Below, piece by piece: positions 1 to 64,000 of a DNA stretch of 64,000 bases. The position numbers were made by a program, and so were the translations under genes. Positions within the stretch are counted from its first letter, which is position 1. Each line of letters starts with the position of its first letter. This DNA is from Antedon bifida (taxonomy: Eukaryota > Echinodermata > Crinoidea > Comatulida > Antedonidae). The DNA lies in contig OY727093.1 of NCBI GenBank assembly GCA_963402885.1, forward strand, positions 15,423,501 to 15,487,500, in the 5' to 3' direction. Below the pieces are notes generated by a model that saw only the letters and a program-made list of their open reading frames with translations, had not been told where the DNA came from and did no database searches.

Positions 1-1210
1 CGGTGCGCGCTCTTTAAAAATTGTATAACTTTGACGAAAGAGATGAAAAAACTACTTTTTAACTTCAACTGGCCATATGATAACATCACAACATCCGATA
101 GGCTTAATTTTTATAATAATTCATATCTACATTTCACCAGCTCTCATAATAAGTTATAAAAATCAAGGTCAACTTTAATTCAGAAGAGCTGTAAGGTATT
201 CAAATATACCTTGTAGGTGAAATTACGTAACCACCGTTATTTAAATTTTAAGACGTGATGACATCATCCAAATGAAAATATTGGCAACTCATAAGTAACA
301 TAATTGGTTGAGGTAGAATATATTAAAAATATAAAGAAAATCGATCACAGATAAGCGAGTTGCGCTCTGTTGAATATGGTGGTCTATGACAAAAGGGGGA
401 AAAACCCTTTTTTTAAAATTCATGTGGCCAAATGATGACGTCATACCATTTTGTACGTCTAATGTGTATATACATTTATATCTACAACTCATTGGCCTCC
501 ATAATAAGTAAAAAAAATTGGGGGTCACCTTTCATTCTGAAGAGTTATATTCATTTTAAAAAGGCCTTATTTTTTACCATTTTTAGCACTTTTGTACAAA
601 TAATGTGCGCATTTTGTCATTTTAACGTGCTCGTATAGCACTATTTTAAGTCGAAATGGACTCAAATTTGGTGAATGTACCAAGGAAGATGAGTAGGATG
701 CAATTTGTAGAAAAAAATTGTATTTTTTACGCTTTCTCTGTACGCACGCGCAAAAACGTGTTTTTGCGCAGAATTTTTTAAAACACGCAAATGGCCTAAT
801 TCATGCTCTAAATTGATCAAAACTTAATTTCAAGCTTTTTAAATTTTTAACGCGTGATTTCACGCGCATGACCTTGAAACGCGCAAGTTTTTATTTGCTA
901 ATATTTTAACCCTTGACCTGAAGTTTACGTGTAGTGAATTTCATTAATATGTGATAATGAATTATGGAAATATGATTGATAATATGATTTCACAAAATGG
1001 CGTATAAATGACGTCACGGTTGAGTGATCACGCTGAAAAGCTTATTAGGATTAAGTTACAGTATTTGAAAGATATTGTGAAATTTTTGTGATCATTGACA
1101 TTTAACTTTTTGAGATATTTGTTACACAAAATAGTGTACAGAAAGAAGAAGAAGAATAAAGATTTCATACAATAACAATAGGTGATCATTTTATTCTAAA
1201 TGATCACCTA
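1..1210 (+). repeat. Array A unit 1 (A-type, 5' part outside window)
   Basis: Aligns by eye with the interior and 3' end of later A-type units. It ends in a hairpin with arms TAGGTGATCATTT (1179-1191) and AAATGATCACCTA (1198-1210), directly followed by the next unit start. Confidence 0.75.
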
Positions 1211-2036
1211 ACTAGAATTTAATTCGTCACTTTGACGAATTATAGGTGATCATTTTCATCATTTTAATGAAATTAACATTTTTTAAACATGCATGTACGT
1301 TAACATGCGATCGTAAATGTACGCCATCCTATGACATGATGCATATACACTTATAGTGCTGAGTTGTACCTATTATGTTTCATATACAATATGTACAGTA
1401 TATACTGTATATCTATATACAGTGTAGCATAGGTGAAATTACGGGACCCACATCATGTTCTAATTTATTGGTATGATGGAATTATCATAATAAACTCGAA
1501 GATGACAATTTCGAAAGATAATGAATTGAGCAAATAAATATACGGATTGGAAGAGAATTTGACACGTAGAAGCGCAATGCGCGCTCTTTGAAATTTGTAT
1601 ACATTTGACGAAAGAGAGAAAAAAACTACTTTTTAACTTCAACTGACAATTTCATAATGTCACAACATCCGATAGGCCTAATTTTTATATGAATTCATAT
1701 CTACATTTCATCAGCTTTTATAATAAATTATAATCTTCAAGGTCACCTTTAATTCTGAAGAGCTGTAAGATATTTAAATGTATGGTGTAGCTGAAAATAC
1801 ACGACCTTGGTTTTTCAAGTTTTTACGCGTGATGACGTCATCAAAATAAAAATGTTGACAACTCATGAGAAAGATAATTAATTGAGCAAGCACATACTAA
1901 AATTTGTGCAAAAATTGGGTTCAAATAACGGAGATGCGCTCTATTGAATGTGATAACCCATACAAAAAGATAAAAATTACTAATTTTTAAATTCAAGTGG
2001 CCTTTTGATGACGTCATATCATTTTGTACGTCTAAT

Positions 2037-4270
2037 ACGAATACGAATAGAACTTTATTGCAATCAAACGAAAGATTGAAGTTTAACAAAAGCGTTTCAC
2101 TCAGAAAAATAAAATGCAATATACAAATACAAAAGACATTCAGAAATGTAGAACATACAATCAAAAAATTAAAACAAAATTACAATTAAAAATCACTTAT
2201 TATAAAAACAATAAATATAAAATTCAAAGACATAGGCCTGCAGGATAAAAATTTAAAAGTATTAAAAATGTTTACAAATTTAAAAAATGTTAAAAATTTA
2301 AAAAATTTTCAATAATATTTACACACAAAGGTACGGAAGGTCGCGGAAACATAACACAAAATGTTTACCATTTTTGGAATAATCCGTGATTAATAATAAA
2401 CGTTTTTGAACGGTTAGTTTTAACTCTAGGGATACAGAACTCACGGAGTCTTCTAAGATTATAAGCAGCAGAAGGAGCCTCCGGTAACAAATGATTCAAT
2501 CTGTGACTGGGGTCTTTGATTTTAACAAAAAAATCCTTGCACAGTCGAACACGGCGGTCTTCTAAGGTAGAAAAACCAAGGAAGCTGCGGGCATCGGAAT
2601 AAGTAGCATGCGGAAAAATACATTTAAAGGCCCTTCTCTGAATTTGTTCAAGTTGTTGATTCTGTTGCTTCGTAATATTTGATCCCCAAACTGGGGCCGC
2701 ATATTCTAATATTGGTCTAATGATACTAGTATAAAATTGGACAAGTGCGGGGGCATCCAGGCCTGCCCTCCGCACCTGTTTGAGAAAGTACATTCTAGAA
2801 TTACATTTACTAATCATTTGATCAATATGAGGTTGCCATGACAAATTATGAGAAATAATTACACCAAGAAGTTTAAATTCGTCAACACGTTCCAGATTAC
2901 AATCTCCAACATGGAGTGGCTCAAAAGCAGTCTTTGACCTTTTACAACTAATTCTCATCTCTTTCGTTTTCTTAATATTAAGGTACATATTGTTATCCTT
3001 AGCCCACTGGACAGTTTCGTCAAGAGTGGTTTGGAGTACAGTTGCCCCATCGTTGCCGACGCGTTCATGGATGGAGGTGTCGTCCATGTATTTCATGCAC
3101 GGCACCCCATCCAGAAGATCGTCGACAAAGATGATAAACAACATGGGCCCCAACCAGGATCCTTGGGGGATACCACCCTTAACGACTGTCCAAGGGGACA
3201 ATTCATCGCCTAGTTTAACACGTTGTTTTCTATCACATAGAAAAGCATAGATCCAAGAGATTAGATGGTCTTCGACCCCTAAATTATACAACTTATCAAT
3301 TAATATATTATGGTCAATTAAATCATAAGCCTTTTTGAAATCAAGCAATAATAATCTCATTTCATCTCCTTGGTCAGTAGCATTAAAGCATTCAGTTAAC
3401 AAAAGTATAAGAGCGTCAGTGGTAGACACACCCTTAGAGCAACCAAATTGATTCAACTTGATTTTATCTTTAATTTGGACCCAAATCATTTCCCCTACGA
3501 TCCCTTCAATAACTTTCATGGTGGTGGAAGTCAGCGAAATAGGACGCAAGTCATTCTCAAGAACCTTAGGTGGGTTAACCTTTGGAATGGGGATTATATC
3601 GGCTGACTTCCAAAGCATGGGGAGAACCCCTTCTCTTAAACTGGAGTTAACTATTGCACTTATTGGCTTGGAAAGGACATTGGCAAAATCACGTAGTACC
3701 CACGGAGGGATTCCGTCCGGGCCTGGGGCTTTATTACATTTCACAAGTTTAAGCTTAGACTCAATTGTCTCTGGCGTGATAATTAAATGGGGTGGTACTA
3801 CAGTGTTACAATCATTGGTTTTTGGTTCAAGAGGTTTGAACTCAGAAGTCAGGGACTGGAAAAAACCACTAATTTTCGTGGTAAGATCGTATACGTTCCC
3901 GTTACATAATTCATTAGCCATAGTTTTAAAGTACTTAGTACCCTTTCCGAGATTAAGAAATTGTTTAATACCCCTCCACCAAGATTTAGAATCGGACGAG
4001 AATAACTGGGCAATACTATTACGATAAAAATCACCTCTCAAAGATTTAGCCATTCGGTTAGATAAGTTTCTAAGTTTCTTATATTCGGCAGACATGGGGT
4101 CAATTGCAAAAGCTGCTTGCCGTCTAGAAACGATACCTTTAAACGCATTATTTACCCATGGCTTATCTTTAAGAAGTCTTTTAATCGTTACTTGGGGGAA
4201 GTGTAAATTTAAGAGTTCAGAAATGTTCTTATGATACAGTTCAAACTGGTTACAGCATCCATCCATTCGA
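2037..4270 (-). mobile_element. CR1/L2-like LINE, 5'-truncated, intact RT ORF
   Basis: Inserted in array unit 2 with TAAT duplicated on both sides (2033-2036 and 4271-4274). It lies on the minus strand: the truncated 5' end is at 4270 and the 3' end at 2037. The 3' end carries a short ATTCGT microsatellite-like tail after a roughly 330-bp 3' UTR. No polyA tail, which fits CR1/L2-type elements. The endonuclease domain is missing. Confidence 0.85.
2365..4266 (-). CDS. Non-LTR retrotransposon reverse transcriptase (partial ORF2)
   Basis: 633-residue uninterrupted ORF. Reverse transcriptase features: PGPDGIP at residues 181-187, RPISLTS near 241, palm motif A LLLLDFKKAYD with Asp309, GIPQGS at 365-370, and the catalytic YMDD box at 393-396 (many LINEs have FADD). 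A thumb and C-terminal region follow, including FKLLGVIIS near 464 and an LEYAAPVWG segment near 520. The protein would copy its own RNA at a nicked target. The first Met is simply the first one after the truncation point, so the natural start, with the endonuclease domain, is lost. The absence of stops suggests a fairly recent insertion. The exact clade (CR1, L2 or relative) is not resolved by eye. Confidence 0.88.
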   Translation of the reverse strand: MDGCCNQFELYHKNISELLNLHFPQVTIKRLLKDKPWVNNAFKGIVSRRQAAFAIDPMSAEYKKLRNLSNRMAKSLRGDFYRNSIAQLFSSDSKSWWRGIKQFLNLGKGTKYFKTMANELCNGNVYDLTTKISGFFQSLTSEFKPLEPKTNDCNTVVPPHLIITPETIESKLKLVKCNKAPGPDGIPPWVLRDFANVLSKPISAIVNSSLREGVLPMLWKSADIIPIPKVNPPKVLENDLRPISLTSTTMKVIEGIVGEMIWVQIKDKIKLNQFGCSKGVSTTDALILLLTECFNATDQGDEMRLLLLDFKKAYDLIDHNILIDKLYNLGVEDHLISWIYAFLCDRKQRVKLGDELSPWTVVKGGIPQGSWLGPMLFIIFVDDLLDGVPCMKYMDDTSIHERVGNDGATVLQTTLDETVQWAKDNNMYLNIKKTKEMRISCKRSKTAFEPLHVGDCNLERVDEFKLLGVIISHNLSWQPHIDQMISKCNSRMYFLKQVRRAGLDAPALVQFYTSIIRPILEYAAPVWGSNITKQQNQQLEQIQRRAFKCIFPHATYSDARSFLGFSTLEDRRVRLCKDFFVKIKDPSHRLNHLLPEAPSAAYNLRRLREFCIPRVKTNRSKTFIINHGLFQKW

Positions 4271-5078
4271 TAATGTGTATATACATTTATATCTACAACT
4301 CATTTGCTTCCATATTAAGTTAAAAAAATTGGGGGTCATCTTCCATTCTGAAGAGTTATATTCATTTTAAAAAGGCCCTACTTTTTACCATTTTTAGCAC
4401 TTTTGTACAATTAATGTGCGCATTTTGTCATTTTTAACGTGCTCGTATAGCGTTATTTTAAGTCTGAATGGACTCAAAGTCGGAGAATGTACTAAGGATT
4501 ATGAGTAGAATGTGATGTGTACATCAAATTTATTTTTTACGCTTTTTAAAAAAACATGTTTTTGCGCAGTAATTTTTTAAAACACGCAAATGGCCTATTT
4601 CATGCTCTAAATTGATCAAAACTTAATTTTGAGCTTTTTAAAATTTTAACGCGCGATTCCACACGCATGACCTTGAAACGCGCGAGTTTTTATTTGCTAA
4701 TATTTTTACCCTTGACCTGAAGTTTACGTGTAGTGAATTTCATTAATATGTGATAATGAATTATGGAGATATGATTGATAATGTGATTTCACAAAATGGC
4801 GTATAAATGACGTCACGGATGAGTGATCACGCTGAAAAGCTTATTATGTCTAAGTTAAAGTATTTGAAAGACATTGTGTAATTTTTGTGATCATTGCAAT
4901 TCAACTTTTTGAGATAATTGTTACACAAAAAGTGTACAGAAAGAATAATAACAACAAGGAAAACAATAATAAAGATTTTGTACAATAACAATAGGTGATC
5001 ATTTTATTCTAAATGATCACCTAATAAAGATTTCATACAATAACAATAGGTGATCATTTTATTCTAAATGATCACCTA

Positions 5079-6597
5079 ACTAGAATTTAATTCGTCACTT
5101 TGACGAATTATAGGTGATCATTTTTATAAATTTATTGACATTAATATTTTTCAAACATGCACGTATGTTAACATACGATCGGAAAATGTTGATGTATGCC
5201 ATCCTATTATACCCTTATAGTGCTTAGTTGTGCCTATTATATGCCATATACATTATGTACAGTATATACTGTATATCTATATCAGTGTAGCATTGGTGAA
5301 ATTACGGACACACATCATGTTCTAAGTTTTTGGCACTGATGACATTATCAAAATAAACTTGTGGATACCAATATCGAAAGATAATGAATTGAGCAATAAA
5401 ATATAACAATTGGAAGACAATTTGGCACGTAGAAGTGTGGTGCGCGCTCTTTAAAATATGTATAACTTTGAAGAAAGAGATGAAAAAAATACTTTTTAAC
5501 TTCAACTGGCCATATGATAACTTCATAACATTCGATAGGCTTAATTTTTATATGCATTCATATCTACATTTCACCAGCTATCATAATAAGTTATAAACAT
5601 CAAGGTCAACTTTAATTCAGAAGAACTGTAAGGTATTCAACTATACGTTGTAGGTGAAATTACGTAACCACCGTTATTCAAATTTTAAGACGTGATGACG
5701 TCATCAAAATGAAAATATTGGCAACTCATGAGTAACATAATTGGTTGAGGTAGAATATATTAAAAATTTAAAAAAAATCGAGCACAGATAAGCGACTTGC
5801 GCTCTGTTGAATATGGTGGTCTATGACAAAGTGGGAAAAAACCCTATTTTAAAAATTCATGTGGCCCAATGATGACGTCATACCATTTTGTACGTCTAAT
5901 GTGTATATTCATTTATATCTACAACTCATTAACTTCCATAATAAGTAAAAAAAAATGGGGGTCATCTTCCATTCTGAAGAGTTATATTCATTTTAAAAAG
6001 GCCTTATTTTTTACCATTTTTAGCACTTTGATACAATTAATGTGCGCATTTTGTCATTTTTAACGTGCTCATATAGCGTTATTTTAAGTCGGAATGGACT
6101 CAAATTTGGTGAATGTATTAAGGAAGATGAGTAGAATGCAATTTGTACAAAACAATTTTATTTTTTACGCTTCCTATGTACGCACGCGCAAAAACGTGTT
6201 TTTGCGCAGTAATTTTTTGAAACATGCAAATGGCCTAATTCATGCTCTAAATTGATCAAAACTTAATTTTGAGCATTTCAAATTTTTAACGCGCGATTTC
6301 ACGCGCATGACCCTACGTGCGCGTGTGTTTTTATTTGCTAATATTTTTACCCTTGACCTGAAGTTTACGTGTAGTGAATTTCATTATTATGTGATAATGA
6401 ATTATGGAGATATGATTGATAATGTGATTTCGCAAAATGGCGTATAAATGACGTCACGGATGAGTGATCACGCTGAAAAGCTTATTATGGCTAAGTTAAA
6501 GTATTTAAAAGACATTGTGAAATTTTGGTAATCATTGACATTAAACTTTTTGAGATATTTGTTACACAAAAAGTGTACAGAAAGAATAAAAAGAAAA
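5079..6597 (+). repeat. Array A unit 3 (A-type, no 3' hairpin)
   Basis: Full 5' end (hairpin, box TAGGTGATCA). The 3' side stops after the conserved GTACAGAAAGAA tract and runs directly into the next ACTAGA start, so the tail module is absent. Confidence 0.78.
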
Positions 6598-8189
6598 ACT
6601 AGAATTTAATTCGTCACTTTGACGAATTATAGGTGATCATTTTTATAAATTTATTGACATTAATATTTTTTAAACATGCACGTATGTTAACATACGATCG
6701 GAAAATGTTGATGTATGCCATCCTATTATACGCTTATAGTGCTTAGTTGTGCCTATTATATGTCATATCACATTATGTACAGTATACTGTATATCTATAT
6801 ACAGTGTAGCATTGGTGAAATTACGGACACACATCATGTTCTAAGTTTTTTGCACTGATGACATTATCAAAATAAACTTGTGGATACCAATATCGAAAGA
6901 TAATGAATTGAGCAATAAAATATAACAATTAGAAGAAAATTTGGCACGTAGAAGCGCGGTGCGCGCTCTTCAAAATGTGTATAACTTTGACGAAAGAGAT
7001 GAAAAAAATACTTTTTAACTTCAACTGGCCATATGGTAACTTCATAACATTCGATAGGCTTAATTTTTATATGCATTCATATCTACATTTCACCAGCTCT
7101 CATAATAAGTTATAAACATCAAGGTCAACTTTAATTCAGAAGAGCTGTAAGGTATTCAACTATACGTTGTAGGTGAAATTACGTAACCCCCGTTATTCAA
7201 ATTTTAAGATGTGATGACGTCATCGAAATGAAAATATTGGCAACTACTGAGTAACATAATTGGTTGAGGTAGAATATATTAAAAATTTTTAAAAAATCGA
7301 GCACAGATAAGCGAGTTACGCTCTGTTGAATATGGTGGTCTATGACAAAATGGGAAAAAACCCTATTTTAAAAATTCATGTGGCCAAATGATGACGTCAT
7401 ACCATTTTGTACGTCTAATGGGTATATACATTTATATCTACAACTCATTAACTTCCATAATAAGTTTAAAAAAATGGGGGTCATCTTCCATTCTGAAGAG
7501 TTATATTCATTTTAAAAAGGCCTTATTTTTTACCATTTTTAGCACTTTTGTACAATTAATGTGCGCATTTTGTCATTTTTAACGTGCTCGTATAGCGTTA
7601 TTTTAAGTCTGAATGGACTCAAATTTAGTGAATGTACTAAGGAAGATGAGTAGAATGCAATTTGTACAAAAAAATTGTATTTTTTACGCTTTCTATGTAC
7701 GCACGCGCAAAAACGTGTTTTTGCGCAGTAATTTTTTAAAACACGCAAATGGCCTAATTCATACTCTAAATTGATCAAAACTTAATTTTGGGCTTTTTAA
7801 ATTGTTAACGCGCGATTTCACGCGCATGACCTTGAAACGCGCAAGTTTTTATTTTCTAATATTTTTACCTTGACCTGAAGTTTACTTGTAGTGAATTTCA
7901 TTAATATGTGATAATGAATAGTAAAGATATGATTGATATTGTGATTTCACAAAATGGCGTATAAATGACGTCACGGATGAGTGATCACGCTGAAAAGCTT
8001 ATTATGTCTAAGTTAAAGTATTTGAAAGACATTGTGTAATTTTTGTGATCATTGCCATTCAACTTTTTGAGATATTTGTTACACAAAAAGTGTACAGAAA
8101 GAATAAAAAAAATAAAAAAATAAATAAATAAAGATTTCATACAATAACAATAGGTGATCATTTTATTCTAAATGATCACCTAAAAATAA
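6598..8189 (+). repeat. Array A unit 4 (A-type, own 3' hairpin)
   Basis: Starts ACTAGA, hairpin and box TAGGTGATCA. It closes with the matching hairpin at 8151-8182, then a short A-rich spacer before the next start. Confidence 0.78.
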
Positions 8190-9786
8190 ACTAGACATGT
8201 AACTCGTCACTTTGACGAGTTTGGTTATCCGCCGCGCAAGTGGTGCAACATTAACATTAAGGGGATAGGTTGAGGACAAAAGGAAGTGTTCACGTATGAC
8301 CTGAACTGAAGAATATGATATGTTGTTATTGCTGAATTTTATTATTTAGATTCATATATAGTATACACAGTATAATCTGTATCCATATCACATACAGTGT
8401 AGAATAGGTGAAATTACGGGACCCGCTATTTTTTGCAATTTTTAACATGTTGACGGTTTTAAAATGAAACGCGAAGGTAGCAATTTCGGAAGAAAATTAT
8501 CTCAGCAACAGCATATTAACGTGTAGAAGAAATTTGAATACGTGAAATATTGATGCGCGCTCTTTTAAATGTAATGAATTATGACGCAAATGATGAAAAT
8601 ACGACCTTTTTTATTTAACTGGCCATATGATGACGTCACAACATCCGATTGGCAAAATTTTTACATGATTTCGTATCTACAATCCAATAGCTTCCAGAAA
8701 ACGTTTTAATCGTGATTAACAGATTAAAATTTACTGTAAAGATGAAATTAATGCCACACGTAATTTAAATTTTTAGGCATGATGACGTCATAAAAATTAA
8801 CTCATGCGAAAGATAGTTGATTGACCTAGACAATATCAAAATCGGGGTGAAAATGGAAAACGAATAAGTGGAGATGCGCTCTATTCAATGTGATGAGCTA
8901 TGACGAAAGATACAAAAATCCTAAATTTTATATTCGTGTGGCCATACGATGACGTCACAATGTCCGGTTAGCCATATTAATACCTGATCCGATATCTACA
9001 ACTCATCAACTTCCAGAATATGTCATCCACAAAAAGTTGACCGTGTAGTTTAGAAATTACGACTGTTTAAAAAAAGGCATATTTTTAACGAATTTTTGAA
9101 CTTTTTCATCAAAAATGCGCGCAAATTGTCCAATTCGACGTGCTTGTATGACGTAACTTTAGGTCGAAATTGTTTAAAATTTAGTAAAATTACTAGAAAA
9201 GGCTGGAAAAACATAAATCACGCAAAAAAAATATGTTTTCAATGCTACGTGCGCACCGCACACGTAAAAAATTGCGCACGCGTGGGAATTTTTTACATGC
9301 TTAAAACGACATGAAATGCGTAGAAAGTTGATTAGAAATTAATTTTGCGCATTTTGAAATTTTAAATGCGCGTGCACGCGTAACTTTGTGTAAAACACGC
9401 AATTTTTTTTCAACAGAAAGTTAGCGCATGATATAAATTAAACTTTTGGAAAGTTTCAATTTGAAATGTTATTTGGTTTTCGACCTAAGTTGAATACGAG
9501 GAAATCGTTAAATCACGCGTAAGTCACGTTGCGCAATTGTAAACGTCATGAAAAGCTTCGCAGCACATCTTCATGTGCATGACGATATGTTGAGAAAGTT
9601 ACAAAATGTTATGTTTGCAAGTTTTAGAGAAAAGCGTTCCACAAAAATCATACAGAAAGAAAGAAGCCAAATAAAAAGATGATTTCGTAGAATCACAAGA
9701 GGTTATCCTGCAACTTCGTTGCGGATAACCAATAAAGATTTTATACAATAACAATAGGTGATCATTTTATTCTAAATGATCACCTA
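8190..9786 (+). repeat. Array A unit 5 (B-type, two stacked tails)
   Basis: 5' hairpin with stem ACTCGTCA, then box GGTTATCCGC near 8223. The first tail hairpin (9701-9730) has right arm GCGGATAACC, the exact complement of the box. A second, foreign tail of A specificity follows at 9755-9786. Confidence 0.8.
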
Positions 9787-11268
9787 ACTAGAATTTAATT
9801 CGTCACTTTGACGAATTATAGGTGATCAGTTTTATCATTTTACTGAAATTAATTTTTTTTAAACATGCACGTACGTTAACATACGAACGGAAAATGTTGA
9901 TGTATGCCATCCTATTATATGCTTATAGTGCTGAGTTGTGCCTATACGCCATATACAATATGTACAGTATATACTGTATATCTATATACAGTGTAGCATA
10001 GGTGAAATTACGGGACACACATGTTCTAATTTTTTGGCATGATGACGTTATCAAACTAAACTTTAAGATGACAATTTCGAAAGATAATTAATTGAGCAAA
10101 ACAATATAAGATTTGGAAAAAAATTTGGCACGTAGAAGCGCTGTGCGCGCTCTTTGAATTGTGTATAACTTTGACGAAAAATATGAAAAAACTACTTTTT
10201 CACTTCAACTGGCCATATGTTAACGTCACAACATCCGATAGGCTTAATTTTTATATGAATTAATATCTACATTTCATCAGCTTTCATAATAAATTATAAT
10301 CATCAAGGTAACCTTCAATTCTGAAGAGCTGTAAGATATTCAAATTTACTGCGAAGGTGAAATTACACGGCCTACGTTATTCAAGTTTTTACGCGTGATG
10401 ACGTCATTAAAATGAAGATAGTGTCAACTCATGATAAAGATAATTAATTAAGCAAGCACATACTGAAAGTTGTGCGAAATTCGAGCACACATAACCAAGA
10501 TGCGCTCTGTTGAATGTGATAATCTACACAAAAAGATAACAAATCCTAATTTTTAAATTCAAGTGGCCATTTGATGACGTCAAAACATTTTGTACGTAAA
10601 ATGTGTACATGAATTCATATCTACAACTCAATGGCTTCCAGAATAAGTTAAAAAAATCGGGGGTCATCTTGCATTCTGAAGAATTATTTTCATTTTAAAA
10701 AAGACCTATTTTTCACCATTTTCAGAACTTTTGTAAAATTAATGTGCGCATTTTGTCATTTTTAACATGCTCGTATAGCGTTATTTTAAGTCGGAACTGA
10801 CTCAAATTTGGTGAATGTACTAAGGATGGTGAGTAGAATGAGATTTAAGTATCGCGCGCGCAAAAACGCATTTTTGCGCAGTAATTTTTTGAAACACGCA
10901 AATGGCCTAATTCATGCTCTAAATTGATCAAAACTTAATTTTGAGCGTTTTAAATTTTTAACGCGCGATATCACGCGCATGAACCTACGTGCGCGTGCGT
11001 TTTTATTTGCTAATATTTTTACCCTTGATCTGAAGTTTACGTGTAGTGAATTTCATTAATATGTGATAATGAATTATGGAGATATGATTGATAATGTGAT
11101 TTCGCAAAATGGCGTATAAATGTCGTCATGGATGAGTGATCACGCTGGAAAGGATTAAGTTATATTATTTGAAAGATATTCTGAAATTTTTGTAATCATT
11201 GACATTAAACTTTTTGAGATAATTGTTACACAAAATAGTGTACAGAAACAATAAAAAGAAAAAAAATA
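9787..11268 (+). repeat. Array A unit 6 (A-type, no 3' hairpin)
   Basis: Begins with the AATTCGTCA-stem hairpin and a TAGGTGATCA box. It ends after TACAGAAACAATAAAAAG and a short A-rich run with no tail hairpin before the next B-type start. Confidence 0.76.
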
Positions 11269-13085
11269 ACTAGACATGAAACTCGTCACTTTGACGAGTT
11301 TGGTTATCCGCTGCGCAAGTGGTGAAACATGGACGTTTAACGACGTACCTTTTAACATTAAGGGGATAGGTTGAGGCCAAAAGGAAGCGTTCACGTTGGC
11401 ATTATGACCTACAGGCCGGACAAGCAACTGACAAACAAAACCAGAAAATGTAATAGAAATCACATATCTCCTAACAACGATGAACGGCTCTGATATGAGA
11501 AAAATATTGTTTGCCTCTCTCTATCCTGTAAAAATAACGTCTTATTTGGCCTGCTACATTATAGAAATAGGTAGGAAATAAACGATTTGGGCTATTCCAT
11601 TACAGTCGGTATAAACAGTAAAATCTGTTTACATATTACATACAGTGTAGATTAGGTGAAATTACGGGAGCCGCCATTTATTCCAAATTTTAACATGGCG
11701 GCGGCATCAAAATGAAATACAAAGATAGCAATTTCGGAAGGATATTATCTCAGCAACAACATATTAACGTGCAGAAGAAATTTGAATACGTGAAATATTG
11801 ATGCGCGCTCTTTTAAATGTAATGAACTATTACGCAAAAAATAAAAATACAACTTTTTTTAGTTAAGTGGCCATATGATGACGTCACATCATCAGATTGG
11901 CAAAATTTTCACATGATTTCGTATCTACAATCCAATAGCTTCCAGAAAACGTTTTAATCGTGATTATCACATTTTATTCTTACGAGCTATAACAGATTAA
12001 AATTTACTGTACAGATGAAATTAATGCCACACGTAATTTAAATTTTTAGGCATGATGACGTCAAAAAAATTAAAATATTTTTAACTCATGCGAAAGATAG
12101 TTGATTGACCTAGACAATATCAAAATCGGGGTGAAAATGGAAAACGGATAAGTGGAGATGCGCTCTATTAAATGTGATGAGCTATGACGAAAGATACAAA
12201 AATCCTAAATTTTATATTCGCGTGGCCATACGATGACGTCACAATGTCCGGTTAGCCATATTGGTACATGATCCTATATCTACAACTCATCAACTTCCAG
12301 AATATGTCATCCACAAAAAGTTGACCGTGCAGTTTAGAAACTACGACTGTTTAAAAAAAGGCATAATTTTGACGAATTTCTGAACTTTTTCATCAAAAAC
12401 GCGCGCAAATTGACCAATTCGATGTGCTCGTATGACGTAACCTTAAGCCCAAATTGTTTAAAAGTTGGTAAAATTACTAGAAGAGGCTGGAAAAACATAA
12501 ATCACGCGGAAAATATATGTTTTCAATGCTACGTGCGCACCGCACACGTAAAAATTTGCGCACGCGTGGGAATTTTTGACATGCTTAAAATGACATGAAA
12601 CGCGTAGAAAGTTGATTAGAAAATAATTTTGCGCATTTTGAAATTTTAAATGCGCGTGCGCGCGTAACTTTGTGTAAAACACGCAATTTTTGTTCAACAG
12701 AAAGTTAGCGCATGATATAAATTAAATTTGTGCAAAGTTTCAATTTAAAATGTTATTTGGTTTTTGACCTATGTTAAATACGAGAAAATCGTTAAATCGC
12801 GCGTACGTCACGTTGCGCAATTGTAAACATCATGAAAAGCTTCGCTTGACGACGTTACATAAATGTCAAAATGTTAACATAGTTCACAAAATGTTATGTT
12901 TGCAAGTTTCAGATTAAAGCGTTACACAAAAATCATACAGAAAGAAAGAAGAGAAATAAAAAGATGATGTTGATGTTGATGATTTCGTACAATCACAAGA
13001 GGTTATCAGCAACTTCGTTGCGGATAACCAATAAAGATTTTATACAATAACAATAGGTGATCATTTTATTCTAAATGATCACCTA
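11269..13085 (+). repeat. Array A unit 7 (B-type, two tails, variant insert)
   Basis: Box GGTTATCCGC. The segment at about 11411-11615 does not match the equivalent part of other B units. The first tail hairpin (13001-13029) ends GCGGATAACC and matches the box; a second A-type hairpin lies at 13054-13085. A GATGTT/GAT microsatellite precedes the first tail. Confidence 0.78.
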
Positions 13086-14590
13086 ACTAGAATTTAATTC
13101 GTCACTTTGACGAATTATAGGTGATCATTTTTATCATTTTACCGAAATAATTTTTTTGCACGTACGTTAACATACGATCAGAAAATGTTGATGTATGCCA
13201 TCCTATTATACGCTTTAGTGCTGAGTTGTGCCTATTATATGCCATATACAATATGTACAGTATATAATGTATCTATATACAGTGTAGCATAGGTGAAATT
13301 ACGGGACACACATCATTTTCTAATTTTTTGGTATGATGGAATTATCAAAATGAACTCGAAGATGACAATTTCGAAAGATAATGAATTGAGCAAATAAATA
13401 TAAGAATTGGAAGAGAATTTGGCACGTAGAAGCGCTGTGCGCGCTCTTTGAAATTTGTATAACTTTGACGAAAAAGATGAAAAAACTACTTTTTAACTTC
13501 AACTGGCCATATGTTAACATCACAACATCGGATAGGCTTAATTTTTATATGAATTCATATCTACATTTCATCAGCTTTCATAATAAATTATAATTATCAA
13601 AGTAACCTTTAATTCTGAAGAGCTGTAAGATATTCAAATTTACGGCGAAGGTGAAATTACACGACCTACGTTATTCAAGTTTTTACGCGTGATGACGTCA
13701 TCAAAATAAAAATAGTGGCAGGTCATGAGAAAGTCAATTAATTGAGCAATCACATACTAAAATTTGAGCAAAAATCAGGCACAAATTATTAGAGATGCGT
13801 TCTATTGAATGTGATAAAATATGACAAAAGAGAAAAAAAACTTAATTTTAAATTGAAGTGGCCATTTGATGACGTCACAACATTTTGTACGTCAAATGTG
13901 TACATGAATTCATATCTACAACTCAATGGCTTCCCGAATAAGTTAAAAAAAATGGGGGTCATCTTGCATTCTGAAGAGTTATTTTCATTTTAAAAATGCC
14001 TTATTTTTCACCATTTTCAGCACTTTGATGCAATTAATTTGCGCATTTTGTCATTTTTAACGTGCTCGTATAGCGTTATCTTAAGTCGGAATGGACTCAA
14101 AATCGGTGAATGTACTAAGAATTGTGAGTAGATTGTGATTTATACATCAAATTTTATTTTTTACGCTTTTTAAGAATCGCGTGCGCAAAAACGTGTTTTT
14201 GCGCAGTAATTTTTTGAAACGCGCAAATGGCCTAATTCATGCTCTAAATTGATCAAAACTTAATTTTGAGCGTTCTAAATTTTTAACGCGCGATTTCACG
14301 TGCATGACCTTGAAACGCGCAACTTTTTATTTGCTAATATTTTTACACTTGACCTGAAGTTTACGTGTAGTGAATTTCATTAATATGTGATAATGAATTA
14401 TGGAGATATGATTGATAATGTGATTTCACAAAATGGCGTATAAATGACGTCACGGATGAGTGATCACACTGGAAAGCTTATTAGGATTAAGTTATATCAT
14501 TTGAAAGATATTCTGAAATTTTGGTAATCATTGACATTAAACTTTTTGAGATAATTGTTACACAAAATAGTGTACAGAAACAATAAAAAG
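13086..14590 (+). repeat. Array A unit 8 (A-type, no 3' hairpin)
   Basis: TAGGTGATCA box at the 5' end, no tail hairpin at the 3' end. From 13391 onward it is nearly identical to the first partial unit of array B. Confidence 0.78.
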
Positions 14591-16144
14591 ACTAGACATG
14601 TAACTCGTCACTTTGACGAGTTTGGTTTTCCGCCGCGCAAGTGGTGCAACATGAACGTGTAACGACGTACCTTACCGTACCGAACATTAAGGGGATAGGT
14701 TGAGGACAAAAGGTAGTGTCCACGTTGGCATTATGACCTGAACTGAAGAATATGATATGTTTTTATTGCTGAATTCTATTATTTTGATTCATATATAGTA
14801 TACACAGTATAATCTGTATCCATATCACATACAGTGTAGAATAGGTGAAATTACGGGACCCGCTATTTATTGCAATTTTTAACATGGCGACGGCATCAAA
14901 ATGAAATACAAAGATAGCAATTTCGGAAGGATATTATCTCAGCAACAACATATTAACGTGCAAAAGAAATTTGAATACGTGAAATATTGATGCGCGCTCT
15001 TTTAAATGCAATGAATTATGACGCAAAAGATGAAAATACGACTTTTTTCATTTAACTGGCCATATGATGACGTCACAACATCCGATTGGCAAAATTTTCA
15101 CATGATTTCGTATCTAAAATCCAATAGCTTCCAGAAAACGTTTTAATCGTGATTATCAAATTTTATTCTTACGAGCTATAACAGATTAAAATTTACTGTA
15201 AAGATGAAATTAATGCCACACGTAATTTAAATTTTTAGGAATGATGACGTCAAAAAAATTAAAATATTTATAATTCATGCGAAAGACAGTTGATTGACCT
15301 AGACAATATCAAAATTTGGGTGAAAATGGAAAACGGATAAGTGGAGATGCGCTCTATTAAATGTGATGAGCTATGACGAAAGATACAAAAATCCTAAATT
15401 TTATATTAGCGTGGCCATACGATGACGTCACAATGTCCGGTTAGCCATATTAATATATGATCCGATATCTACAACTCATTAACTTCCAGAAAATGTCATC
15501 CACAAAAAGTTGACCGTGCAGTTTAGAAATTACGACTGTTTAAAAAAAGGCATAATTTTGACAATTTTTTTAACTTTTTCAACAAAAACTCGCGCAAATT
15601 GTCCAATTCCACGTGCTCGTATGACGTTACTTTAAGTCGAAATTGTTTAAAAGTTGGTAAAATTACTAGAAAAGGCTGGAAAAACATAAATCACGCGAAA
15701 AAAATATGTTTTTAATGCTACGTGCGCACCGCACACGTAAAAATTTGCGCACGCGTGGGAATTTTTTACATGCTTAAAACGACATGAAACGCGTAGAAAC
15801 TTGATTAGAAAATAATTTAGCGCATTTTGAAATTTTAAATGCGCGTGCGCGCGTAACTTCGTGTACAACACGCAATTTTGGTTCGACAGAGAGTTAGCGC
15901 ATGATATAAATTAAATTTGTGCAAAGTTTCAATATAAAATGTTATTTGGTTTTTGACCTATGTTAAATACGAGAAAATCGTTAAATCGCGCGTACGTCAC
16001 GTTGCGCAATTGTAAACATCATGAAAAGCTTCGCTTGACGACGTTACATAAATGTCAAAATGTTAACATAGTTCACAAAATGTTATGTTTGCAAGTTTCA
16101 GAGAAAAGCGATACACAAAAATCATACAGAAAGAAAGAAGATAA
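14591..16144 (+). repeat. Array A unit 9 (B-type GGTTTTCCGC, no 3' hairpin)
   Basis: Box GGTTTTCCGC. It contains a clear internal direct repeat with period about 356 bp (14845 onward against 15202 onward). It ends in ACAGAAAGAAAGAAGATAA without tail and is nearly identical to array B unit B1. Confidence 0.78.
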
Positions 16145-17679
16145 ACTAGATTTGAACTCGTCACTTTGACGAGTTAGTTATCCGCACGACAAACGCCACG
16201 CGCACGTCATACGTTGGAATTTTGCACACGGAAAAAGATTATGGCATTATGACCTGAACTGAAGAATATCATATGCTGTTAGTGCTGGATTCTGTCAATT
16301 TTGTGTCATATAGCATATACAGTGCAAACGGTATAATCTGTATACATGTTACACACAGTGTAGAATAGGTGAAATTACGGGACCCCCCGTTTATTCTTAT
16401 TTTTAACATGGCGACGGTATCAAAATGAAAAACTAAGATAGCAATTTCGGAAGGATATTATCTCAGCAGCAACATGTTAACGTGAAAAAGAAATTTGGAT
16501 ACGTAAAATATAGATGCGCGCTCTTTTAAATGTGATGAACTATGACGCAAAATATGAAAATACGACTTTTTTTTATTAAACTGGCCATGTAATGACGTCA
16601 CAACGTCGTATTGGAAAAATGTTCACATGAATTCGTATCTACAATCCAATAGCTTCCAGGAAACGTTTTAATCATGATTATCACTTTTTATTCTGACGAG
16701 CTATAACAGATTGAAATTTACTGTAAAGATGAAAATAAGTGACCCACGTTATTTACGTTTTTAGACATGATGACGTAATAAAAATTAAAATATTTTTAAC
16801 TCATGCGAAAGATAGTTGATTGACCTAGACACTATCAAAATCGGGGTGAAAATGGAAAACGGATAAGTAGAGATGCGCTCTATTAAATGTGATGAGCTAT
16901 GACGAAAGATACAAAAATCCTAAATTTTATATTCGCGTGGCCATACGATGACGTCACAATGTCCGGTTAGCCATATTAATACATGATCCGATATCTATAA
17001 CTCATCAACTTCAAGAATATGTCATCCACAAAAAGTTGACCGTCCAGTTTAGAAATTACGACTGTTTAAAAAAAGGCATAATTTTGACAAATTTTGACGA
17101 ATTTTTTAACTTTTTCATCAAAAACTCGCGAAAATTATCCAATTCTACGTGCCCGTATGACGTGATTTTAAGTCGAAATAGTTTAAAAGTTTGTAAAATT
17201 ACTAGAAAAAGCTGGAAAAACATAAATCACGCGAAAAAAAAAGTTTTTTGCGCTATGTGCGCACACGTGCGTAAAAAAAATGCGCGCGCCTGGGAATTTT
17301 TGACATGCTTAAAATGACATGAAACGCGTAGAAAGTTGATTAGAAATTAATTTTTCGCATTTTGAAATTTTAAACGCGCGTGCGCGCGTAACTTTGTGTG
17401 AAACATGTCATTTTTTTTACACAGAAAATTAGCGCATGATATAAATTAAACTTTTGCTAAGTTTCATTTAAAATTGTTATATGGTTTTCGATCTATGTTA
17501 AATACGCGAAAAACGTAAAAACGCGCGTAAGTCACGTTGCGTAACTCTGACGTCATTCACAATAAGAGGGGCACAACTTCACGTGAATGCCCATATGTTG
17601 ACAAAGTTATGAAATGTTATGTTTACATGTTTTAGAGATACGCTCTGCACAAAAATGACAGAAAGAAAGAAGAATACAG
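16145..17679 (+). repeat. Array A unit 10 (B'-type AGTTATCCGC)
   Basis: 5' hairpin followed by box AGTTATCCGC near 16176. The body is related to B-type but more diverged. No tail hairpin before the next start. Confidence 0.74.
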
Positions 17680-19201
17680 ACTAGACATGAAACTCGTCAC
17701 TTTGACGAGTTAGTTATCCGCACGACAAACGCCACATGCACGCCATACGTTGGAATATTGCACACGGAAAAAGATTATGGCATTATGACCTGAACTGAAG
17801 ACTATGATATGTTGTTATTGAATTCTATTATTTTGATTCATATATAGTATACACAGTGTAATCTGTATACATATCACATACAGTGTAGAATAGGGGAAAT
17901 TACGGGACCCGCTATTTATTGCAATTTTTAACATGTTGATGGTTTTAAAATGAAACGTGAAGGTAGCAATTTTGGAAGGAAATTATCTCAGCAACAACAT
18001 ATTAGCGTGTAGAAGAAATTTGAATAGGTGAAATATTAATGCGCGCTCTTTTAAATGTAATGAACTATGACGTAAAATATGAAAATACGACTTTTTATAT
18101 TCAACTGGCCATATGATGACGTCACAACATCTGATTGGCAAAATGTTCACATGAATTCGTATCTACAATCCAGTAGTTTCCAGAAAACATTTTAATAATG
18201 ATTATCACTTTTTATTCTGATGAGCTATAACAGATTGAAATTTACTATAAAGATGAAAATAAGTGACCCATGTTATTTACATTTTTAGACATGATGACGT
18301 CATAAAAATTAAATTATTTTTAACCCATGCGATAGATAGTTCATTGACCTAGAAAAAATAAAAATCGGGGTGAAAATGGAAAACGGGCAAGTGGAGATGC
18401 GCTCTATTAAATGTGATGCGCTGTGACGAAAGATACAAAATCCTATATTTTATATTTGGGTGGCCATACGATGACGTCACAATGTCCGGTTAGCCATATT
18501 AATGCATGATCCAATATCTAAAACTCATCACCTTCCAGAATATGCAATATAAATAACTTTAACCGTTTAGTTTAGGAACTACGACTGTTTTAAAAAAGGC
18601 ATAATTTTGACAAATTTTGACGATTTTTGTAACTTTTTCATCAAAAACACACGTAAGTTATCCAATTCAACGTGCCCGTATGACGTAATTTTAAGTCGAA
18701 ATTGTTCAAAAATTGGTAAAATTACTAGAAAAGGCTGGAAAGACATAAATCACGTGAAAAAAATTGTTTTCAACGCTACGTGCGCACCGCGCGCGTAAAA
18801 AAATGCGCGCATGTGGGAATTTTTTACATGCTCAAAATGACATGAAACGCGCAGAAAGTTGATTAGAAATTAATTTTCCGCATTATAAAATTTTAAACGC
18901 GCGTGCGCGCGTAACTTCGTGTGAAACATGCCATTTTTTTTTTACAGTCAGTTAGCGCAAGATATAACTTAAACTTTTGTTAAGTTTCAATTTAAATTGT
19001 TATATGGTTTTTGATCTACGTTAAATACGCGAAATTCGTAAAAACGCGCGTAAGTCATGTTGCGCAACTCTGACGTCATTCACAATAGCAGGTGCACAAC
19101 TTCACGTGAACGCTCACATGTTGACAAAGTTATGAAATGTTATGTTAACACGTTTTAGAGATACGCTCTGCACAAAAATGACAGAAAGAAAAAAAAAAAA
19201 A
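17680..19201 (+). repeat. Array A unit 11 (B'-type, no tail)
   Basis: Box AGTTATCCGC near 17711. It ends in ATGACAGAAAGAAAAA with no hairpin and is joined directly to unit 12. Confidence 0.74.
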
Positions 19202-21046
19202 ACTAGACATGAAACTCGTCACTTTGACGAGTTAGTTATCCGCACGACAAACGCCACGTGCACGTCATACGTTAGAATTTTGCACACAGAAAAAAATTAT
19301 GGCATATGACCTGATCTGAAGAATATGATATGTTGTTAGTGCTGAATTCTGTCAATTTTGTGTCATATAGTACAGTACAGTATAAACAGTATAATCTGTA
19401 TACATATTACATACAGTGTGGAATAGGTGAAATTACGGGACCCGCCATTTATTCCATTTTTTAACATGGCGACGGTATCAAAATGAAACACTAAAATAAT
19501 AATTTCGGAAGGATATTATCTCAGCAACAACATATTAGCGTGTAGAAGAAATTTGGATAAATAAAATATAGATGCGCGCTCTTTTAAATGTGATGAACTA
19601 TGACGTAAAATATGAAAATACGACTTTTTTTATTTAACTGGCCATATGATGACGTCACCACATCCGATTGGCAAAATTTTCACATGCTTTTGTATCTACA
19701 ATCCAATAGCTTCAAGAAAACGTTTTAATCGTGATTATCACATTTTATTCTTACGAGCTATAACAGATTGAAATTTACTGTAAAGATGAAATTAATGCCA
19801 CACGTAACTTAAATTTTTAGGCATGATGACGTCATAAAAATTAAAATATTTTTAATTCATGCTAAAGATAGTTCATTGACCTAGACAATATCAAAATCGG
19901 GGTGAAAATGGAAAACGGATAAGTGGAGATGCGCTCTATTAAATGTGAGGAGTTATGACGAAAGATACAAAAATCCTAAATTTCATATTCGCGTGGCCAT
20001 ACGATGACGTCACAATGTCCAGTTAGCCAAATTAATGCATGATCTGATATCTACAACTCATCAACTTCCAGAATGTTTAATAAAAATAATTTTTTACCGT
20101 TTAGTTTAAAAACTACGATTGTTTAAATAAAGGCTTAATTTTGACGAATTTTTGAAGTTTTTTATCAAAAAAGCGCGCAAATTATCATATTCTACGTGCT
20201 CGTATGACGTAATTTAAAGTCGAAATTGTTTAAAAGTTGGTAAAATTACTAGAAAAGGCTGGAAAAACATAAATCACTCGAAAAAATGACGTTTTTAACG
20301 CTACGTGTGCACCACGCGCGTAAAAATTTGCGCACGTGTGGGAATTTCTGACATGCTCAAAATGACATGAAACGCGTAGAAAGTTGATTAGAAATTGATT
20401 TTTCGCATTGTAAAATTTTAAACGTGTGTGCGCGCGTAACTTCGTGTAAAACATGCCATTTTTAGTGCATAAAAAGTTAGCGCACGATATAAATTAGACT
20501 TTTGCTAAGTTTCAATTTAAATTGTTATATGGTTTTCGATCTATGTTAAATACGCGAAATTCATAAAAACGCGCGTAAGTCATGTTGCGCAACTCTGACG
20601 TCATTCAATTATAGGAAAGCACAACTTCACGTGATTGCCCATATGTTGACAAAGTTATAAAATGTTAACTTTACACGTTTTAGAGATACGCTCTGCACAA
20701 AAATGACAGAAAGAAAGAAGAATAATACAGAAAAAAAATAAGATGATGAAACAGGACAGTTACAAGGAGTTATCCGCCATAGTGCGGATAACTAAAAAAA
20801 AGATGATGAAACAGGACAGTTACAAGGAGTTATCCGCTAAATGCGGATAACTAATAAAAAGTTGATGATGATGATGATTTCGTACAATCACAAGAGGTTT
20901 TCCTGCAACTTCGTTGCGGAAAACCAAAAAATAAAGATTTGATACAATAACAATAGGTGATCATTTTATTCTAAATGATCACCTAATAATAATAAAGATT
21001 TTATACAATAACAATAGGTGATCATTTTATTCTAAATGATCACCTA
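19202..21046 (+). repeat. Array A unit 12 with five stacked 3' tails
   Basis: Box AGTTATCCGC near 19234. The body is followed by five tail modules, of which the first two match its own box; see the tail cluster entry at 20768-21046. This is the end of the array. Confidence 0.8.
20768..21046 (+). other. Cluster of five 3' hairpin tail modules
   Basis: Hairpins at 20768-20793 and 20828-20852 (arms AGTTATCCGC / GCGGATAACT), 20896-20925 (GGTTTTCC / GGAAAACC), 20954-20985 and 21015-21046 (TAGGTGATCATTT / AAATGATCACCTA). Each has its own leader: GATGAAACAGGACAGTTACA for the first two, a GATGAT run plus TTTCGTACAATCACAAGA for the third, and AATAAAGATTT plus TACAATAACAA for the last two. Confidence 0.85.
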
Positions 21047-21982
21047 ATAATGGTGAATAATAACTTTAAAATATTGTATGTTTTAGTTTTTCACTAATAA
21101 GCTAGCTTGCTTGTTTTATGTGATTAATGGAGATGTTAATATTAATATTACATTTTATTATTTATCCAATTTTTACTATTTTTATAAATTGTCACGATTG
21201 TTGTAATTCGGTTTTGTTAACTGCAAGAACAATTGAAATAAATAAACCTTGATTATTATTGTTGTGGCGTCCGTTTCCACTTACATTTCTTTTCTTACGT
21301 TATGTTAATATAATATGTTCATTATTGGTTTTATATTTATTTTACACACACTCTTCTTCATTTATAACTATAGCAGTGCATATCCTTAAATTAATCTAAT
21401 GATAGTATATAACTTGCATTCCTTTCAGTCTTAAATATAATCGTTGATGCACATTTCCCGACCGGTACAAATGAAAACATTTCATTTATCTTATGTCATT
21501 ATAATTCAAACTGTTTCCTACTTTCTTTATATAAGAACAAAGAAAGCATGATTTTATGTTCAATATCACAAAATACACATTAAATGATTTAGAAATAACA
21601 TTTTGCTGTTCTGGGTTAATAAATAATATAAAACGTCACTTGTTTATGACTGTATAATCTAACATAAAAAAGTAAGTGATTTAAGTACAACATCGAAACC
21701 TTGCTTTATAATGTCTAATTTCATAAAGTGATTTACTAGTTATTACAAAAGTTATTAAAAAGACTAAAAAAAAAAAGTTGTAATTGTTTGTTTTATTTCA
21801 TCGCATGTAAGCGCATGATGACACAAGCGCAGTCGGTTACTTGCAAGGAGTTTGGCTAAACAATGACCGTTATTTAATAACGCTTTTAAGTTACGCGTTT
21901 ACACAATACACACACACAAAAATCGGTACATTTAAGGATTCTTTTTTGTAATCGGTAAAACAATAACCGGAGTGCGCGCAGC
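21047..21982. other. Unique AT-rich intergenic sequence
   Basis: No convincing ORF or repeat unit. It contains scattered AATAAA words (for example near 21238) and a CACA-rich run near 21910. It lies between the end of array A and the PHD-FLYWCH-MULE gene and may hold its distal promoter. Confidence 0.5.
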
Positions 21983-21990
21983 TTTATAAG
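21983..21990 (+). promoter_or_regulatory. Candidate TATA box of the PHD-FLYWCH-MULE gene
   Basis: TTTATAAG lies 84 bases upstream of the ATG at 22074, a spacing that leaves a 5' UTR of roughly 55 bases if transcription starts about 30 bases downstream. Position and motif only; not proven. Confidence 0.45.
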
Positions 21991-22073
21991 AGAACATCAT
22001 TTTAGGGAATATTACTTATTTCTGAATTTTCATCTGAATTGTTAACTACACTTTTACTGATTATCTACGAACC

Positions 22074-24444
22074 ATGAACGATTGTATTGAATGTCGTGAA
22101 CCCGTAACGGAACAGCAAGAAGGACTGTTTTGCGAAGAGTGTCAGAGATGGCAACATCGTCGGTGTGACTCGGGAGTGACAAGAGCAGCGTACAGGTTAG
22201 CCGTCGAAGAGGGTTTTATTGATTGGACATGTAGAGAATGTGCTCCAGAAAACAACGTCCAGCCGGTGCCGCAACTGGAGATTTTTGCAGCCGACCTTGG
22301 CGACTTTTTGGAACCAATCGTTCATATAGAAGAAGAGGTACTGAATCCTTACCCTGAACCACAACCAATACCAGTGATGCCTGCTGTTGATGATGACATC
22401 GTTACTTATCGGCGATTAGCAGGAACAACAAAACGTGGGAATGTAAGTTCTTTAAATATTTATAAATCTATTCTTTGTCAAATTTGTTTTTTTTTTAATT
22501 TATCGCATTTTCTTGTGAAAACCAACTTAACCTTCTGTTGTTTCAGGACTCGCTTGTAGACAGTCATGGGTACCAATATACAGAAAAGACTGATAAAAGA
22601 CAGGCAAATACAACATGGAGATGTTCTCTCAGAAACAAGAATGTGACGTGCAAAGCAACAGTGTTGGAGAAGAATGGAGAATTTATACGTGGTGTACATG
22701 AACACATATGCGGAGTTATTCCAGGTATAAAGACTAAGGAAACTAAATTTGAATAGTATTCTTATTTTAAAAGTAAAATCACCATTTGATATACTGTGTA
22801 TCTATTTTTTTCTTTAATAGGGCGGGAGAAAGTTGCGCTCCTCCGACGTGACGTGAAGGCTAAAGCAATGGAGAATCCCTTCGATTCTGCGGCGGAAATA
22901 GTAGAAAAGGTACAATATCGTTTAAACTTTTATTATTTTTTTGAATCATTTTATATTTATTTATTTTCCATGTTTGTATTACAATTGTGATTATTCTTTA
23001 TTTCCAGTTGATACAAGATGACATCGGTGTGGGACAGATTGCCTTACTACCAACGATGCCAACACCAAACAACTTCGCCAGACAAGCCAACACCAAGAGG
23101 AAGCTATCCCGTCCTAATCAACCTGCAGATCTGACATTTGTGATAGACGACGACCACATCGCACCAGGATTTTTACGAGAGGACATCGTCGTTGATGGAC
23201 AGCGTCATATCGTTTTTGCCACACAAGACATGCTGAACTTACTGGGAAGAGCCATAGTTTGGTAAATTTAATTTTATCTTGTTTTATTATTCATCCTGAA
23301 TTTTCATTCAGTTCAGTTGTGATTTTCTTGCTATTTTAAATGCTTACCATGTTTGTATCATTCACAGGTATATGGACGGAACATTTAAGCTGATACGGGA
23401 TCCATTCTACCAGCTATTCTCTATTCACAGCTTTGTAAGATCCGGTACTACGACCAAACAAGTCCCTCTTGTGTTTGTGGTGATGTCGTCTAGAAGGATC
23501 GTTGACTACGTAGCAGTTCTGAGAGCCGTTAACCAGAGAGTGCGTCCAGCTGCTGTGCGGAAGGTTGTCGCCGACTACGAATCGAGTTTGTGGCAGGCAG
23601 TTCGTCAAACTTTGCCGAACGCAACAGTATCTGGTTGCCTTTTCCATTACACACAGGTACTTATTTATTCATTATTTTACTCAAAACTAATTTTAACGTA
23701 CAAACTTTTTGTTTGCATATTTATATAACAATGTATCCATGTTTTATCTTTCAGGCTGTGTTCAAGAAATCAATGGAACTTGGCTTACAGCGGGCATATC
23801 GCCTTGACGCTGCTACACACATGGTAAGTTTAAAAATCTTCATGCGTCTACTTTATTGAAAAAAAACTTTGTGTAAAAGTACTAACAAATTAATGTTTCT
23901 TTTTCTTATTTTTTTAGATCATCAGGCAGTTGATGTCGTTACCGATTATTCCGTTAGAACATGTACAGGCAGCGTTTAGACATCTTGAAGAATCTACTGG
24001 AGACGTACTGGCGATGCAACAGCTGATGAGATACATGCGGTCGTTTTGGATAGATGGAGCGGTGTTTGGACCTGAAGATTGGGTAGTGTACAGACATGAT
24101 ATAAGGACGAACAACGATCTTGAGGGATGGCACCATCGACTCAACCGCAAAGGCAAACGTGGTAAGGAAAAAATCAAATAACATAACTACTATGCCAACT
24201 CGGCGTGCATAACAATTACACTGTTTATAACCATAATTTGTTTTAATTTTCTTTTTCTTTTCCTCTTTCAGCAAGCATTCCATTCTACATGTTAGCAGAG
24301 TTATTGTACAACGAGGCCGTCACGGTATCGATTAACGTAGAGATGATCTACAGAGAAGACAAATTGAGAAGAACACGAACGGGCAGCAAGGTGGCCAACG
24401 AGAGACTGACAACCGCGAGGGCCAACGTAGTGTACGTTTGCTAA
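22074..24444 (+). CDS. PHD finger + FLYWCH + MULE transposase-like protein, eight exons
   Basis: Exons 22074-22442, 22547-22724, 22821-22909, 23008-23261, 23368-23656, 23755-23823, 23918-24161 and 24272-24444 join in frame at GT-AG sites to 1665 nt (554 aa), with no stop or frameshift; introns are only about 94-110 bp. Residues 4-56 form a PHD-type C4HC3 finger (C4, C7, C20, C23, H28, C31, C53, C56). Residues 130-178 form a FLYWCH zinc finger (W147, C149, C158, H174, H176). The MULE transposase domain follows, with candidate DDE residues D300 (DGTFK), D366 (VADYE) and E485 (NNDLEGWH). FLYWCH and MULE domains bind and move DNA in Mutator elements; the PHD finger would read chromatin. No terminal inverted repeats were seen, so it may be domesticated, but an autonomous or recently immobilised transposon is also possible. 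The domain calls are firm; the role is unknown. Confidence 0.88.
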
Positions 24445-24556
24445 TGCTTGCCGCGAGTAAACTGATCACTCGCAATGCTCGCGTAGTAGAATAGTGTTAA
24501 TGTATGTATGTTAGTTAAATATTAGTTAAAAAATTAGTAAAAAATCTTATGTTAGT

Positions 24557-24562
24557 AATAAA
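24557..24562 (+). terminator. Candidate polyadenylation signal AATAAA
   Basis: First AATAAA after the stop codon of the PHD-FLYWCH-MULE gene, about 113 bases downstream. A second AATAAAG occurs near 24648. Either could be used. Confidence 0.45.
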
Positions 24563-24929
24563 CGTTAAATATAATATTGTTACATTTTAAACTATTTGCA
24601 AAATATGTTAGTTAAGAACTTTTGTGATATAACATGTTATTGCTAGTAATAAAGTCAATTTTAATGCATGCTAGTGGTTATATAAAAAAAAACAATTATA
24701 AATATAAATGTTATATTATATGTTTATTTATAAAATATGGTAGTTAAGTTAATTCGTTCGTAAATTCTTATAACGTGTCTAAATAAAAAAAACTACAAGA
24801 ATTGATAATAAATGTGTTAAAATTGTATATCATAAAATAATTTTCATTTATTTTCTCTATCTGTGATGAATCTAACTGTATCTGAAAAGAAATCGTAATA
24901 TTATATACAATAATACAAATGTAGAGAAA
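24563..24929. other. AT-rich 3' flank, no gene seen
   Basis: Very AT-rich, with repeated TTAGTTAA/TAATAAA words. No ORF or recognised repeat. Probably the 3' UTR tail and intergenic spacer. Confidence 0.45.
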
Positions 24930-26002
24930 AATCGGTAAAGCAATGCACCCCTATTTTTTGAATGGAATAAGCCACGGAGATCACCAATCTAAACAATGCA
25001 TTCAATATAAACAATGCAAGCAAGCCTGGCGTTCCATACTAAATACATGCGGCCGAACACGACGGTATTCAGTAGAATGGGGCAGGCTAATTACTGAAAA
25101 CCACTGGAAATACCTGAAAATAACTGAAAGCTTACAGAAAAGAAACTGAAAACAACTAAAAGCAAATGAAAACAACCGAAAGCAAACAAAAACCAAATAT
25201 AAACTAAATAAATAAAAAAACAAATGTTTATAATTTTTATTTTAGCAATGTCGCCCTCTATTAATGAGGTATGTTGATTTTTTTTTTTAGCTAGCCTAAA
25301 GAATATACATGTTTCATTCAGTAGGCCTAAGTAGAATGGGGCAAGCTAAATTACTGAAAAAACAACCTAAAATTACTGAAAGTAATGTAAAACAAACTAA
25401 AAACAACAACAATTTGATTATTATGTGTATATCTAAACATTTTAAACTTGGCCTATATAGGCTACTGTAATTGTCTTCTTTAATGGGTTTATGGCCTAGG
25501 CCATGAAATTGGATACTGTAGATTTTGTTCTTAAATTCATTGATAATAGTACATTCTTTAATTTTGACACATATTTTTACAGTCTATGATATTGATAAAA
25601 TTTACCGTAATAATAATTTTACCCACATAATTTGAAGGTAGTAAGTAATTTAAACCTAAATATTTTTTTTAGCTAGCCTAAAGTTATACATGTTTCATTC
25701 AGTAGGCCTAAGCAGAATGGGGCAAGCCAAATTACTGAAAAAAACAACCTAAAATTACTGAAAATAATGTAAAACAAACTAAAAACAACAACAATTTGAT
25801 TATTATGTGTATATCTAAACATTTTAAACTTGGCCTATATAGGCTACTGTAATTGTCTTCTTTATGGGTGTATGGTCTAGGCCATGAAATTGGATACTGT
25901 AGATTTTGTTCTTAAATTCATTGATATAGTACATTCTTTAATTTTGATACATATTTTTACAGTCTATGATATTGTTGAAATTTACCGTAGTAATAATAAT
26001 AA
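24930..26002 (+). repeat. TAGGCCTA-rich satellite, block 1
   Basis: One end module (AGAATGGGGCAGGCTAATTA near 25075, through GCAATGTCGCCCTCTATTAA near 25245) followed by about 380-bp monomers starting with CTAGCCTAAAG at 25291 and 25673. Recurrent words are AGTAGGCCTAAGTAGAATGG and GGCCTATATAGGC. The second monomer is cut at about 26002, where array B begins. Confidence 0.8.
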
Positions 26003-27202
26003 CAAATAAATATAAGAATTGGAAGAGAATTTGGCACGTAGAAGCGCTGTGCACGCTCTTTGAAATTTGTATAACTTTGACGAAAAAGATGAAAAAACTA
26101 CTTTTTAACTTCAACTGGCCATATGTTAACATCACAACATCGGATAGGCTTAATTTTTATATGAATTCATATCTACATTTCATCAGCTTTCATAATAAAT
26201 TATAATTATCAAAGTAACCTTTAATTCTAAAGAGCTGTAAGATATTCAAATTTACGGCGAAGGTGAAATTACACGACCTACGTTATTCAAGTTTTTACGC
26301 GTGATGACGTCATCAAAATAAAAATAGTGGCAGGTCATGAGAAAGTCAATTAATTGAGCAATCACATACTAAAATTTGAGCAAAAATCAGGCACAAATTA
26401 TTAGAGATGCGTTCTATTGAATGTGATAAAATATGACAAAAGAGAAAAAAAACTTAATTTTAAATTGAAGTGGCCATTTGATGACGTCACAACATTTTGT
26501 ACGTCAAATGTGTACATGAATTCATATCTACAACTCAATGGCTTCCCGAATAAGTTAAAAAAAATGGGGGTCATCTTGCATTCTGAAGAGTTATTTTCAT
26601 TTTAAAAATGCCTTATTTTTCACCATTTTCAGCACTTTGATGCAATTAATTTGCGCATTTTGTCATTTTTAACGTGCTCGTATAGCGTTATCTTAAGTCG
26701 GAATGGACTCAAAATCGGTGAATGTACTAAGAATTGTGAGTAGATTGTGATTTATACATCAAATTTTAATTTTTACGCTTTTTAAGAATCGCGTGCGCAA
26801 AAACGTGTTTTTGCGCAGTAATTTTTTGAAACGCGCAAATGGCCTAATTCATGCTCTAAATTGATCAAAACTTAATTTTGAGCGTTCTAAATTTTTAACG
26901 CGCGATTTCACGTGCATGACCTTGAAACGCGCAACTTTTTATTTGCTAATATTTTTACACTTGACCTGAAGTTTACGTGTAGTGAATTTCATTAATATGT
27001 GATAATGAATTATGGAGATATGATTGATAATGTGATTTCACAAAATGGCGTATAAATGACGTCACGGATGAGTGATCACACTGGAAAGCTTATTAGGATT
27101 AAGTTATATCATTTGAAAGATATTCTGAAATTTTTGTAATCATTGACATTAAACTTTTTGAGATAATTGTTACACAAAATAGTGTACAGAAACAATAAAA
27201 AG
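26003..27202 (+). repeat. Array B unit B0 (A-type, 5'-truncated)
   Basis: Nearly identical to 13391-14590, at a constant offset of 12612. No tail hairpin. The left junction shares only a CAAATAAATA-like stretch with the array A copy. Confidence 0.8.
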
Positions 27203-28829
27203 ACTAGACATGTAACTCGTCACTTTGACGAGTTTGGTTTTCCGCCGCGCAAGTGGTGCAACATGAACGTGTAACGACGTACCTTACCGTACCGAACATT
27301 AAGGGGATAGGTTGAGGACAAAAGGAAGTGTCCACGTTGGCATTATGACCTGAACTGAAGAATATGATATGTTTTTATTGCCGAATTCTATTATTTTGAT
27401 TCATATATAGTATACACAGATATATCTGTATCCATATCACATACAGTGTAGAATAGGTGAAATTACGGGACCCGCTATTTATTGCAATTTTTAACATGGC
27501 GACGGCATCAAAATGAAATACAAAGATAGCAATTTCGGAAGGATATTATCTCAGCAACAACATATTAACGTGCAAAAGAAATTTGAATACGTGAAATATT
27601 GATGCGCGCTCTTTTAAATGCAATGAATTATGACGCAAAAGATGAAAATACGACTTTTTTCATTTAACTGGCCATATGATGACGTCACAACATCCGATTG
27701 GCAAAATTTTCACATGATTTCGTATCTAAAATCCAATAGCTTCCAGAAAACGTTTTAATCGTGATTATCAAATTTTATTCTTACGAGCTATAACAGATTA
27801 AAATTTACTGTAAAGATGAAATTAATGCCACACGTAATTTAAATTTTTAGGAATGATGACGTCAAAAAAATTAAAATATTTATAATTCATGCGAAAGACA
27901 GTTGATTGACCTAGACAATATCAAAATTTGGGTGAAAATGGAAAACGGATAAGTGGAGATGCGCTCTATTAAATGTGATGAGCTATGACGAAAGATACAA
28001 AAATCCTAAATTTTATATTAGCGTGGCCATACGATGACGTCACAATGTCCGGTTAGCCATATTAATATATGATCCGATATCTACAACTCATTAACTTCCA
28101 GAAAATGTCATCCACAAAAAGTTGACCGTGCAGTTTAGAAATTACGATTGTTTAAAAAAAGGCATAATTTTGACAATTTTTTTAACTTTTTCAACAAAAA
28201 CTCGCGCAAATTGTCCAATTCCACGTGCTCGTATGACGTTACTTTAAGTCGAAATTGTTTAAAAGTTGGTAAAATTACTAGAAAATGCTGGAAAAACATA
28301 AATCACGCGAAAAAAATATGTTTTTAATGCTACGTGCGCACCGCACACGTAAAAATTTGCGCACGCGTGGGAATTTTTTACATGCTTAAAACGACATGAA
28401 ACGCGTAGAAACTTGATTAGAAAATAATTTAGCGCATTTTGAAATTTTAAATGCGCGTGCGCGCGTAACTTTGTGTAAAACACGCAATTTTGGTTCGACA
28501 GAAAGTTAGCGCATGATATAAATTAAATTTGTGCAAAGTTTCAATATAAAATGTTATTTGGTTTTTGACCTATGTTAAATACGAGAAAATCGTTAAATCG
28601 CGCGTACGTCACGTTGCGCAATTGTAAACATCATGAAAAGCTTCGCTTGACGACGTTACATAAATGTCAAAATGTTAACATAGTTCACAAAATGTTATGT
28701 TTGCAAGTTTCAGAGAAAAGCGATACACAAAAATCATACAGAAAGAAAGAAGATAAATAAAAAGTTGATGATGATGATGATTTCGTACAATCACAAGAGG
28801 TTTTCCTGCAACTTCGTTGCGGAAAACCA
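27203..28829 (+). repeat. Array B unit B1 (GGTTTTCCGC type)
   Basis: Box GGTTTTCCGC near 27237. The tail hairpin at 28799-28828 has right arm GTTGCGGAAAACC, complementary to the box. A GATGATGATGAT run precedes the tail. Confidence 0.82.
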
Positions 28830-30453
28830 ACTAGACATGTAACTCGTCACTTTGACGAGTTTGGTTTTCCGCCTCGCAAGTGGTGCAACATGAACGTGTA
28901 ACGACGTACCTTACCGTACCGAACATTAAGGGGATAGGTTGAGGACAAAAGGAAGTGTCCACGTTGGCATTATGACCTGAACTGAAGAATATGATATGAT
29001 TTTATTGCTGAATTCTATTATTTTGATTCATATATAGTATACACAGTATAATCTGTATCCATATCACATACAGTGTAGAATAGGTGAAATTACGGGACCC
29101 GCTATTTATTGCAATTTTTAACATGGCGACGGCATCAAAATGAAATACAAAGATAGCAATTTCGGAAGGATATTATCTCAGCAACAACATATTAACGTGC
29201 AAAAGAAATTTGAATACGTGAAATATTGATGCGCGCTCTTTTAAATGCAATGAATTATGACGCAAAAGATGAAAATACGACTTTTTTCATTTAACTGGCC
29301 ATATGATGACGTCACAACATCCGATTGGCAAAATTTTCACATGATTTCGTATCTAAAATCCAATAGCTTCCAGAAAACGTTTTAATCGTGATTATCAAAT
29401 TCTATTCTTACGAGCTATAACAGATTAAAATTTACTGTAAAGATGAAATTAATGCCACACGTAATTTAAATTTTTAGGAATGATGACGTCAAAAAAATTA
29501 AAATATTTATAATTCATGCTTAAGACAGTTGATTGACCTAGACAATATCAAAATTTGGGTGAAAATGGAAAACGGATAAGTGGAGATGCGCTCTATTAAA
29601 TGTGATGAGCTATGACGAAAGATACAAAAATCCTAAATTTTATATTAGCGTGGCCATACGATGACGTCATAATGTCCGGTTAGCCATATTAATATATGAT
29701 CCGATATCTACAACTCATTAACTTCCAGAAAATGTCATCCACAAAAAGTTGACCGTGCAGTTTAGAAATTACGACTGTTTAAAAAAAGGCATAATTTTGA
29801 CAATTTTTTTAACTTTTTCAACAAAAACTCGCGCAAATTGTCCAATTCCACGTGCTCGTATGACGTTACTTTAAGTCGAAATTGTTTAAAAGTTGGTAAA
29901 ATTACTAGAAAAGGCTGGAAAAACATAAATCACGCGAAAAAAATATGTTTTTAATGCTACGTGCGCACCGCACACGTAAAAATTTGCGCACGCGTGGGAA
30001 TTTTTTACATGCTTAAAACGACATGAAACGCGTAGAAAGTTGATTAGAAAATAATTTAGCGCATTTTGAAATTTTAAATGCGCGTGCGCGCGTAACTTTG
30101 TGTAAAACACGCAATTTTGGTTCGACAGAAAGTTAGCGCATGATATAAATTAAATTTGTGCAAAGTTTCAATATAAAATGTTATTTGGTTTTTGACCTAT
30201 GTTAAATACGAGAAAGTCGTTAAATCGCGCGTACGTCACGATGCGCAATTGTAAACATCATGAAAAGCTTCGCTTGACGACGTTACATAAATGTCAAAAT
30301 GTTAACATAGTTAACAAAATGTTATGTTTGCAAGTTTTAGAGAAAAGCGTTACACAAAAATCATACAGAAAGAAAGAAGATGACAAAAAAGATGATGATG
30401 ATGATTTCGTACAATCACAAGAGGTTTTCCTGCAACTTCGTTGCGGAAAACCA
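28830..30453 (+). repeat. Array B unit B2 (GGTTTTCCGC type)
   Basis: Same structure as B1, with a matching tail hairpin at 30423-30452. Confidence 0.82.
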
Positions 30454-32071
30454 ACTAGACATGTAACTCGTCACTTTGACGAGTTTGGTTTTCCGCCGCG
30501 CAAGTGGTGCAACATGAACGTGTAACGACGTACCTTACCGTACCGAACATTAAGGGGATAGGTTGAGGACAAAAGGAAGTGTCCACGTTGGCATTATGAC
30601 CTGAACTGAAGAATATGATATGTTTTTATTGCTGAATTCTATTATTTTGATTCATATATAGTATACACAGTATAATCTGTATCCATATCACATACAGTGT
30701 AGAATAGGTGAAATTACGGGACCCGCTATTTATTGCAATTTTTAACATGGCGACGGCATCAAAATGAAATACAAAGATAGCAATTTCGGAAGGATATTAT
30801 CTCAGCAACAACATATTAACGTGCAAAAGAAATTTGAATACGTGAAATATTGATGCGCGCTCTTTTAAATGCAATGAAATATGACGCAAAAGATGAAAAT
30901 ACGACTTTTTTCATTTAACTGGCCATATGATGACGTCACAACATCCGATTGGCAAAATTTTCACATGATTTCGTATCTAAAATCCAATAGCTTCCAGAAA
31001 ACGTTTTAATCGTGATTATCAAATTTTATTCTTACGAGCTATAACAGATTAAAATTTACTGTAAAGATGAAATTAATGCCACACGTAATTTAAATTTTTA
31101 GGAATGATGACGTCAAAAAAATTAAAATATTTATAATTCATGCGAAAGACAGTTGATTGACCTAGACAATATCAAAATTTGGGTGAAAATGGAAAACGGA
31201 TAAGTGGAGATGCGCTCTATTCAATCTGGTGAGCTATGACGAAAGATACAAAAATCCTAAATTTTATATTCGCGTGGCCATACGATGACGTCACAATGTC
31301 CGGTTAGTCATATTAATACCTGATACGATATCTACAACTCATCTACTTCCAGAATATGCCATCCACAAAAAGTTGACCGTCTAGTTTAGAAATTACGATT
31401 GTTTAAAAAAATGCATATTTTAAACGAATTTTTTAACCTTTTCATAAAAAACGCGCGCAAATTGTCCAATTCGACGTGCTCGTATGACGTATCTTTAAGT
31501 CGAAATTGTTTAAAATTTGGTAAAATTACTAGAAAAGGCTGGAAAAACATAAATCACGCGAAAAAAATACGTTTTCAATGCTACGTGCGCACCGCACACG
31601 TAAAAATGTGCGCACGCGTGGGAATTTTTGACATGCTTAAAACGACATGAAACGCGTAGAAAATTGATTATAAATTAATTTTGCGCATTTTGAAATTTTA
31701 AATGCGCGTGCGCGCGTAACTTTGTGTAAAACACGCAATTTTTTTTCCACAGAAAGTTAGCGCATGATATAAATTAAATTTGTGCAAAGTTTCAATATAA
31801 AATGTTATTTGGTTTTTGACCTATGTTAAATACGAGAAAATCGTTAAATCGCGCGTACGTCACGTTGCGCAATTGTAAACATCATGAAAAGCTTCGCTTG
31901 ACGACGTTACATAAATGTCAAAATGTTAACATAGTTCACAAAATGTTATGTTTGCAAGTTTCAGAGAAAAGCGATACACAAAAATCATACAGAAAGAAAG
32001 AAGATAAATAAAAAGTTGATGATTTCGTACAATCACAAGAGGTTTTCCTGCAACTTCGTTGCGGAAAACCA
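30454..32071 (+). repeat. Array B unit B3 (GGTTTTCCGC type)
   Basis: Matching tail hairpin at 32041-32070. The 3' half (about 31215 onward) carries several differences from B1/B2 and resembles the inverted unit, which points to exchange between copies. Confidence 0.8.
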
Positions 32072-33630
32072 ACTAGACATGTAACTCGTCACTTTGACGA
32101 GTTTGGTTTTCCGCCGCGCAAGTGGTGCAACATGAACGTGTAACGACGTACCTTACCGTACCGAACATTAAGGGGATAGGTTGAGGACAAAAGGAAGTGT
32201 CCACGTTGGCATTATCACCTGAACTGAAGAATATGATATGTTTTTATTGCTGAATTCTATTATTTTGATTCATATTTATTATAGTATACACAGTATAATC
32301 TGTATCCATATCACATACAGTGTAGAATAGGTGAAATTACGGGACCCGCTATTTATTGCAATTTTTAACATGGCGACGGCATCAAAATGAAATACAAAGA
32401 TAGCAATTTCGGAAGGATATTATCTCAGCAACAACATATAAACGTGCAAAAGAAAATTGAATACGTGAAATATTGATGCGCGCTCTTTTAAATGCAATGA
32501 ATTATGACGCAAAAGATGAAAATACGACTTTTTTCATTTAACTGGCCATATGATGACGTCACAACATCCGATTGGCAAAATTTTCACATGATTTCGTATC
32601 TAAAATCCAATAGCTTCCAGAAAACGTTTTAATCGTGATTATCAAATTTTATTCTTACGAGCTATAACAGATTAAAATTTACTGTAAAGATGAAATTAAT
32701 GCCACACGTAATTTAAATTTTTAGGAATGATGACGTCAAAAAAATTAAAATATTTATAATTCATGCGAAAGACAGTTGATTGACCTAGACAATATCAAAA
32801 TTTGGGTGAAAATGGAAAACGGATAAGTGGAGATGCGCTCTATTAAATGTGATGAGCTATGACGAAAGATACAAAAATCCTAAATTTTATATTAGCGTGG
32901 CCATACGATGACGTCACAATGTCCGGTTAGCCATATTAATATATGATCCGATATCTACAACTCATTAACTTCCAGAAAATGTCATCCACAAAAAGTTGAC
33001 CGTGCAGTTTAGAAATTATGACTGTTTAAAAAAAGGCATAATTTTGACAATTTTTTTAACTTTTTCAACAAAAACTCGCGCAAATTGTCCAATTCCACGT
33101 GCTCGTATGACGTTACTTTAAGTCGAAATTGTTTAAAAGTTGGTAAAATTACTAGAAAAGGCTGGAAAAACATAAATCACGCGAAAAAAATATGTTTTTA
33201 ATGCTACGTGCGCACCGCACACGTAAAAATTTGCGCACGCGTGGGAATTTTTTACATGCTTAAAACGACATGAAACGCGTAGAAACTTGATTAGAAAATA
33301 ATTTAGCGCATTTTGAAATTTTAAATGCGCGTGCGCGCGTAACTTTGTGTAAAACACGCAATTTTGGTTCGACAGAAAGTTAGCGCATGATATAAATTAA
33401 ATTTGTGCAAAGTTTCAATATAAAATATTATTTGGTTTTTGACCTATGTTAAATACGAGAAAATCGTTAAATCGCGCGTACGTCACGTTGCGCAATTGTA
33501 AACATCATGAAAAGCTTCGCTTGACGAGGTTACATAAATGTCAAAATGTTAACATAGTTCACAAAATGTTATGTTTGCAAGTTTCAGAGAAAAGCGATAC
33601 ACAAAAATCATACAGAAAGAAAGAAGATAA
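32072..33630 (+). repeat. Array B unit B4 (GGTTTTCCGC type, no tail)
   Basis: Box GGTTTTCCGC, body like B1. It ends in GAAAGAAAGAAGATAA without a tail hairpin and is joined directly to the next ACTAGA. Confidence 0.8.
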
Positions 33631-33745
33631 ACTAGACATGTAACTCGTCACTTTGACGAGTTTGGTTATCCGCCGCGCAAGTGGTGCAACATTAACATTA
33701 AGGGGATAGGTTGAGGACAAAAGGAAGTGTTCACGTTGGCATTAT

Positions 33746-34413
33746 TACGAGCCATGGTAACCATTTCTTGAGTTATCCAAGCTGGCCTGTTTCTTTTTTT
33801 ACTTTTGACTTTAGGGATACAATCGTTGATAGTGGCGAGAAAGAGGTCTTTAAAATTTTCCCACATTTCCTCACAGTCTGATTGTTCCAGGCACAGTCCC
33901 CAAGGAACCGCCCCCAACGTTGTAAAAAGATCGTCATGGTCACATTTACTATATTGATAATAATATCTATCTACAGGTTTAACTTTACTGCATCTAGCGT
34001 TAATATTAAAATAAACCCCAAGGTGGTCACTTGTACTGAGACCGGGATGACTTCTAAAATTACATACAATGTCAGGGTTGTTGCACAAGACCAGATCAAT
34101 AATGCTACTTTTGGTGTTAGAAACACGAGTAAAAAAATCAACAAATTGTATAGTATCAAGTGGAGCAATAATTTCTTTAAATTTCTTATAAACTAAGGGA
34201 CTATCGACACCGTAATCATAATTAAAATCACCAGTTAAAATTATACCACAGTACTTATGTAAAATAGATAGGATAAAATCAACGACATCGTGAAATTGAT
34301 TGAGCCAATCGTCATTTGAACTCGGTGGCCTATAAACAGCACATATTAAAACGTTAAAATTGTTATTTACAGTTATTTCAATAATTTTGACCTCAATGTT
34401 AGTAGGAAAGTGT
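33746..34413 (-). pseudogene. LINE endonuclease domain, C-terminal part, frameshifted
   Basis: Minus-strand reading continues the endonuclease after a frameshift near 34415. Visible motifs are CAVYRPPSSN, LTGDFNYD, SSIIDLVL and TSDHLGV; the last holds the conserved SDH catalytic triad end. The reading then enters the linker and is cut at 33746. The first Met in this frame is at 34088, but the homology begins earlier, so this is a continuation and not a separate gene. Confidence 0.72.
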
Positions 34414-34414
34414 G

Positions 34415-35218
34415 TTAGTGTCTTGAACGGTCTTTTCTGTACACAACGAATGAGTCTGGAAACAGTTCCGTACTATCAATAGAGGAGTCCAGCCACGTTT
34501 CTGTGACAATCAAGATGTCCAATTCATCAATTGCGATACGCGCATGGAATTCTTCGATCTTATTCACCACACTTCTGGCGTTAAATAAAGCAACTTGAAT
34601 AAGGTTAGTTTCAAAGATGGAAGAATCAGTTGATGTATTGCTGGATGCAAATGACGATATACTGTTGTTGTTCAATGACTTGTCAAAAAATGAGTCCGAT
34701 AGTTGTGGTAGGGAGCAGATGTTACACGCCCATGGATTATCTTGATAAAACACATAACTATCGCTGCTCATAGGTATGCACTTGATATGAAATATGTGAT
34801 GACATTCACAGCAAATCAGACATTTTTGATTGCGTCTCGTCGTTTTAGCGCAAGATTCACATGTATTCTTCGTACTATTACCGTTTCCAATATGCTGGCT
34901 CTTGTTCCTATGCATCAGCTCTGGGCCTGGGTGAGGATGAATGTCGCCACTAACCAACAAACATAGGTTAAAAGTCGAATAATGATTGGCGTAATATCTC
35001 ACAGGCCTACTTATATATCGTTTTCTTGTGGTGTTATTAATGCTAGCACATGTATGCAAAAAAAGAGAACATGACTCACCGACACGGATGTTATAGTGAA
35101 CATTTTCCTTATGATAGCTGAGTTGACGAACCAAACAATCAAATGAACCTGGTTGAAATATGATTGATCTCAGAAATAATGTGCAGAGTAATGTCATCAA
35201 ACAACTAAATAGAGCCAT
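34415..35218 (-). CDS. LINE N-terminal protein: 2A-like motif, PHD-like finger, endonuclease start
   Basis: 267 residues. Residues 1-22 are hydrophobic and signal-like. Residues 92-99 read DIHPHPGP, a variant of the 2A-like ribosome-skipping motif (consensus D-V/I-E-x-N-P-G-P; many CR1-type LINEs have HPNPGP). Here the Asn is His, which would be expected to weaken or abolish skipping. Residues 120-168 form a Cys/His-rich PHD-like finger (C120, C123, C133, C136, H144, C147, C165, C168). From about 205 (VALFNARSVVNK, then VTETWLD) the endonuclease domain begins. The frame is lost after residue 267; the rest of the endonuclease continues in another frame downstream. Probably a defective copy. 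Confidence 0.8.
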   Translation of the reverse strand: MALFSCLMTLLCTLFLRSIIFQPGSFDCLVRQLSYHKENVHYNIRVGESCSLFLHTCASINNTTRKRYISRPVRYYANHYSTFNLCLLVSGDIHPHPGPELMHRNKSQHIGNGNSTKNTCESCAKTTRRNQKCLICCECHHIFHIKCIPMSSDSYVFYQDNPWACNICSLPQLSDSFFDKSLNNNSISSFASSNTSTDSSIFETNLIQVALFNARSVVNKIEEFHARIAIDELDILIVTETWLDSSIDSTELFPDSFVVYRKDRSRH

Positions 35219-36974
35219 TATGTTATTAATTAAGGCAACTCAAATAGGTCCAGATATGTGTTTGTTGTACCGGTACAGCTAATCAACGAGCGAGCCAGTG
35301 TACTACACAGTACTACAGCAGCTGGTTTGGCGCGAAATGCAAATCACGGCGTGATCCGGAATTCCTTAGTTCCGATGGCACAAATACATCAAAAAAAACA
35401 TCTAAAATTCACGAAATTGGACCACAGATCAAACATAAATACCATCAAGAATGTTCACAAGTGAAATAATAACGACTGGAAACATCCAAAACACCAAAGC
35501 AAAGTCAAATTCACTAGGAAAAACTGAATTCCTAACACACTGAGGAGCACGATTAAAAACACGTCCGTGTCGTTCAAGTGCTTCTTCTTCACTCTTCATT
35601 AACCCCATACAAAAACCATCGGAGACAATTCTGGGGACGGTGCGGCCATACACACCAACTAACATAAACGTTTATTCATAACATTGTACAATGCAATATC
35701 TTGCATGAATCGGACATTTCGCTACCAATGTAGCAACATTGATTAACAAAATCAAAATTTAATAGTGTGGCGTGTTGACCGCGAATGTGGCGTGTTGACC
35801 GAAATGTAATGAATTATGACGCAAAAGATAAAAATACGACCTTTTTTATTTAACTGGCCATATGATGACGTCACAACATCCGATTGGCAAAATTTTTACA
35901 TAGTTTCGTATCTACAATCCAATAGCTTCCAGAAAAAGTTTTAATCGTGATTATCACATTTTATTCTTACGAGCTATAACAGATTAAAATTTACTGTAAA
36001 GATGAAATTAATGCCACACGTGATTTAAATTTTTAGGCATGATGACGTCAAAAAAATTAAAATATTTTTAACTCCTGCGAAAGATAGTTGATTGACCTAG
36101 ACAATATCAAAATCGGGGTGAAAATGGAAAACGGATAAGTGGAGATGCGCTCTATTCAATGTGGTAAGCTATGACGAAAGCTACAAAAATCCTAAATTTT
36201 ATATTCGCGTGGCCATACGATGACGTCACAATGTCCGGTTAGCCATATTGATACATGATCCTATATCTACAACTCATCAACTTCTAGAATATGTCATCCA
36301 CAAAAAGTTGACCGTGCAGTTTAGAAACTACGACTGTTTAAAAAAAGGCATAATTTTGACAAATTTCTGAACTTTTTCATCAAAAACGCGCGCAAATTGA
36401 CCAATTCGACGTGCTCGTATGACGTAACCTTAAATCCAAATTGTTTAAAAGTTGGTAAAATTACTAGAAGAGGCTGGAAAAACATAAATCACGCGAAAAA
36501 TATATGTTTTTAATGCTACGTGCGCACCGCACACGTAAAAATTTGCGCACGCGTGGGAATTTTTGACATGCTTAAAATGACATGAAACGCGTAGAAAGTT
36601 GATTAGAAAATAATTTTGCGCATTTTGAAATTTTAAATGCGCGTGCGCGCGTAACTTTATGTAAAACACGTAATTTTTTTTCAACAGAAAGTTAGCGCAT
36701 GATATAAATTAAACTTTTGGAAAGTTTCAATTTGAAATGTTATTTGGTTTTCGACCTATGTTAAATACGAGGAAATCGTTAAATCACGCGTAAGTCACGT
36801 TGCGCAATTGTAAACGTCATGAAAAGCTTCGCAGCACATCTTCATGTGCATGACGATATGTTGAGAAAGTTACAAAATGTTATGTTTGCAAGTTTTAGAG
36901 AAAAGCGTTCCACAAAAATCATACAGAAAGAAAGAAGATCAAGAAAAAGATGTTGATTTCGTACAATCACAAGA

Positions 36975-37134
36975 GGTTATCCTGCAACTTCGTTGCGGAT
37001 AACCAATAAAAAGTTGATGATGATGATTTCGTACAATCACAAGAGGTTTTCCTGCAACTTCGTTGCGGAAAACCAAAAAATAAAGATTTGATACAATAAC
37101 AATAGGTGATCATTTTATTCTAAATGATCACCTA
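36975..37134 (+). other. Cluster of three 3' hairpin tail modules
   Basis: Hairpins of three specificities in a row: GGTTATCC/GGATAACC (36975-37004), GGTTTTCC/GGAAAACC (37045-37074) and TAGGTGATC/GATCACCTA (37103-37134). The order is the same as at the end of array A: own type, GGTTTTCC, then TAGGTGATC. Confidence 0.83.
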
Positions 37135-37162
37135 ATAAATAAAAAAACAAATGTTTATAATT
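37135..37162 (+). repeat. Satellite fragment between array B and inverted unit
   Basis: AATAAAAAAACAAATGTTTA belongs to the end module of the TAGGCCTA satellite. Confidence 0.7.
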
Positions 37163-38786
37163 GGTTTTCCGCAACGAAGTTGCAGGAAAACCTCTTGTGA
37201 TTGTACGAAATCATCATCATCATCACCATCATCATCTTTTTTTTCATCTTCTTTCTTTCTGTATGATTTTTGTGTAACGCTTTTCTCTAAAACTTGCAAA
37301 CATAACATTTTTTTAACTATGTTGACATTTTGACATTTATGTAACGTCGTCAAGCGAAGCTTTTCATGATGCTTACAATTGCGCAACGTGACGTACGCGC
37401 GATTTAACGATTTTCTCGTATTTAACATAGCTCGACAACCAAATAACATTTCAACTTGAAACTTTGCAAAAGTTTAATTTATATTATGCGCTAACTTTCT
37501 GTGGAAAAAAAATTGCGTGTTTTACACAAAGTTACGCGCGCACGCGCATTTAAAATTTCAAAATGCGCAAAATTAATTTATAATCAACTTTCTACGCGTT
37601 TCATGTCGTTTTAAGCATGTCAAAAATTCCCACGCGTGCGCACATTTTTACGTGTGCGGTGCGCACGTAGCATTGAAAACGTATTTTTTTCGCGTGATTT
37701 ATGTTTTTCCAGCCTTTTCTAGTAATTTTACCAAATTTTAAACAATTTCGACTTAAAGATACGTCATACGAGCACGTCGAATTGGACAATTTGCGCGCGT
37801 TTTTTATGAAAAGGTTAAAAAATTCGTTTAAAATATGCCTTTTTTTAAACAGTCGTAATTTCTAAACTAGACGGTCAACTTTTTGTGGATGACATTTTCT
37901 GGAAGTTAATGAGTTGTAGATATCGGATCATATATTAATATGGCTAACCGGACATTGTGACGTCATCGTATTGCCACGCTAATATAAAATTTAGGATTTT
38001 TGTATCTTTCGTCATAGCTCATCACATTTAATAGAGCGCATCTCCACTTATCCGTTTTCCATTTTCACCCAAATTTTGATATTGTCTAGGTCAATCAACT
38101 GTCTTTCGCATGAATTATAAATATTTTACGTCATCATTCCTAAAAATTTAAATTACGTGTGGCATTAATTTCATCTTTACAGTAAATTTTAATCTGTTAT
38201 AGCTCGTAAGAATAAAATTTGATAATCACGATTAAAACGTTTTCTGGAAGCTATTGGATTTTAGATACGAAATCATGTGAAAATTTTGCCAATCGGATGT
38301 TGTGACGTCATCATATGGCCAGTTAAATGAAAAAAGTCGTATTTTCATCTTTTGCGTCATAATTCATTGCATTTAAAAGAGCGCGCATCAATATTTCACG
38401 TATTCAAATTTCTTCTACACGCTAATACGTTGTTGCTGAGATAATTTCTTTTCGGAAATGCTACCTTCGCGTTTCATTTTAAAACCGTCAACATGTTAAA
38501 AATTGCAATAAATAGCGGGTCCCGTAATTTCACCTATTCTACACTGTATGTGATATGGATACAGATTATACTGTGTATACTATATATGAATCAAAATAAT
38601 AGAATTCAGCAATAAAAACATATCATATTCTTCAGTTCAGGTCATAATGCCAACGTGGACACTTCCTTTTGTCCTCAACCTATCCCCTTAATGTTCGGTA
38701 CGGTAAGGTACGTCGTTACACGTTCATGTTGCACCACTTGCGCGGCGGAAAACCAAACTCGTCAAAGTGACGAGTTACATGTCTAG
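37163..38786 (-). mobile_element. Solitary inverted unit inserted in satellite
   Basis: A complete B-type unit (1624 bp) on the minus strand, from hairpin GGTTTTCC...GGAAAACC (37163-37192) to CTAG at 38783-38786. Its box (GGTTTTCCGC on its own strand) matches its tail. Flanks rejoin the satellite sequence ATGTTTATAA / TTTTTATTTTAGC seen uninterrupted near 25235, 39385, 41175 and 56830. Two extra T bases remain at the junction. This defines the mobile unit and its insertion at a T (A) run. Confidence 0.85.
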
Positions 38787-41290
38787 TTTTTATTTTAGCA
38801 ATGTCGCCCTCTATTAATGAGGTATGTTGATTTTTTTTTTAGCTAGCCTAAAGAATATACATGTTTCATTCAGTAGGCCTAAGTAGAATGGGGCAAGCTA
38901 AATTACTGCAAAAACAACCAAAAATTACTGAAAGTAATGTAAAACAACCAAAAAAAAACAACAATTTGATTATTATGTGTATATCTAAACATTTTAAACT
39001 TGGCCTATATAGGCTACTGTAGTTGTCTTTTTAATGGGTTTATGGCCTAGGCCATGAAATTGGATACTGTAGATTTTGTTCTTAAATTCATTGATAATAG
39101 TACATTCTTAAATTTTGATACATATTTTTACAGTCTATGATATTGTAGAAATTTACCGTAATAATAATTTTACCCAAAAATGATTACGATAGTAAGTAAT
39201 TTTAACTGAATTAGGCCTATCCTGTTAATGTTCTCTTCAGGCCTAAGTAGAATGGGGCAGGCTAATTACTGAAAACCACTGGAAATACCTGAAAATAACT
39301 GAAAGCTTACAGAAAAGAAACTGAAAACAACTAAAAGCAAATGAAAACAACCGAAAGCAAATAAAAAAACAAATGTTTATAATTTTTATTTTAGCAATGT
39401 CCCCCTCTATTAATGAGGTATGTTGATTTTTTTTTTAGCTAGCCTAAAGAATATACATGTTTCATTCAGTAGGCCTAAGTAGAATGGGGCAAGCTAAATT
39501 ACTAAAAAAACAACCTAAAATTACTGAAAGTAATGTAAAACAAACTAAAAAAACAACAATTTGATTATTATGTGTATATCTAAACATTTTAAACTTGGCC
39601 TATATAGGCTACTGTAATTGTCTTCTTTAATGGGTTTATGGCCTAGGCCATGAAATTGGATACTGTAGATTTTGTTCTTAAATTCATTGATAATAGTACA
39701 TTCTTTAATTTTGACACATATTTTTACAGTCTATGATATTGATGAAATTTACCGTAATAATAATTTTATCCACATAATTTGAAGGTAGTAAGTAATTTAA
39801 ACCTAAATATTTTTTTTAGCTAGCCTAAAGTTATACATGTTTCATTCAGTAGGCCTAAGTAGAATGGGGCAAGCTAAATTACTGAAAAAACAACCTAAAA
39901 TTACTGAAAGTAATGTAAAACAAACTAAAAACAACAACAATTTGATTATTATGTGTATATCTGAACATTTTAAACTTGGCCTATATAGGCTACTGTAATT
40001 GTCTTCTTAATGGGTGTATGGTAGGCCTGAAATTGGATACTGTAGATTTTGTTCTTAAATTCATTGATAATAGTACATTCTTTAATTTTGATACATATTT
40101 TTACAGTCTATGATATTGTAGAAATTTACAGTAATAATAATTTTACCCACATAATTTGAAGGTAGTAAGTAATTTAAACTTAAGTATTTGCTTTTTTAGC
40201 TAGCCTAAAGTTATACATGTTTCATTCAGTAGGCCTAAGTAGAATGGGGCAAGCCAAATTACTTAAAAAAACAACCTAAAATTACTGAAATAATGTAAAA
40301 CAAACTAAAAACAATAACAATTTGATTATTATGTGTATATCTAAACATTTTAAACTTGGCCTATATAGGCTACTGTAGTTGTCTTCTTAATGGGTTTATG
40401 GCCTATGCCATGAAATTGGATACTGTAGATTTTGTTCTTAAATTCATTGATAATAGTACATTCTTTAATTTTGATACATATTTTTACAGTCTATGATATT
40501 GTAGAAATTTACCGTAATAATAATTCTACCCACATGATTTGAAGGTAGTAAGTAATTTAAACTTAAATATTTGCTTTTTTAGCTAGCCTAAAGTTATACA
40601 TGTTTCATTCAGTAGGGCTAAGTAGAATGGGACAAGCTAAATAACTGAAAACAACAACCTAAAATTACTGAAAATAATGTAGAACAACTAAAAACAACAA
40701 CAATTTGATTATTATGTGTATATCTAAACATTTTTAAATGTTAAACTTGGCCCATATAGGCTACTGTAATTGTCTTCTTAATGGGTGTATGGTCTAGGCC
40801 TGAAATTGGATACTGTAGATTTTGTTCTTAAATTCATTGATAATAGTACATTCCTAAATTTTGATACATATTTTTACAGTCTATGATATTGTAGAAATTG
40901 ACCGTGATAATTTTACCCAACAATTATTACGATAGTAAGTAATTGAAACTGAATTATTGTGTAAACTAACTAGGCCTAGGCCTATCTTGTTAATGTTTCC
41001 TTCAGGCCTAAGTAGAATGGGGCAGGCTAATTACTGAAAACCACTGGAAATAACTGAAAATAACTGAGAGCTTACAGAAAAGAAACTGAAAACAACCAAA
41101 AGCAAATGAAAACAACCGAAAGCAAACAAAAACAAAATATAAACTAAATAAATAAAAAAAACAAATGTTTATAATTTTTATTTTAGGAATGTCGCCCTCT
41201 ATTAATGAGGTATGTTGATTTATCAGATGTTGTATTACAGATGCAAAAAACTCCTTATTAATACAAATATTTATTTAAGCAAGTTACATT
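38787..41290 (+). repeat. TAGGCCTA-rich satellite, block 2
   Basis: About 380-bp monomers starting with CTAGCCTAAAG at 38843, 39439, 39830, 40200 and 40583 (periods near 391, 370 and 383 in the last run). End modules with AGAATGGGGCAGGCTAATTA lie near 39250 and 41015. The block ends with GCAATGTCGCCCTCTATTAA (near 41188, one base varying) and the unique tail ATCAGATGTTGTATTACAGA. Confidence 0.82.
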
Positions 41291-41549
41291 AATTGGGTTT
41301 TTTTTCAAAATTATTATTGTACAGGTCCTGAAGAAAGATATGTGTTTTTTAAAGTCACATGGAGGTTTTTATTTTATTTTTTAATACAATACTTTACTGA
41401 TATGTTTAAGGTGTTTTTTTTTAATTTTAGTATTTTTTGCATGTCAAAACAATACATTTTGAAATGGTAACTAGCCCTAATGTACTTGTCTTCACTTTAA
41501 TGTCCCCATTCCCTACGTTTTTTAGATCTAATTTAAGGTCACAAACTAC
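41291..41549. other. AT-rich spacer, nothing recognised
   Basis: Poly-T runs and AT-rich sequence between satellite block 2 and the 3' end of the next LINE. No ORF with support. Confidence 0.4.
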
Positions 41550-43000
41550 ATTTTTTTTTTATTTATTCAGGTATAAAACACATTTACAAAACAGCAGCCA
41601 TTGGCTGATAACGTTTGTTTACAATCAATATACAAATTTAAAGTAAAAGAGGCACAATTATTAAACAGTATAGAAAAATATTATTATTATTATTTAAGAT
41701 TATTATTAGTATATACATTATTAAAATTATTATATAAAAAGTCGAAACGGCATCGAGAAAGTGAGAAATAATCATGGAAATCTACCCATATCACTTAGCA
41801 TTAATAAACTACAAGCGTAGGTATGGCAGACCTTTGGTATCGTTCAGTTTTACACCTGGGGGGAAGGAGACTTCCAGTACTAGTTGTATTAGATCTAAGG
41901 AGGTAGCATGTCTCGAAAACAGTTGGACTTGAGTAACTCCCTGCCAAAGGACAACACAAGAGTGTCTCTCCTTGCCTCGAGAGAAGGTAACCCTGTAACC
42001 TCTAGGGCATTGTCATAGGAAATGTAGGTAGCACCTAACATTATTCGACATGCTCTTTTCGGGATGGTCTCAATGTTGTTGGCCATTTTCTTGGTAATAG
42101 CACCATGTCATACCTGGCAAGCGTATTCCAAGATGGGCCTAATGTAGGAAGTGTACACAGTGATTAGGTCATCAAGAACAACATTGACTTTTTTTAAAAT
42201 ACATAGAGCAAAGAGTATTCTTGATGCCCGTGAGACAATATCTTGGGTGTTGAGGTCCCACTTCAAATTATTTTGAATTATGACGCCAAGCAATCTCATA
42301 TGTTCTACCACATCAAGGTTGGAGTCATTTAGATTAAAAATGGGAGACGCAGCGTCAACGCTGATGTCTTTCAAAAATTTAAATCATTATATGGCACTTA
42401 GAGGGTTTTGGGATCATATTATTCTTTCTACACCAATCATTAACATCATTAAGCATCTCTTGCATTGCAGGCCTTGCTCCTTTACTAACTACCTCTCCCA
42501 GGGTGAGGTCGTCTACAAATTTCCACCTTCTGCAGCTTACACATGCATCATTAATGAGCACCAAGAATAACACGGGACCAAGCTTAGTCCCTTGCGGGAC
42601 GCCACAGGTTATCTTACTAGAAAGTAGATGTACATCCAGTATATTTGGTATTCATGGTGCGATCAGTGAGGAAGCTGCAGATGGTGGGAATTATAGACGA
42701 CCTCACCCCGATGTCGATTAACTTCTTTATAAGAATGGAGTAGTCAATGAGGTCAAAAGCTTTGGTGAAATCAATTGCGCACAGATTAACGTAAGTTCCA
42801 CCACACTCAAGATCTTTAAGCTTAATTGACTCGGTGCTCAAAGATAATGGGATGTCGATGATTTCTTCCTACTTCCTTGTCTACAATCTAAGCTAATATT
42901 TATATCCTCGACGATCCACTTAACTAAAAACGATTCAAAGACTCTGGCTAGTATGGGGGTAAGGGAAATCGGCCTTAGGTTGTTAAGTGATTTAACACTT
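41550..43000 (-). pseudogene. Decayed LINE reverse transcriptase
   Basis: Minus-strand LINE with its 3' end at a poly-T (poly-A in sense) preceded by AATAAATAAA-like sequence at 41551-41575. RT pieces in several frames run from high to low coordinate: LRPISLTPILARVFESF (about 42970-42900), the motif A segment CAIDFTKAFDLID (42617-42841), FVDDLTL (42379-42573), a MRLLGVIIQNNLKWD thumb segment (42108-42374) and a C-terminal segment (41895-42086). At least three frame changes separate them, so it is non-functional. It is a different family from the array A LINE (VDD rather than MDD). Confidence 0.82.
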
Positions 43001-43002
43001 TA

Positions 43003-43350
43003 AAGATGTATTGTCCCCCAGAAAAAATAATTATTTATTTATTTTTTTTCTAATATGCCATTTTAATGTTACATGAAAGTTATCCACTTTGACCAAAAAT
43101 TAGATCAAAACAAAATTTATTTACCTCAAAAAACTGTAATTTAAAGCAATAAATAGTAAAATTGGCTGCCAGCCAATGGATTTTTGGTTGAATTTAACCT
43201 TTTATTTTGTCAATTTATAAGGGAAAAATTAATTTTTATAGTTTTTTTTTCTACGAAAATGATTAACTTTATTAAAATTACAAAATAATCTATTCAAAGT
43301 CTGATTTAATTAATCTTCATTTTTCATGTTTTCGGGGGACAATACATCTT
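43003..43350. mobile_element. MITE with 17-bp inverted ends and TA duplication
   Basis: Ends AAGATGTATTGTCCCCC (43003-43019) and its perfect inverse complement (43334-43350), flanked by TA on both sides. 348 bp, AT-rich, no ORF. A TA duplication and short TIRs suggest a Tc1/mariner-type mobilised element. It sits at the truncated 5' edge of the LINE RT. Confidence 0.78.
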
Positions 43351-43352
43351 TA

Positions 43353-43480
43353 ATGTGAAAATAAATACTATATGGTCCTATTGAGATAAATTTTTTCGTA
43401 TTTAAATGGTTACAAATGTGAAAAATAAGGTGATTTTAATCATTTTAGCAGCCCGCTATATATCCCAACATGCATTGCGC
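43353..43480. other. Short spacer between MITE and gypsy integrase
   Basis: AT-rich; no feature supported. The gypsy 3' end and 3' LTR are not found here, so the element is truncated at about 43480. Confidence 0.4.
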
Positions 43481-44142
43481 GCGGATCTATTCATTCTTTC
43501 AACTAATCCATTACTTTTAGGATAGTACAATGATGTTCTACTGTGTTTAATACCTCTCTCCTTTAAATCATTTTCAAACTCTATTGATACAAATTGTTTC
43601 CCATTATCGGATACCAACTCATTTCAAACTCTATTGATACAAATTGTTTCCCATTATCGGATACCAACTCATTTGGTAATTCTTTTCTTGCAAATATCTG
43701 GTCGAGAAAATTACATACTAAATGTAAATGTAATATCATTGGAAAAAGAAACTTCTGGCCATTTACTGAAATAATCAACGAGCACAATAGCATATCTACA
43801 CTTTTCAAATGGGCCTATTATATCAATAGCAACTTTTTGCCATGCATGTTCTGGTAACGCAATTGGTTGTAATGGGTGCATTGTAAGTTTTAGCTGTCTA
43901 TTTTGACACGGTTCACAATTCTTAATTTTATCTTCTACTTTACGATCTATAGCAGGAAACCAGTTTAGTTCTTTAATCCTGTTTTTTGTTCGTACAATAC
44001 CTTGATGTGCAGTATGTGCTTGATCAATTATTTTACATTGCAATGATTTAATTAAATCATTATTTAAACACAATTCATCTTTTACAAGGTAGTGAGGTTT
44101 CAATTCCTCATTTAACATGTTCATATGGGTATACTTGGCCAT
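43481..44142 (-). pseudogene. Gypsy integrase (broken)
   Basis: The H2C2 zinc-binding region (HQGIVRTKNRIKELNWFP, then CEPC) and the start of the catalytic core (AIDIIGPFEKCRYAIVLVDY) read at 43711-44142 on the minus strand. The segment with the second catalytic Asp (LVSDNGKQF) reads in another frame at 43581-43808. A 50-bp exact tandem duplication (43572-43621 repeated at 43622-43671) falls on that site and shifts the frame. The family joins cDNA to host DNA; this copy cannot make a full product. Confidence 0.82.
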
Positions 44143-44299
44143 GCAGTTGTAATATACTTCTTAAGTAATGTTGAGACATGATCAGTATTTGTTTCCTTAA
44201 TTAACTCATGTTTTGTAATGCAAGTCATCTAGCAATTCGCATGGTTTTATGACCTGAACTTAGCAATTTCAAATTAGCTTTGTGATCAGTACATAATGT

Positions 44300-45382
44300 A
44301 AATTTGTTACCCCATAAGTAATTAAACCATTTTTTACAAGCATATACACAAGCTAATGCTTCTTTCTCTCCCGTTTAATAATTACGCTCTGCACTTGTCA
44401 ATGTACGGGATTTAAATGCAATAGGAATTTCAATGTTTTCCTTAATTTGACTTAGCACACCACCTATTCCGTAATTATCAGTGGTAACAATCACTGGTAA
44501 TTTGAGATCAAACAAGTTCAATGCAGTACTTTTAGCGATTCTATTCTTTAGTTTATCAAATGCGGCTTGTTGTTCATTACCCCACACAAACGCATTTTTT
44601 TTCCTTAGCAAATGCCTTAATGGTTCTGATGTAGTCGCATAATTTGGTACAAATTTTGCATAGTATCCAAACATTCCCAAAGCAGTTCTCAATTCAGAGA
44701 TGTTGTTTGGAATTTTTGCCTCGATTATGGCTTTTACGTGGTCATTATCAGGTTGAGTCCTGAAGCCAAAATTGTATGACCTAAGTATTTGTTTCACTCT
44801 AAATTTGCATTTATCAAGGTTTAGCGTTAACCCTGCCTTTTTGTATTTTACTTTTACTAAAGCAACAATATCGTCAAGATAGCAACGTACACCCTTTTCA
44901 TTCATTAGGATTGAACTCATTGTTTTTTTAAATGCAGATGGTGCGGAAGCAAGACCAAAACATCTCTCTTATACTGGTAAAGGCCTTGATGTGTAATAAA
45001 AGCAGTTAAATCCCTACTTTCTTTATGTAATATTAATTGATGGTACGCAGATCTAAGAACGTAGAAAATACAGTAGCACCATGCAATGAATTGAATAATT
45101 CTACAGTGAAATCCTTCGCGAGTCCCACATTCCCACTGAACAATCTCGGATAGTTCTTATTTAGTTCTTGTTTGTATTCAGCATCATCAATTGTAGTAGT
45201 ATCTGTAGTGACTTGGACGCAAGCAATTTGTCCTTTCACAATGTTAATATTTAGGTTGCTAATCAAGTCCATCTCGAGAATAGGCAATCCTTTTTCTACG
45301 ATGTAAATCTTCGCGTGCACTTTATTCTGTGGCTCACTTGTAAGCGTAACCGGTAAATTCACAAATCCATGCACATGTATCG
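44300..45382 (-). pseudogene. Gypsy protease C-terminus, reverse transcriptase and RNase H (broken)
   Basis: From the MULE junction downward: the protease C-terminal part and linker (45382-45100), RT motif A (LDLRSAYHQ-like, about 45060-45030), the YLDD catalytic box (about 44880), and an RT thumb/connection segment with ELRTALGMFGYYAKFVPNYA. RNase H begins with VTTDNYGIGGVLSQ and runs to ERNY (44375). Little sequence lies between the end of the protease linker and motif A, so most of the RT finger region seems deleted. Frame changes occur near 45030 and 44920. Confidence 0.82.
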
Positions 45383-45392
45383 GTTCCTTGGA
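45383..45392. other. Left copy of 10-bp MULE target duplication
   Basis: GTTCCTTGGA, repeated exactly at 53914-53923 on the other side of the Mutator-like element. Confidence 0.9.
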
Positions 45393-45592
45393 GGGTGTGT
45401 CGAAAGCGAAGACCTCGAAAACAAAGATCGAAGACCGAAGACCTCGAAACAAATTTCGTTTTTAATCGTTTTTGCTGGTTTCACAAACAGACGTACCATG
45501 CTATTTACACGGAGACGGACGCACAAAAGTAAAAAAAAAAACAGCTCCCTCAGTTTCAATCAAATTAAATAGAATGAATGAACACGTGTGAT

Positions 45593-46200
45593 CGGATAAC
45601 ATTACAGCACACTCATCGCTTCGTTTTAAGTTTGTTTAAAAACCTAAGCCCACTGTACCATCATATTGATTGAGGCAGGCACACATTTCCTAGCTACAAT
45701 TTTTGTCATTTTCTCTCGTGAATAAATAAAGTTTATATTATAGGCCTATATTGGAAGGATCGTTTGTAATTCATTGATGAACGTAGCACAGGTCCAAGTC
45801 ATTATCCTTGCGGTATTCTTCCATTTGGCGTTAACCATCCATCATGACAAAGAGTTATTCAATTTTACTCGGTCTCTACGATTACTCAAGAAAGCTGTTA
45901 CCCATGATACTAAAACATCGTCCACATTCATCGCTTCAATCTTAGATTAGTATGTTTCTTTTAAACTCTAATTAGCGATGGCACACAATGGTATAGCATG
46001 GATTTGTGCACACTCACACAGTATCCATGTGGGCACATCGTAAGTGCTTTTAGTTTTGCTTCCATTACAAAGTGCGGATGATCAGATTTTCTGGTATACA
46101 GGTTGATTTTGACAGGAGCTCCAATGGGTTGCATTTCCGCAAGTTCTCTTTAATTTCCGTCATCATTATTACTCTTTGGTTGCAGGTTTAGCAAGGCCAT
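45593..46200. other. MULE interior, no gene seen
   Basis: Between the left terminal repeat and the short tandem duplication. No supported ORF. Confidence 0.4.
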
Positions 46201-46352
46201 ATACATGGCTGCAGTCCCGTGCGCAAATTTGAGTTACTGTTTACCGACTGACCGACATAGTGAGCTATAGAGTCACGTATACATGGCTGCAGTTGCGTGC
46301 GCAAATTTGAGTTAGTGTTTACCGACCGCCGACTTACAGTGAGATATAGAGT
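46201..46352 (+). repeat. Tandem duplication of about 75 bp
   Basis: ATACATGGCTGCAGT...GCGCAAATTTGAGTTA...TATAGAGTC occurs twice in a row with a few differences (copies start near 46201 and 46279). Confidence 0.75.
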
Positions 46353-48024
46353 CTAAAAACTGCTTTGTGTGACGCCATTAAGTTCTTGCATTCAAGTTTT
46401 TTAGCGATTATAATTTGTGTTGGTAGCTTCTTTGACATCCTATTCACTCTATTTCGTAGGACCAATATAGTGTTGATGATTTTGTTTTATAGCGGTACAC
46501 GTGTTGCCATCTAACATTTCCCATATCTTTTCGAAAATTTCCCATATTGGTATGAGTTATATGAACAACTTGGTTTCATTGTACAATTCAGCATGTCAGG
46601 TCCAATTTGGCATTTGATCCAGGACAGTAAGTGGCGAATTCTACAAAAAATGTAATTATTCCTATTTTGATAACCACATTTTAAAATGAATTTTATAATA
46701 AGACCGTGGTAGGTTTTTAAGTAGCTAATTTTTATTTGCAGCCTAATTTACCTATTTAATTACTGATCAAATAATTACATTAGAGCTTCTAGGTCCTGAC
46801 GAACAAACTTCCCAGCCCCGACCCATCTCTCATGCTTGTTCAAATACTGTTACCGTATCGTACCAATTCCAACAGGTTATTTCGCTTTATTAATTGTGAA
46901 ATTTTCAACAAAGGAGTTTGACCTGGGTTCTTGAAAAATTAAAAATGGATAAGATAACGTTAAATAATCAAGCAATATTGCAAATGATTTAGACAATGCA
47001 TCTCCCCGACCTGTGAAATTTGCAGAATAACATTTTTTTAAATCGAATTAAACGACGTCATGATTAGGCCTAATAAGTACAGTACAATTAAATCGTTGTA
47101 TCGTCACAGTATTTTTACTCTATACTAATCAAAGACAGCTTACATGGTTATACATAGTTTGATTTTTATGTTTTGTGTAGGGAAAACCGTTGATCAATAA
47201 ATTTAATTGGATCTACCAATTAGGTCAGCTGCTGTTGATTCCTTGTTTTTAATGTACACAGCTCTCACAACATACAGAAATTAAAAGAGTAAAATAATGT
47301 TTTAAAGTACTTTCTTTAATATGCACCATCCACAATAATGTCAACATTTGCAGTAATTCCAAAACAAAGTAAAATCCCAGAAATATCCAATAGAAATAAA
47401 GTGTAAATAATAGTTTAAAACTGTAGAGCTAGAGCTCGTAAAGGAAAAATAATGGCTGCTTATGCACTTGCACAGACTTGCACAGGCAAACAACAACTGA
47501 GCAGAACAAAAGAAAATCAGGACAATGGAAAACAAAAGAGAAACAGCACACTGTGCACACTTGGCAAATAATATGTAAATGAGAATGCAAATAAGAAAGT
47601 AACAGAATAAATGAATATTCATTGGGCAGAAACTTCTAGAATAATAGTAACTAAAGTAATATAAAATAAATACATGCACTCTGCAGTAACAATAAATAAG
47701 TTACATCTAACTTATTTCACCATGGTTATACGCTTTAATATTATTCATTATTGTTTAAAATGTTTGTCATAATATGTTTTATATCTACTTATTTTTTTGA
47801 AATGCATTGCTAGTATATTATAGATATAGGCCTACTAATAATAAAAATAAAAATTTACAAAACATCAAATATTTATAAAATAGATAAACACTAAAACATA
47901 TTTAATTTGACATATCAAAATCCACAATCAGTACCTCAGTTCTTCTGTATAACCACATATTAAATGGACACTTTGTTTGGTCCAAAATGGTTTAATTTTG
48001 TTTTATATTATGTGGTAATGTCTA
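46353..48024. other. MULE interior, AT-rich, no gene seen
   Basis: No domain was recognised in any frame. A 112-residue open frame at 47341-47679 (minus) is low-complexity and hydrophobic and has no supporting signal. Confidence 0.4.
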
Positions 48025-48153
48025 GGGCACTGTTTCTGCTGCCAAGCAAATACTGTATTTAATACAGTATTTTTTAATACCATATTTAATACGGTATTTT
48101 TGAATACCATACATATAGGCCTACGGTATACTTTTGGCAGTGGAAACGGCGCT
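48025..48153. repeat. Small foldback element, imperfect inverted ends
   Basis: GGGCACTGTTTCTGCTGCCAA (less its first base, about 48026-48045) pairs imperfectly with TTGGCAGTGGAAACGGCGC (48134-48152). The interior is rich in TACTGTATTTAATACAGTA-like palindromes. A further TGTTTCTGCTGCCAA copy at about 48251 suggests a second partial element. Confidence 0.5.
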
Positions 48154-49829
48154 CATAAAAAAATATACCGTATTTTGTATATCGTATTTTCCCCACCAAA
48201 TTTGTGGATAAAATACGGTATGTATAAATTTATAACATAATTTGGATACCTGTTTCTGCTGCCAATAAAAAATACCGTATATTTTGATTTTCTGTAAACT
48301 TTTAACACATGGATGGATAGGCCTAATCTATAGTCAACGGAAGTAAGGAGCAACATCACAACATTTTCAAATAATCAATTGGGGAAACAAATATTTCGAG
48401 AAAATTAAAATGCAACAAACAGGACAGTCAGATTTAGAAAAAAAAAAATAGTATGGGGTGTGCGAACTTGTCATTGAAATAAACAGAGACTGTGACTGCA
48501 GAAACTATACACCATCGCCAAAGATAACAAATTCTGATTCGGGCAAGGAAGGAATAACTTGTCCCCATTTTTGGATATGTAGCAGAAACATGCGGTTTCA
48601 TATCAGTAGATGAAGTTGCATGAAAGAATTTTCCAAAACTAAGGAATTTTCATTACGTATGGTGCGAGTGGATTAGCGTATTATATGAGCAGATATTTTG
48701 AGTGTTTTAGGTAATTAATAAAATACCAATTGTATACAATTAGATTTGATGTATTGTTTAATTGTGCTTCAATATTATTAAAAAGGATAACAAAAAACTC
48801 TCGCTGTTTGATGTATTTCAATTTCATATGTTTACAATAAAAAATATATTTCCCCCTCCTACAAGAAAAATGCTTGGGCTGTACTAAACTAAATTACTTG
48901 ATGTCATTTCATCGAAAAGCAACATCGTACTATGCCCAGTCTTGGTTTGCTGTAATGTAACAACTGTTTAAAAGTTATAGCTGAATTTTGATAAAAGTTT
49001 GCCAAGTTGCTTTATTGAAATTACTACTCTATTACTACCATTGTGACGTGTGGTTTGTGGAATTTTTGGTTTTTAAAGTTCATATTTACGGAGATTGATG
49101 TCAGCTATTATTTGACTTAATGTAAGTTATATATTTATTTAGGCCATGATGACTTTAATTCATTTTAATTCTCTATTATATTTGTTAGTTTTTAGTTTGT
49201 TGCATCAAAAATATATAAGTTACGCGTATATGTCTCCTTTGGCCCTACCTTAAGCCGATTTCCCACTAGGCGAATTTGTTCGCGCGAATCCAACGTTTCG
49301 AAGAGAAAAAAATCGCTTACTCGCTTTCCTACATGAGCGAATAACTGCGACGTGCATGTTCCTCGAATGGTTGCTGAGCATTTCAATTCGCATGAGTGCT
49401 CATGAAAGCGTCATAGCTCATTTCCTGAGCTCTGATTGGTTGCGCAATATTTCGCTTCACAAAAAGTAGAAACAATTCGAACTAGTAAATTTAAAAATGT
49501 CACGCGCGTACGCTTAGTACATAAAAGTTTGATTGATTATCGTATTAATAACAATTAATTCATAATGTATGCTTTGCTGACTAAACAAAATTTATGAGGA
49601 AGGCAAATGCAGATTTATAAAAATCTTTATTGATCACTATCATTAAAATTCTTAACAAATTACTACCATGTATTAGTAACTGCGTACGGTTTTTGACACG
49701 CTACGATATATTATATCGTAGTATTGTGTCAAAATTTAGTCGAACTTTGATGTCTTTGATTATATTTAACATTGCTCATCTATTGTATAATATATTCACT
49801 TGTATATTTCCGTGTTTCATTAAGATAAG
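48154..49829. other. MULE interior, no gene seen
   Basis: AT-rich. A GC-richer patch at 49250-49450 has repeated GCGAAT/TTCGC words and may be another small element. No ORF with support. Confidence 0.4.
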
Positions 49830-52057
49830 ATCGATGTTAATGACGTTGATTTACATGATACCATTTCCAAAGAAGAAGACAACAACAGTAACGAAAATGT
49901 TTCATCAGATGAAGATAAGAATTTCGTTGATATACATGATACAATAGTAAGAATGATTGCAATACCATTGTAAAACGAATTTCAACAAAAGTGAATTTCA
50001 AGTCGGCCCGCACGGGAACAGGAAATATGGAAAGTCACCCTTCTATCAGACTCAGAAGAGCACAATGAAGGCATGAAAAAACGAAATCGCAACTAAATCA
50101 GTATCTGTGGCATTTAAAAGAGTGTTCAATGAGTCTGGTGGTTTGGTGACATCCAAAAATCCTGGACAACTGCCACGTTCGAGAAAACAAGTGACCAACT
50201 TAAAATAAAAACTCATCAAAACGGGTTACTTTAAATAGTGTAGATGACCTCATGTTGTATTCAAAATATTCAAAAGGACGACAACATTGTCTTGGAGCAC
50301 CACGACATTCCAGAAGACCTTTGGGTATTGGGCAAACCACATATGTGTCGAGATCATCGTCGGTTCTGTACGTCAAAGCTATTGAGCCATTCGCTCAGCG
50401 TTGACCCAACATATAGCTTCGGAAAGTTCAAGGTTACCCCATTTACATATAAACAGCTCTTTTTAACATCTAAAACAGGTGAACCACCCGCATTTTTAGG
50501 ACCAACAGCAATACACTATTCAAAAGATAGACACGCATACAGAAAAATAGCATCGGCTGTGGTGGGAAATTCTCCCGGCCTGGAGAATTGCCGCGGTTTT
50601 ATTACGGACGGTGAGACAGCATTACATAATGCACTACAAGAATCAATGAAAGATGCCACAGGATTAAGGTGCTTAAAAATTAAACAATATAGGGATTAAG
50701 AAGCAGTCACAGAGACGGTTTATTGACTTGGTTTTTGGTTCAAAACATGAGGAAGGAATAATAGATGCCAAAAACATCCATGATCTCAAATTACGCATCC
50801 AGTCAGCCAAACAAAACATGAATTCTCAAGAACGAATGATTACATCATGCAAAGAACCTCATTTCTGGAAGTACATTGCTGACCACGAAACAATGATGGG
50901 AAATTGTATGTTTGAATCTGCAAGAAAAAAAGCTGGGATTCCTGCAAATGGCTCTGGAAAAATCAAGAAGTGCTACTCAAATCAATCTGAGAGCATAAAT
51001 AACAAACGTACACGCCAGAAAGAAGCCGTTGTTAAAAACGACAAGAACAAAATCAATATGACGAAACTGGACTTCGTAAAAGATGTTTGGGAAGAGGTTG
51101 ATAACCAACAATTAGCCACGAATACGAACTTTCAAATACCTGGCAGTTGAGCCAGATAGCTGGTTCGAATGGTCGACAGATGAAAGGGAGCGATACATAA
51201 GAGAGTTCAATCGATTAACGGTCGAAGACGCTTTGAAGAAAAAGTCAATATGTGTTGATGGACGACGAAATGACCCCGTTCTTTTCGAATACAAGTCCAT
51301 TTTCCGAAGATTTAACCCTTTTACATTCTTCGACAAACCACGCAAAAAGTCTTGTCAAAATGGTGCTTAACTCAAAAAACGCTATACAGAAAATTGAGAA
51401 CTGACCAAAGTATCTTGTGGCAGCTAAGACGTGCAAAAGTGGGATGTATCAATGTACGGTCTACAACAATTTTGTGCAATGTACCTGTCCCTGTTTTAAA
51501 TTTAATGGATTATGTAAGCACAGCATCTGTGTTGCAGAGACATGCGGAATTTTAAAAACGCATATCAACCATCTAAAACAAGCCACTCCAGAAATATCCT
51601 TGTTGAGCCAGTGAAGCAGACACACGGTAAAAAAGGAGGCAAACACAAAAATCCAGCAGTCGTGTCTCCCCGAAGAAGAAGTTGAAATACCATACCATAT
51701 TCGGAGATTCACCACAATAACAACCCCTCAGTCGTGTGTTTTTTATCGGATGAACCAAGGGCACTCAGTTGCAGGCAATGCCGCACAGAATTTCCAAGAA
51801 GAAAAACAATTGTTCCATATAACATAGTCTTATCCCATGATGAAAGATGGTTGTATCCCAACCCAAACAACACAGGTGACAAACTCCCTTCTGCAAAACT
51901 CACAAGAAAATATTACTGTGTAAAACGTGATTGTATTCAAACAAGGTTTCCATATTATGATTCGTCATACATCGAAATATCAACCGAAGTTCAAAGTGAA
52001 CTGAAAGATGCTCATCTTAATCTTCTTGCAAGGGAAGTTGATTATATTCCGCAGTAG
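49830..52057 (+). pseudogene. MULE transposase with SWIM finger (frameshifted)
   Basis: An acidic N-terminal stretch (about 49830-49950) is followed by a substrate-binding-like region (RVFNESGGLVTSKNPGQLPR, about 50112-50175). The catalytic region lies at 50244-50699, with SVDPTYSFGKF and FITDGETAL as probable first and second Asp sites. The third-acid region (50728-51150), a linker (about 51128-51345), the SWIM zinc finger (CTCPCFKFNGLCKH, 51417-51560) and a Cys-rich C-terminus (51734-52057) follow. Adjacent pieces lie in different frames with stops between them, so the gene is inactivated. It is a different lineage from the PHD-FLYWCH-MULE gene at 22074, which lacks SWIM. It would have mobilised the enclosing element. 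Confidence 0.85.
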
Positions 52058-53138
52058 GATAATCATCAACTTTGACTGAAATTAGAACTGTATCTTAATT
52101 TGAAAATGAAAGTAAATGACTTTGGACAAAATTGGTATAATTTGCAAAGTCGAAAATTTAATCAGACAAACAAATCAGAATAGGTTATTCATTTATATAG
52201 GCTACTGTTATGTACCTTTGTACAGTAGTAATGTATTGTAATGTATTGTAAAGTATTGTAAAGCTGACTCAAAGAAACATGTATTCACTTCGACTACTTT
52301 TTAACAACTATTTTATTCACAACTCTATTATCTATAGGACTCATACAAATTGGTATAGGTATAGGTGGTATTTGTAAACCAACTGATAAGACAGGAAGAA
52401 GTGTACTGATAACAAATGTATCATCTTGCCTACTGGCACCATAGCTAGACATAACAGCTACATTAATCTAATATTTTATATTAGACCTATATACATTTAT
52501 TTTTTGTTAGATGCACTCTTTTGTTGGTGCTAGTTCAATTTTATCTATTGTTTTATAGCTTTAAAAGTTTATGCAAATATGCACTGTTTATGTTACATAG
52601 TCTTTTAAAGTACAAAGAAGTGAAGTCTTTAACATACATGGCGCCTATAATGATAGCAAGAAAGCCATCTTCTATTTAAACGTTTATTAAATCCAGTTAT
52701 AAAAATCTTCTTGAAAGGAAAGTTGATTATATTCCACAGTAGGATAATCATCAACTTTGACTGAAATTAGAACCGTATCTTAATTTGAAAATGAAAGTAA
52801 ATGAATTCGGATAGTTCTAAATAATGAATAATTTATTTTCTAGAGGCCTAATATCAACAATAAGAAGGTAATAAAGATATACAGTAAAATTAAATAATAT
52901 AAAGTAATCAAGGATTTTAAAAACGAAATGTCTCAACTAGAAAGAGATTGTTTTTCTACTGTACGGTAACACATAGTGACTAAAAGGTGACTTTAGGTTT
53001 TAAAGTTTATGCAATTATGCACTGTTTCTGTTACATAGTCATTTAAAATACATTTAGGCTAGAAGTCAAGTCTTTAACATATAGGGCACCTATAATTTAA
53101 TAGCAAGAAAGCCATATTCTATTTAAACGTTTATGGCC
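52015..53138 (+). repeat. Tandem duplication of about 434 bp in the MULE 3' region
   Basis: AAGTTGATTATATTCC...GTAGGATAATCATCAACTT at 52015-52118 recurs at 52704-52806. The 52562-52690 block recurs at 52998-53125. Removing the 256-bp LTR plus duplication from the first copy gives a period of about 434 in both places. Confidence 0.8.
52206..52456 (-). mobile_element. Solo LTR of the gypsy family
   Basis: 251 bp with TGTTATG...CATAACA ends and a 5-bp GCTAC duplication at 52201-52205 and 52457-52461. It is closely similar to the gypsy LTR at 55544-55782. Orientation is given relative to the gypsy. A solo LTR arises by recombination between the two LTRs of a full insertion. Confidence 0.9.
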
Positions 53139-53568
53139 AGTAATTGTTAAATACAGTGAGAAAAAGTGCCTCTGATAGGCTTTTGTGAAGTCGTCAATTA
53201 ATGTTCACATTATATTTTAAACAGTTGCATTGTGTAAGCAAAATCATTTTTACTGATTAAAAGTTGATGTTATATTAAATGTGTATTTGAACGTTATATT
53301 AATATCCATTGTTAAAAGACAAACCCCATTGTTAAAAAAAAATTAATAAAACGGATAACCTATTGAAAACTGTAGGCTACAGTAGGTAGGCCTAACAGTA
53401 TTCGAACAGGCATGCACTATTAAAAATTAGCTACTTAAAAACATTCCGTCTCATTTTAAATTGGAATTCGTTTAATAAGCCTATAATAAGCAGCATATCA
53501 TTAAATTCTTGGAAAATCTACCCTCTTGGCCTAAATATTAGTCTTAGTTTTGTTTTAAAAAAAATTTA
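53139..53568. other. MULE interior, no gene seen
   Basis: AT-rich sequence before the right terminal repeat. No ORF with support. Confidence 0.4.
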
Positions 53569-53913
53569 AAATGATTCAGATCACACATGTTCATTCATTC
53601 TATTTAATTTGATTGAAACTGAGGGAGCTGTTTTGTTTTTTACTCATGTGCGTCCGTCTCTGTGTAAATAGCACGGTACGTCTGTTTGTGAAACCAGCAA
53701 AAATGCAGAAGCAATTCATAAAGTTCATGTTTTTTGGAAAACTGAAAGATTAAAAACGAAATTTGTTTATAAATTACGTCAATTTGAGGTATTATCATCG
53801 ATCCTGTATGGTTTTGGTTGGATTTTGTGTACACTACCATTTTGTAGGGTCTTCGCTTTCGAGGTCTTCGGTCTTCGATCTCCGCTTTTGAGGTCTTCGC
53901 TTTCGACACACCC

Positions 53914-53923
53914 GTTCCTTGGA
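53914..53923. other. Right copy of 10-bp MULE target duplication
   Basis: GTTCCTTGGA, identical to 45383-45392. Confidence 0.9.
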
Positions 53924-54103
53924 GTACGTCATCAGTTTGATTGACGCCTTTTGTAGAGCTTCATTGACAAAATATCGATTATAGATTCTCTTGGGTAGAA
54001 TTGTAACTGGTGAACCAGTATCTATGGTCATGTTCACTTTTGCTGAATGACCTATCAATACGTCAGTGCGTAATTTTCTGTTAACCATCACATTAACAGA
54101 CAT
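53924..54103 (-). pseudogene. Gypsy aspartic protease N-terminal part
   Basis: Minus-strand retropepsin-like segment with the active-site triad IDTGSPVTILP. The reading continues into the MULE inverted repeat, so the open frame reaching 53834 is partly MULE sequence. Across the 10-bp duplication the same protein resumes at 45382. It would cleave the gag-pol polyprotein; it is interrupted here. Confidence 0.82.
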
Positions 54104-54189
54104 GGCTTCATCAATATTTTCAATTTCAACACTTCTGCAAACATTATCCTGCCTCGATAGTGCACGTTGTGTTGTGTACTGTGTTTTGG

Positions 54190-54949
54190 TGGTCTGTTAA
54201 CCTCAGATATATACCCTACAGTCGGGTGAATAACTTAATGTAATTTAGTAGGCCTATACAATGATTGCAGTAATCGCCGTGTCTATAAAAAAAATCAATA
54301 AAACGCCAAATACGCCACACACTTTTTTTCGGCCGTGTACATACAAGACATTTCATGTTTATTTTATGCCTATAAAATAATAAAAGAACACAATGTTTCT
54401 TGTTTATTTTTATCGTTTATACTGCATACCATTATTATATAAAATACCTTTATATGCGAGAAAAAAGTTCACGATATTACACTCCACTCAGGGGTGTAAA
54501 TATACCACGCTAACGTTTGCACACACGGAGGGCCAAGGCGGTAATTAAAACTGAAATGGAAAATGGTGTATTTTTGGAGCGTGATGACGTCAGCATTCAC
54601 ACGATGCGCGAGCTAGACAACATGATGCTGCTGGTAGTAGTAGGAGTGCGTGTATTTTGAAAATAACTCGGTTGTGGGTATTTTCCAAAGATTTTAAATC
54701 GCATTTTCTTTTTAAACTCTTGAATTCATAAATAGTAATTAAATTCTTAGCTCCTACACCTACAGTATTTACACAACTAATGCTAACCCTAGCTCTAGGC
54801 CTAGGCTACTCTTCTTAATTAAAAAAAAGAGTCAGGTGCGTTGAATCCACGTCTAGCGACGGTCGCGGGTATGTTGCATCTTTTTTCTTTTTTTTTGAGA
54901 ATTAAGGGGGGTGGCTAGCCACCCTATTCACCCCCTAGATCCGCCACTG
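54190..54949. mobile_element. Probable DNA transposon fragment inside gypsy gag-pol
   Basis: The right edge reads, on the minus strand, CAGTGGCGGATCTAGGGGG (54931-54949), a style of end seen in hAT-like and other non-autonomous DNA transposons. Next to it is a perfect palindrome GGGTGGCTAGCCACCC (54909-54924). The sequence between the protease and gag fragments is non-coding. A matching left end was not found, so the left limit is approximate. Confidence 0.5.
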
Positions 54950-55500
54950 AACAGGTACTGGTAGTTCAGCTTTCCCTATTATTTGGCATTCTTTTGCAGC
55001 ATGTTGGCATTGCCTTGCAATTTCTATGGCAGTATTTAATGTAAGTTCAGGTTCCAGAAGTAATCTTTCGCGAATACGGGAAGAATTAGTTTTCTCAACT
55101 AACTGATCTCTTATCATTTCATCGACTTTTGCACCGAAATTAGATGAAATTGATAATTGTTGAAGTTCTCTTAATACTCATCTGATGTTTCATCCTGGAT
55201 TTGTCTACGTTGCCGAAATTTGTATCTTTCTGCTACAACATTTAATCTTGGGTTAAAATGTGCCCGCAATTTGGCAACAGTTGCATCATATGAATTAACA
55301 TCATCATTTGGATCAATTTCCCTTTCTGGTAAAGAGCTGTAAATACGTTGACCCTCAGTACCAAGACAATGTAGTAGTAGTGCTTTTCTTCCTTCAGCAT
55401 TCCATCGGTCACTTCCAGACAGAAGTAAAAAATCCAAACTATTGTTCAATTGATTTGCCTGGAGTAAGGTAGAAATGGTACTGGTGGTGAAATTCCAGCC
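54950..55500 (-). pseudogene. Gypsy gag (broken)
   Basis: Two minus-strand frames, 55171-55449 (WNAEGRKALLLHCLGTEGQ, then LRAHFNPRLNVVAERYKFRQ) and 54935-55117 (DQLVEKTNSSRIRERLLLEP, then TAIEIARQCQHA), read as one retrotransposon gag capsid region with a frame change near 55150. Gag would form the particle that houses the RNA. It lies just downstream of the 5' LTR and the primer-binding-like site. Confidence 0.78.
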
Positions 55501-55524
55501 ATTGTATCATTTAGAATTTAAAAT

Positions 55525-55540
55525 CCAATCCTCGTCGCCA
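55525..55540 (-). promoter_or_regulatory. Candidate primer binding site
   Basis: Minus-strand TGGCGACGAGGATTGG begins three bases after the LTR end; TGG pairs with a tRNA CCA end. The tRNA is not identified. Confidence 0.65.
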
Positions 55541-55543
55541 ATT

Positions 55544-55782
55544 TGTTATATACCCCAGTACCTTTGTACAGTAGTAATGTATTGTAAAGCTGACTCAAAA
55601 AAACATGTATTCATTTCGACTACTTTTTAACAACTATTTTATTCACAACTCTATTATCTATATGACTCATACAAATTGGTATAGGTACAGGTGGTATTTG
55701 TAAACCAACTGATAAGACAGGAAAAAGTGTACTGATAACAAATGTATCATCTTGCCTACTGGCACCATAGCTAGACATAACA
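55544..55782 (-). mobile_element. Gypsy 5' LTR
   Basis: 239 bp with TGTTAT...ATAACA ends. It aligns with the solo LTR at 52206-52456 apart from small indels in the TAATGTATTGTAA region. It is flanked by satellite sequence on the outer side. Confidence 0.85.
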
Positions 55783-56945
55783 CAAAACAACCTAAAATTA
55801 CTGAAAGTAATGTAAAACAAACTAAAAACAACAACAATTTGATTATTATGTGTATATCTAAACATTTTAAACTTGGCCTATATCTACTGTAGTTGTCTTC
55901 GTAATGGGTGTATGCATGTTTCATTCAGTAGGCCTTAAGTAGAATGGGAAAGCTAAATTACTGAAAAAAAACAACCTAAAATTACTGAAAATAATGTAGA
56001 ACAACCAAAAACAACAACAATTTGATTATTATATGTATATCTAAACATGTTTAAATGTTAAATTTGGCCTATATAGGCTACCTACTGTATTAATGGCTGG
56101 CCTGAAATTGGATACTGTAGATTTTGTTCTTAAATTCATTGATAATAGTACATTATTTAATTTTGATACATATTTTTACAGTCTATGATATTGTAGAAAT
56201 TTATCGTAATAATAATTTTACCCACATAATTTGAAGGTAGTAAGTAATTTAAACTTAAATATTTTTTTTTAGCTAGCCTAAAGTTATACATGTTTCATTC
56301 AGTAGGCCTTAAGTAGAATGGGGAAAGCTAAATTACTGAAAAAAAACAATCTAAAATTACTGAAAATAATGTAGAACAACCAAAAACAACAACAATTTGA
56401 TTATTATATGTATATCTAAACATTTTTAAATGTTAAATTTGGCCTATATAGGCTACCTACTGTATTAATGGCTGTATGGCCTAGGCCTGAAATTGGATAC
56501 TGTAGATTTTGTTCTTAAATTCATTGATAATAGTACATTCTTTAATTTTGATGCATATTTTTACAGTCTATGATATTGTAGAAATTTACCGTAATAATAA
56601 TTTTACCCAAAAATTATTACGGTAGTAAGTAATTGAAACTGAATTATTGTGTAAACTAACTAGGCCTATCTTGTTAATGTTTCCTTCAGGCCTAAGTAGA
56701 ATGGGACAGGCTAATTACTGAAAACCACTGGAAATAACTAGAAATAACTGAAAATAACCGAAAGCTTACAGAAAGGAAACTGAAAACAAAATATAAACTA
56801 AATATTAATAATAAAAACAAATGTTTATAATTTTTATTTTAGCAATGTCGCCCTCTATTAATGAGGTATGTTGATTTATCAGATGTTGTATTACAGATGC
56901 AAAAAACTCACTCCTTATTAATACAAATATTTATTTATGCAATTA
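55783..56945 (+). repeat. TAGGCCTA-rich satellite, block 3
   Basis: Monomers as in blocks 1 and 2 (CTAGCCTAAAG at 56273), then the end module with AGAATGGGACAGGCTAATTA near 56698 and GCAATGTCGCCCTCTATTAA near 56843. The ATCAGATGTTGTATTACAGA tail is the same as at the end of block 2. Confidence 0.8.
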
Positions 56946-57212
56946 TCCCAATTATGGGAGACTCCTAACTTTTCAGCGAAAATACTGGGTTTCCCTCAGT
57001 TTGTTTCAACAGAGTCTGGCAAAAACAGAAAGATAATTAATGCAGCAACTATTCAACGTCAGGCTAGGCCTATAGCTAGCGTACAATGTTCGTACGTTAC
57101 CGATGTTTACCAGCAAGGCCTATAAAACTAAGCCTAGCTATGCTTGGCCTAAATTAAATGAAATTACTGTAAAACGAACATTTAAGACAATTAATTACCT
57201 GGTTTAGTGTTT
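56946..57212. other. Spacer, no gene seen
   Basis: Unique-looking sequence with a few TAGGCCTA words between satellite block 3 and a LINE fragment. Confidence 0.4.
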
Positions 57213-57434
57213 TTAAAGTAATAAATATGTAGGAGCACACTCTTTTAAATATTTAAAAGTTATTAATAGTAATTTTTCTTTCCAAAGTACATTGAGTCTT
57301 CTCCAGCCAAGGTCATTTAAAATAAAATCAATTGTCTTAATATCAACAGAAAGCAAACTTTTACCTAGTCTATTCATGAGTACAATTAGTATTTTGAACA
57401 TTACAATTGGACCATACACAACAACAATAACAAA
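57213..57434 (-). pseudogene. LINE RT C-terminal fragment
   Basis: Minus-strand reading with CCVWSNCN at its upstream edge, then LGWRRLNVLWKEKLLLITFK and CAPTYLL, matching the region after the thumb of non-LTR reverse transcriptases. It is the continuation of the fragment at 58131-58420, separated by the short array-like element. Confidence 0.72.
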
Positions 57435-58130
57435 GCTAGATTTAATTCGTCACTATGATGAATTATAGGTTATATGCATTGATTTAAATAAAGATATTTG
57501 ATTTCAGGGATTCCTGAGCATTCTGTAAATTTAGCATATTTTCACCATTTTGTTAAATTACATGTACGTAGCCTGTCACTTTTGACGTGCTTGTATAACG
57601 AAATTTTGAGTTGAAAAGTGAATCAAATATGACGATATTATTAAAGAATGGTTGTAAAACAGAAATCGGGCAAAACGATTGCGTATTAACGCCTAGCACG
57701 CAGTGCGCGTACAAAAACCTGCGCACTCATGGCAATTTTATTAACGCTTGAAATTGCCTGAAACATATTCTAATTGCATTGAAAAGAAATTTTAAGCACT
57801 TGTGCTCATGCGTTGTATGCGCTACGCACATACGGTAATTGTATTGCCATATGATGAAATAATATGACCTGAAATTTATGAGTACCAAATTTTGTTTAAC
57901 TATGATATGTGATTTTGTTAAATTGCGCGTAGACCGCTTAATTTTTTATTGCGCATAATGAGAGCATAACCACATCGATTCCTGGCCATAAGGAATATAC
58001 TCTGAAAAATTGACTTAGCTAGATGAGATTGATCTCAAGATAATTGACAGACAAAGTAGTGGTAAGGAAAGAATAAATAAAGATTCTGACAAAATCAATA
58101 AGTTTATGTGCATGATAATGCATATAACCT
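57435..58130 (+). mobile_element. Short divergent member of the array-unit family
   Basis: Starts CTAGA at 57436, then a hairpin AATTCGTCA-CTA-TGATGAATT (57444-57464), then box AGGTTATATGCAT (57467-57479). It ends with a hairpin (58101-58130) whose right arm ATGCATATAACCT is the exact inverse complement of the box. AATAAAGATT and CAAAATCAATAAG precede the tail, as in array tails. About 696 bp; the body retains GACGTGCTTGTATAACG-like and TTGCGCGTA-like words of the array units. It interrupts a LINE. Confidence 0.78.
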
Positions 58131-58420
58131 AAAAGGGGAAATACAAGAGCATTAGCTTACATATTTTACACGTCGGATGACAACAATACATTTTGAAACA
58201 TTTGAGGATACCTTGTTTTTATGATCATTCCTGTTTAATTGCGGATCAAATGTGACCCCAAGATATTTAAAAGAGTCAACTCGCTCGTCAATTTAGGAAG
58301 AATGTGGTTTGTCACAAAAATCATAATTTTGTCTTTTTGATAAATAATTAATAGTACGAATTTATAACGCACCAATTCCAGCAGTAAGTGATCAAAGGCG
58401 CGGTGTATGAGAGAGCTCAA
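58131..58420 (-). pseudogene. LINE RT palm/thumb fragment
   Basis: Minus-strand reading with a YQKDKIMIF segment and, in another frame, ERVDSFKYLGVTFDPQLN, typical of the non-LTR RT thumb region. It is broken by frame changes and is part of the same decayed LINE as 57213-57434. Confidence 0.72.
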
Positions 58421-58656
58421 TCTGAAAGAAAAAGATGAGTTTTCAAGGCAGATTTAAAGGTGATAGTAGACGAACATGATCTAATAGAGGCGGGTAGGTC
58501 ATTCCATAAGCGAGAGGCAGCAGAAGTGAAGGAGCTTAAGCCATACTGTATTTTTTTAGTAAATTTACTGATTTTAAACCAATTAGCATATTGAAGAGTG
58601 ACTGGGTCAGAAGAATACATAACACATTTGCATGGCGTATTATCTGGTAGGAACAA
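58417..58656 (-). pseudogene. LINE ORF2 C-terminal tail fragment
   Basis: YGLSSFTSAASRLWNDLPAS followed by an FKSALKTHLF segment is the characteristic end of CR1/Rex-like ORF2 proteins. In sense order it lies before the palm fragment, so it derives from a second copy or a rearrangement. Confidence 0.72.
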
Positions 58657-58839
58657 TATTTATTTATTCTTTATTTTGACTGGATTAGATTTTCAAGAAA
58701 GATAAATACAGAACAGTTAAAAAGCGTGAAAAAATAGATATATGCAGGATCACTTAGATGACATTTGAGTTGATTGGACTGGTCATGTGAAAGCCAGAAA
58801 CAATAGCAAGTTCGCACAGTGGGAGGGATTGAAACTAGC

Positions 58840-58907
58840 TATAGAAGAGCATTGTTTCTCATGAACAATAGTGAACAGAAACTGGCTGTAGAAGAGCATT
58901 GTTTCTG
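58840..58907 (+). repeat. Short direct repeat
   Basis: GTAGAAGAGCATTGTTTCT-type word occurs twice, about 45 bases apart, just before the foldback at 58913. Confidence 0.6.
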
Positions 58908-58912
58908 ATAGG

Positions 58913-59022
58913 TGTGAAAAGCAAAGTGAGACAAGCTAAAAACAATAGCATTGTCTCAAAGCTGGGATTTGGCCAGTCTACACCCTGCTATGTGTTTAGC
59001 TTGTCTCACTTTGCTTTTCACA
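58913..59022. repeat. Foldback: 28-bp perfect inverted repeat
   Basis: The left arm 58913-58940 (starts TGTGAAAAGCAAAGTGAG) is perfectly complementary to the right arm 58995-59022, with a 54-base loop. Could be a small foldback transposon or a hairpin transcript. Confidence 0.8.
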
Positions 59023-59288
59023 CAGGAGCTAAAAAGAGTGGTGTCATCAGCATACTTATCACATTTACAATCAACAGCATCAGGAATAGAATTTACATAA
59101 TACTGTATAATACCAGACAAAATTAATCAAATGCAGAAAAACTATGTAAATATCTGAAGTAAACTTGTATTAATAAATTAGCCACATCATATGTCTACAC
59201 TGTAATACCAATCATAATCTTCAGTTGTTTATAGTATTCAGACAGAATCTCATGTTTCAAGTTAAAAATTGAATTATCAATTTTCTGT

Positions 59289-60032
59289 GTAATTCCGTTA
59301 CCAGAATAAAAGTTACCAGAATATCAAGACATTGTCATTTTTTTTTCAAGTACACTGTTTTAGATTGGTAAGTATGTGTACGACACATATCAAATTTATT
59401 ATTCAAAGCTTACCCAGATCTTGTGGGTTGGTTAAAAAAAGCCGAAAATCAGAGTGAATTGTAATTCCGTTACCGTGGAATTGCCCAGGGCAATTCTCCA
59501 TTGGAAGACCAAAATCATCATTTTTTAAATCTGCATGAATCTACACTTAAGTGTTATTTTTTGTGTACTAATATATGTGGAATTTGGTTCCAACTAAAAT
59601 TTTTGTTTTATTAATTCACATTTCTTCAAAAATTGCTTGTCTTGTCAAATGTGTAATTAAATATTTCAAACTGAAAAAATAGCTGGAATTCGACAATCCT
59701 GAACTATGTACTTAACTCAACCCTTGTTGACTTTAATTATTCTAATTATTTGAGTTCATGGTCTCTAGAACACTACGATTAATATTAAATTTCATGTCGC
59801 ATCTCCCACTTTGTGTAAGAAATCATTCATTTTCTAGTAAATTGTTTTGTAATTCCGTTACCAAAAATGTAATAAAAGTTTTCCTGTCAGCTAACCAATG
59901 CTTATAAACTTGAGTTACTTTAAATTCTCTTATTAGGTATGTCCATTTACCTATATCAATTACCAGTTTGTTTGGTCTTCTCTAGTTTTGTAGAAAACTT
60001 GGTAACGGAATTACATTTGGTAACGGAATTAC
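59289..60032. repeat. Five copies of GTAATTCCGTTACC in both orientations
   Basis: Forward copies at 59289-59302, 59461-59474 and 59849-59862; inverse copies at 60001-60014 and 60019-60032. No ORF in this stretch. Confidence 0.75.
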
Positions 60033-60639
60033 ATGGGGGTATATGTATACCTTAATTCACTAATAGATGTCTCAGTACTGTCATTATTTCTCTAAATGAA
60101 GCCAATTAACTTGACAAAAGGGGGCAGCAGATACCCTAGCAACGGGACCTCCTATTCATTACCTTCTGGACTGTACACCACTGTCTGAACAAGGTCAATG
60201 AAACGGTGTTTAATGTTCTTTTAAAAGTAGTATATTTAGATTAATAAATTATAATAATATATTATTGTAATATTGTATAATTTATAATATTTTAAAAACA
60301 AGCCCATTGCATGGCAGTTATTATTGATTTATGATTTCTATAACGAGTACCTCGCTTTATTTACAGTCATGCCACTGCAAAAGAAAAGATGTATACCAAT
60401 TTCCTTGTTATAGCCAGAACAGACTGGCTATTGAATATTGAAATAAAACTGTGTCTGGACAAAACCATATTTGCTGTTTGTATTTTGAATTTACATTCTG
60501 TGACTGTGTGACACTGCCGCTGAGACTATATATAGTAACGTATACATTAAAACACCAATGTTACAATAAGTAACTTGTGATTAACACAGATTGTGATGGG
60601 TTTAAAATATTATTTGTTAAAAACTTATATACTTGATCA
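60033..60639. other. AT-rich spacer, no gene seen
   Basis: Contains TAATAT-rich runs near 60240-60300. No supported ORF. Confidence 0.4.
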
Positions 60640-60890
60640 TGATTCAACAATCTGAGATACAATTGGTAAGACAGAAATTGGGTGGTAATATTTACATCCG
60701 ATTTGTCACCTTCTTTAAAAATAGAGGTAACCTTTTCAATTTCCCAATCAGATGGAAAAGTTGAGGTGAACGAAGAATAATTACATATATATGCAAGAGT
60801 TTCACATACAACAGGAGCAGCTAACTTTAATAATTTACAATTTATACCATCAAGACCAGAGGCCTTATTGTTAGAAATTTAATTAATTTA
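60640..60890 (-). pseudogene. LINE RT N-terminal fragment
   Basis: Minus-strand reading NKASGLDGI, then KLLKLAAPVVCETLAYICNY, then FPSDWEIEKVTSIFKEGDKS, which is the first part of a non-LTR reverse transcriptase. No Met-started ORF. Isolated fragment. Confidence 0.75.
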
Positions 60891-61539
60891 ATTAAAAACA
60901 AATTTTGGTGTAATGATATCAAATTTAAAAGTATTCTGATTTACAGTTAGGAGATAACTTTAACGACAAAATTCACAATTTCGTATTTGTTGTGTTCAAT
61001 ATAATATTAATTTTTTTTGTAAAAAGGTACTGATTATTTGCGTTATTTAACATGGATGAACTGTAGAACTTTATTGTAAAAAAAATAAATTAACTTACCG
61101 ATATGAAGACGTTGGTGATGAATTAGGTGTAATTGTCCCCCTGTTCCTCGGCAGTCGTAATCCATCTATTAAAAAAATTTTTTATTGTAAAGAAATGCTT
61201 TATTCACATGAAAATCTCAGCAAATCAAACAGACGAATATAATTACTGCGATAAAATACAATTCAAAACGTGAAACAGACATATAACTTACAATACATTC
61301 ACTAATAATGTGCAAAATGTGGTGTTGCGTCAAGTTTATGCCATGTTTTGCGAGATTTGTACATGAGCGATGGTTGAAAGATAATAATAATAATGAAAAG
61401 AGGCAGGGTCTCACATTATTTCAAACATATTAGAAATAAAAGACAAATACAAATACGTTATATATCAATATATATATATACAATATGAATAGTTAACTTA
61501 CCCTTGTGCCAATCAATTCTTCCACATGTAAGCCTTAAA
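60891..61539. other. AT-rich spacer with TA microsatellite
   Basis: Contains an (AT)n run near 61465-61482. No supported gene. Confidence 0.4.
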
Positions 61540-64000
61540 ACATTACCATTTTATTAGGTTAGACCAGGCTTGGGTAGGCGGGTAGGCAAGCCCCGCTAGG
61601 CCAAGTTAGGGTAGTCTGGTTGTTTAGCTAGTTCAGGCTATGGTAGGCACAACTAGCCTGATCCACACAACTAGCCTGATCCGCGAGATTTTTCCGCACA
61701 AGACGGGCAAATCGGTGGTGGATGCGACGAGCATCACGGATGCCTAAACACATTACCATTATGCTAGGCTGGGATAGGATAGGCCCGGCCAGCCAGGACC
61801 GGGTTGTCAAAACCAGGCTAGGCTAGGCTAGGCCTAGAGACCCTGACCCGCAATTACTTACACTGACTCTCTTTTTCCCACTTTATTCCTACGTTTACTC
61901 TGCCGGTTAGCCTGTGATTTCCAATTTTTCTACACGTAAGCCTTAAAACATTACCATTTTATTAGGCTAGACCGTCCTTGGGTAGGTCTAGGTGTCCCGT
62001 AGGCGGGTAGGCAAGCCGGATAGGCCAAGTTAGGCTCGACTAGGTCGGCTAGGCTAGTCTCGACCCGTCTAGGCTCGGACCGACTCCGGCTCGGATCGGA
62101 CTCGGGCTCGGATCGGCCCGACTAGTTTTCATCCGCGCGATATTTTTTTGCTTTTCTTTTTGTATGATACGCACACGTCACGCGCACACCTATTTTATTA
62201 GGAATGAACAGTAACGCTGTCGGATAGCCTGTGATGTGTTGTTTGATGATGATTTTCCCCCCACCACAATTCCTATTTTTCCGGCCTCCGTTACTAACCG
62301 ATATAGTCTGACCGTCGTAGGTATATATATGGGGAGTGTGACCTGTGAGCTAGGCTAGTCTCGGACCGGCCCAAGCTAGGCTCGCAGCGGCTGTAGCCTA
62401 AGCAGCTAGGCTAGTCTTGGTCTGGCCCGGCTAGGGTCGCATCTGATAGGCCCGGCTCGCACTGCTTTGGCCCGACTCGGCTGTAGACTAAGCAACTAGG
62501 CTTGTCCGGCCCGGCTAGGCCTGACTCGGCTAGGCCCGACCCGGCTGTAGCCTAAGAAGCTAGACCCGGCTAAGCCAGATCCGGCTAGGCCAGATCCGGC
62601 TAGGCCAGATCGGACTGTAGCCTAAACAGCTAGGCTCGGAATAAACGGTAACCTTCTGCCGGTTAGCCTGTGAGGTGTAGTTTGATGATGATTTTTTTAT
62701 TCCCATTTTTTCCGGCCTCCGTTACTAACCGATATAGTCTGACCGTCGTAGGTATATATATGGGGGAGTGTGACCTGTGAGCTAGGTTAGTCTCGGACCG
62801 GCCCAAGCCAAGCTCGCAGCGGCTGTAGCCTAAGCAGCTAGGCTAGTCTCGGTCTGGCCCGGTTAGGGTCGCACCTGATAGGCCCGACCCGGCTCGTACT
62901 GCTTTGGCCCGACTCGGCTGTAGACTAAGCAACTAGGCTTGTCCTGCCCGGCTAGGCCTGACTCGGCTAGGCCTGACTCGGCTAGGCCCGACCCGGCTGT
63001 AGGCTAAGAAGCTAGACCCGGCTAAGCCAGATCCGGCTAGGCCAGACCGGACTGTAGCCTAAACAGCTAGGCTCGGAATAAACGGTAACCTTCTGCCGGT
63101 TAGCCTGTGAGGTGTAGTTTAATGATAATTTTTTTAAATTCCCATTTTTTCCGGCCTCCGTTACTAACCGATATAGTCTGACCGTCGTAGATATATATAT
63201 GGGGGAGTGTGACCTGTGAGCTAGGTTAGTCTCGGACCGGCCCAAGCCAAGCTCGCAGCGGCTGTAGCCTAAGCAAATCGGCTAGGCCCGACCCGGCTGT
63301 AGCCTAAGAAGCTAGACCCGGCTAAGCCAGATCCGGCTAGGCCAGACCGGACTGTAGCCTAAACAGCTAGGCTCGGAATAAACGGTAACCTTCTGCCGGT
63401 TAGTCTGTGAGGTGTAGTTTGCTGATGATTTTTTAATTCCCATTTTTTCCGGCCTCCGTTACTAACCGATATAGTCTGACCGTCGTAGGTATATATATGG
63501 GGGGAGTGTGACTAGGTTAGTCTCGGACCGGCCCAAGCCAAGCTCGGAATGGCCAGGCTAGGGTCGCACCTGCTAGGCCCTACCCGGCTCGCACCGGTTA
63601 GGCCCGACCCGGCTGTAGACTAAGCAACTAAGCTTGTCCGGCCCGGCTAGGCCCGACTCGGCTAGGCCCGACTCGGCTAGGCCCGACCCGGCTAAGCCAG
63701 ATCCGGCTAGGCCAGACCCGGCTGTAGCCTAAACAGCTAGGCTAGAACCGGTTAGGCTAGGCCTAGATTACATTTTCTCTGCCGGCTAAAGCACAAGACT
63801 AGATAGTTCAGGCTATGGTAGGGACGGCTAGCTTGATCCGCGAGATTTGTCCGCACAAGACTGGCAAATCGGCGGTGGTGGCGACGAGCATCAAGGATGC
63901 CTAAAAACATTATCATTATGCTAGGCTGGGATAGGATCGGCCAGGACCAGGTTGTCAAAACCAGGCTAGGCTCGGGCTGGATAGGCTAGGCCCTGGCCCG
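61540..64000. repeat. GC-rich GGCTAGGC satellite with higher-order repeats
   Basis: Built of roughly 10-20 bp words such as CGGCTAGGCC and CTGTAGCCTAAGC. A block CCGGCCTCCGTTACTAACCG followed by GTATATATATGGG recurs at 62281, 62712, 63151 and 63449 (periods about 431, 439 and 298). A separate block of about 200 bp at 61630-61830 (AGTTCAGGCTATGGTAGG, then CGACGAGCATCA) recurs at 63800-63995. Confidence 0.82.

Follow-up and report, generated by a model that had tools for sequence, protein, structure and literature searches.

Nested arrays of Helitron2-like elements with end repeats matched family by family in a genomic stretch of the crinoid Antedon bifida

The window, that is, the whole 64,000-nucleotide stretch of Antedon bifida DNA analysed here (contig OY727093.1, positions 15,423,501 to 15,487,500), carries a series of related repeat units with a hairpin at either end. 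The core of the hairpin at one end, the head, occurs in 17 exact copies in the window (16 on the plus strand, one on the minus strand) against an expectation of 0 from 100 dinucleotide shuffles, and a diverged 18th head hairpin (E variant) lies at 57436. The initial annotation had read the units backwards: its head is the true 3' end, and its tail, or 3' hairpin, is the true 5' terminus. Plus-strand heads and tails are named here for the strand as read, and the true 5' to 3' direction of those units is that of the minus strand. Unless stated otherwise, every unit described below lies on the minus strand.

The first array begins with the T-type unit T1 (1211..5023), whose 3' end CTAG is at 1212, box TAGGTGATCA at 1243 and 5' terminal hairpin at 4992-5023, and into which a LINE fragment is inserted (about 2032-4271). 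T2 (5079..9786; 5' hairpin 9755-9786 by the bracket parse) is interrupted by T3 (6598..8182; box 6630, 5' hairpin 8151-8182) and by the B-type unit B1 (GGTTATCCGC; 8191..9730; box 8223, 5' hairpin 9701-9730). T4 (9787..13085; 5' hairpin 13054-13085) has B2 nested inside it (11270..13029; box 11302, 5' hairpin 13001-13029). T5 (13086..20985; 5' hairpin 20954-20985) hosts the C-type unit C1 (GGTTTTCCGC; 14592..20925; 5' hairpin 20896-20925), which in turn hosts a nest of D-type units (16145..20852) with heads at 16145, 17681 and 19203 (AGTTATCCGC) but only two 5' hairpins (at 20768-20793 and at 20828-20852), one of the D tails being absent. An extra T-type 5' hairpin, headless in the window, ends this first array (21015..21046).

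The second array is hosted by T6 (26003..37134; 5' hairpin 37103-37134), which has lost its 3' end and whose part with C2 is a duplicate of T5 with C1. C2 (27204..28828) is a copy of C1 lacking the D nest and thus supplies the empty site for that nest. It is followed by C3 (28831..30452), C4 (30455..32070) and C5 (32073..37074; 5' hairpin 37045-37074), the last of which hosts B3 (33632..37004; 5' hairpin 36975-37004), inserted at the very nucleotide where C1 received the D nest. Foreign sequence with LINE endonuclease ORFs (about 33749-35801) replaces some 270 bp of the B3 body. An inverted C-type unit (37163..38786, plus strand) sits in a host repeat of which empty copies are found at 25247, 39396, 41188 and 56844. 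Finally, an E-type unit (57436..58131) has at its 3' end CTAG, an imperfect hairpin and the box TAGGTTATATGCATT, and at its 5' end an exact 15-nt complement of that box and another imperfect hairpin; its 5' terminus is approximate, as no empty site fixes it.

All types share one end anatomy. The true 3' end consists of the box, which is the 3' ATIR, then the hairpin, then 7-10 nt ending in CTAG-3', and the predicted stem leaves 8 nt to the 3' terminus in T, 10 nt in B, C and D, and 7 nt in E. The distance from the 3' ATIR to the CTAG end is 29-31 nt in all five types. The true 5' end starts with TT, followed by the 5' ATIR as an inverted repeat within the terminal hairpin; in T, B, C and D, 0-2 nt separate this repeat from the TT end. 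In one representative each of these four types, the 5' hairpin has a predicted energy of -9.7 to -12.0 kcal/mol at 37 C, and that of E is weaker (-5.8 kcal/mol). Inward of the 5' hairpin comes a T-rich tract, with TGATGA-type repeats there in B, C and D, and the T body contains internal repeats that are about 72% identical.

The two ends of a unit match each other. The initial annotation had named eight 10-mers, all of which are in place, and had described a box beside the hairpin that pairs with the arm of the unit's own terminal hairpin, a description that stands. The box accompanies 18 of 18 heads in the window, and in 11 of the 11 directly tailed units (T1, T3, B1, B2, B3, C2, C3, C4, D3, E and the inverted C, with no related element between their ends; T1 and B3 count despite inserts of other kinds) it is the exact reverse complement, over 12-15 nt, of the terminal arm. 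When head and reverse-complemented tail are compared, the longest exact match is the box in each of these 11 units, with 13 nt in T, 12 in B, 12 in C, 14 in D and 15 in E, and matches across types reach 4-10 nt. In a control covering five of the 11 units, one per type, the observed length was attained by 0 of 2000 mononucleotide shuffles for T3, C2, D3 and E and by 1 of 2000 for B1. The four end types originally listed all obey this rule, and the list was incomplete, since the unlisted fifth type, E, obeys it too.

The earlier observation that matching holds where the body keeps a tail is likewise correct for the matching itself, but most of the missing tails have been displaced downstream by nested insertions. 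We therefore reject the idea that units lacking a tail are truncated: a displaced tail was located for every head but one. A same-type, non-crossing tail is available for 15 of 16 plus-strand heads, a result attained by 0 of 2000 label shuffles; this bracket test left out the inverted and E units and included the two headless bodies in the window (before 1178 and at 26003), each with one tail and no head. Without the directly adjacent pairs, six of seven heads are matched, which 118 of 5000 shuffles attain, so that this part of the signal is only moderate. By the parse, the D head at 16145 is the one whose tail is gone, and for 4 of 19 plus-strand tails the window holds no head, two irregularities that tell against our preferred explanation. 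The arrays owe their bracket look to related elements having landed inside one another, in a T-rich tract lying 55-72 nt in from the 5' end of their hosts. Empty sites place insertion at A^TTT with no target duplication, and are precise for three insertions, namely the inverted C unit (four host copies), the D nest within C1 and B3 within C5; the T6 tail offers one junction only. The insertion junctions are equally compatible with A^T, the TT then belonging to the element, and with T^T. In D3, the TTTATTT motif is absent from the tract behind the 5' end and lies instead at 665 and 1231, with no insertion at either place, which tells against our preferred explanation.

We are highly confident that these elements are non-autonomous rolling-circle transposons of the Helitron2/Helentron type (HINE-like), nested by self-insertion and with their ATIR ends kept matched. 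The initial annotation was right to see a Helentron/Helitron2-like element whose two ends are complementary family by family, and the published anatomy is found here. No Rep-helicase was detected among the 20 of the window's 30 stop-to-stop ORFs (at least 100 aa) that were scanned, which counts against our preferred explanation; an autonomous Rep-helicase partner may reside elsewhere. Helentrons sensu stricto are defined by an endonuclease domain together with the Rep-helicase and by insertion at TT. Canonical Helitron1 elements begin with 5'-TC, end with CTRR-3' and have neither a 5' hairpin nor inverted repeats. We reject this class, as CTAG-3' would fit it but the 5' end here consists of TT, a hairpin and the ATIR. 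Scanning viral contigs for the hairpin of the heads returned 11 loci, which are likely to be chance matches because the collection is large.

The passages on Helitron2 in Bao and Jurka (2013, PMC3627910) describe ATIRs of 8-15 bp, the 5' one located 0-2 bp from the 5' end within a hairpin and the 3' one located 20-30 bp from the 3' end, directly upstream of the 3' hairpin. The window elements share this arrangement, with the 5' ATIR in the terminal hairpin and the 3' ATIR just before the 3' hairpin. The same passages report compensatory ATIR changes between the related Helitron-1N1_CQu and -1N2_CQu and propose pairing of the ATIRs at the end of rolling-circle replication. Because ATIRs, their compensatory changes and the pairing model are already in print there, the kind of element is a known one and the principle of matched ends a published one; the non-autonomous families themselves are new, and the suggestion of a new phenomenon in the initial annotation fails. 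Unlike the Helitron2 group as presented in those passages, the window holds new family sequences in nested arrays of several end types, and unlike Helitron-1N1_CRe, which inserts between TTTT and T/C, its elements insert at A^TTT.

HINE/DINE-1 elements are non-autonomous Helentrons with subTIRs of 11-15 bp (PMC4067079, PMC2374699; oyster Cg_HINE, PMC7492417). As in the passages describing them, the elements here have an inverted repeat beside the 5' subTIR, a short microsatellite that follows the 5' module, repeats within the body, a 3' stem-loop and a T-rich target, which, as for the HINEs of PMC4067079, is left unmodified on insertion. Unlike them, the window elements end in CTAG-3', and their 3' subTIR is closer to the 3' end than in mite HINEs (38-60 bp). 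A 5'-TT, a 3'-CTAG and duplication-free insertion between A and T are shared with proto-Helentron-Pi of Phytophthora infestans (PMC4067079), which, unlike the present units, encodes Rep/helicase, is about 14 kb long and is described as structurally like typical Helitrons; matched subTIRs like those of the window go unmentioned in the passage on it. FoHeli elements (PMC5148889) can carry several 5' termini, the additional short ones being 31-85 nt long in the cases given, and Helitron2-type self-insertion was proposed to account for them. Extra 5' ends occur here too but, unlike in the FoHeli passages, the nests survive, with hosts, inserts, matched ends of four types and bracket order. Among the open-licence papers listed, no title or abstract opening described bracket arrays that combine several types of matched ends. 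The window offers base-level evidence of Helitron2-type ends matched family by family, and of self-insertion in the tract just inside the 5' end building bracket arrays, a kind of structure put forward to account for the multiple 5' ends of fungal elements. From these arrays the order of insertion can be read, and they provide material on whether end repeats must match for movement.

Two other origins of the arrays were weighed. In place of nested insertion, rolling-circle replication could have made the units in tandem, with 5' ends lost at random; this is suggested by the four tandem C units, which adjoin one another head to tail at 97-99% identity and might stem from a single multimeric insertion. 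We nevertheless judge this origin very improbable for the arrays as a whole. Their ends run symmetrically, T C D D D ... D D C T, the duplicate C2 retains the site of the D nest in exact, unoccupied form, and C1 and C5 hold different inserts at the same base. Moreover, the displaced tails assigned to T5 and T6 are preceded by a private leader variant, GATTTGATAC, that is seen nowhere else in the window. A misjoining of haplotypes or repeats during assembly is scarcely credible: over 2755 aligned columns, segments T5-C1 and T6-C2 show 11 mismatches and 2 gaps (99.5% identity), as allelic copies might, but their flanks differ (T4/B2 and the D nest versus a satellite-like repeat and the tandem C units), and the joints examined are clean insertions.

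Why the ends match is a separate question, for which the lineage of the bodies is informative. In the body tree, T splits off with a support of 100, D is supported at 98, and C forms one clade (87) within a paraphyletic B. End type therefore tracks lineage, so that joint inheritance explains the data with no need for an exchange of end specificities between bodies, and the "exchangeable specificities" of the initial annotation are not borne out. The matched changes on this tree separate T from B/C/D, D from B (one box base) and B from C (one base), and the separate E family adds a further matched difference; independent matched changes in the window are thus few, about four, and many copies do not make independent evidence. 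Families could then have begun with matched ATIRs and copied them unchanged, under no continuing constraint. We consider this rather unlikely. The one-base differences between B and C and between D and B, including the A/T switch noted at the outset, are matched at both ends (in three places, counting the hairpin partner), and the boxes show no differences (0/100 in T, 0/30 in D; pairs non-independent) where the bodies diverge by about 12% (0.117 and 0.119, respectively). Only these T and D counts carry weight, because the body tree also separates T and D; the zero counts of B and C are circular, those groups being defined by the box. Alternatively, the box may be constrained solely as a protein-binding site at both ends, with base pairing between the ends unused. 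Transposase-bound inverted repeats are common, and the present data fit pairing and protein recognition of the same end sequence alike; we regard this as a serious contender, somewhat short of an even chance. It would require a separate protein specificity for each family, given that related bodies carry quite different boxes. The E unit, with an imperfect hairpin and an ATIR match perfect over 15 nt, fits either reading.

We favor a mechanism in which the rolling-circle machinery would have to recognise the element's own 5' end once replication arrives at the 3' end, and the two ATIRs may be complementary for this reason. According to the published proposal, the 3' ATIR would pair with its partner, open the 5' hairpin and fix the end point. 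Copies with unmatched ATIRs would be immobile, and therefore only matched changes would survive. The arrays arose because a preferred A^TTT target sits in the element's own T-rich tract, just inward of its 5' end: elements arriving later inserted there in the same orientation, parting their hosts from the hosts' 5' ends and producing nested brackets. In IS200/IS605 elements, the HUH transposase TnpA relies on interactions between guide and cleavage site at each hairpin; the likeness of the present ends to such guide-target recognition may be one of appearance only.

Predicted energies for naked DNA at 37 C are compatible with pairing. The duplex of the two ATIRs (-14.4 to -16.9 kcal/mol) is more stable than the 5' hairpin (-5.8 to -12.0 kcal/mol) in all five types, values that are not strictly comparable because the hairpin is intrastrand and the duplex joins two distant segments. 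In a 5x5 matrix, the own pair is the most stable duplex in all five rows, and cross-type duplexes are at least 2.8 kcal/mol weaker. The ATIR pair might act as a cognate end code, whereby a 3' end stops replication only at a 5' end of its own type within a nest, an idea that we hold to be distinctly unlikely at present. If true, the T-rich landing tract would let related families nest with each other's mobility intact. The weaker cross-type duplexes and the placement of the irregular ends are consistent with such a code, though far from proof of it: all adjoin ends of the same type, the missing D tail lying among D units and the extra T tails at 5047 and 21015 lying beside T tails.

The units in the window, non-autonomous rolling-circle elements of the Helitron2/Helentron type, are marked by a conserved head that consists of CTAG, about 8 nt, a hairpin with the core YTCGTCACTTTGACGAR and a box. 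With the exact core there are 16 plus-strand heads and one minus-strand head (0 expected, from 100 shuffles), and a diverged head at 57436 brings the total to 18. Each of the 21 tails (19 on the plus strand, one of the inverted unit and one of the E unit) is a hairpin with an outer arm complementary to one of the boxes. Taken on the opposite strand, a unit begins with TT and an inverted repeat within a terminal hairpin, and its far end comprises an inverted repeat, a hairpin and 7-10 nt finishing in CTAG. The orientation given in the initial annotation is therefore turned round: the tail, with TT and the terminal hairpin, is the 5′ end, and the head, with CTAG, is the 3′ end. Its assignment to Helentron/Helitron2 was correct. 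In this orientation the asymmetric terminal inverted repeats (ATIRs) and hairpins are arranged like those of Helitron2, in keeping with the definition in PMC3627910, which places the 5′ ATIR 0-2 bp from the 5′ terminus, inside the 5′ hairpin. For HINEs and DINE-1, PMC4067079 describes like structures, named subTIRs, together with a short microsatellite and T-rich targets that are not duplicated; it also mentions a proto-Helentron with 5′-TT, 3′-CTAG and insertion between A and T. A compensatory change between species in the DINE-1 3′ stem is suggested in PMC2374699. Because these sources describe such structures, the central principle of the finding is already in print. Worth keeping are the order of the nested brackets and the landing tract that lies just within the 5′ end.

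The initial annotation claimed that, in each unit keeping a tail, the box is complementary to the right arm of that unit's first tail hairpin, and the eight 10-mers it named were all found where it had placed them. In eleven units (T1, T3, B1, B2, B3, C2, C3, C4, D3, E and the inverted C), no related element separates the head from the unit's own tail; T1 and B3 are counted among them, although they hold inserts of other kinds. In 11/11, the longest exact match between the head and the reverse-complemented tail is the box, with lengths of 13 (T), 12 (B), 12 (C), 14 (D) and 15 nt (E), as opposed to 4-10 nt between types; B and C boxes are one base apart, and their cross-type match is only 6 nt. 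Mononucleotide shuffles, which covered five of the 11 units, reached the observed length in 0/2000 cases each for T3, C2, D3 and E and in 1/2000 for B1. For each of the five types, the own pair has the best predicted 5′/3′ duplex energy. The observed end matching is real and is a feature of the Helentron/Helitron2 type.

The body tree separates T from B/C/D (support 100; bodies 60-64% identical) and supports D (98) and C (87), while B is paraphyletic because B2 groups with C (95) and B1 with B3 (99). Since the tree groups the copies, the matched changes number only about four (T vs the rest, D vs B, B vs C, and E); they support matching and are compatible with either continuing selection or inheritance. 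The boxes differ at 0/100 (T) and 0/30 (D) pairwise positions, against about 11.7 and 3.6 expected from the divergence of the bodies, the pairs not being independent. Mechanistically, the 3′ ATIR might open the 5′ hairpin by pairing, which would require a duplex more stable than the hairpin. Such an order is predicted at 37 °C, with −14.4 to −16.9 kcal/mol for the ATIR duplex vs −5.8 to −12.0 kcal/mol for the 5′ hairpin alone and the duplex more stable in 5/5 types, a within-strand hairpin and a duplex of distant segments not being strictly comparable. Longer ends folded at 20 °C give the opposite comparison for T, B, C and D, a result of that length and temperature. Alternatively, a protein may recognise one site that the two ends share; the pairing model agrees with the strict end match and also with E, whose hairpin is imperfect, yet whose ATIRs match over 15 nt.

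When plus-strand heads (n = 16) are parsed as opening and tails (n = 19) as closing brackets, 15 of the 16 heads can be closed by a tail of the same type without crossing, whereas 2000 shuffles of the tail labels average 8.98 and reach at most 13. Where a tail comes directly after a head, the two are of the same type in 9/9 cases; with these pairs removed, 6/7 heads are matched, a value reached by 118/5000 shuffles, so that the non-adjacent pairs alone give moderate support for nesting. Stronger support than this test provides comes from the leader GATTTGATAC, shared by the T5 and T6 tails: its only occurrences in the window precede the tails at 20954 and 37103, those assigned to these duplicates by the parse (T5, 13086-20985; T6, 26003-37134). 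The parse leaves a single D head without a tail, and for four of the 19 tails the window contains no head. The tail at 1179 belongs to a unit beginning before the window, that at 37103 to T6, which has lost its 3′ end, and those at 5047 and 21015 are extra T tails; by type alone, either of two neighbouring T tails fits as the extra one. End bypass or composites with several 5′ ends, both discussed for fungal elements in PMC5148889, would give such unmatched ends.

The inverted C unit interrupts a host repeat of which four other copies are empty (25247, 39396, 41188 and 56844), and its joint is precise, without duplication, reading A^T with TT...CTAG in the element or, equally, T^T with the two ends sharing the Ts. 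For the D nest in C1 (16145-20852), the empty counterpart is C2: the duplicated segments T5-C1 (13391-16144) and T6-C2 (26003-28756) are 99.5% identical (2755 columns, 11 mismatches, 2 gaps), and the nest comes after the former and is absent after the latter. B3 and the D nest interrupt their respective hosts, C5 and C1, at the same base. For six nested cases whose host is in the window, the distance from the joint to the end of the host's outer arm is 55, 55, 59, 59, 69 and 72 nt. Among seven units examined, C2, C4, B1, B2 and T3 carry the motif TTTTTATTT in the tract that follows the 5′ end, and C3 and D3 lack it; the motif is not the whole story of target choice, because D units are nested in D without it. 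B2 has a second copy at 1185, and the shorter TTTATTT occurs elsewhere in T3 (1309), B2 (1187, 1450) and D3 (665, 1231), with no nested element seen at these TTTATTT sites. Satellite-like repeats occupy 25000-26000, 38800-41200 and 55800-56900; copies of the stretch around AATGTCGCCCTCTATTAATGAGG lie at 25247, 38800, 39396, 41188 and 56844, one of which took in the inverted C unit.

A domain search of 20 of the 30 window ORFs of ≥100 aa found no Rep-helicase; its clear matches are to reverse transcriptase, LINE endonuclease, RNase H and integrase zinc-binding domains of LTR retrotransposons, and MULE transposase domains, the rest being weak. A non-LTR retrotransposon reverse transcriptase ORF (Pfam RVT_1; 2365-4299, minus strand) is inserted in T1. 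The foreign segment inside B3 (33749-35801), whose ORFs match an endonuclease-reverse transcriptase domain (Exo_endo_phos_2) and, below threshold, a C1-like zinc finger, is probably part of another LINE. Between the two arrays, an apparently split gene (22038-24440, plus strand) encodes a MULE transposase domain and a PHD-like finger just under the cut-off. ORFs at corresponding places of two C units (30196-30525, plus strand; 37132-37473, minus strand) give weak DUF3504 matches below the curated cut-off, possibly by chance. The region 62000-64000 is GC-rich (0.557), repetitive and rich in GGCTAGGCC-like words, unlike the remaining window. Two GAAGACC/GGTCTTCG-rich stretches (45400-45480 and 53640-53910), similar by eye and in inverted orientation, bound about 8.5 kb that seems to interrupt an LTR-retrotransposon-like element, and may be the ends of another transposon.
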